Shown here: in pieces, positions 1 to 40,465 of the stretch
How positions within the stretch are numbered: the first letter of the stretch is position 1
Layout: each line of letters starts with the position of its first letter
Assembly (NCBI GenBank): GCA_003221455.1
Contig: QHRX01000021.1
Location: forward strand, 1 to 40,465
Direction of reading: 5' to 3'
Length of the DNA stretch: 40,465 nucleotides
Source of the DNA: Candidatus Rokuibacteriota bacterium
GTDB taxonomy: Bacteria > Methylomirabilota > Methylomirabilia > Rokubacteriales > CSP1-6
Notes under the pieces: generated by a model
Told to the model about the DNA's origin: nothing
Databases searched by the model: none
The model's input: the letters and a program-made list of their open reading frames with translations, nothing else
Translations under genes and position numbers: made by a program

Positions 1-1
1 T

Positions 2-136
2 GCCGGCCACAAGACCCGCTCTGTGTTCGACCGGTAAGACATCGTGAGCCCGGCTGACCTCCAAGAGGTCGCTCGGAAGCTGACCGGCACATTTTCGGGC
101 ACAGTTCCCCCTGCTACGATAGAATCTCGCCTGTAA
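2..136 (+). pseudogene. C-terminal remnant of a tyrosine recombinase/phage-type integrase, interrupted by an in-frame TAA
   Basis: Frame 2 reads AGHKTRSVFDR*DIVSPADLQEVARKLTGTFSGTVPPATIESRL*, matching the usual integrase end 'GHKTRSVFDRY(N/D)IVS..DL'; TAA (35-37) sits at the Tyr position. Confidence 0.75.
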
Positions 137-154
137 CTCGCTGATCTACTGCAC

Positions 155-231
155 GGGCGGATAGCTCAGTTTGGCAGAGCGCAGCCTTTACACGGCTGAG
201 GTCACAGGTTCGAACCCTGTTCCGCCCACCA
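155..231 (+). tRNA. tRNA-Val (anticodon UAC), CCA encoded
   Basis: GGGCGGA/TCCGCCC acceptor stem, anticodon arm CAGCC-TTTACAC-GGCTG, T-arm ACAGG-TTCGAAC-CCTGT, 3' ACCA. Confidence 0.95.
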
Positions 232-520
232 CCGAATCCCAGAAGGGCTGACCGTGGGCGACCGCGACTCTCCACCCCTCGTACGGCACGCCTCCCTCGG
301 GGCCGCCTGGCCCGGGTCGGAGTATGCCGGAATCACCGCGCGACGTGGCGGCGAACTTCGGCGGCGGGGCGCCGAGCGCGCTACGATCCTGCTGCGGGTG
401 GTCGTGTTCGCCCCGGGGGTGCCGGGTCGTCCTGACGCTGGGGGCGGCACCGCTCGGCCCGACCGAGCGCGCTCCCCGGGGGTTCGGCGTGTCGAGAATG
501 CCGGCAACGGGGAGGCCTAG

Positions 521-880
521 GTGTCACTGCACCGGATGCTGAGCCGCGAAGTGCTGCGCGCGGCGGGTCAGTGGGCCTGGAACCAGCTCCAAGGTGCGAG
601 CAAGCCGTCGCCCGGAGCGCCGGGCCGGACGAATAACCCCCTCGAAAAGTGGACGGATCACGATTTGGTGCGAGCCGCCGCGGAGAGCGCGGAAGGCTCA
701 GCAGCGGTTCAGATCGAAATGATGCGACGCCTCAAGGACTCGCTGGATGGGGAACACCGGTCTGTGGTAGCGGCGACCCGGCGGGTCGAGCGGCTGATCG
801 TCCGGCTCGTGTGGGTCGCCATCGGACTGGGCGCGCTGACGCTCGTGCAGGTGTTGATCGCCCTGAAGGTCATCGGCTGA
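521..880 (+). CDS. Hypothetical protein with C-terminal transmembrane helix
   Basis: 119-aa ORF (GTG start); C-terminal hydrophobic stretch LIVRLVWVAIGLGALTLVQVLIAL. Confidence 0.6.
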   Translation: MSLHRMLSREVLRAAGQWAWNQLQGASKPSPGAPGRTNNPLEKWTDHDLVRAAAESAEGSAAVQIEMMRRLKDSLDGEHRSVVAATRRVERLIVRLVWVAIGLGALTLVQVLIALKVIG

Positions 881-882
881 AA

Positions 883-916
883 CGGAGGGGGAGGGAGCGC
901 GTCCCCTCCCCCTCCG
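883..916. terminator. GC-rich hairpin between convergent genes, putative bidirectional terminator
   Basis: cggagggggaggga-gcgcg-tcccctccccctccg lies between the stop codons of the 521-880(+) and 921-1412(-) genes. Confidence 0.5.
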
Positions 917-920
917 CCGG

Positions 921-1412
921 CTACTTCAGCAAGTCCTTTGCAGCCTCGAGGCCGACCTTCGCGCATTCTTCATCTTGATCGCCAGTCGCACCGCTTACGC
1001 CGATCCCCCCGATCAGGAGGTCGCCGGCCTTGACCGGCAGGCCGCCGGGGAAGATGATCAGACGTGGCGTGTACTGAATCCCCTCCGCTCGCTTGACGAT
1101 CATTTCGCCGAACACTCGGCTTGGGAAACCGAACTGAGTGGCCGTCCACGCTTTGTTGATCGAGATGTCAACGCTGCCACGGAAGGACGCAGGGTCGCGC
1201 CGAAAATAGAGCAGACCGCCCCCGTCGTCGAGCACCGCGATATTCATCTTCCAGCTGTGTGACCGTGCGTAGGCGTCACAGGCTAGGGCCATCTTCTCCG
1301 CCGCCTCGACCGAGAGCACCGGTTTCTGATCGAGCGCATGGGCGGAGCCGAGCGCCCCAGAGACGAGCAGGCCAGCAACCAAGGTACCCACGATTCGTCC
1401 GAAATTGCGCAT
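921..1412 (-). CDS. Secreted GlcG/HbpS family (DUF336) protein
   Basis: Signal peptide then VEAAEKMALACDAYARSHSWKMNIAVLDDGGGLLYFRRD...GGLPVKAGDLLIGGIGVSGATGDQDEECAKVGLEA, typical of the family. Confidence 0.85.
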   Translation of the reverse strand: MRNFGRIVGTLVAGLLVSGALGSAHALDQKPVLSVEAAEKMALACDAYARSHSWKMNIAVLDDGGGLLYFRRDPASFRGSVDISINKAWTATQFGFPSRVFGEMIVKRAEGIQYTPRLIIFPGGLPVKAGDLLIGGIGVSGATGDQDEECAKVGLEAAKDLLK

Positions 1413-1663
1413 TAGTCACCCCTCCAGATGAAGGACACTCCTTCGGTCTTTGATCCCCGCCGGAATCCCGGTCTGTACCGGGTTGCCATACCCGTGATCG
1501 TCGTCGCTCCCCGTGGTCCCAGTCCCATGGAGGTCTCGGCGGTGGTCTTGTCGCCGGATGCACCGTCGAGGTCACGGAATCGTCGCGGGGAGGACTCGGG
1601 AGGGCGCGACGACCCTGCCACCGCCTCCACCTCCTTCTTTGACCGCAGTAGCGGACGCCTAGC

Positions 1664-1777
1664 CTAGACCTCGACAGGCTCCCCGCGCTCAAACAACTCG
1701 CAGTCGCAGCCCTCGACGAGGCACTTGCCGCACGGGGCATGGGCGTTCGCGGGGTGCCCGCAGACGCAGGTCGCCAT
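1664..1777 (-). CDS. 37-aa cysteine-rich putative metal-binding microprotein
   Basis: MATCVCGHPANAHAPCGKCLVEGCDCELFERGEPVEV* preceded by a GAGGAGGG Shine-Dalgarno; not in the supplied ORF track. Confidence 0.6.
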   Translation of the reverse strand: MATCVCGHPANAHAPCGKCLVEGCDCELFERGEPVEV

Positions 1778-2178
1778 CGCCGTCCCTCCTCGCGTCAGAC
1801 CTCGAGAGTCCTGCAGCCCGCGGAGAGGAACAACTATCTCTCGCTCGCGTTCAAGTCAAGCCTGATTTTCGGGGGAGCCGTGAGAAAGCCTAGCCGAGTC
1901 AGCAACCGCACACTCAGTACTCCAGTTCGCAATTATGGCGACGTCCTTCTTGCGTCGCTCCTGGCCGTGGAGGGTGCCGGAGTTTCGCGAGGAGGCCGGC
2001 GAGGTCTTTGGCGCGTGGGGTCACTACTACCGGCTTCGCGCGCCTCTCCCCGGCCTGTCCCGGCCTGTCGTTGACCGGTCCGTTCCCCGCCGGTTACTCT
2101 TTAGCCAGCTTCCCGATCGCGGCGGCCGGGCAGCGCGAACCCTTGCCGCCGAGCGCGGGACGGATCGCGAGGTGTGCC

Positions 2179-2835
2179 ATGGGTGTCGTGGCGATGTCCG
2201 CAACCCTCGGAAGCTGGGGGAACGAGATCGGACGCGAGCTGGGACGCGTCCTCGCGTACGAGTTCGCCGATCGGGAGATTATCGCTGAGGCCGCCGGACG
2301 CTTCGGCGAAGGCGTGATGGATCTCCACCGTGTCACCGAGGGCAAACCGCGTCTCCTGGAGCGCTTCAGCGACGACCCGCATCGGTATGTGACGTATGTG
2401 GAGGCCGTGATCCTCGAGATGGCTGCCCGAGACAACGTGATCCTGGCCGGTCGAGGAGCGGTCGTTGTCCTGAGCAAGTTGCGCCACGTGCTGCGGGTGA
2501 GAGTCAACGCGCCCGAGGGCGTCCGGGCCGAGCGTGTCGAGCAGTCTCTTGGCCTCACTCGTGAGGCGGCGATCGACGCCGTGCGGGAAAGCGACCGCGA
2601 GCGGGGTGCTCGTGTCAAGTTCCTCTACCACGTCGACTGGGACGACGTGCTCCTCTACGACCTGGCCCTCAATACGGAACGGCTGACGGTCGAGCGGGCG
2701 GTCTCGCTCGTTCAAAACGCGATAGAGGACGAGCGTTTCCGGACGACCCCGGAAGCGACCCGCACGCTCGCCGACCTGAGCGTCGCCGCCCAGACGAAGG
2801 CCGCCCAGTTGACGAAGTCGGTCGTGCAGTTCTAG
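2179..2835 (+). CDS. Cytidylate kinase-like family protein
   Basis: GSWGNEIGRELGRVLAYEFADREIIAEAA...ILAGRGAVVVL...LRVRVNAPEGVRAERV...VRESDRERGARVKFLYHVDWDD...YDLALNTERLTVERAV; start chosen at ATG 2179 inside the longer ORF. Confidence 0.8.
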   Translation: MGVVAMSATLGSWGNEIGRELGRVLAYEFADREIIAEAAGRFGEGVMDLHRVTEGKPRLLERFSDDPHRYVTYVEAVILEMAARDNVILAGRGAVVVLSKLRHVLRVRVNAPEGVRAERVEQSLGLTREAAIDAVRESDRERGARVKFLYHVDWDDVLLYDLALNTERLTVERAVSLVQNAIEDERFRTTPEATRTLADLSVAAQTKAAQLTKSVVQF

Positions 2836-2877
2836 CGTTGGGTTGGTTGTCGATACCCGGCGCCCCGCCTCGACGCC

Positions 2878-2900
2878 GCTGCGCGGCGAAGCCGCGCAGC
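2878..2900. terminator. Perfect 10-bp hairpin with GAA triloop
   Basis: GCTGCGCGGC-GAA-GCCGCGCAGC downstream of the 2835 stop; no obvious U-tract. Confidence 0.4.
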
Positions 2901-2983
2901 CCGTTCAGGCGCGGCCGCGAGCCGGGAGGGGGACGTTTTCGGGCGGGCTGGGCGCTTCTTATGTTAGACTGCGTAACGCCTTC

Positions 2984-3061
2984 GGGCTCGTGGTGCAGCC
3001 TGGTTAGCACACTGGACTGTCAATCCAGAGGTCGCGGGTTCGAATCCCGTCGAGCCCGCCA
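2984..3061 (+). tRNA. tRNA-Asp (anticodon GUC), CCA encoded
   Basis: GGGCTCG/CGAGCCC acceptor, anticodon arm CTGGA-CTGTCAA-TCCAG, T-arm with GGTTCGAATCC, 3' GCCA. Confidence 0.95.
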
Positions 3062-3076
3062 TTAATTCAAGACCTT
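3021..3076 (+). repeat. Direct repeat copy 1: tRNA-Asp 3' end plus 15 bp (putative attL)
   Basis: caatccagaggtcgcgggttcgaatcccgtcgagcccgccattaattcaagacctt; 55/56 identical to 19280-19335. Confidence 0.9.
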
Positions 3077-3330
3077 CGCAGACGGCCGGCGCCGGTAGAC
3101 CCGTAGATTGTGCGGGAACTGTGCGGGAAGTCATTCTCTGGGGCGCCCCTGACGTGGCGCCATCGCCACCACCTTGCGCTCGGCTGCCCCGCTGGGAGCC
3201 GCCCAAGCGCGAATGTTGTAGCGCGCCGCATCTTATGTTCCCACCGTGAGCAGTCGAAATGGAGAGCACTCTCGGCCACGCGTCCGGTTCCCGCTTCACG
3301 GTGGGTCGTGGCGCCTCGGACTCGAAGCGT

Positions 3331-4962
3331 TCACGGGCGCAGGGGCTCGCCGGTCGCGGGATCGAGGAAGACCTGGCGCTCATCGGACCCGCGGTCGCTG
3401 AAGTCGAACATGTTCATCAGTGGTCCCGCGACGGCGTCGAACGACCCGCCGCCGATCCGGCCGGTACCCCAGTTGTCCTCGATGAAGCGCACGATCGAGC
3501 TCAGGTCGGTCAACGTGTGATCGACGAAGTTCCGCTTGGCGAACGGTGAGACCACGATGAGGGGGAGCCGGGGGCCGTAGCCGCAACGCCCCTGGATGGG
3601 CTGCCCGGCGTCGTCCCGTATTGGCATGCCGTCCCCGCAGTGGCCGGGCCCGTCGAGCTGGTCGTTGGCGAGCGCCGATGAGTTGACGATGGGACTCATC
3701 TGATGATCGTACCAACCGTCCGAATCGTCGTAGGCGATGATGACCGCGGTCTGCTCCCAGAACTCGGACTGCATGAGCGCGTTGAGCGTCATGACGAGGA
3801 AGGCCTGTTCCAGCAACGGATCGGAGTAGCCGGCGTGGCCGTCCGCATAGGCGGGCGCCTTGAGGAAGCTCACGGCGGGCAGGTTGCGGGCCCTGAGGGC
3901 GTCGAAGAAGTCGTCGAGATCGTACTGATGGTTGGCCCCGCCGTCGAACGACGTCCCGATGTTCAGCACCGAATTCGGCCGCGCATGCGTCGGGTTGGCG
4001 GTCGATACGTGGTACTGGAAGAACGCGTGATGCGGGATGTAGTCCTTGGTTGGACCAGCGTTCGCCGGCGTGGCCGGACTCTGTCGGTTGCACCCGGTGC
4101 TCCCGTCGGCGTTCGTCAGGGTGAGGTCGAAGCCGCCCATGAATGATCCCCAGGTCACGCCGTTCTCGTTCAGAAGATCACCGATGTTCCTTCCGCCGAG
4201 CCGGACGGTCGTCCCGGTGGAGCAGACATCCCCGGCCGGATCGAGATCCCCGATGATCGTGCCCGCCCCGACCACCTTCGGCGTGGGCGCGCTGGGAGTC
4301 GCCGGATATGTGTTGCCGGCGACGAGGTTGAGGAGGCCCGGCGTCGAGGGGCCGAAGGTCGTCCCGTAGAAGTTGTCGTTCATCGCGAAGTGTTGCGCGT
4401 AGTACCAGAGCGCGGTGACCGTGTTGCCGTCGAAATATCCCATCACTAGGCCCTTGCCCTTCTCCCAGGCGTAGGTGGAGGCGCAGGACTTGCCGGTGTG
4501 AGCTGGGAAGGCGTCCATCAGCCCCTGATCGAAGGCCAATTGCTCGTCCCCGTAGTTGTGGCCCTGATCGCAGGTCGACGCCTGCGAGCGGTCGAGGCGG
4601 AAGGGATTGATCGCATCGGCGCCGTTGGCGCCGTTGAGCGCATTAGGGTTCAGGGTAAGCAGGACCCCGCTCGGTTGACCGTTGATCAGCGTGCCGAGCC
4701 CGTTCACGGAGGGCGTCCCCTCGCGAGCCACAAAGAACGGTTCTCCGGGCGGATTCGCTGCGACCGGATAGGTCGCGAAATAGTGATCGAACGACACGTT
4801 TTCCTGGAAGATGACGACCACATGCTCGATCGGCGTCCCGGTGTCGGATCCGGCGCCGCCGGCGCCGCCGGGCGCGAGAAAACCCGGAGCGGCGACGAGA
4901 CTCATCGCGACTATGCCGGCCGCGACTCTGAGCAACACTCTGATCTTCCGCGTGACTCGCAT
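3331..4962 (-). CDS. Secreted phosphoesterase family protein (phospholipase C/acid phosphatase type)
   Basis: Signal peptide then PIEHVVVIFQENVSFDHYFATYP...IIAYDDSDGWYDHQMSP...CGYGPRLPLIVVSPFAKRNFVDHTLTDLSSIVRFIEDNW; ATG at 4962 preferred over the ORF-track start at 5100. Confidence 0.9.
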   Translation of the reverse strand: MRVTRKIRVLLRVAAGIVAMSLVAAPGFLAPGGAGGAGSDTGTPIEHVVVIFQENVSFDHYFATYPVAANPPGEPFFVAREGTPSVNGLGTLINGQPSGVLLTLNPNALNGANGADAINPFRLDRSQASTCDQGHNYGDEQLAFDQGLMDAFPAHTGKSCASTYAWEKGKGLVMGYFDGNTVTALWYYAQHFAMNDNFYGTTFGPSTPGLLNLVAGNTYPATPSAPTPKVVGAGTIIGDLDPAGDVCSTGTTVRLGGRNIGDLLNENGVTWGSFMGGFDLTLTNADGSTGCNRQSPATPANAGPTKDYIPHHAFFQYHVSTANPTHARPNSVLNIGTSFDGGANHQYDLDDFFDALRARNLPAVSFLKAPAYADGHAGYSDPLLEQAFLVMTLNALMQSEFWEQTAVIIAYDDSDGWYDHQMSPIVNSSALANDQLDGPGHCGDGMPIRDDAGQPIQGRCGYGPRLPLIVVSPFAKRNFVDHTLTDLSSIVRFIEDNWGTGRIGGGSFDAVAGPLMNMFDFSDRGSDERQVFLDPATGEPLRP

Positions 4963-5014
4963 GTGGTGGCCCCCCTTTTCGGCAAGCGATTTCGAGAGCG
5001 CATTCCACCCCCGG

Positions 5015-5062
5015 TGGACACCTGAAAACCGGCCAGTCGTGGACAGGTCAAAACCGGCCAGT
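5015..5062. mobile_element. Orphan IS21-type terminal repeat remnant
   Basis: Two tandem 23-mers tggacacctgaaaaccggccagt (5015-5037) and tggacaggtcaaaaccggccagt (5040-5062); no istAB nearby. Confidence 0.5.
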
Positions 5063-5324
5063 GGCGAGTGTCCCAAGCACGAGTCTTCTAACCTTTCCAC
5101 TTTGAAAGATCAAGCCGGCGATCAGCCTCAGAAGAAATGTTAGAGACGTCGGTGCCTCAAAATCGGTGTTACCGAGACCGGTACCGGAAAGGAGGCGCCG
5201 CGACGGACCGAGCGCGACAGGAATATGCCGAGGCGGCCAACGCGCGCCGCAAGCATGTGAAAAAAATGCGACGGTGCTGGAACACGGGTTCGAGCGGGGA
5301 GGCGCTAACCGCGCCCGCTTGGAA

Positions 5325-5345
5325 TATCCTCAAGTGCCGAGGATA
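5325..5345. promoter_or_regulatory. Inverted repeat upstream of DinB-like gene, possible operator
   Basis: TATCCTC-aagtgcc-GAGGATA, 12 bp before ATG 5357. Confidence 0.35.
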
Positions 5346-5356
5346 ATATCGGCCTC

Positions 5357-5845
5357 ATGCCGGAAGACGTCGTGCTCGACGAAATCGAGGCCTATGCTCG
5401 TGAACTCTCGTGGGTTCTTCATCAGATCCGCGTGTCCTTGGATGGACTCACGGCGGTGCAGCTCAACTGGCGTCCCTCGACTGCCGCAAACAGTGCGTAC
5501 GCCATTGCGAGCCATGTGATAGGAAGCACCACAGTGTATGCGCTCGGATTCGGTTGCGGCCAGGACGTTACGCGAGACCGCGCGGCCGAGTTCACCGCGT
5601 CAGGCACCGATGCCAGCGGGCTCATTGTCGCGATCCGTCAGCTTCAGAGGAAGCTCGGAGACGCGCTGGGGTCCCTCCGGGTCCCGGCGCTAGACGAGCG
5701 TATCTTGCCGCCGCCATACCTGTGGGGTACCGGTGAGCCCCGTGAAATCTCCCGGCGGGAGGCTCTCGTAGAGAGCATTAGACATGGAGCTCTCCACTTG
5801 GGTGAACTAAGGCTCACACGTGACCTCGCCGCGAAGGCGGCGTGA
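5357..5845 (+). CDS. DinB-like/DUF664-type putative metalloenzyme
   Basis: LHQIRVSLDGLTAVQLNWRPSTAANSAYAIASHVIGSTTVYALGF...ALVESIRHGALHLGELRLTRDL. Confidence 0.7.
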   Translation: MPEDVVLDEIEAYARELSWVLHQIRVSLDGLTAVQLNWRPSTAANSAYAIASHVIGSTTVYALGFGCGQDVTRDRAAEFTASGTDASGLIVAIRQLQRKLGDALGSLRVPALDERILPPPYLWGTGEPREISRREALVESIRHGALHLGELRLTRDLAAKAA

Positions 5846-5963
5846 GCGCCAGCGAGCACGAGGTCTGCCGGACTTCCAGTGGGCGATCGGGTTCCACCCC
5901 CGCACGCCCAGACCGTCGCCGGGCGGGTTTCGGCTTTCCGAGAGGAACCCTCGGGAGCACAAT

Positions 5964-6899
5964 GTGCGCGTGTGCTACGGCCTTCCGCGCTCCGGCCAGG
6001 AGCGCCTGCGTCCCCGAAGGTGCGCGATCGCCGTCTGGCTGGTCGTCACGCTGTTCTCGGCCGGCTCCGCCCGCGCGGGCGCGCCCGAGGAAGTACTAAA
6101 GGCGTATCTCGGCGCCCTCTACGCCCACAATTCGCGAGCGGCGTATCGGCTGATCTCACGCGCGGATCGGGCGCTCAAGGGCGAAGCGGACTATCTACGA
6201 GAGCACCCCAATTTCTCCGGAGCGGCGTTGGAAACCGCGACTGCTCTCGCCTCGCAGATCCGGTACGTCCGTCTCCGGACGGTGATAGAAGGAAACCGCG
6301 CCACGGTGACCTTCGAGGCGCTCGTGCCCGACGCCAACGATCCCGCGATCGACGCGCTGGTGCTCGGATTCGACGCCAATCGGCTTGCGGCACTGTCGCC
6401 AGAGGGCCGCCGGCGGATACAAGAAGAGCTCGACGAGAGGCAGCGCGCCGGCCGCCTGCCCGTCGCCGTTGGCCACGACGAGCGGTGGGAGCTTGTCAGA
6501 GAGCAGGGCGCCTGGCACATCTTTCTGAACTGGGCGGGGGCCGTCCGGATCCGTCTCACTGCCGACGTCAAGGCTGGGCTGCCGTGGGCGTTCGCGGCCA
6601 TCCAGCCCATCGTTCGCGCCACGCCCGGGGAAGAGCTCCGAGCCGCCTACCGGATCACAAACCTGTCGGACCGCTCCATCACCGGCCGGGCGCGCGACAG
6701 CTTTGAGCCTCCGGACGCGGCCAGATACCTCGACGTCATCACGTGTTTCTGTTTTATCGAGCAAACCCTCGCCCCCGGAGAATCCCGGGAGTTGCCGGTG
6801 GTATTCCGCGTGGCTGAGGAGGTCCCCCAAGGCGTGCGGGAGATCAGGCTTCGCTACGAGTTCTATCCCGTCGAGCGGGCTTCCGCCGGGTACCGATGA
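5964..6899 (+). CDS. Secreted NTF2-like/DUF4878-type domain fused to C-terminal Cox11/CtaG-like copper chaperone domain
   Basis: Signal-like CAIAVWLVVTLFSAGSARAGA; C-terminal half TADVKAGLPWAFAAIQPIVRATPGEELRAAYRITNLSDRSITGRA...YLDVITCFCFIEQTLAPGESRELPVVFRV...IRLRYEFYPV carries the Cox11 CFCF motif; start (GTG 5964/5970) is uncertain. Confidence 0.75.
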   Translation: MRVCYGLPRSGQERLRPRRCAIAVWLVVTLFSAGSARAGAPEEVLKAYLGALYAHNSRAAYRLISRADRALKGEADYLREHPNFSGAALETATALASQIRYVRLRTVIEGNRATVTFEALVPDANDPAIDALVLGFDANRLAALSPEGRRRIQEELDERQRAGRLPVAVGHDERWELVREQGAWHIFLNWAGAVRIRLTADVKAGLPWAFAAIQPIVRATPGEELRAAYRITNLSDRSITGRARDSFEPPDAARYLDVITCFCFIEQTLAPGESRELPVVFRVAEEVPQGVREIRLRYEFYPVERASAGYR

Positions 6900-7005
6900 G
6901 ACGTGTCCGCGCGGGCTGCCCATGCCGATCGCGAGGGCCTCCGCGACGAGACGCCCTCATCATCTGTCGAGCACCAGTCGGCCTCATGCCCGCGCCGGAT
7001 TCAGG

Positions 7006-7030
7006 GGAATAAAGAGCGGACGCGTACGTA
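7006..7030 (+). promoter_or_regulatory. Candidate ECF-type promoter of the sigma gene
   Basis: GGAAT (7006-7010)-16 bp-CGTA (7027-7030), ending 48 bp before the sigma start codon. Confidence 0.4.
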
Positions 7031-7078
7031 CTGATTGGCAGATGTTTCCCCAACGGGGGGGAGCGATCACTGGCCCGT

Positions 7079-7654
7079 ATGGACCCGGGTGAGGAATTCG
7101 AGGCGCTTACCGTTCAACATCTCGACTCGTTGCATGCCTATGCCCGCCTCCTCTCCCGAGACCGGCCGGCCAGCAAGGACCTCCTCCAAGAGGCACTCCT
7201 ACGGGCGTTTCGCGCCTTTGGGTCGTACAAGCGCCAGCTGAGCTTCAAGGTCTGGATGTTCACGATCATGAAGAACGTGTCGGTGGACTGGGCTCGGGGA
7301 GTGCGCGTTCGCCTCCTGGCGGGGGGGTGGCGGGAGAGCGAAGAGTGGTTCGCAGCAGGACACGGGGAGGATCCAACCCCCTCCTCCCTTCCCCTCGACC
7401 CCGAGCAAGTGCTGATTCGCAACGTGACGGTCGAGCAGGTGAGGGAGGCGATCAAGAATCTTCCCCCGGGGCTCCGCGAGGTCGTGGAGCTCCGAGAGAT
7501 TGAGGGACTGTCCTACCAGTCGATCGCCGAGGTGATCGGCCACCCGATCGGAACGGTGATGTCCAGGCTCTATCGGGGCCGGAACGTCCTGCGAGTCCTG
7601 CTGCGGGAGGCCTCGAGCGACACGGTGATATCGCGGCGTGCGCATGGTGTGTGA
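7079..7654 (+). CDS. ECF-family RNA polymerase sigma factor
   Basis: Region 2 (RDRPASKDLLQEALLRAFRAFGSYKRQLSFKVWMFTIMKNVSVDWAR) and region 4 (LPPGLREVVELREIEGLSYQSIAEVIGHPIGTVMSRLYRGRNVLR). Confidence 0.95.
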   Translation: MDPGEEFEALTVQHLDSLHAYARLLSRDRPASKDLLQEALLRAFRAFGSYKRQLSFKVWMFTIMKNVSVDWARGVRVRLLAGGWRESEEWFAAGHGEDPTPSSLPLDPEQVLIRNVTVEQVREAIKNLPPGLREVVELREIEGLSYQSIAEVIGHPIGTVMSRLYRGRNVLRVLLREASSDTVISRRAHGV

Positions 7655-8483
7655 TCTCGCGCGGCGGAGGTTTTTCCCCTACCTTGACGGCGAGCTCGCG
7701 GCCGAGGAACAAGCGTCACTGGAAGGCCATCTGTCCTGCTGTCCGGACTGCCAGCGCCTGATTCACCTCGAGCGAACGTTCCGGGCACGATACCTCGATC
7801 ATCTTCGCCCCGACCCGGCTCCGGAGACGGTTCGCCGGGAGGTGTCCCGCCTCCTCAACGGACTCTCCGACCACCACCCCGGGGGATCCGGCGGGCGGCA
7901 TCGCCGATCCTCGACGATCCGCTCGGTCGCCGTGGCGGTCGGAGTCTGCCTCGTCCTGGGCGGCGCCACTCTGGGAGTCGCGGTCCGACGGTGGTGGAGT
8001 GGGACGAGCGCGTCGCTGGTGCGACTGGCCGAAGCGTCGGTCGAACAGCACCAGAAGCTGACCCGTGGCCTCCTGCCGTATGACGTCCGGGGGATGAGCC
8101 CACGCCAAATGGAGCGGTGGTTCAGGGGCAAACTGGACTTCGACGTGAATCTGCCGGAGCTGCCGCGAAAGAACCTGGCGTTACTCGGAGGGCGAGTCTC
8201 GTCCCTCCGGGATATCGAGGTGGCGGCCCTTCACTACCAGCTCGACGGAAAGGACGTCTCGCTCTTTGTCATGCCGCTCGAGAAGTACCGTCAGCTGGGG
8301 TTGGCCGGGACCCCGAAGTTCAAGATCGTGACCTATCAAGGGTATGACGTCATCGCCTGGGCCTCGCACGGCGTGGCGTACTCGCTCGTCTCCGAGATCG
8401 GCGGCCAGTCATGCCTGGTCTGTCACTCGCCCGAGGAAAGACTGGATTTCCCGACCGGCTTCCGTGCGCACGGCATGCTCTGA
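7644..8483 (+). CDS. Transmembrane zinc-finger anti-sigma factor with periplasmic CxxCH heme-binding motif
   Basis: Overlaps sigma stop; N-terminal LEGHLSCCPDCQ (H-x3-C-x2-C), TM SVAVAVGVCLVLGGATLGVAV, C-terminal SCLVCHSPEERL (8412-8426). Confidence 0.85.
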   Translation: MVCDLARRRFFPYLDGELAAEEQASLEGHLSCCPDCQRLIHLERTFRARYLDHLRPDPAPETVRREVSRLLNGLSDHHPGGSGGRHRRSSTIRSVAVAVGVCLVLGGATLGVAVRRWWSGTSASLVRLAEASVEQHQKLTRGLLPYDVRGMSPRQMERWFRGKLDFDVNLPELPRKNLALLGGRVSSLRDIEVAALHYQLDGKDVSLFVMPLEKYRQLGLAGTPKFKIVTYQGYDVIAWASHGVAYSLVSEIGGQSCLVCHSPEERLDFPTGFRAHGML

Positions 8484-8543
8484 GCGCCCGCGTCCATGGC
8501 GGACAGCCGGCGGCCTGCGCGCAGGACAAAGGAGAGATCAGCG

Positions 8544-9275
8544 ATGTCCTGGGGTTTGGTTCTGATCCCGGCGGTACTGGTGGCGCTCCTCGCGTTCCCC
8601 GCGGCTCCGGCGTCGGGCTACGACGTCGTGACGGTCTCCAATGGGGGGACGATCCGGGGCAGGGTGACGTTTACCGGGCCGCCGCCACCGCCCCGCAAGG
8701 AGATCCGCACCAAGAACCCGGAAGTCTGCGGGAGCGGCGAGTTCGAAGTCCCGCAGATGGAGCTGGCCGCTGACAAGGCGGTCGGGGAGGCCGTCGTGTA
8801 CCTCAAGGGGGTCGAGAAGGGCGAGGCATGGGAGAAACTCGCCAAGCCCCCCGAGATCGTGAATCGCAAGTGCAGCTTTGTACCGCACGTCCAAGCGATG
8901 CCGGTCTCGGCCGGGGAGATCGTGATCGTCAACTCGGATCCGATCCTGCACAACACCCATGGGTACTACGGGAGGCTGACGGCCTTCAACGTCGGGCTCC
9001 CGAAGCAGGGGCTGCGGATCCCGAAGCCCCTCACGCGACCGGGGCTCGTAAAGGTTGATTGCGACGCCCACGGGTGGATGCTCGGGTGGGTCTATGTGGC
9101 GGACAACCCGTACTACGCCGTGACGTCGAGGGATGGGAGCTTTACGCTCAAGAATGTCCCCCCGGGCTCCTACACTCTCGTGGCCTGGCAAGAATTCACG
9201 GGTCCGGTTGAGGTGCCGGTCACCGTGAAGCCGACGGCCGTGCAGGCCGTCAACGTCGATCTGGCCAAGAAGTAA
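8544..9275 (+). CDS. Secreted cupredoxin/plastocyanin-like protein with carboxypeptidase-regulatory-like fold
   Basis: Signal peptide; GTIRGRVTFTG; copper-ligand-like pattern SDPILHNTHGYY...KVDCDAHGWMLGWVYV; GSFTLKNVPPGSYTLVAWQE. Confidence 0.8.
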   Translation: MSWGLVLIPAVLVALLAFPAAPASGYDVVTVSNGGTIRGRVTFTGPPPPPRKEIRTKNPEVCGSGEFEVPQMELAADKAVGEAVVYLKGVEKGEAWEKLAKPPEIVNRKCSFVPHVQAMPVSAGEIVIVNSDPILHNTHGYYGRLTAFNVGLPKQGLRIPKPLTRPGLVKVDCDAHGWMLGWVYVADNPYYAVTSRDGSFTLKNVPPGSYTLVAWQEFTGPVEVPVTVKPTAVQAVNVDLAKK

Positions 9276-9312
9276 GGATCCCGCCCGACCTTCACGACGG
9301 AAGGAGTGGCCT

Positions 9313-10461
9313 ATGGATTCCCTCGAGCGAGAGCGGCGTGAACTCAACACGATGCTGCGGCGGCCCGGAGAGCGGCCGGACAGCTCCGTGCGGATCGACC
9401 GCCGGACCTTCATCCACAAGTCGATATTGTGCGGCACCGCCGCAGGCGCGGCGTCCTTCGGCTGGTTTCCGCTGCTCAACACCCTCGACGTCGCCTACGG
9501 GGCGGAGACGTTCAAGTTCGCGTGGATCTCCGACAACCATCTCTACCCCAAGGACGTCAACACGCGCTTCGTCGAGAAGGCCGTGCGCGCGGTCGAGGAG
9601 GTGCAGGCGATGACTCCGCCCGCCGACTTCCTGATCCATGGCGGGGATATCGCCCAGCTCGGGGATCCGGTCGAGATCGCGCTCGGCAGCGACATCCTCA
9701 AGGAGGCGAAAATCCGCAAGGTCTTCATCCCCGGTGAGCACGACTGGTACCTGGACATGGGCGCCACGTGGCGGAAGCACTTCGGCGATCCCAACTGGAC
9801 CTTTGACCACAAGGGGGTTCGCTTCATCGGCCTCGATACCGTGAGCCGTGCCCCGGACTACTGGTCGGCGAGGAAGATGAGTCCGAAAGAGCGGATGGGG
9901 GCGATGGCGACCTTGGACGGGAGCATCGGTGGCCCGTGGGCGGGCGTCGGCTCGGACCAGCTCCAATGGCTCAACCACACGCTCTCCAGCTGGCCGAAAG
10001 ATCGCCCGGTCATCGTCTTCAGCCACAACCCGCTCTACGAGTACTACCCGCCGTGGAACTTCTGGGTCCGCGACTGGCGGGAGGTCCAGGAGATCCTCAG
10101 GCCGTACACCAACGTGACCAACGTCCACGGTCACACGCACCAGGTGCTCTACAACGAGATCGGCAAGATGCGGTCGATCGGCATGCTGGCGACGTCGTGG
10201 CCCTGGCCGTACGCGCCGGAGGGGGTGCCGGACCTCACCAAGTGCATGGTGCGGGCCGATCCGGGCGATTACTTCGATGGAATGGGATGGGCGCGGCTCA
10301 CCGTCACCGCCGCCGAGAGGGTGCAGAACGAGTACATGATGTTCGGACGGAAGCCGCAGAACGTCTTCGGCGAGGCGCTTGCGGATTCGGGGTGTGCCGA
10401 CAACGTCAACCAGGAACTGCACCCGCGGATTGCCGATCGCGGGTGGTACTCCAAGGACTGA
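9313..10461 (+). CDS. Tat-exported calcineurin-like metallophosphoesterase
   Basis: DRRTFIHKS Tat-like signal; metal motifs ISDNHL, HGGDIA, PGEHDWY, FSHNPL, VHGHTH. Confidence 0.9.
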   Translation: MDSLERERRELNTMLRRPGERPDSSVRIDRRTFIHKSILCGTAAGAASFGWFPLLNTLDVAYGAETFKFAWISDNHLYPKDVNTRFVEKAVRAVEEVQAMTPPADFLIHGGDIAQLGDPVEIALGSDILKEAKIRKVFIPGEHDWYLDMGATWRKHFGDPNWTFDHKGVRFIGLDTVSRAPDYWSARKMSPKERMGAMATLDGSIGGPWAGVGSDQLQWLNHTLSSWPKDRPVIVFSHNPLYEYYPPWNFWVRDWREVQEILRPYTNVTNVHGHTHQVLYNEIGKMRSIGMLATSWPWPYAPEGVPDLTKCMVRADPGDYFDGMGWARLTVTAAERVQNEYMMFGRKPQNVFGEALADSGCADNVNQELHPRIADRGWYSKD

Positions 10462-10493
10462 CCGCGGGTGTTCACGCCCGAAGGGGAACGACC

Positions 10494-10946
10494 ATGACAC
10501 GGCGCGTGCTCGTCATAGTGGGGATCTGCGTGGCGGTGCTGCTCGGCGTGACGGTGGGGACCCACCGGGCCCTGGCGCACAAGGAGAGGCATACGCCGGA
10601 GCAGCTCAAGATCTTCGACGAGGTTTTTTTGGAGCAGGTTCGGATCGGCGACCTTCTCTTCCATGGCGACGGGGAGACCGAGAAGAAGATGGGCGTCTCG
10701 CTCTCGAAGACCGGCATGGCGTGCGCGATGTGCCATCCGTTCGCGTCGGACACGCATCCCTATGAGTTCCCGAAGTTCCAGGAGCAGATCGAGAAGTTCG
10801 GGACGCTTCGAGACATGATCAACTGGTGCATCGAGAAGCCGCAAGAGGGGGTGCGGATCGACGCCGACTCCGACGCCATGAAGGCCCTCGAGGCGTACGT
10901 CTATTGGGCCAATCGCGGGTCGCGGCTCGACCCGGGCCGGCACTGA
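10494..10946 (+). CDS. Exported monoheme c-type cytochrome, SoxA-like C-terminal pattern
   Basis: Signal peptide; CAMCH (10722-10736); TLRDMINWCIEKP...ALEAYVYWANRG resembles the SoxA 'INxCR...LTAYVAxxSRG' segment. Confidence 0.75.
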   Translation: MTRRVLVIVGICVAVLLGVTVGTHRALAHKERHTPEQLKIFDEVFLEQVRIGDLLFHGDGETEKKMGVSLSKTGMACAMCHPFASDTHPYEFPKFQEQIEKFGTLRDMINWCIEKPQEGVRIDADSDAMKALEAYVYWANRGSRLDPGRH

Positions 10947-10965
10947 GCCGGGGTTCTGGTCGGCG

Positions 10966-11832
10966 ATGACCGAGGCCACGGCCGCACGGCCGTCGAAGGT
11001 CACCCGGCGAGGGTTCGTGCGCCTGGCTTCGGCGGCCGTGGGTCTGCTGGCCGAGGGGAAGGTCGGCCGCGCGTGGGGTGGTCTCCCGCGCCAATATTTT
11101 CGTGGTGAGCTGCCGGGCGACCTCTCGGCGTTTGAGCGCCTCCACGCTCCGATCCTCCGGCTGCCCCCGGCGACCGCCAACGGCGCCCGGGTGCCGATCG
11201 TCGTCGCACTGTCTCATCCGATGGAGCCGGGCCAGTACGTCAAGCAGATCCACGTCGTCAACGAGCGCGATCCCGTGCCGTCCAAGGGCGTCTTTCATTT
11301 CACGCCCGCCAACGGCCAGGTCTACCTGGCGTTTCAGGCGAGGCTGGATCAGGGCGTCTCTGAGGTGGCGGCGACCGCCGAGTGCACGCGCCACGGACGC
11401 TGGACGAGCGCTCGGTCCGTGACCATCCCGCCCGGCGCCGGTGGCTGCGCCGGCAGCGCGCCCCCGCCCGGCGCTATCAGCGCGACCCAGATCCTCCCAC
11501 CGCGCATCCGGATTCCCCAGGTGATCAAGCACGGCGGCATCCGGCCCGACGAGCTCATCGACGTGCAGCTCGAAATGCGGCATCCGAGCCAGACGGGGCT
11601 GGCGGTCCGGGACGGGAAATTCGTCCAGGTCTCGGCACCGTTCTACCTCGACGCCATGGAGGTTTTCTATGGCGAGCAGCGGGTGAGCTGGTTTGCGCTG
11701 ACGCCGGCGCTCAGCGACAACCCGTTCATCACCTTCCGGGTGCGCGCCCAGGGGGAGGGGCCGCTTCGGGTCGTGGTGACGAACAATCGCGGACGGCGGT
11801 TCGAGACGACCTATCCGATCCGTTTCTCCTGA
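10966..11832 (+). CDS. SoxY-SoxZ fusion (sulfur carrier) with Tat-like signal
   Basis: TRRGFVRLASAAVG; SoxY-like VPIVVALSHPMEPGQYVKQIHVVNERDPVPSKGVFHFTPANGQVYLAFQARLDQ...; GAGGCAGS (Cys codon 11446-11448); SoxZ-like IDVQLEMRHPSQTGLAVRDGKF...VSWFALTPALSDNPFITFRVRAQGEGPLRVVVTNNRG. Confidence 0.88.
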   Translation: MTEATAARPSKVTRRGFVRLASAAVGLLAEGKVGRAWGGLPRQYFRGELPGDLSAFERLHAPILRLPPATANGARVPIVVALSHPMEPGQYVKQIHVVNERDPVPSKGVFHFTPANGQVYLAFQARLDQGVSEVAATAECTRHGRWTSARSVTIPPGAGGCAGSAPPPGAISATQILPPRIRIPQVIKHGGIRPDELIDVQLEMRHPSQTGLAVRDGKFVQVSAPFYLDAMEVFYGEQRVSWFALTPALSDNPFITFRVRAQGEGPLRVVVTNNRGRRFETTYPIRFS

Positions 11833-11853
11833 TCCCGCTTCGAGGAGGCCGGG

Positions 11854-13215
11854 ATGGCCGTCGATGTCACAGTTCGCAACGATGCGCTCATCAACAAGGA
11901 TCTGATCCGACAGTGGCTCCTGTGGGGGCTGTTCTGGCTGATGCTGTTCCCTACCGTCGGCGTCATCGCGTCGACCAAGTTTGTCTTCCCCGACTTCCTG
12001 GGACGCATCCCGTGGCTCACCTTCGGGCGCATCCGGCCGATCCACGTGAACGGGGTCATCTGGGGCGCGTACTCGACCCTCTTCATCGGCCTCTCGTTGT
12101 ACATCGTCCCGCGCCTCGCGGGAGCCCGGCTGTGGAAGGAGCAGTGGGACTTTGCCCTCCTGTGGGTGTGGAACCTGAACCTCGCCCTCGCGGTGGTCCT
12201 GCTCGCCCTCGGGTGGAACCGAGGCTGGGAGGCTGGCGAGTTCGCCGAGGTCAACAACGTCGTCATCTTTCTCTCGCTCCTCGTGCTGACGGTCCAGTTC
12301 CTCATGACCATCAAGAACCGGAACGAGGCGCCCCTCTACGTGTCCCTCTGGTACTTGATCGCCTCGTTCATCTGGACGGACGTCAACCTGATCGTGGGCA
12401 TGGTCGGGCCGTACAGCTTCCCCGGAGTCAACAACGTCGCCCTCCACGGCCTGTTCATCCATTACGTCGTCGGGCTCTGGATCACGCCGACCGGCTACGT
12501 CCTCATCTACTACTTCCTGCCCGCCAGTGTCCGGAATCCGATCTACAGCCACAAGCTCTCCCTGATCGGCTTCTGGTCGCTCGCGCTCTTTTACCCGCTG
12601 GTTGGCATCCATCACTACCTCTACTCGCCCCTCCCGGACTGGGCGGAGACCATCGCGATCATCTCCTCCGTCCTGCTGATCATTCCCGTGTGGACGGTCC
12701 TCCAGAACTTCTTCGGCACCATGATCGGCAAGTGGCAGGGCTTCAGCCAGAACCTTCCCGCCAAGTTCCTGATCACGGGCTCGATTCTCTACCTCTTCGG
12801 ATGCTTTCAGGGCTCGACCGAGGCGCTCCGGTCGCTGCAGCAACCGACGCACTTCACGGACTTCGTGATCTCGCACTCCCACCTCACGGTGTTCGGAACG
12901 TTCGTCCTCTGGGCGCTGGGCGGCGTCCTCTACGTCTGGCCGAGAGTGACGGGCAGAGAGCTCTGGAGCTTCAGGCTCGGCAACTGGGGGTTCTGGCTCA
13001 TCACGGGCGGCATCTCGGCCATGGGGCTGATCCTGTCGGCCCAGGGACTCACCCAGGGCTTCATGCTGATGCAGCAAGCCGAGTGGATGGACACCGTCAT
13101 TACGATGCGACCGTACTGGTTCTTCAGGACCTTCACCGGGATCTCTATGGACCTCGGCATGTCGCTCATCGTCTACACCCTCATGAAGACTTCCCTCGCG
13201 AGAGGCGCCGCGTAA
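11854..13215 (+). CDS. ccoN: cbb3-type cytochrome c oxidase subunit I
   Basis: Heme-copper ligands in GRIRPIHVNG, FIHYVVGLWIT, FYPLVGIHHYLYSPLPDW, SHSHLTVFG. Confidence 0.92.
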   Translation: MAVDVTVRNDALINKDLIRQWLLWGLFWLMLFPTVGVIASTKFVFPDFLGRIPWLTFGRIRPIHVNGVIWGAYSTLFIGLSLYIVPRLAGARLWKEQWDFALLWVWNLNLALAVVLLALGWNRGWEAGEFAEVNNVVIFLSLLVLTVQFLMTIKNRNEAPLYVSLWYLIASFIWTDVNLIVGMVGPYSFPGVNNVALHGLFIHYVVGLWITPTGYVLIYYFLPASVRNPIYSHKLSLIGFWSLALFYPLVGIHHYLYSPLPDWAETIAIISSVLLIIPVWTVLQNFFGTMIGKWQGFSQNLPAKFLITGSILYLFGCFQGSTEALRSLQQPTHFTDFVISHSHLTVFGTFVLWALGGVLYVWPRVTGRELWSFRLGNWGFWLITGGISAMGLILSAQGLTQGFMLMQQAEWMDTVITMRPYWFFRTFTGISMDLGMSLIVYTLMKTSLARGAA

Positions 13216-13229
13216 GGAGACGGTGAACC

Positions 13230-14891
13230 GTGCGCGGCATCAGGTCATTGGCCATCGGCGCGGGCTTCGCCTGCATTACGGCGGCGCTCTTCATCCAGTG
13301 GTTTCTCCCGGAGATGATCCCGGCGACGCATGAGCGGCGGGTGACGCGCGCCGTCCGAACCGACCTGGGCGAGATCAAGTGGATCCGGTACGAATCGAGC
13401 GACTATACCCCGCTCGAGCGACTGGGCCGGCGTGTCTACACCCGAGAGGGGTGCTGGTACTGCCACAGCCAGTACGTGCGCCCCGTCACGGGGGAGGACA
13501 TCCGCTGGGGGCCGGTCTCCGAGGCAGGGGAGTACGCGTTCGACCTCCCGCATCTCTTTTCGACGCGGCGCATCGGTCCGGACCTCACCCGGGTCGGTCT
13601 GAAGTACGGGGACGATTGGCACTACGCGCACCACTGGGACCCGAGGCTCGTCGTGCCGGACTCGATCATGCCGAGCTTCACCTGGCTGTTCGTCCAGATT
13701 CGAGTGCCGGCGCACCGGGCGGGCGACACGCTGACGCTCGACCCGGTACCCGCGATGCGGCGGTACTTCACGATGAATGCGGCGAAGCCGATCCCGATCT
13801 ACCCGAACGAGGACGGCCTGATCTTCGTCCACCCGCGGCCGGATGGCGAGTTCCCGATCGACGGCACGCCCCAGCTCGACCTCACCGCCTACCAGGCCCA
13901 TCCGCCCGTGCCGGCATTCCGGTCGGCCCTCCTCCTCATTCCGACGAAGGAGCTGGTGGGACTGGTCGCCTACGTCCAGAAGCTCGGAATGAACCGGGGC
14001 GCGTGGCGGGAGGTCTTCGAGCCCCAGACCGTCGACGTCTCCGCCATGCGGATCCCGGAGAGCGAGATGCTGCTCGCCCGGGGACGGGCCGTCTTCGCGC
14101 AGCGGTGTATCGGCTGTCACGGGGCCAAGGGCGACGGCAACGGCGTCGCGGCGACGTTCCTGTCTCCCCGGCCCCGCGATTTCACCCTCGGCGAATTCAA
14201 GTTTCGCACGACACCGTCGGGCTCGCTGCCCACCGACGGCGACCTCTTCCGCACGATCACCCGAGGCGTCCGGTGGACTCCGATGCCCACGTGGCATGAG
14301 GTTCCCGAGAACGACCGGTTGGCCGTCGTCCAGTACCTCAAGAGCTTTTCAGATCGCTGGCGACAGGAGAAGCCTCCGGCGCCGGTCTACGTCCCCGATC
14401 CCCCCGCCCCAACCCCTGAACTCCTGGCGCGAGGTAAGGAGCTCTACAACAAGGTCGCCAAGTGCTGGCAGTGCCACGGTGACGGCGGCAAGGGGGACGG
14501 ACCCTCGGCCGACGAGCTCAAGGACGACTTCGGCTTTCCCATCCGACCGACCGACTTTACGCGGGGCCAGTTCAAGGGCGGCTCACACGCCCGGGATATC
14601 TACCGGACCATGACGACCGGGCTCGACGGCACGCCGATGCCGTCCTTCGTCGACTCCATGACGGCCGACGAACGCTGGGCCATCTCCTACTATGTCTTGT
14701 CGTTCTCGGCGTGGGGTGATCCGCTGACCGGGCAGAAGCTCAGGATTTCGCCGCAGGCCAAGGCGGCGCTCGATTCGCCAGCCGTACGCGCGGGCTCGCC
14801 CCGGCTGGCCTATGATCCGGACCGAACGCCCACCGCGCTCTCGAAGCGAAACGCCACGCCACGGGCGGCGGCGGACAGGGAACAGGAATGA
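13230..14891 (+). CDS. ccoO: CcoO fused to two C-terminal cytochrome c domains (CcoO-CcoP-like, triheme)
   Basis: N-terminal TM; GCWYCHSQYVRPV (13452-13466), CIGCHGAKGDG (14106-14120), CWQCHGDGGKGDG (14463-14477); GTG start. Confidence 0.9.
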   Translation: MRGIRSLAIGAGFACITAALFIQWFLPEMIPATHERRVTRAVRTDLGEIKWIRYESSDYTPLERLGRRVYTREGCWYCHSQYVRPVTGEDIRWGPVSEAGEYAFDLPHLFSTRRIGPDLTRVGLKYGDDWHYAHHWDPRLVVPDSIMPSFTWLFVQIRVPAHRAGDTLTLDPVPAMRRYFTMNAAKPIPIYPNEDGLIFVHPRPDGEFPIDGTPQLDLTAYQAHPPVPAFRSALLLIPTKELVGLVAYVQKLGMNRGAWREVFEPQTVDVSAMRIPESEMLLARGRAVFAQRCIGCHGAKGDGNGVAATFLSPRPRDFTLGEFKFRTTPSGSLPTDGDLFRTITRGVRWTPMPTWHEVPENDRLAVVQYLKSFSDRWRQEKPPAPVYVPDPPAPTPELLARGKELYNKVAKCWQCHGDGGKGDGPSADELKDDFGFPIRPTDFTRGQFKGGSHARDIYRTMTTGLDGTPMPSFVDSMTADERWAISYYVLSFSAWGDPLTGQKLRISPQAKAALDSPAVRAGSPRLAYDPDRTPTALSKRNATPRAAADREQE

Positions 14892-15064
14892 CCGACGTCG
14901 GCTATCTCACGGTCGGGGAATTTCTCGTGGCACTCCTCATGTCCCTCGCCGCGCTCAGCGCGCTCGTCTGGGCGGCGGCGAGCGGGGCGTTCCGGAACGT
15001 CGAAGCGATTAAGCATCGGGTGCTGGAGCTGGAGGAGGAGGACCATGCGCGACGAACGCAGTGA
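14888..15064 (+). CDS. ccoS: CcoS-like cbb3 oxidase assembly/maturation small membrane protein
   Basis: 58-aa ORF with ATGA overlap to ccoO; LVWAAASGAFRNVEAIKHRVLELEEED resembles CcoS 'FLWA..SGQFDDLEGPA.RIL.DDE'; not in the supplied track. Confidence 0.65.
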   Translation: MTDVGYLTVGEFLVALLMSLAALSALVWAAASGAFRNVEAIKHRVLELEEEDHARRTQ

Positions 15065-15239
15065 GGGGGAAGGGAAGTACGGCCCGCTCGAGACGTACGC
15101 CCAGGGCGAGATCAAGGCCTATCACGGCATCGTGAACAAGTGGCTGCTCGTCGTCTACGCGCTCCTCGGCCTGTGGGCCGTCTATTACCTGTTCAAGTAC
15201 TGGGGCGGGCTCGGGCCGGGTTTGGGCGTCGGGGGGTAG
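15045..15239 (+). CDS. 64-aa single-pass membrane protein
   Basis: MRDERSEGEGKYGPLETYAQGEIKAYHGIVNKWLLVVYALLGLWAVYYLFKYWGGLGPGLGVGG. Confidence 0.65.
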   Translation: MRDERSEGEGKYGPLETYAQGEIKAYHGIVNKWLLVVYALLGLWAVYYLFKYWGGLGPGLGVGG

Positions 15240-15252
15240 GGCGGAGACGGCG

Positions 15253-15357
15253 ATGCGGACAGAGCGACTGATCCTCGCGTTGGCGCTGCTCAATATGGCA
15301 TTTCTGGTCTTCGAGATTCTCTTCAACTCGTTGTCGGACGTGATCTCGCTCTTGTAG
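15253..15357 (+). CDS. 34-aa membrane microprotein
   Basis: MRTERLILALALLNMAFLVFEILFNSLSDVISLL*; tightly spaced between neighbours; below the ORF-track cutoff. Confidence 0.5.
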   Translation: MRTERLILALALLNMAFLVFEILFNSLSDVISLL

Positions 15358-15370
15358 CAGGAGGGACCCG

Positions 15371-15466
15371 ATGAGCGGCATCGAACGGCTCGCCTTCTCC
15401 ATCTTCCTCCTCGGCATGGTGGGCTTCTATGTCTGGGTAGGGATTCTGTCCTTCAGAAAAAAGTAG
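15371..15466 (+). CDS. 31-aa membrane microprotein
   Basis: MSGIERLAFSIFLLGMVGFYVWVGILSFRKK* preceded by aggaggg; its stop abuts the next ATG. Confidence 0.5.
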   Translation: MSGIERLAFSIFLLGMVGFYVWVGILSFRKK

Positions 15467-16351
15467 ATGTGGGAGTGGCGACCGGAGGTCCTGGTCCCGC
15501 TCGGCCTGGTGGCCATCGCGTCCGGCGTCGGGTGGTGGCGGCTGTCGGAGCGCGGCCCACGAGCGGTCCCCCGGTGGCGCCCCGTGCTGTTGGCGGGCGG
15601 CCTCACCGCCGTCGTCGCCGCCCTCCTGTCGCCGATCGCGGGCACCGCGCACGCCCGCTTCTCGACTCACATGATCCAACATGTGCTGCTCGTCATGCTG
15701 GCGCCACCCCTCTTTTTGCTCGCCGATCCGTTGCCGGCGGTCCTCTGGGCGTTGCCGAGGCGCGTGCGTCTGGCGGCGGGGCGGTTGCTCGCTCCCGGCG
15801 CGCTCCTCAGACGACTCTGGCGCGCGCTCACCTGGCCCCCGGCGGCGTGGCTCGTCTCGGCGCTCGCCCTCTGGCTCTGGCACCTTCCCGGCGCGTACGA
15901 GGCGGCCCTGCGGGACGACCTGCTTCACGACGCGGAGCATCTCGTGCTCTTCTGGGCCGGCATCCTGGGCTGGTGGCCGCTGATCGGGCCCTCCCCGCGA
16001 GTCCGCGGCCACCTGGCCTATAGCCTGCGCGTGGTCTACCTGGTCCTGACTGGCGGGCAGCAGGCGTTGCTCGGGTTATTGCTGTCGACGAGTCCCGTGG
16101 TGCTCTACGGCTCGTACGAGGCGGGGGCGGCGGCGCGGGGCCTGAGCCCGCTCGACGACCAGGCCGACGGCGGCGTCATCATGTGGGCAACCAGCGGCGT
16201 CGTCGGCCTCGTCACGCTGATGGTGCTCATGTACCGCCTCTTAGCGCAGGAAGACCGGCTCCCGCCGATCGAGGGCCAGCGGGCCCTGCCGCCGGCGACG
16301 CTCCCCTCGCGGGAGACGCTCCCCTCGCTCCTCCCGTCCGCCCACGATTGA
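15467..16351 (+). CDS. ctaG: Caa3-type cytochrome c oxidase assembly factor CtaG
   Basis: HMIQHVLLVMLAPPLFLLADP...AWLVSALALWLWHLPGAYEAALRDDLLHDAEHLVLFWAGILGWWPLIG. Confidence 0.9.
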   Translation: MWEWRPEVLVPLGLVAIASGVGWWRLSERGPRAVPRWRPVLLAGGLTAVVAALLSPIAGTAHARFSTHMIQHVLLVMLAPPLFLLADPLPAVLWALPRRVRLAAGRLLAPGALLRRLWRALTWPPAAWLVSALALWLWHLPGAYEAALRDDLLHDAEHLVLFWAGILGWWPLIGPSPRVRGHLAYSLRVVYLVLTGGQQALLGLLLSTSPVVLYGSYEAGAAARGLSPLDDQADGGVIMWATSGVVGLVTLMVLMYRLLAQEDRLPPIEGQRALPPATLPSRETLPSLLPSAHD

Positions 16352-16377
16352 CCGAGGACCGCGGCGGCCGCCCTGCG

Positions 16378-17625
16378 ATGAAGAACCGCGTGCTGAGTAT
16401 CCAACGGCGAGCGGCGCGGCCCGCAGCCAGCAGCGAGCTCGACATCGCCCGACACGGGCCAGCCGGTCCCGGGCGCGCCCTCTACGACCACCTGTTCGGC
16501 CAGCGCTGGTCGGTCATGGGGTCGTCCTTGGCTCTCGGGGCGATGAATGTGTTCCTCTTCGCCTTCGACCGACCGTGGACTGCGTCCGATGGCGTCCGGA
16601 ATTGGGGCGACGCGTTCCTGCATCGAGTCGGCGTTCTCGATGGCGGTGACCTCGTGTCGCCCTGGCTCTACCTGGGTTCGCTCCTCAACCTCGGTCTGCT
16701 CGCTGGGGCGTTCGGGGCCGCGCTCCTGAGCCGGGAGTTCGCGGTCCGGATCGCACCCGCGGGCGAGCTCCTCAAAGGGGGGCTCGGCGGGCTCTTGATG
16801 GGGATCGGCTCCGTGTTGGCGTTCGGCTGCAACATCGGCGGGTTCTTCAGCGCCCTCTCGGCCCTGTCGCTCTCAGGCCTGGTCATGATGATCGGACTCG
16901 GGATCGGCGCCTACGCCGGTCTCCGCTACGTCCTGTGGGAAGTGGAGCACTGGCCCGGGCTGAGCGAGGGCGGGGCCCGTCGATTCGGTGTGCCTGGCTC
17001 GACCCGGATCGGGTGGCAGCCGGCCACCGGCGTGTTCGTCCTTGTCCTGGCGCTCCTCGGCGCGCTCGCATACGACGAGTCGGGTTACACGCCGCAGGGA
17101 GGCTTCCTGCTCTTCGGGGTGACGTTCGGAGTCATTTTGCAGCGGTCCCGATTCTGCCTCGTCCGGGCGTTCCGCGAGCCGTTTATGACGGGCGACGGCG
17201 AGCATACCCGGGGGGCGGCCTTGGCGCTCGTCGCCAGTATGGTGGGATGTTCCATCCTCAAGTTCACCAATCTCAAGGATCCCGGCGACTGGGTGTTCCC
17301 CGGATGCTGGGTCGGGGCCCTCTTCGGAGGGCTCCTATTCGGCTTCGGAATGGTCCTGGCAGGCGGCTGCGGCGCCGGAGTGATCTGGCGCGCCGGCGAG
17401 GGACACGTCAAGCTCTGGGTGGCAGTGGGGATGTTTGCCCTTGGGGCGTCGTCGACACGGCTCCTGCTGACGTGGCTCGATCTCCTCGACCGCCTCGGGG
17501 TCGCCGTCTTCCTCCCCTCGATCGTGGGCTGGGGAGGCGCGATGCTACTGGTCGGCGCGCTGATGGCCGCCTGGTACGTGTTCGCGACCTGGAACGAGCA
17601 GTCGAGGACCTTCAGTTTACTGTGA
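16378..17625 (+). CDS. YeeE/YedE (TsuA-like) sulfur-compound/thiosulfate transporter
   Basis: Two-repeat membrane protein with conserved Cys motifs VLAFGCNIGGFFSALS and LAGGCGAGVIWRAGEGH. Confidence 0.9.
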   Translation: MKNRVLSIQRRAARPAASSELDIARHGPAGPGRALYDHLFGQRWSVMGSSLALGAMNVFLFAFDRPWTASDGVRNWGDAFLHRVGVLDGGDLVSPWLYLGSLLNLGLLAGAFGAALLSREFAVRIAPAGELLKGGLGGLLMGIGSVLAFGCNIGGFFSALSALSLSGLVMMIGLGIGAYAGLRYVLWEVEHWPGLSEGGARRFGVPGSTRIGWQPATGVFVLVLALLGALAYDESGYTPQGGFLLFGVTFGVILQRSRFCLVRAFREPFMTGDGEHTRGAALALVASMVGCSILKFTNLKDPGDWVFPGCWVGALFGGLLFGFGMVLAGGCGAGVIWRAGEGHVKLWVAVGMFALGASSTRLLLTWLDLLDRLGVAVFLPSIVGWGGAMLLVGALMAAWYVFATWNEQSRTFSLL

Positions 17626-17730
17626 CGAGGCTCGTCGCCACGAACGCGCCAGTTGACCGGTAGGGCACTCGCCGATCCGGCCGGGGGAGCCTGGCGGCGA
17701 CCAGAAGATCGAGAACCGGCGTGAGGACGT

Positions 17731-18363
17731 TCAGATCCCGCTCGCCGGCAGTTGGAAGCTGGGACGCGTCGGCGCCGGCCGGTCCGCGCCGGCCATGAGG
17801 GAGGTCGACCCACCCAGGCATTCAGAGGGGTTCTCGTACGCCACCAGGTCGGCATGACCCGTCCGGGTGCGCCCCCCGGCTGTTCCATTTACTGTAGTGG
17901 CGCAGCACACTCTACCGTCGTGTCGACTCGCAAGCGCGCCCCGCGGGTTCACCCGCCGCTGCCGAGCGATCTGCACCACTCGCTCCAACATGGGCGTGAG
18001 CGTCTCGGGGCCGAGAAGGTGCGCGAGGCGGATCAGCGTCTTGGCGTCGGGCACGCGCTCGCAATCGATGGGACAGAAGGCCCGATAGACGAGGCTGGCC
18101 CGGACCTCGCGCTCACATTCGTCGAAGCTCCAGTTATGGAGATGCTTGAGCAGAAGCATGCGGAGGACGACCGCGGCGGGCGTTCCGAGGCGCCCGCGAG
18201 CGCCGCTCAGCGGGTGGCGGCGGAGAGCGGCGGCGACGAGGTCGACGAGGTCTTCATCGTCCAAGAGCTCGTCGATCGCCCGGAGCTCGGGGGCCCAGAG
18301 CTTGTCACCATCGGGCAGCAGTATCTCGAAGACGCTGCGTTGCGCATACGCGCGACGGACCAT
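17731..18363 (-). pseudogene. IS5/IS1182-like DDE transposase, N-terminal half only, frameshifted
   Basis: MVRRAYAQRSVFEILLPDGDKLWAPELRAIDELLDDEDLVDLV...CEREVRASLVYRAFCPIDCERVPDAKTLIRLAHLLGPE; expected ..VDTTVVE.. follows in a shifted frame, then homology ends. Confidence 0.8.
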
Positions 18364-18909
18364 GGCGCCCCATCGAGACGGGTCGGCTACGGTGTGCTGG
18401 CGATGCGAATGTCGACGCGAACATCACCGACGACGATGAGGCCCAACGAGCGCAAGCGTCAAGGAAATTGAGCGTTCTGTCGATGGCGCGACGGCGCTCC
18501 CCCGCGAGCGCCGTGCCTTCTGCACCGGGAAGTAGCTAGCGGCTTCGAGCACTCCCTCACGTCCCATGCCGGCAGCGCGCGGGCGCCCAGCCCGTGACAA
18601 GCCGTCCAGCAGGCCGCCCGGGGACGAGTTCGACAGGCTACGCTACGGCCCCGAGGCGGCCACCACGGACTGGACGATGCGTGACGACTCCACACGCTGA
18701 AGACTAAGAATCATCGCAAATATGCAGCGGCCCGCGTATGCGGGAGAACGCCACGACGTCACAGCGACTCGTTAAAGATTCTCAGCTGTCAAGATCGCTG
18801 CATTTGGTTGGGTAGACCCGATTCACGGGGAAACCGCTTTTCTCCAGACGGTAGGCAAGGGGTGCGTACTCGCGCGGACACCGGACCTGGGACCTTCGAA
18901 TAAAGGGGC

Positions 18910-19008
18910 GGCACGGGCAAATACAAGGGAATCAACGGCAGCAATACCTTTGTTGGCGTTACCCAAGTGAACTGGCAGGACGGTACGTCAACAGGCTACG
19001 CGACCTAG
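18910..19008 (+). pseudogene. Short degraded coding fragment
   Basis: GTGKYKGINGSNTFVGVTQVNWQDGTSTGYAT* reads as the tail of a beta-rich secreted domain, ending at a TAG. Confidence 0.35.
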
Positions 19009-19252
19009 AATCGCTAATCGCGCCGGCAGCCTGGCTGGCGGCGGCTCCGCCGTCGCCGGTTTCGGGATGGTGCCAGGCAACACGCGTAGGGCGGCGTGCC
19101 CGCGCTCGCTTGCGCTATCTTGCGCTGAACGAACCGGGAAACGATGTGATTTCGAGTGCGCGCCTGTCGGCTGAGTGCGTCTGTGACGCGAGCGGTCAAC
19201 GCAAGAAGCTTCAAGCGGATCGAGAAGTTATGCGAAAGTGAGCGAGAAAAGA

Positions 19253-19277
19253 GGGGGCCGGCCTTGCGCCGGCCCCC
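19253..19277 (-). terminator. Strong GC hairpin adjoining the distal tRNA-Asp repeat
   Basis: GGGGGCCGGC-cttgc-GCCGGCCCCC; on the minus strand followed by CTCTTTTCTC. Confidence 0.55.
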
Positions 19278-19279
19278 GA

Positions 19280-19335
19280 CAATCCAGAGGTCGCGGGGTC
19301 GAATCCCGTCGAGCCCGCCATTAATTCAAGACCTT
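19280..19335 (+). repeat. Direct repeat copy 2: tRNA-Asp 3' fragment (putative attR)
   Basis: caatccagaggtcgcggggtcgaatcccgtcgagcccgccattaattcaagacctt; 1 mismatch (3039 vs 19298). Confidence 0.9.
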
Positions 19336-19718
19336 AGTCGACCCGACTCGACGTCGACAGATGTCGACTTGTCCCGGACTTGTCCCTTTCTCGGCCAGCC
19401 TCGTCTTCACCCTCGGGCTGAGAAGATCGGGAGCTACCAGCTGCTGAGGAGCCCCAATCCAAGAGCCAGCGGCCGGAGCCTGAGCACTCCTCGCGAGAGT
19501 CGGCGAGAAGTTCGCCCCGTGCAGGCGGAGTGCGCGGCGGACCGAGCGGATCAACAGAACGCGAAAAATCGACGCTGTCGATCCGAAGGGCTCCCGTTCG
19601 ACTACAATAGCGCGAGCCTATGGAAGGAGGGGACTGGCAGAAGTGGGCCGAGAAGGACCGGCGGAAGAATGTTCCAGGAATCCGGCGACCGAAAGCATCT
19701 CCTTAGGAGGCTGACGTC

Positions 19719-20165
19719 ATGACAATCGTGAAAAACGTGGTACTGGGGTCGTTTTTGGCCGCGCTCGCCGGTGTCTCGTACGTTGCCGGTGCGGTCGCCG
19801 CCGATACGGGCACGATGATCCCGGCGGGAGAGATCGTCTTCGAGCCCATCGCGCCGGATTCGCCGGTGCAGGTCGCGAAGCTATGGGGGGATCGGAGCCA
19901 GGGCGAGCACGGCATGCTGCTCAAGATTCCCGTCGGATTCGAGGCGGGACTTCACTCGCACACCGGGGACTACCACGCCATCAACCTCCAGGGCACCTGG
20001 GTGCACACGCTGGCGGACGGCCAGACGAAAGAACTCCCCGCCGGATCTTACGTGATGCAGCCGGGTGTGCAGAATCACAACGATGTCTGCAAGGGCCCGA
20101 ACGACTGCATCCTCTTCATCTATCAGAAGGTAAAGGGCGACTTCATCCCGGCCAAAGCACAGTAG
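19719..20165 (+). CDS. Secreted cupin-like (DUF4437/ChrR-type) protein
   Basis: Signal peptide; LKIPVGFEAGLHSHTGDYHAINLQGTWVHTLADGQTKELPAGSYVMQPGVQNHNDVCKGPNDCILFIYQKVKGDF. Confidence 0.8.
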   Translation: MTIVKNVVLGSFLAALAGVSYVAGAVAADTGTMIPAGEIVFEPIAPDSPVQVAKLWGDRSQGEHGMLLKIPVGFEAGLHSHTGDYHAINLQGTWVHTLADGQTKELPAGSYVMQPGVQNHNDVCKGPNDCILFIYQKVKGDFIPAKAQ

Positions 20166-20313
20166 GTACTCGTGGCCGTTGCCGCTCGTGCCGCATGAAA
20201 TGGGCGAGCATCGCGGCAGTCGCGGTTCTGGCAATGTCGCATCGCCGCCCTGACGCGAGCTCGTCGGCGGGTGTTGAGGCGATCGAAAATATCTCGGCGG
20301 GACCCAAGCCCTT

Positions 20314-20365
20314 CCAGAAGGCGCGGGCTCAAGTCCCGTCGAGCGCGCCATTAATTCAAGACCTT
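20314..20365 (+). repeat. Direct repeat copy 3: diverged tRNA-Asp 3' fragment
   Basis: ccagaaggcgcgggctcaagtcccgtcgagcgcgccattaattcaagacctt; about 46/52 identical to the tRNA copy, last 16 nt exact. Confidence 0.8.
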
Positions 20366-20477
20366 AGCCGATCAGCGGATTTCGACGGATAGCGTCCACA
20401 TTGCGACCGATAGTCTCGGGGGTGGCATTACGCAGGGGCTGGCGCGGCGGACGACGACGGGGCCATGATGGGGTGCG

Positions 20478-20678
20478 ATGTGGATCGATCCACTGATCGT
20501 CGTAACGGCGCTCGTGCTGTACGCGGCCCTGCTGTTCATTTTGCTCGCGTGGGTGAGTCGCACGTACAGCCTGGTCCAGCAGATCGTCACGTTCCTGACG
20601 CGGCATGGGCTCGTGCTCGATGAGCCCGAAGACGATGAAAAGGACGGTGATGAGCATCAATCGCCGCCTAATCTGTAA
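20478..20678 (+). CDS. Small single-pass membrane protein
   Basis: MWIDPLIVVTALVLYAALLFILLAWVSRTYSLVQQIV...DEPEDDEKDGDEHQ. Confidence 0.45.
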   Translation: MWIDPLIVVTALVLYAALLFILLAWVSRTYSLVQQIVTFLTRHGLVLDEPEDDEKDGDEHQSPPNL

Positions 20679-20789
20679 ATCGAATCAGCGCACAGTGCAT
20701 GGGGTGCACCAGCGACGTCGCCGCTGCGGCGCCTCGGCCGACCCCGATACCCGTCGTGGGCCGGTCCGCACGGAACGAGAGAGCTTCCT

Positions 20790-21455
20790 ATGGCGAAGAA
20801 AAAGGGCACAGGGCTGCTCATGGTCTGGGCTGATGTCCCGGCCGATAAAGAGCAGGCATTCAACCACTGGTACAACGAAGAGCATCTCGCCGAGCGCCTC
20901 TCGGTGCCTGGCTTTTTGAGTGGGGCCCGCTACGACGCGGTGAAGGGTGGACCCAAGCATCTCGCCTGTTACGAACTGGACACCGTCGCCGTGCTGGAGA
21001 GCGAGGCGTACAAGCGCGTCCAGGCGCACCCTACGGAATGGACCCGGCGCTGCTCCCCCGAGGTCATTGGAACCACCTACATCCGTAACGTCTATACGCT
21101 AATCCATCCGAAGACAGTGACGACGGAAGTCGCCGAAACGGATATGGCGCCGGTCCTCCAGATCGGACGCATGGATGTGCCACCTGAGATCGATGTTGAG
21201 TTCAACAGCTGGTACGACACCATCTACGTGCCCAATTACGAGAAGGTCCCGGGCGTGATTCGCGGTCGACGCTATCGAGCGGTGACGGGCACGCCCCTAT
21301 ATCTCACGCTATACGAGTTCGAGCACCCACAGGTATCCGAAAGCGCCGCGTGGGCCGCCCAGCGGGACATCTCGCCAGTGACGCATCGCATACGACCATA
21401 CATGCGGCACGCCCCAGGCTCACCTGGCATCTGGGTCAAGACGTTTCAGCTCTGA
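20790..21455 (+). CDS. Tandem dimeric alpha/beta-barrel (EthD/DUF4286-like) protein
   Basis: Two related halves: ADVPADKEQAFNHWYNEEHLAERLSVPGFLSGARYDAV... and MDVPPEIDVEFNSWYDTIYVPNYEKVPGVIRGRRYRAV. Confidence 0.75.
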   Translation: MAKKKGTGLLMVWADVPADKEQAFNHWYNEEHLAERLSVPGFLSGARYDAVKGGPKHLACYELDTVAVLESEAYKRVQAHPTEWTRRCSPEVIGTTYIRNVYTLIHPKTVTTEVAETDMAPVLQIGRMDVPPEIDVEFNSWYDTIYVPNYEKVPGVIRGRRYRAVTGTPLYLTLYEFEHPQVSESAAWAAQRDISPVTHRIRPYMRHAPGSPGIWVKTFQL

Positions 21456-21559
21456 ACGGGCGGTGTGGCTGGCCGGCGTTATTTTCCGTCCTCCAGGGTG
21501 AGTTCCGTCGAGCCCGCCCTCGCTCTTCCAGGGTGAGCAACTTCTCGGGATGTCAACGG

Positions 21560-22010
21560 CCAGGCGCCCCTTCGGCGCCCGACATGCGGAGCCCGGCGAG
21601 TACCGGGAGGTGCTGGGACTCACGCCCCCATTCTGCCTACGAATTGGCGAGCGGACCAGGCCGACGCCGAGCTCCTGCAGGATGCGCCCGAGGTGGGTGG
21701 GGTGCTGGGCGCCATGCAGTTCTTTTTCGAGCGACCAGTGGTCGTCATTGCGCGCGAGGATGTTGAGGCGGTCGCCGTAGACCGCGAGAAGCAGGCCGTA
21801 CTGCCGGAAGACCTGGTCGAAGATGAGCCGTGGAGATCCTCGGTGGGGCGGAAGTGCAGGGCGAGGATCCGCGAGGTGGCGTCATCGATCGCGCCCAGAG
21901 GCCGGGGTAGGCTGTGGTGATGAGGGCGATGATGCGCTGCCGCAGATCCGCGTCGAGGCGGCGCGGGGAGGGCCGCCCGCGGCTGCGATGCAGCAAGCCC
22001 CGCGGCCCGT
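21560..22010 (-). pseudogene. ISNCY-like transposase remnant, frameshifted
   Basis: Minus frames give RSRGRPSPRRLDADLRQRIIALITTAYPG then RLIFDQVFRQYGLLLAVYGDRLNILARNDDHWSLEKELHGAQHPTHLGRILQELGVGLVRS. Confidence 0.7.
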
Positions 22011-22206
22011 CGCGGGAGAAGCGCTGCTTGGAATTGGCGGACCGAGATGGGGTGACATTTTCACGGAACAGTTAGCCATGACATTTTTATAGAGCAACAG
22101 CAGAGTTTGTCGTAGCCCTTGACAACTTCCCTTCCGAGTTGCACACTCCATCCCCTTCCAGTGCCTCCATCGTCTGGGGGGCTGACCCTGAGGCGGGGTG
22201 ATATAG

Positions 22207-23253
22207 ATGAACGCAGCGACGCTGTCCAACCTGCTGATGCGGGTGTTCATGAATGATCTCGCGATCGACCTCGGCACAGCGAACACCCTGGTGTTCAGGC
22301 GTGGCGTGGGCATCATCCTCAACGAGCCCTCCATCGTCGCCATCCACGAAGCCGACCAGTCCATCATCGCAATAGGACGCGACGCCAAGGCAATGCTCGG
22401 GCGGACGCCCGGGCATATTCGGGCCATTCGGCCACTGAAGGACGGGGTCATCGCCGACTTCGACGTCACCAGACAGATGCTCGACTACCTGATCTCGAAG
22501 GCGCGTATCTCGCGTCAAGCGATCGTCCGGCCTCGCGTGGTGATTGGGGTGCCATCGGGCATCACGCAAGTGGAACGCCGGGCCGTGCGCACCGCGGGGA
22601 TGCAGGCGGGGGCGCGAGAAGTGTACTTGATTGAAGAGCCGATGGCCGCTGCGCTCGGCGCGGGCATAGCTGTTTCGGAGCCTGACGGGACCCTGATTGT
22701 CGACATCGGCGGCGGAACGACCGAGGTGGCGGTCATTGCCCTAGCGGGTGTCGTTTATTGCAAATCGGTCCGGCTCGCGGGCGACGAAATGGATGAGGCG
22801 ATCGTCGAGTACGTCAGGAAGCACTACAACCTGCTGGTGGGCGAGCGTCAAGCCGAAGAGATCAAGGTCACTCTGGGCTCCGCACGTCCCGTCGACGATG
22901 AGCTCCGCATGATGGAGATCAAGGGGCGAGACCTCGTCGACGGCCTCCCGAAATCGGTCGTAATCACTGAAGAGGAAGTCCGCGAAGCCTTGCGGGAGAC
23001 GGTGACGACGATCATCGAGACGGTCCACGCGTGCCTTGAGCGGACGCCGCCGGAGCTAGCGGCCGACATTTCAGATCGGGGAATCGTGCTGACGGGAGGC
23101 GGCGCCCTTCTTCGGGGACTCGATCGAGCACTGCGGGAAGACACCGGACTTCCTGTGACGGTGGCCGACGATCCCCTGTCATGCGTCGCGCTGGGTGTGG
23201 GGAAGATGCTCGACCAGGTCGACCTCTTGGCGAGGGTCGCCATGCCGGACTGA
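22207..23253 (+). CDS. mreB: MreB-family rod-shape actin homolog
   Basis: LAIDLGTANTLVFRRGVGIILNEPSIVAI...RVVIGVPSGITQVERRAV...LIEEPMAAALGAGI...LIVDIGGGTTEVAVIALAGVV. Confidence 0.95.
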   Translation: MNAATLSNLLMRVFMNDLAIDLGTANTLVFRRGVGIILNEPSIVAIHEADQSIIAIGRDAKAMLGRTPGHIRAIRPLKDGVIADFDVTRQMLDYLISKARISRQAIVRPRVVIGVPSGITQVERRAVRTAGMQAGAREVYLIEEPMAAALGAGIAVSEPDGTLIVDIGGGTTEVAVIALAGVVYCKSVRLAGDEMDEAIVEYVRKHYNLLVGERQAEEIKVTLGSARPVDDELRMMEIKGRDLVDGLPKSVVITEEEVREALRETVTTIIETVHACLERTPPELAADISDRGIVLTGGGALLRGLDRALREDTGLPVTVADDPLSCVALGVGKMLDQVDLLARVAMPD

Positions 23254-23535
23254 TGTCTCGGCGCGTGTGGGCAAGTGTGTTTCGAGTCCCAGAAGGCTGG
23301 CGAGCCGGCCGCCTGCCGCCGTCGGGCGGCACCTCCCAGTCCCGGCCCCAGGCCGGAGAAAGCCCCCCCTGCCTCACCCGCGGGATGCCGGCGTCGAGGA
23401 GCGTGTAGACCGTCCGACCAGGCAAACCGTGAAGTAGAACTGCGTCGTGGTGGATCGCTTTGCCCTATCCCGGCCCGAGAGCCAGTCTCGCGAGAGGGAC
23501 CCTTGCGTCGGCCCTCCTCGGCGAGCGGCCGGCGG

Positions 23536-23973
23536 TCAGTGTCGAGGCCGATCTGAGAGTTTGACCGCGAGCGCGCGCAACCGCTCGAGCGTTTGCGGGC
23601 TCAGCATGGCGGCGAAGCCGGCGGGATCGGCCTGCGCGCGCGTGAGGGCCTGGCTCATCACCTTTTCATCTCCGCCTGAGCCGCGCACGAGATCCTCGAA
23701 GATTTGCCCGGCAAGCTCATAGACTTCCTGGGTGAGTGCCGCGGACCCACCCGTCAGCGATTGTATCTGTTGGTCGGCCTTCCCTGCCTGCGTGTTGCCC
23801 GCCATCAGGCCGTTCCGAAGCGCCGGATCCTGGAGCATTTGGAGCACCGAGGCGAGTGCCTCTTGGGATGTCGGATCGAGGGCCTGGGCACCCGCCCGGC
23901 CACAGGCCAACGTGAGCAGCACCGTCGCGACCAGGACGCTCGACGTCAATCGGGTTCTCATGACTGTCAACAT
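23536..23973 (-). CDS. Secreted hypothetical protein
   Basis: Signal peptide/lipobox-like VLLTLACGRAGAQ; coherent 145-aa ORF. Confidence 0.5.
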   Translation of the reverse strand: MLTVMRTRLTSSVLVATVLLTLACGRAGAQALDPTSQEALASVLQMLQDPALRNGLMAGNTQAGKADQQIQSLTGGSAALTQEVYELAGQIFEDLVRGSGGDEKVMSQALTRAQADPAGFAAMLSPQTLERLRALAVKLSDRPRH

Positions 23974-24224
23974 AACAACCGGTTCACGGATAGACGCGAT
24001 TTTATCTCTGGGGTGCCACTGGGCCGCTACGCCACCCGCATCCGTCCTTCGTCATTCCGGCGAGCCCGATCTTCTCGCGCCCCTCCACGGCCCGTGTGGG
24101 TTCGCGCCCCAGCGCTCACATAGCTCGCCCAAGGAGTGAGCCTGGGCCGGCCCGACGCCGGGCGGTTCCGGTATCGACGCTTTTCCTCGGGTTCGGCGGG
24201 CACCCTGGCGCAACATAGGGCGGG

Positions 24225-24458
24225 ATGGACGCCGAGCTGATTCGGGCAAAGATCCGGCACAAGCTCCGAACCGGAGACCTGCCGGACCGGCACTTGCTCG
24301 TCCTCGCGATCGGTCCGGGCACGGGCAAACGGTGCAACGCGTGTGACCGGGAGATCTACCCGTCCGACGTCCAGTGCCAGTGTGATCTCGCCGTCGGTGG
24401 CGGTGTGTGGTTCCACAAGACCTGTTTCGCGCTCTGGAAGCGGGTGCTGCGCGGGTGA
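24225..24458 (+). CDS. Small Cys-rich putative zinc-binding protein
   Basis: KRCNACDREIYPSDVQCQCDLAVGGGVWFHKTCFALWKR. Confidence 0.6.
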   Translation: MDAELIRAKIRHKLRTGDLPDRHLLVLAIGPGTGKRCNACDREIYPSDVQCQCDLAVGGGVWFHKTCFALWKRVLRG

Positions 24459-24756
24459 CTACGCCCGGCGTTGGGAGTGTCCGGGAGTCAGCAGCCTGCC
24501 TCTTGGTCGAGGGCCTCCGTTCTGGGAGGAAGCCAATCGGGGCGGCCCGGATCGCTGGCGTCTCGAATCGGGCGGCTGAGCGGCATTTCGCACGGCGCGT
24601 TCCCCGGCACGCGATGACACCCGACTCGATCCAAGAGCGCCTGCAGCGATCCGCCGCCCGTCGGGAGCCGACTGTCGGTCGGCTGTGCCGTCGGCTCTCG
24701 AGTCGCCCTCGACCGGTTCGCGCGCGGTGAACCGTCCAATCGACGTGGTGATTCGC

Positions 24757-25509
24757 TCAGTTATATTCGCGCACATGATCCTCGAACAGACTGCGGCATT
24801 TCGCCTTCAACTGCGGCGCGACCCCAAGTAGGAAATCCCAAGACTCCATGCTTCCACCCGCGACGGCAGTCTCCGCCGACCGATCAACGAAGGAGGGACC
24901 CTTGACCGCCGAGGTGAGCTCGTAGTGAACCAGTCGTTCTTTCGTCACTGCGTCGACGAACGTCATCCGAAGACAGTAATTGGTCCGATAGGCCGGCGGC
25001 ATCTTGTGGGGCTCCGGACCTGGTTGGGGTGGGAAATCCGAGAGGGTAAGAATGTTTGCCAGATCAATCGCCGCCTGGCGAGAAACTCGGGGAATCGTCG
25101 TCAGCGGGCCGCCATACTTGGAGATCGCGTACTTTAGCCGACGTTTTTGAAGCGCCGTCGGGTCAAGATCAAACGAAGCCGCGAATACTTCAAGATCCTC
25201 GATCGAACGCCCTTTGCTCTGGATGGTCAGAATCTTCAGATTGTTTCTGTTGTCGATTCTGAAGTCTAAGGAGAGGGTCTGCGTGGCCTCGCTTCTGAAC
25301 ACTTGGAGCTCTCTGTGCTCGTCTCTCCACGCGGCAATCGGTGCGAGGAACAGCGCAATCAGGCCAAAAGCAAGAAAGATCCGTCCGGACATACTTTGAC
25401 GCGTGAAGGCGCCGTAAGCGGTCATGGCAGTGCCAAGAAGTCCGCTTAACAATGCGAAGCTGTTGGTCACGATGGCGGCCAGGAGCGCCACGAATTCGGA
25501 CCAGGCCAT
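24757..25509 (-). CDS. Hypothetical membrane-anchored protein
   Basis: Two N-terminal hydrophobic segments then a soluble domain; lower-GC region, no competing ORF. Confidence 0.55.
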   Translation of the reverse strand: MAWSEFVALLAAIVTNSFALLSGLLGTAMTAYGAFTRQSMSGRIFLAFGLIALFLAPIAAWRDEHRELQVFRSEATQTLSLDFRIDNRNNLKILTIQSKGRSIEDLEVFAASFDLDPTALQKRRLKYAISKYGGPLTTIPRVSRQAAIDLANILTLSDFPPQPGPEPHKMPPAYRTNYCLRMTFVDAVTKERLVHYELTSAVKGPSFVDRSAETAVAGGSMESWDFLLGVAPQLKAKCRSLFEDHVREYN

Positions 25510-25801
25510 GAGTCGATCTTACCCCTGGCCCAGTTCGAGCCGCGCAGAGTGGCCGGCCCCCTTATGGGGACGCGCGGCCTCGGGGCACGCCGCTGTCCAG
25601 GCGCGAGGGGCTGGCGCCGCCGCTCGCCGACGGCGCGGGAGGCGCCGGAGGTGGCCTCTCCGGCCGAGGTAGGCTTCGCCTAGCGCGCCACGAAGCCCGG
25701 AACCGGGACCTTTCTGGCCCCCGGAGAGGGCACGATCCCCTCAGACGGCAGACGTCCGCGCCCCGACCCGACCGCCGTCGGCCATCGTCGGGCCGAGAAC
25801 C

Positions 25802-25903
25802 CTACCGGAGCAGCCGGTGGAGAAGAATCCCAGCCGCGATACACTCCACGACCGCGGCGAAGGTGAGGATCGTCTCCATCAGCGCGTCGAGGAAGAGCGA
25901 CAT
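25802..25903 (-). CDS. 33-aa hydrophobic microprotein
   Basis: MSLFLDALMETILTFAAVVECIAAGILLHRLLR at the C-terminus of ORF 25802..26032. Confidence 0.35.
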   Translation of the reverse strand: MSLFLDALMETILTFAAVVECIAAGILLHRLLR

Positions 25904-26282
25904 CTTCCACCGTTCCCGACGGGTTGCCGTGTTTCCGTCGGCGCAGTCAGGACGCCCATTGGGGCGAACAATCGAAGCCGGCTGGCCCCCTGCAGGGAAC
26001 CACTTTTTACTTCTGAGCGGGCTTGACGTCAACGACGATTTCGCGGTCGACCGGCGGTGATCGGCGATGAACGATCCGGCGGCGCCTCTCGTTCCCGGCC
26101 CCGGGCCGGCGTTCGGCAGGGGGGAGGCCGCCCGGCGCCTCGACGAGCCACCGCGGTGTCGATCGGCTGCTTCGCGGCCGCTCGAGATGCTGGCCGCGTC
26201 GGTCGGGATGCCGGGCGCCGGCCGCCGTCAATCCGCCGGGCCACGCAGCAGTGCCGCCCGTCTCGCGACAGCGTGTGGGTTC

Positions 26283-26316
26283 GTGCGCCCCGGTCCTCTG
26301 TGCGCCCCGGTCCTCT
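26283..26316 (+). repeat. 17-bp perfect tandem duplication
   Basis: gtgcgccccggtcctct x2. Confidence 0.9.
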
Positions 26317-26371
26317 TGACGGCCGACGTGAAATGTATCAATCTGGCAAATCCTTGGAAAGGGAGGCTCGC

Positions 26372-27411
26372 ATGCGTCTCGGCTACTTCGCAATGCCGCT
26401 GCACCCACCCGGCTCCGATCCCGGGCAGACGATGGAGGACGACCTCCAGCAGTTGGTGTTTCTCGAAGGGCTTGGCTTCGAAGAGGCCTGGATCGGCGAG
26501 CACTTCACCGCGCGTTGGGAGAACATCCCGTGCCCGGACCTTTTCATCGCCAAGGCGCTCGGCCTGACGCGAACGTTGAAGCTCGGCACCGGGGTCTCCT
26601 GTCTGCCCAACCACAACCCGCTCATGCTGGCCCAGCGGATCGCGGTGCTCGACCACTTGGCGCGGGGGCGCTTCTACTGGGGCGTGGGCTCCGGCGGGTT
26701 CCCCGGAGACTTCGAGCTGTTCGGTTTCGACCCAAAGAGCGGCGAGCACCGGGAGTTCACGCGGGCCTGCCTGGAGACCGTCCTCGGCCTGTGGACTGAT
26801 CCGAAGCCCGGGCTCTACGAGAACAAGTACTGGCGGTTCCGGGTGCCCGAGCCGCAGGACGACATCGGGCTCGCCCTGCAATCAGCGTGGCGGGGGTATC
26901 GGCAAAGTCGGAGACGTTGGTCCTCGCCGGCGAGCGCGGCTACCTGCCCATGAGCATCAACTTCGTTCCGGCTCGGATCCTGCGCACGCACTGGGAGGGA
27001 GTCGAGGAGGGGGCGCGCCGAGCCGGGCGCGCCGCCGACCGGGCCACCTGGCGCATCTCGCGGGACGTCTACGTCGGGGAGACGACGGCGCAGGCGCGCC
27101 GCGAGGCGCTGGGCGGGAGCCTGGCACGAGACTGGACCGGCTACTTCCTGCCGCTGCTCAAGAAGGTCGGGCTCTTGAGCCTCTGCAAGGTGGATCCCGA
27201 CATGCCCGACTCCGAGGTCACGCTCGAGTACCTCGCCGACCAGGTCTGGATCGTCGGCGACCCGGGCGAGGTGGCGCGTAAGCTCCAGCAGCTCCAGCGG
27301 GATGTGGGAGGCTTCGGGACCCTGCTCGTCATCGCCCACGAGTGGGAACCCCGGGCGGCGTGGACGCGATCGATGAGCCTGCTGACGGAGCAGGTCGCTC
27401 CTCGCCTATAG
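26372..27411 (+). pseudogene. LLM-class flavin-dependent oxidoreductase split by a frame change
   Basis: Frame A MRLGYFAMPLHPPGSDPGQTMEDDLQQLVFLEGLGFEEAWIGEHF...VPEPQDDIGLAL, then frame B ..AGVSAKSETLVLAGERGYLPMSINF..; segment between the halves missing. Confidence 0.8.
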
Positions 27412-27663
27412 CGGGCCCGCAGCCGCGGTCGTGCCATCACGCGGATCCGTCAGAGCAGCCCGACCTGATCCAGTGAAATGACCGTTCGGTCCCGGCGATC
27501 TCGGAGGGGCGGTCGTCACGCGCTTCGAGGGGCGATGTGGGTGACTCGCCGTGAAGGCGGCCATCCTGCGAGCCTCGGCCCTCGCGATCCGGAACCGACC
27601 GGGGGGTGAGCGTTCCATTCTGTCTTCACAACCGGACTGACTAGGAGGAGGAGGGCACAGCCC

Positions 27664-28686
27664 ATGGGAAGGAACGTCAGGGTGTTGGTGGTGCTCGCCG
27701 CGTCGATCGCCGCCGCGATGCTGGCGAGCGACTTCGGCGGGAGCCACGGCGCGGCGGCGGACTTCGAGTTGGCGATGGTGATCAAAGAGACGACGAACCC
27801 GTACTACAACGCGACCCTTGCGGGCGCGAAGATCGCCGCGGAGGAGATCGGCGGCACGGCGAAGAACTACGGTCCGACGCAGTCAAGCGCCCAGGCGCAG
27901 ATCGAGATTATCAATAATCTTGCCGAGCGGCGGGTCGCGGCGATCGCGGTCGCCCCAAGCGATCCCAACGCGGTCGTGCCGGCGATGAAGCGCGCCCAGA
28001 AGCTCGGCTCCAAGGTGATCACGTTCGACGCCGACTCTGCGCCGGCCGGACGGCCTTTCTTCGTCAACCAGGCGACGACCGAGTCGGTCGGCAAGTTCGG
28101 CGCAGGCAAACTGGCGGAGGTGATGAGTTACAAGGGGAAGGTGGCCATCGTCTCGGCCCAGCCGACGGCGGCGAACCAGAACGCCTGGATCGCGGCCTTC
28201 CGGGAGGAGCTGAAGAAGCCACCGTACACGAGCATGCAGGTCGTGGACGAGGTGTACGGATACGACAACGAGCAGAAGGCCTTCGACCTGACGGTCGCGT
28301 TGACGACCAAGTATCCGGACCTCGCCGGAATCTACGCGCCCACCTGTCCGGGCCTTCCCGCGGTGGCGCGGGCTCTCGAGTCCGTCAATAAGGGCAAAGG
28401 GGCCGTCAAGCTAGCCGGCATGTGCGTGCCGAGCATCACGGCGAAGTACATGCTTGATGGGACGATCTCGGTCTTCTACCTGTGGGACCCGGTGAAGCTC
28501 GGCTACATCACGTACTACGCTGCCAAGTACTTCGCCGACGGAAAAATCCAAGGCAAGCCGGGCGACTCCTTCACGATCAAGGAAGGCAAGTGGCCCGGCA
28601 CGTACAAGGTCCTTCCCAACGGCGAGATCGTCACCGGCGGCCCGCTTCAGTACACCCCGGCGAACTACAAGCAACACGAGTACTAG
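27664..28686 (+). CDS. Sugar ABC transporter substrate-binding protein (RhaS/RbsB type)
   Basis: Signal peptide; FELAMVIKETTNPYYNATLAGAKIAAEEIGG...AAIAVAPSDPNAVVPAMKRAQKLGSKVITFDADS...YLWDPVKLGYITYY. Confidence 0.9.
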   Translation: MGRNVRVLVVLAASIAAAMLASDFGGSHGAAADFELAMVIKETTNPYYNATLAGAKIAAEEIGGTAKNYGPTQSSAQAQIEIINNLAERRVAAIAVAPSDPNAVVPAMKRAQKLGSKVITFDADSAPAGRPFFVNQATTESVGKFGAGKLAEVMSYKGKVAIVSAQPTAANQNAWIAAFREELKKPPYTSMQVVDEVYGYDNEQKAFDLTVALTTKYPDLAGIYAPTCPGLPAVARALESVNKGKGAVKLAGMCVPSITAKYMLDGTISVFYLWDPVKLGYITYYAAKYFADGKIQGKPGDSFTIKEGKWPGTYKVLPNGEIVTGGPLQYTPANYKQHEY

Positions 28687-28821
28687 CCATCAGCCAGGAC
28701 CCCGGCGGCGGCGTAGGCGCGGGCGACGCAGCTCGCGCTCCCGCCGCCGGGGCGACACGGCGCCGCGCCGGACCGTGAGGGAGGCCTCCTGTCTCCGGTG
28801 TCGGGCTTTCCCATCGAAGCC

Positions 28822-30357
28822 ATGAGCTCCGTGGCACCCATCGTCGAGTTGCGCGGGATCACGAAGCGCTTCGGACCCGTGGAGGTGCTGACGGACATCG
28901 ACCTCAGTCTTCGCTCCGGCCGGGTGCATTCGCTGGCAGGAGAGAACGGCGCGGGGAAGAGCACCATCGTCAAGATACTCGGCGGGGTTCATCGGCCTGA
29001 CGACGGCCTGATCTTCAAGGAAGGCGAGGAAATCACGATCCACGGGGCGGCTGAGGCCCAGCGGCACGGCATCGCCGTCATCCACCAGCACCCCGCCCTC
29101 TTTCCCGACCTGTCAGTGGCCGAGAACATCTTCGTCGGCCGCCAGCCCCGCCGCCTCGGCAGGATCGACTGGGTGGCGATGCGGCGCGAGGCGCGCGAGC
29201 TTCTGTCCGGCCTCCGGGTCGACGTCGATGTCCGCCTGCCCGTCAAGATGCTCGGAATCGCCGAGCGTCAAACGGTCGAGATCGTCAAGGCCCTCTCGCT
29301 TCGCGCCCGTGTGCTCGTCATGGACGAGCCTACGTCGGCGATCTCGAGGGAGGAGGCCGTCCGGCTCTTCGAGATCGTCGAGACGCTGAAGCAGCAGGGC
29401 GTCGCGATCCTCTTCATCAGTCACTTTATCGACGAGATCCTGCGGCTCGGCGACGATGTCACGATCCTTCGCTCGGGCCGACGCGTCGTGACCTCGTCCG
29501 CCGCCGAGCTGACCCTCGAGTCGACGGTCCGCCATATGGTCGGTCGGACGCCCGAGGCCCTCTTCCCGAAGGAAGCCGCCGCAATCGGGGAGCCGGTCGT
29601 GGAGGTCCGCGGCCTGGCCGGCTGCGGCTTCGTCGAGGACGTGAGTTTCACCCTGCGGGCGGGCGAGATCGTCGGCTTCTTCGGGCTCGTCGGCGCCGGC
29701 CGTTCGGAGGTCGCCCAGATGCTGTTCGGGATCGAGCCCCCAGACCGGGGCGAGGTCCGCGTGGACGGCGGCAGGGCTCGAATCCGGTCGCCACGTGACG
29801 CGATGCGGCTCGGAATCTCGCTGCTGCCTGAGGACCGCCATCAGCAGGGGCTCGTCCTCGAGTTCCCGATCCGGGCGAACGCAACGCTGCCGATTCTTCG
29901 GCGGTTCACGAGATGGCTCGGTCTCGTCGACCGCACGCGCGAGGCGGAGATCGCCGGGGACTACGCCAAGCGGATGCGGGTCGTGGCGACCGGAATCGAG
30001 CAGCTGGTGAACGCCCTCTCTGGTGGCAACCAGCAGAAGGTACTGCTGGCCAAGTGGCTGATGCCCTCGCCGCGAATCCTCATCCTCGATCAGCCGACTC
30101 GCGGGATCGACGTCGGGGCGAAGGCAGAGATCCATCGGATCATCTCGCAGCTTGCGGGGCAGGGCATGGCGATCGTCCTGATCAGCGACGACGTCCCCGA
30201 CGTGACGGCGATGGCCGACCGGATTCTCGTCTTCCGCAGCGGCCGTATCGTCGCGGAGTTCTCCCGCGCCACGGTCGACCGCGGGTCCATGGTGCTTGCG
30301 GCTTCGCACGCCGGACCGGATCCCGTTGCGGCCGGCCCCGGCGCTGGGCGGCCATGA
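28822..30357 (+). CDS. Sugar ABC transporter ATP-binding protein (two ABC domains, RbsA/RhaT type)
   Basis: Walker A GENGAGKSTIVKIL, MDEPTSAISREEA, second domain LSGGNQQKVLLAKWL, LDQPTRGIDVGAK. Confidence 0.95.
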   Translation: MSSVAPIVELRGITKRFGPVEVLTDIDLSLRSGRVHSLAGENGAGKSTIVKILGGVHRPDDGLIFKEGEEITIHGAAEAQRHGIAVIHQHPALFPDLSVAENIFVGRQPRRLGRIDWVAMRREARELLSGLRVDVDVRLPVKMLGIAERQTVEIVKALSLRARVLVMDEPTSAISREEAVRLFEIVETLKQQGVAILFISHFIDEILRLGDDVTILRSGRRVVTSSAAELTLESTVRHMVGRTPEALFPKEAAAIGEPVVEVRGLAGCGFVEDVSFTLRAGEIVGFFGLVGAGRSEVAQMLFGIEPPDRGEVRVDGGRARIRSPRDAMRLGISLLPEDRHQQGLVLEFPIRANATLPILRRFTRWLGLVDRTREAEIAGDYAKRMRVVATGIEQLVNALSGGNQQKVLLAKWLMPSPRILILDQPTRGIDVGAKAEIHRIISQLAGQGMAIVLISDDVPDVTAMADRILVFRSGRIVAEFSRATVDRGSMVLAASHAGPDPVAAGPGAGRP

Positions 30358-31433
30358 TCACGTCGAGCGAGACACCCACGCGGTCGCGTCAGAGCGGCGG
30401 AGCCTGGGGCGGGTTTGCCGACCGGATCCTGCGCGTTCGCGAACTCGGTCTCGTGGTCGTCCTCCTCCTCATTTGCACGATCGTCACCGCGCGCGCGCCG
30501 CGCTTCTTGGACGGGCCAAACCTCGAACAGGTCGCGCTCTCGGCCACGCTCGTGTGCATCGTCGCGCTCGGCCAGGCGCTCGTGATCATCGCCCGTCAGA
30601 TCGACCTGTCGGTCGGGGCCATCGTGGCGATGAGCGCGTTCGTCACGGCGTCCTGGCTCGAGGGCCGGCCCGACGGAGGCATCCTCACGGCGTTCCTCAT
30701 CGGCTGTGGGGTAGGAGCCGCGCTCGGAACCGGCAACGCACTCCTCGTCGCGGTGGCCCGCATCCCGGCGGTCGTCGCGACGCTGGGGACGCTCGCGATC
30801 TACCGCGGCGCGGCGATCGTCATCGCGAGAGGCCGGCAGATTTCCGCGACGGTGCTACCCGAGAGCTACCAGGAGGTCGCGCAGCTGCACATAGCGGGTG
30901 TGCCCCTTCTCGTCTGGCTCGCGCTCCTGCTCACCCTCTTCTTTAGCTGGATGGCGCGCTACACGCGCCTGGGGCGGAACCTCTACGCGCTCGGCAGCAG
31001 CCCGCAGAGCGCGCGCGTCGCGGGCATCAGCGAGACTCGGGGCATTGCCTTCGTGTTCATCCTGTCCGGTCTCCTGTGCGGTTTTGTCGGCGTTCTCTGG
31101 GGGGCCCGCTTCGGAACGGTCGATGCCGTGATCGCCCGCGGCCTGAACCTCGAGGTGATCTCGGCGGTGGTGGTGGGGGGCGTCAGCATCTTCGGCGGTA
31201 GTGGCTCGGTCTATGGAGCGGCTCTCGGCGCCGTCATCTTCGCGGTCCTCCAGAACGGCGTTCAGCTCCTGCGAATCAACCAGTTCTGGCTCGATGCGGT
31301 CGTCGGGATGGCGATCCTCGGTACCGTCGTGTTCTACATGCTTCTGGCGAGGAGGGTCGAACGGGCCGAGCGTGAATGGCGCCGGCTGGCCACGCTCGGG
31401 CGGACCGGGCTGAGGGTGGCGGCGGACCGATGA
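30354..31433 (+). CDS. Sugar ABC transporter permease 1 (RbsC/RhaP-like)
   Basis: ATGA overlap with ATPase; ARQIDLSVGAIVAMSAFV...VATLGTLAIYRGAAIVIARG...VVVGGVSIFGGSGSVYGAALGA. Confidence 0.92.
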   Translation: MITSSETPTRSRQSGGAWGGFADRILRVRELGLVVVLLLICTIVTARAPRFLDGPNLEQVALSATLVCIVALGQALVIIARQIDLSVGAIVAMSAFVTASWLEGRPDGGILTAFLIGCGVGAALGTGNALLVAVARIPAVVATLGTLAIYRGAAIVIARGRQISATVLPESYQEVAQLHIAGVPLLVWLALLLTLFFSWMARYTRLGRNLYALGSSPQSARVAGISETRGIAFVFILSGLLCGFVGVLWGARFGTVDAVIARGLNLEVISAVVVGGVSIFGGSGSVYGAALGAVIFAVLQNGVQLLRINQFWLDAVVGMAILGTVVFYMLLARRVERAEREWRRLATLGRTGLRVAADR

Positions 31434-32491
31434 AGCGCGTGCGCGAGTACGTGGCCCGCTGGGAGGCGCTCCTCCTCGTCTTCCTGATCGGGACGTTCGT
31501 GTTCGGCGCCGGGGTGTCCCGGTATTTCTGGACCGCTTCGAACATCTCGATCGCCACCGCGAGCTTCATGCCGGTGGCGATCGTCGCACTGGCGATGACG
31601 TTGATCATCGTGACAGGGGAGATCGATATCTCTGTCGGATCGATCGTCGGGCTGTGTGCGGCCTGTCTGGGGGTATGCCTCGAAAGGGGTCTACCGATCG
31701 GCGCCGCTATGCCCCTGAGCCTCGTCGTCGGCGCGCTGGCCGGGCTCGGCAACGGCGTCATGGTCGCCTACGTCGGACTTCCCTCGCTCGTCGTCACGAT
31801 CGGAACGCTGGCGCTCTACCGAGGCCTCGCGCAGATCGTCCTCAGGGAGCGCGGTGTCAGCGATTTCCCCGAGTGGTACCAGAACATCGGGTTTGGGACG
31901 ATCGGCGGATCGCCGGTCCCGTGGAGCTCGCTCATCTTCGCCGTCTTGGCGATCGGGTTCGCGGTATTCCTCCACGCGACTCGGGGGGGACGCGCGCTGT
32001 ACGCGATCGGGAACAACCGGGAGGCCGCACGGTTTTCGGGCATCGCCGTCAAGCGCGGCCTCCTTGGCCTCTTCGTCACGTCCGGGGTCATGTGCTCGGT
32101 GGCGGCGATCGTGCTGACGGCGTACCTCGCAAGCGCGCGCTCTGATACGGCGAGCGGGCTCGAGCTCCAGGTGATCACCGCCGTCGTGCTCGGCGGCGTG
32201 GACATCTTCGGCGGCAGCGGCACGATGGTCGGCGTCGTCATCGCCCTGTTCGTCCTGGCCTTCGTGCAGAATTCGCTCGGCCTCGCGGGCGTCACCCCGG
32301 AGGCGCAGCAGATCGCGACGGGGGGCGTCCTGATCGCGACCCTCAGCGTCTTCGGGGCGGCGCGGTTCGTGCGGGCGCACGGCGCCGCGCGAGGACGCTT
32401 CCGGAGGCGCCGGCCTCGCGCGCTTGCGACAGGGGGGCGACCCTCCGGCGGGGGTGAGGAGTCCGTAAAGGCGCACGCGGGTCGCGAGTGA
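31430..32491 (+). CDS. Sugar ABC transporter permease 2 (RbsC/RhaQ-like)
   Basis: ATGA overlap; VTGEIDISVGSIVGLCAACLG...VVTIGTLALYRGLAQIVLRERGVSDFPEW...VVLGGVDIFGGSGTMVGVVIALF. Confidence 0.92.
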   Translation: MKRVREYVARWEALLLVFLIGTFVFGAGVSRYFWTASNISIATASFMPVAIVALAMTLIIVTGEIDISVGSIVGLCAACLGVCLERGLPIGAAMPLSLVVGALAGLGNGVMVAYVGLPSLVVTIGTLALYRGLAQIVLRERGVSDFPEWYQNIGFGTIGGSPVPWSSLIFAVLAIGFAVFLHATRGGRALYAIGNNREAARFSGIAVKRGLLGLFVTSGVMCSVAAIVLTAYLASARSDTASGLELQVITAVVLGGVDIFGGSGTMVGVVIALFVLAFVQNSLGLAGVTPEAQQIATGGVLIATLSVFGAARFVRAHGAARGRFRRRRPRALATGGRPSGGGEESVKAHAGRE

Positions 32492-32770
32492 AGCAGCGCG
32501 GTCGCCGTTCAGGCGCTGGCATCCCGGCACGGCGACGATGCGGTGCTCGAAGGCGTCGGGCGTGATGGTCGGCCGCGGCCGGCCCGAGCTGCCCGTCAGG
32601 AGCAATCCGGGGTCGGCGAGGACGCCGGCTCGGGACTCTCGAGGCCGCCGCCGCCGACCGGTCCGCTCCGACTCTCGCCGCCGTCTTGACAATGGTCTCG
32701 CGCGCGTGCTGTGGTGCTCGCGCCACCAGCCGCGCTCCACCCGAGGCCCCGACGGGCGGCGAGGACGGTC

Positions 32771-33943
32771 ATGAAGATCACGGGCGTCGAGACGTTCGCC
32801 GTCGATACGAGATTCAAACCCCAGCGGCCTTGGCTCTTCTGCGCCGTCCGCACCGATGCGGGCGTCACCGGTTACGGCGAGTTCGGCTGCGACGGCATCA
32901 CCCGTGGCCTCGTGGGTCTCGTGCAGGACCTTGGCGGGCGGCTTGTCGGCCGCGATCCGAGTGCGGTCGAGAAGCACTACGTCGACCTCTACCGGTACAC
33001 TCGCCAGACCGCCTACGGCGCGACCCAGATGGCCATCGCCGGCCTCGAGCTGGCGCTGTGGGACCTGGCAGGCAAGTCGCTCGGCGTGCCGGTCTACAAG
33101 CTCATGGGCGGTCCGCATCGCGACCGGCAGCGCGTGTACTGGTCGCATTGCGCCAGTTACCGGGTCGAGAATTGGGAGATCTTCGGTGTCAATCCGCTCC
33201 GGACGATGGCCGACCTCGCCGACTGCGCCCGTGAGGTGCCCAAGCGCGGGTACACGGCCCTGAAGACCAACATCATCTGGCCGGGCGAGCCGGCGCGCCG
33301 AATACACCAGGGCCGGCTCGGGCCGCACGACCAGCTGGCCACCCGCGATATCGTCCGGCAGGCGGTCGCCCAGATCGCCGCCATGCGGGAGGCGGTGGGG
33401 CCCGACCTCGACATCTGCCTCGACGTGAACGTCAACTTCAAACCCACCGAGGCCCTGTTGCTCGCCCGCGAGCTGGAGCAGTATCGCCTCTGCTGGCTGG
33501 AGATTGACAGCGAGGACCCTCGCGCCCTGGCCCAGCTCAAGACGTCAACGCGCGTGCCCATCTGCGCGGGCGAGCAGCTGCTCACGGTGCGGCGGTACCG
33601 ACCGTTCTTCGATCTCCACGCCATGGACGTGGTGATGCTGGACGTTCAGTGGCAGGGGTTCGCCGCCGCCAAGAAGGTGGCCGACCTCGCCGAGACCTAC
33701 GAGCTGAACGTCGCCCCGCACAACTACAACGGCCATCTCAGCACGTTTCAGAGCCTGAACCTCTGCGCCTCGGTCTCGAACGTGAAGATCATGGAGAGCG
33801 ACCCCGACGCCGTGCCCATCCGCGACGAGCTGTTCACGATGGCGCCGGAGATCGAGAACGGTCACATGAAGATTCCGACGGCGCCCGGTTGGGGCACCGA
33901 GCTGAACGAGAAGGCCGCGCGCAAGTACGCCTGGACCGGCTAG
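32771..33943 (+). CDS. Mandelate racemase/muconate lactonizing (enolase superfamily) enzyme, likely sugar-acid dehydratase
   Basis: MKITGVETFAVDTRF...ALWDLAGKSLGVPVYKLMGG...DICLDVNVNF...WLEIDSEDP...ICAGEQL...APHNYNGHLSTF. Confidence 0.9.
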   Translation: MKITGVETFAVDTRFKPQRPWLFCAVRTDAGVTGYGEFGCDGITRGLVGLVQDLGGRLVGRDPSAVEKHYVDLYRYTRQTAYGATQMAIAGLELALWDLAGKSLGVPVYKLMGGPHRDRQRVYWSHCASYRVENWEIFGVNPLRTMADLADCAREVPKRGYTALKTNIIWPGEPARRIHQGRLGPHDQLATRDIVRQAVAQIAAMREAVGPDLDICLDVNVNFKPTEALLLARELEQYRLCWLEIDSEDPRALAQLKTSTRVPICAGEQLLTVRRYRPFFDLHAMDVVMLDVQWQGFAAAKKVADLAETYELNVAPHNYNGHLSTFQSLNLCASVSNVKIMESDPDAVPIRDELFTMAPEIENGHMKIPTAPGWGTELNEKAARKYAWTG

Positions 33944-34086
33944 GCGGTGCTCGGGAGCCATCAGCCTGGACGTTCCCGGCGGTCAGGGGACCCCTGGATC
34001 ACGTCGACGGGCGTGAACCGTGAGCCTCGGGCCGGGGGCCGTGAGGCATGGTCGCCAGCCCGGAGTCGGCGCCGCCGAAGACTCCG

Positions 34087-34854
34087 TCAGCGACGCTCCT
34101 CGTCCAGAAAGGCCACGACGCGACAGATGCTCGCTTCACCCCCCACCCAGCGCCAAGGGAATGCGCCCAGGGTGACCCGCCGCCCGGCGACGACGGCCAC
34201 GTCGCCCCCGAGATTCTCGAGCAAGGGGATGTTGCTGCGCGCTGTCCTATAGTGGTTATAGTCGAACCACTTCGTCGGCAGCACCTCCTCGACCGGCTGA
34301 CCGACCATCGCTTCGTACTCGCCCACGAGGTCCGGCCTCATCAGGCGAACCCGCGTGCATAGCGAATGATCGGTGGATGCCAGATCGGTGCCGAGCCACT
34401 TGATCTTCTTGCCGACAAGGTAGTCGACGACCTCCGGGTGCGGGCCGGGATGGCGGTCGAAGTACGTCACGTCGTCGCGCGTCTTCTGCGTCCAGTTGTA
34501 GCGCTCCCAGCCGGTGTAGAGGATGACGATGTCCCCTTCACGGATTGGCTCCGGCGCGTGCGCGAGCACCTGGTCGAGCCGGTAGAGACTCCAGCGGTCG
34601 GTCACGGGGCGCAGGTCGATGACGAGGCCGGTACCCACTAGCTCCTCGATCGAGATGTCTCCGAGGTGCTTTCCGGTCTCGCAGTAGTGGCTGGGCGCGT
34701 CGATGTGCGTCCCGGTGTGCATGTTGGTCTTGACGAGCATGGTGCTCTTGCGATCACGCTGATGCGTCGTGATGTCCGTCACCTCGATCGACTCGAACTG
34801 CGGCCAGGTGGGCATGCGGTCGCCCCACGGCTGGGTGAGGTCGATGACTTTCAC
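34087..34854 (-). CDS. Cyclase family/kynurenine-formamidase-like metal hydrolase
   Basis: VKVIDLTQPWGDRMPTWPQFESIEV...NMHTGTHIDAPSHYCETGKHLGDI; GTG 34854 likely start. Confidence 0.88.
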   Translation of the reverse strand: MKVIDLTQPWGDRMPTWPQFESIEVTDITTHQRDRKSTMLVKTNMHTGTHIDAPSHYCETGKHLGDISIEELVGTGLVIDLRPVTDRWSLYRLDQVLAHAPEPIREGDIVILYTGWERYNWTQKTRDDVTYFDRHPGPHPEVVDYLVGKKIKWLGTDLASTDHSLCTRVRLMRPDLVGEYEAMVGQPVEEVLPTKWFDYNHYRTARSNIPLLENLGGDVAVVAGRRVTLGAFPWRWVGGEASICRVVAFLDEERR

Positions 34855-35044
34855 TTGTGCACTCCCTCCGCGAGTGGGCACCCGCCGCCGAGCGGGGATC
34901 TGCATCGTCGATCAGACGGCGCGACACCCGCGCAATGTTCGGTCCTCCCGCCTGTCGAGCTCTAATCCGCCAGGAGGCCCAAGCCTATCGGGGACGACGT
35001 GGGCGGTCAAGAACTGCGCGCTGCCGGCGGGAGCAGTCGGACGC

Positions 35045-35815
35045 CTACGTGATGATCTTCGGGTAGAGTCGAGCGCCGAGCCCGATCAGCGCCACCAAGA
35101 CGATGGCGTCCACCGCGAAATCCAGGGGGAGACCGAACAGGCTGCGGCCGCCGTCGATCATGAGTTCTCGGAGGGCATCGACCTGATAGGTCAGCGGGTT
35201 CGCGGCGGCGAGGCCCCGTAACCATGCCGGCATCATCGCCAGGGGGTAGATGGCGTTGCTGGCGAAGAAGAGCGGCATCGTGAGAACCTGGCCGATGCCC
35301 ATGAAGCGCTCGCGCGTTTTGACGACACACGCAACCGCGAGGGAGAAGGTGGAAAATATCGCGGCGCCGAGCGCGATCGACGCCAGCACCCCGAGGACGG
35401 CGCCGACGCTGAGGCGAAGGTGGATCTTCATGAGCGCCGCCACGGCATAGATGATCATTGCCTGTGACATGGCACGCACGCCGGCCGAAAGGGCCTTACC
35501 GGAGACGAGCGCCACCCGAGAGGCCGGGCTCACCAGAAACTTGTGCAGGATTCCCAGGTCGCGCTCCCAGATCACCGAAATCCCGTAGAAGATGGCGATG
35601 AAGAGCACGCTCTGAGCGAGGATCCCGGGCGCCATGAAGTCCAAATAGGAGAGCTGACCGGTCGGGATCTCCCGGAGCCGACCGAAGACCCGGCCGAAGA
35701 CGACCAGCCACAGGAGCGGCTGGATCGCGCGGGTCAGCAGCTCCATCGGGTCATGGCGCAACTTGCGAACCTCGGCCTCTGCGACGGCGAGCGTTTGCCT
35801 GAGGAAGACGAACAT
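35045..35815 (-). CDS. ABC-2 type permease (DrrB-like)
   Basis: Multi-TM; LTRAIQPLLWLVVFGRVFGRLREIPTGQLSYLDFMAPGILAQSVLFIAIFYGISVIWERDLGILHKFLVSPASR. Confidence 0.88.
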   Translation of the reverse strand: MFVFLRQTLAVAEAEVRKLRHDPMELLTRAIQPLLWLVVFGRVFGRLREIPTGQLSYLDFMAPGILAQSVLFIAIFYGISVIWERDLGILHKFLVSPASRVALVSGKALSAGVRAMSQAMIIYAVAALMKIHLRLSVGAVLGVLASIALGAAIFSTFSLAVACVVKTRERFMGIGQVLTMPLFFASNAIYPLAMMPAWLRGLAAANPLTYQVDALRELMIDGGRSLFGLPLDFAVDAIVLVALIGLGARLYPKIIT

Positions 35816-35829
35816 TGGGCGGTGCCCTC

Positions 35830-36684
35830 CTACCCGAGGCGGCGAGCTGTGCGGCGGTCCCGAGCGACGTCCTGATAGCGCGCACCCTCCTCGAAGGCCG
35901 TGCCGGTGTAGTGAACGAAGACGTCATCGAGGGTTGCGCCGCCGCCGAGGGTGACCTTGAGATCCGCCGGAGAACCGAGCGCGACCACGCGCCCACGATG
36001 CATGATCGCGACCACCTCGCAGAGCTGGTCGGCCTCCTCCATGTCGTGCGTGGTCATGAGAATCGTCGCCCCGAACTGGCGGCGTAGATCTCGGAGGTGC
36101 GTCCAGACGGTGTGCCGCGCGACCGGATCGAGCCCCACCGTCGGCTCGTCGAGGAAGAGGACGGCGGGCCGGTGGAGCATGGATTGCGCGATCTCTAGCC
36201 GCCTGATCATGCCGCCCGAGTAACGACGCACCAGGGTGTCGGCGGCGTCGGCCAGCCCCATGAAGTCGAGAGCCTCCTGGATCCGCCGAGCCCGCTCGGC
36301 CCGCCGGATGTCGTAGAGCTTGGCGAAGACCAACAGGTTCTCGTAACCCGTCAGCGAGCCGTCAGCGGAGAGCAGCTGGGGGATGTAGCCGATCCGCCAT
36401 CGCACCTCGACCGACTGCCGGGCCACGTCGAAGCCGAGCACGCGCGCCGAGCCGGAGGTCGGCGCGAGCAAGGTCGTCAGCATCTTGATGGTCGTGCTCT
36501 TGCCGGCCCCGTTGGGGCCGAGCAAGCCGAAGATCGCGCCGGCGGGGACCAAGAGATTCAGATCGTCGACGGCGGTCAACGGGCCGAAGCGCCGCATGAG
36601 TCGCACCGTTTCGACCGCCGGAGCCGCCGATCCCTCGGCGCCGGAACCGCAGCGGGCCGCCGCCTCACTCACGGCGGGGCGCAT
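35830..36684 (-). CDS. ABC transporter ATP-binding protein (DrrA-like)
   Basis: LLGPNGAGKSTTIKMLTTLLAPTSGSARVLGFDV...YSGGMIRRLEIAQSMLHRPAVLFLDEPTVGLDP. Confidence 0.92.
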   Translation of the reverse strand: MRPAVSEAAARCGSGAEGSAAPAVETVRLMRRFGPLTAVDDLNLLVPAGAIFGLLGPNGAGKSTTIKMLTTLLAPTSGSARVLGFDVARQSVEVRWRIGYIPQLLSADGSLTGYENLLVFAKLYDIRRAERARRIQEALDFMGLADAADTLVRRYSGGMIRRLEIAQSMLHRPAVLFLDEPTVGLDPVARHTVWTHLRDLRRQFGATILMTTHDMEEADQLCEVVAIMHRGRVVALGSPADLKVTLGGGATLDDVFVHYTGTAFEEGARYQDVARDRRTARRLG

Positions 36685-37001
36685 TCATGAACGCTCGCCT
36701 TTGTGCATCGTCGCTCCCGATCGTTGGGGTCGCTCGCTGGTCCGCGACCCAGGGGGTACGGCCTCCCGCATTCGGTGCGCGGGACTCGCGGGACCGCGAG
36801 TGCGAGGTCCGACGGAGGGCGGCGCGCGGCCTCGAACGTCGGGCCGACGCCGCGCGCGACCCTTCAGGTGGACAGAAGTCGTCCGTCGCCCCGCCGGGTC
36901 ATTCGCCGCGCGAGTCTGGAGCGCGCGCCTATAGTAAGGTGCCTCGAAGGGTCAGACCAAGCAAAGCGAGAGTTGACGCGGGGCCTCTTCCGGGTGCCGT
37001 C

Positions 37002-37014
37002 GGGGACTGTCCCC
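37002..37014. repeat. GGGGACTGTCCCC palindrome, REP-like
   Basis: Perfect GGGGAC-T-GTCCCC in noncoding DNA with flanking partial complementarity. Confidence 0.4.
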
Positions 37015-37355
37015 ATCGGGCCCCCCGGACGGAAGGGGCGGACGCGCCGCGCTGGTCCAGGCTCGCGGCAGTGCCCAGGCCTCGACGCCGGCGGCCGCGA
37101 TTCCGACCCCGACGACGGGCCGCTCCCGGCGGGGGATTGACCACGATCCCCGGGACGGGTCATCCGTAGTCTGGTAGGCTTGATCGCTTCCTTGGAGGGG
37201 TTTCATGTCCAGTGTGGTCCGGTTCGGCGAACTCCGGCTTGGATGCTCGGTGTATCCGCGTGGCCGTGCCCCGGGGCATGACGGCGCCGCCGGCCCGAAA
37301 GCGCCCCGCACCCAATCAGCGGCGGGCTCGTGACGCCTGACAGGATGGCGCGCGC

Positions 37356-37805
37356 GTGACCTCGGCCATCGTGTCGGCCCTTCATGTGCTCGCGCTGGGG
37401 ATCGGCCTGCCGAGCGTCTTCTTCCGCGGTCGGGCGCTGAAGGGCCCCCTCGACGCGGAGGGCCTGCGGAGGCTCTTCGCGGCCGACAACGCGTGGGGCG
37501 GCGCCGCGGTGCTGTGGATCGGCACGGGGCTCCTGCGCGCATTCGGCGGACTCGAGAAGGGCGCCCACTTCTACCTGCACTCCCGGCTCTTCTGGGCGAA
37601 GGTCGCTCTGTTCGCGACCATCCTCGCCCTGGAAGCCTGGCCGATGGTGACGTTCATCCGCTGGCGGATCCAACGGGGCCGCGGGCAGGCGCCCGACACG
37701 TCGTCGGCCGCCGCCATCTGGGTTCTGAACCACCTGGAGATGGGCCTCGTGGTCGTGATCGTCTTCGTGGCGAGCTTCATGGCACGAGGGTTCGGGCTCA
37801 GGTAG
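37356..37805 (+). CDS. DUF2214-like membrane protein
   Basis: LHVLALGIGLPSVFFRGRALKGPLDAEGLRRLFAADNAWGGAAVLWIGTGLLRAFGGLEKGAHFYLHSRLFWAKVALF. Confidence 0.8.
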   Translation: MTSAIVSALHVLALGIGLPSVFFRGRALKGPLDAEGLRRLFAADNAWGGAAVLWIGTGLLRAFGGLEKGAHFYLHSRLFWAKVALFATILALEAWPMVTFIRWRIQRGRGQAPDTSSAAAIWVLNHLEMGLVVVIVFVASFMARGFGLR

Positions 37806-38054
37806 GCGCGTCACGCTCGGTGGGCGGTCGGGCGCGCCGGGCTTCTTCGGTGGCGCGCCCCGTCGCAGGCGGCCGAGCCGGGTGTCGACGGACGACTGGC
37901 CCCGGCGGGGCCCTCGGGCGCGCCTTCCGGCCGTCCCCCGGGAGGGCCGAGACCGACGCCTCATTCGAGACCTTCCCGGCCTCGGGCGGCCCGGTCGCGG
38001 TCGAGTTAGACTGGGGCTACTCGAACCCGAGGAGGAGCGAGAGGGTAAACATCG

Positions 38055-38072
38055 CCCGGACTGAAGTCCGGG
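38055..38072 (-). mobile_element. IS200/IS605-type end hairpin (remnant)
   Basis: Minus strand: ctgaaagCCCCGGACTTCAGTCCGGGcgatgt, like the right end found downstream of tnpB. Confidence 0.5.
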
Positions 38073-38300
38073 GCTTTCAGAGAAAGGAGCCCGTGCTTGA
38101 GCCCGAGAGCCTGGCCTTGCGGTTCCAGGTTGACGGTTCGTCGGCCCGCCTGGCTGCGCGGTAGCCTCCCCGTCCAGCACCACCGTCGTTTCGACGGCTG
38201 TCTGAGCGGGCCCACGGCTTGGTTATCGCCAGGGCCGCTCGCGGAGCGCGTGTTCAGCTCCAACCGGGGACACTCTACCACGGAGATCGGCGTTCCTCCC

Positions 38301-38314
38301 CGCCCTGAAGGGCG
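38301..38314 (-). mobile_element. Second IS200/IS605-type end hairpin (remnant)
   Basis: Minus strand: ggaaaccTCGCCCTTCAGGGCGgggaggaac. Confidence 0.5.
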
Positions 38315-38338
38315 AGGTTTCCGCGCCGGGAGCGTTCT

Positions 38339-40324
<1,986 letters not shown>

Positions 40325-40465
40325 ATCGGGACGCGGGCTACACTTGACCCACCCAGGAGGGCCGCGCGACCTCGCGCCAGCGCGCTCGGATCTTCGCGAC
40401 CTGGGTGGTAGGCAGCGGGCCGGCGGCCTGCGTCGCCGCATTCGCTCGCCATCGACTCGGCTTGG

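Follow-up and report, generated by a model that had tools for sequence, protein, structure and literature searches.

What placed two further copies of a tRNA-Asp 3' end, and a block of respiration genes, behind an intact tRNA-Asp gene in a stretch of DNA where no intact integrase is recognised? The locus lies in a 40,465-nt stretch (the window, here always taken whole), whose source is a soil or groundwater MAG (336 contigs, 4.86% contamination) placed in the Rokubacteria by its relatives.

Three copies of one tRNA-Asp 3' end

The initial annotation described an intact tRNA-Asp whose 3' end recurs downstream, and this structure is real by ARAGORN, Rfam and a pattern search against shuffled sequence: a 31-nt core pattern, allowing up to three mismatches, matched exactly the three tRNA-Asp places and nothing in 100 dinucleotide shuffles. 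The three copies (Table 1) are in register and all share the tRNA end plus 15 nt, with copies 1 and 2 identical over one run of about 37 nt. Neither copy 2 nor copy 3 has the 5' half of the tRNA; both start at the breakpoint usual in relatives or close to it. The third copy is present and more diverged, as had been noted, with its start at 20313 rather than 20314. A dispersed repeat had been raised as an alternative; no further tRNA-Asp 3' copy exists elsewhere in the whole 4.41-Mb genome, and the copies are therefore not a repeat of that kind.

Table 1. Features of the tRNA-Asp locus, in window coordinates
Feature	Position	Strand	Evidence or remark
Intact tRNA-Asp(GTC), target gene; 3' part is left attachment site	2984..3061	+	ARAGORN; Rfam 72.2 bits
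attL core: final 41 nt of tRNA-Asp + 15 nt downstream	3021..3076	+	repeat family D1
Perfect period-11 tandem repeat TGTGCGGGAACTGTGCGGGAA, integrase arm-site-like	3109..3129	+	starts 47 nt past tRNA
Probable integrase C-terminus remnant (RYNI...ERKVVA...stop)	3131..3232	-	aligns with G024 integrase tail, corresponding place
Phosphoesterase (PLC/acid phosphatase family), cargo	3331..5100	-	PF04185 8.8e-71
Two 24-nt direct repeats, apparently an IS-end-like scar	5014..5062	.	copies in other genomes
DinB-family protein, cargo	5357..5845	+	PF12867 7.1e-07
CtaG/Cox11-like oxidase assembly protein	5820..6899	+	PF04442 6.3e-28
ECF sigma factor, first gene of conserved block	7079..7654	+	PF08281 6.8e-15; order conserved
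Zinc-finger protein, putative anti-sigma factor	7638..8483	+	PF13490 3.1e-08
Carboxypeptidase-regulatory-like domain protein	8496..9275	+	
Metallophosphoesterase	9313..10461	+	PF00149 2.7e-10
Fused SoxY-SoxZ-like carrier	10966..11832	+	PF13501/PF08770; TIGR04557 5e-27
cbb3-type oxidase subunit I-like (CcoN)	11854..13215	+	PF00115 3.5e-70; TIGR00780
cbb3-type subunit II (FixO/CcoO) fused to cytochrome c domains	13230..14891	+	PF02433 1.9e-41; tree
CtaG oxidase assembly factor	15467..16351	+	PF09678 7e-56
YeeE/YedE (TsuA-like) sulphur transporter	16183..17625	+	PF04143 1.2e-49
Truncated transposase (DUF772 N-terminal part, 496-aa DDE transposase)	17731..18363	-	PF05598 3.4e-11; intact relative L211
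Copy 2 of tRNA-Asp 3' end; junction of element 1 (on its left) and element 2 (on its right)	19280..19335	+	98%, 56 nt
Perfect period-11 tandem repeat GACTTGTCCCGGACTTGTCCC, arm-site-like	19366..19386	+	starts 45 nt past copy 2 end
Cupin (ChrR-like) protein; element 2 has no other recognisable gene	19719..20165	+	PF14499/PF12973
Copy 3, distal (apparently oldest) tRNA-Asp 3' fragment, array right end	20313..20365	+	89%, 53 nt

A family-wide hotspot and its positioned repeats

The same tRNA is an integration hotspot across this bacterial family. Copies consisting of the tRNA-Asp 3' part only occur in at least 11 family genomes (E<=1e-8), most of which begin in the anticodon region, at tRNA position 33-36, and tyrosine integrases adjoin the 3' end of this tRNA in five genomes or more. 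For example, convergent integrase genes or fragments abut this end in G020, G042, G009, G024 and G010, and the relatives' integrases belong to PF00589. The DNA on the 3' side of tRNA-Asp differs in nearly every relative, the 5' side being partly common, and two genomes (G050 and G021) have common flanks beyond their 3' copies around different inserts. Another, G029, shows the same double anatomy as the window. The hotspot and the integrases at the same tRNA support the initial reading of the locus as a tyrosine-recombinase tRNA island.

The strongest evidence, which is new, is the position of arm-like repeats. Perfect 10-nt tandem repeats with a period of 11-12 occur just twice in the 40-kb window, at 3109 and 19366, and no arm-like repeat lies behind copy 3. 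Among 54 tRNA-Asp ends and copies, searched from +38 to +60, eight carry period-11 or period-12 repeats with at least 9 of 10 positions matching, versus 0.125 expected, and all eight start between +43 and +47. In the window's own genome, a tRNA-Val(CAC) with an integrase and a tRNA-Arg(TCG) with a remnant both have an arm-like repeat at +46, and 13 other tRNA ends have no such repeat; relatives' integrase-bearing tRNAs carry the same kind of repeat in the corresponding place. We infer that the period-11 repeats are putative arm sites, which may once have bound integrase. Their position tells which side of each fragment is the element: since repeats follow the tRNA and copy 2, and none follows copy 3, the array consists of two tandem insertions with their integrase ends facing the tRNA. 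Two insertions had been proposed initially under the term 'nested'; the number is upheld by the repeats and by the anatomy of G029, and 'tandem accretion' fits better than nesting.

Does anything remain of the integrases themselves? The earlier statement that there is no integrase ORF is true of intact ORFs, because an integrase profile search of the window finds nothing at E <= 1 (tblastn likewise finds none), and the locus does look immobilised, as the initial annotation held. The statement overlooks a degenerate integrase tail that probably survives at 3131-3232, recovered by the remnant search that had been proposed. This remnant has an internal gap and an in-frame stop upstream. When the window was searched in six frames with the G024 integrase tail, it gave the only 5-residue peptide match; the tail is short, and whole-window blastn gives E 0.024. 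No gene for an intact integrase, an excisionase or transfer could be recognised in the island, Pfam identified no transfer genes among the main ORFs tested, and nothing points to an ICE or IME as the ancestor. Those ORFs are metabolic only, and neither an intact integrase with a relaxase nor phage structural genes, as would mark an ICE, IME or prophage, were found.

The array is thus very probably a set of tandem, integrase-less, attachment-site-flanked tRNA islands of the CIME/accretion type. The mechanism is ordinary, and this kind of event is well known. Elements with a tyrosine integrase would have used tRNA-Asp(GTC) as their attachment site in the chromosome, crossing over in the anticodon-loop region and restoring the tRNA 3' end. 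What appears to be the first insertion would have left copy 3 as its distal scar, and a second, later insertion at the regenerated tRNA would have left copy 2. Each element would have had its integrase end on the tRNA side, leaving arm-site-like repeats behind the tRNA and copy 2, and both integrases would have been lost, with the tail of one probably left behind. A 16.26-kb unit (the ECF-sigma/SoxYZ/cbb3-oxidase/CtaG block and other genes), which seems to have arrived whole as one element, and a 1.03-kb unit with the cupin gene would then remain.

On this model, tRNA-Asp and TTAATTCAAGACCTT would run directly into what follows 20365 (or 19335) at an empty site. No such site was found, and no relative joins tRNA-Asp to DNA right of 20365. 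The congener G001 has tRNA-Val and tRNA-Asp on one 6-kb contig, and its DNA behind tRNA-Asp has nothing in common with the window beyond 20365. The cupin gene has a close relative in G002 only, on a contig without a tRNA fragment, whose sequence diverges about 14 nt upstream of the cupin start codon (window 19705). Synteny beyond the right side of the island is uninformative because relatives have the right-flank genes (20790, MreB and others) on different contigs. A hairpin immediately to the left of copy 2 was considered as a boundary signal and rejected, as it is not repeated at the other copies.

Origin of the respiration block

The ECF-sigma/SoxYZ/cbb3 block is a common Rokubacteria gene cluster and not typical phage or ICE cargo; other genera have the SoxYZ/cbb3-oxidase genes in this same order, and no tRNA-Asp was found at those loci. 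The scars could be real and the 16.2 kb nevertheless composite, a small decayed element to which the sox/cbb3 block and its neighbours were added later by IS-mediated or homologous recombination; the respiration genes would therefore not be integrase cargo. The truncated DDE transposase and the IS-end-like repeats inside the unit favour such a history, as do the ordinary presence of the block elsewhere in the family and the interval 3131-5000, which has no mobility gene apart from the integrase tail. So does composition: the comparison suggested initially did not distinguish the island from the genome, composition and GC showing neither an outlier nor a break. Against this, the window's block is single-copy, with no second copy in the genome, and is flanked by two matched attachment ends, and G029 and G020 also have chromosomal-type genes between such tRNA-Asp ends. 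Moreover, the congeners' versions of the block are not its closest relatives: in the FixO tree, G001 and G002 fall outside a 26-row group containing the window (support 98/96). We regard a composite origin as possible but somewhat unlikely. The array also points to a way in which blocks of respiration genes may have moved about in these soil bacteria.

Core DNA identity is mostly 80-86% between G000 and G001 and mostly 78-91% between G000 and G026; rpoB was dropped as a species marker because G001 and G002 have no rpoB. Conserved DNA at 17914-18507, tried as an unknown gene, proved to be the truncated transposase. The YeeE/YedE transporter probably has its true start inside the listed ORF, and Rfam found no RNA genes inside the island.

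Rival histories and known islands

A plain duplication of the tRNA 3' end, by slippage or gene conversion and with no integrase, would suit the short duplicated length (about 53-56 nt), yet it is extremely unlikely given the hotspot with its adjacent integrases, the consistent breakpoint near the anticodon and the positioned arm-like repeats. A contig mis-joined at the shared tRNA end, uniting unrelated segments, is conceivable in a MAG of this fragmentation and contamination, where copies 1 and 2 are identical over those 37 nt. We consider it very unlikely: copies 2 and 3 lack the tRNA 5' half and start where breakpoints usually fall, both of the repeats that follow have the expected spacing, and G029 has the same structure independently. 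The units might also still be mobilisable, as CIMEs in the strict sense, by an integrase elsewhere in the cell or on a newly arriving element. The cores have changed little (98%), each arm-like repeat is a perfect 10/10 copy, and integrase genes lie next to tRNA-Glu, tRNA-Ala and tRNA-Val in this genome; these resident enzymes sit at other tRNAs, however, and copy 3 has diverged by 11%, so that mobility would be unlikely. Distinctly doubtful is the broader scenario in which Rokubacteria across the family would maintain stacked metabolic islands without integrases behind tRNA-Asp, with working attachment and arm sites, moved by integrases in trans and exchanging SoxYZ/cbb3-like electron-transport blocks between genera.

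The preferred reading, tandem accretion, has precedents. CIMEs and tandem accretion are known from ICESt1-related elements of Streptococcus thermophilus, whose CIMEs have lost integration and transfer genes (PMC5704250). As in those, integration genes are lost here and attL and attR are kept, retention being judged by sequence, in a tandem at a gene 3' end whose elements share one attachment core in three copies. Unlike those, the host is a member of the Rokubacteria, the target is tRNA-Asp, the cargo is a respiration block, and mobilisation is hypothetical; no ICE or IME relative with the same ends and cargo was found. Dehalococcoides ssrA islands with vcr/rdh genes are likewise tandem behind one RNA gene, marked by 3'-end repeats and carrying respiration genes, and several have no integration module; they use a serine recombinase and a tmRNA target (PMC3146451), whereas the target here is tRNA-Asp and the relatives' enzymes are tyrosine integrases, which sets the array apart from the ssrA type.

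Islander, which maps tRNA islands, requires an integrase gene in the interval (PMC4383910). The array resembles its islands of the anticodon-region crossover class, in that an intact tDNA and its displaced cognate 3' fragment lie on one replicon and point the same way, and relatives have other islands at this locus. It differs in having no tyrosine integrase gene inside the interval, and Islander would therefore miss it. Here an insertion hotspot in an uncultured phylum came to light although the island itself has no integrase gene, and the arm-like repeat, at its fixed spacing behind the tRNA end, offers a simple footprint for decayed tRNA islands that integrase-based programs miss.

Three copies of the tRNA-Asp 3' end

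ARAGORN predicts two tRNAs in the window, tRNA-Val(TAC) and tRNA-Asp(GTC), and the 3' end of the latter (copy 1) recurs at two distal places (copies 2 and 3). The initial annotation had read this arrangement as a tRNA-targeted island formed by two insertions, and we judge that interpretation right. The recurrence itself is borne out by a repeat-finder, which returned the same three copies, spaced 16,259 and 1,030 nt apart; by a 31-nt core pattern (≤3 mismatches), which gave 3 matches in the window and 0 in 100 shuffles; and by a genome-wide search, which found no further tRNA-Asp 3' copies at a comparable level elsewhere in the source genome, G000 (4.41 Mb, 336 contigs, 94% complete), of which the window is contig C303. 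There is a small chance that the array arose by misassembly at the 37-nt exact overlap of copies 1 and 2. No empty site was found in any relative examined, and the window's right flank is rearranged across the family. The composition of the island is that of the G000 genome, with no outlier.

Features of the array and its surroundings in the window
Feature	Position	Description
Integrase C-terminus	2-121 (+)	GHKTRSVFDR-stop-DIVSPADL...; contig opens within it
tRNA-Val(TAC)	155-231	
tRNA-Asp(GTC)	2984-3061	
Copy 1	3021-3076	tRNA-Asp's own 3' end
Perfect tandem repeat	3109	TGTGCGGGAACTGTGCGGGAA; behind tRNA-Asp
Probable integrase remnant	3131-3232 (-)	DAARYNIRAWAAPSGAAERKVVAMAPRQGRPRE-stop; behind the first repeat
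Element 1 genes, first part		PLC-type phosphoesterase, DinB protein, Cox11-like protein
Element 1 genes, then		ECF sigma, putative anti-sigma, carboxypeptidase-regulatory-like protein, metallophosphoesterase, fused SoxYZ
Element 1 genes, then		CcoN-like subunit I, FixO fused to cytochrome c, CtaG
Element 1 genes, last part		YeeE/YedE transporter, truncated DDE transposase
Intergenic sequence	19100-19248	Copies at 80-82% on contigs C11 of G000 and C104 of G002
Strong GC hairpin	19253-19278	GGGGGCCGGC...GCCGGCCCCC; immediately left of copy 2; none like it evident left of most other tRNA-Asp 3' copies
Copy 2	19280-19335	Final 41 nt of tRNA-Asp and the next 15 nt; 98%
Perfect tandem repeat	19366	GACTTGTCCCGGACTTGTCCC; behind copy 2
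Element 2 gene		Cupin (single gene)
Copy 3	20313-20365	Starts from tRNA position 41; 89%
Repeat of ~300 bp	~38044-38348	At least 6 other copies in G000, 94-96% identical

tRNA-Asp as an insertion hotspot in the family

tRNA-Asp was matched in 68 of 100 relatives; its 5' side is common to some of them and its 3' side is different in nearly all. Copies of the 3' end only occur, at E≤1e-8, in G004, G010, G020, G021, G023, G024, G029, G030, G042 and G057 as well as G000; G050 and G031 have weaker ones. Most start at tRNA position 33-36 and extend through CCA, consistent with an anticodon-loop crossover; this is one of Islander's two main classes (PMC4383910). G050 and G021 have the flanks past the 3' copy in common and unlike inserts.

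G020 has a 368-aa integrase (PF00589, 2.8e-19) that runs convergently towards tRNA-Asp and terminates 6 nt from the 3' end of the tRNA; an HTH_17 gene lies behind the integrase. Similar integrases or fragments adjoin this tRNA end in G042, G009, G024 and G010. In G008, G054, G056 and G032 (L194, L200, L201, L197), an integrase or remnant lies 5' of tRNA-Asp and points toward it. G042 and G020 each have two 3' copies as well: in G042 an integrase tail lies behind the inner copy, and in G020 the copies are 17 kb apart, one of them with a tail behind it. G029 carries tRNA-Asp and two more 3' copies on a single 14-kb contig. The tandem repeat described below lies at +47 behind this tRNA-Asp and at +45 behind the first copy; the intervening DNA has transporter, methyltransferase and AhpC-type genes, and no integrase is present. 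This is an independent parallel to the double anatomy of the window. The family-wide hotspot is a useful addition to the earlier account.

Tandem-repeat footprint and probable integrase remains

Where a tRNA-Asp end bears an integrase, a 10-nt tandem repeat with a period of 11-12 stands about 45 nt behind the tRNA. Among 54 tRNA-Asp ends and copies, 8 have at least 9/10 matches at +38 to +60, versus 0.125 expected from dinucleotide shuffles, and all 8 repeats start within +43 to +47. Two of the three perfect cases come from the window, behind tRNA-Asp and copy 2, and a scan of all 40,465 nt found perfect repeats only there; nothing comparable lies behind copy 3. Elsewhere in G000, the repeat stands at +46 behind two tRNAs: tRNA-Val(CAC), with an integrase beside it, and tRNA-Arg(TCG), with a remnant of one. 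It is absent from tRNA-Glu(CTC) and tRNA-Ala(GGC), both integrase-adjacent, and from 13 other tRNA ends. On G000 contigs C233, C237, C138 and C212 (L232, L233, L235, L239), integrases or remnants converge on the 3' ends of tRNA-Glu(CTC), tRNA-Ala(GGC), tRNA-Val(CAC) and tRNA-Arg(TCG).

Lambda-type integrases bind arm-type sites, and we take the period 11-12 repeats as putative sites of this type. Such repeats follow copies 1 and 2 but not copy 3, which would indicate polarity: element 1 would run from tRNA-Asp to copy 2, and element 2 from copy 2 to copy 3. A new element would enter at the regenerated tRNA, so copy 3, which is distal and more diverged, may mark the older insertion. This positional footprint also usefully extends the initial annotation.

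A profile made from integrases of the relatives gave no match in the window at E≤1. The earlier claim that no integrase ORF lies inside the island holds to this extent, but a C-terminal tail is probably left at the - strand interval behind the first repeat. At the corresponding distance from tRNA-Asp, the G024 integrase ends in ...RRYSIVDEVDIEQAIEGVQKFVSQQAQTERKVVAFPQRP-stop; ERKVV is the sole 5-residue match to this tail in the window's six frames, and the DNA match of the interval to it ranks first window-wide (E 0.024). The interval, which contains a gap and has a stop upstream, is probably what remains of an integrase. The integrase end that opens the contig has a stop codon at the expected catalytic tyrosine position, lies 34 nt ahead of tRNA-Val(TAC) and matches a G002 integrase tail (tblastn E 6e-8); it is probably a second decayed element, beside tRNA-Val.

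Known arrays and the history of the cargo

The window array is alike in working and anatomy to CIMEs in tandem accretion, in which integration and transfer genes are gone and attL and attR are kept (PMC5704250). Ecologically, it comes closest to the Dehalococcoides ssrA array, which carries respiration genes and includes several islands without an integration module, but uses a serine recombinase (PMC3146451). Under the Islander rule the window array is a non-member, because that rule demands an integrase gene (PMC4383910). A narrow literature search turned up nothing on tRNA islands in Rokubacteria; the array is a fresh example of an already known kind.

Within element 1, the sigma-to-CtaG order is conserved in G003, G005, G006, G014 and G015, and partly in G033 and the congeners G001 and G002; no tRNA-Asp was found on relatives' contigs with this block. 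The window's subunit I is 80% identical to that of G015, 77% to those of G005, G006 and G033, and 69-71% to those of the congeners, which in the FixO tree pair outside the 26-row group containing the window (98/96). In core DNA from elsewhere in the genome, G000 is about as close to G001 (mostly 80-86%) as to G026 (mostly 78-91%). Judged from these sequences, the block may have been acquired from another lineage, or may reflect an old duplication with differential loss; both would fit. G015 and G033 (L087, L100) have two unlike versions of the cbb3 subunit I/II genes within ~10 kb. Among 60 genomes, only the congener G002 has a close relative of the element 2 cupin. The FixO protein's relatives carry the names of Candidatus Rokubacteria or Rokuibacteriota MAGs, from soil and groundwater.
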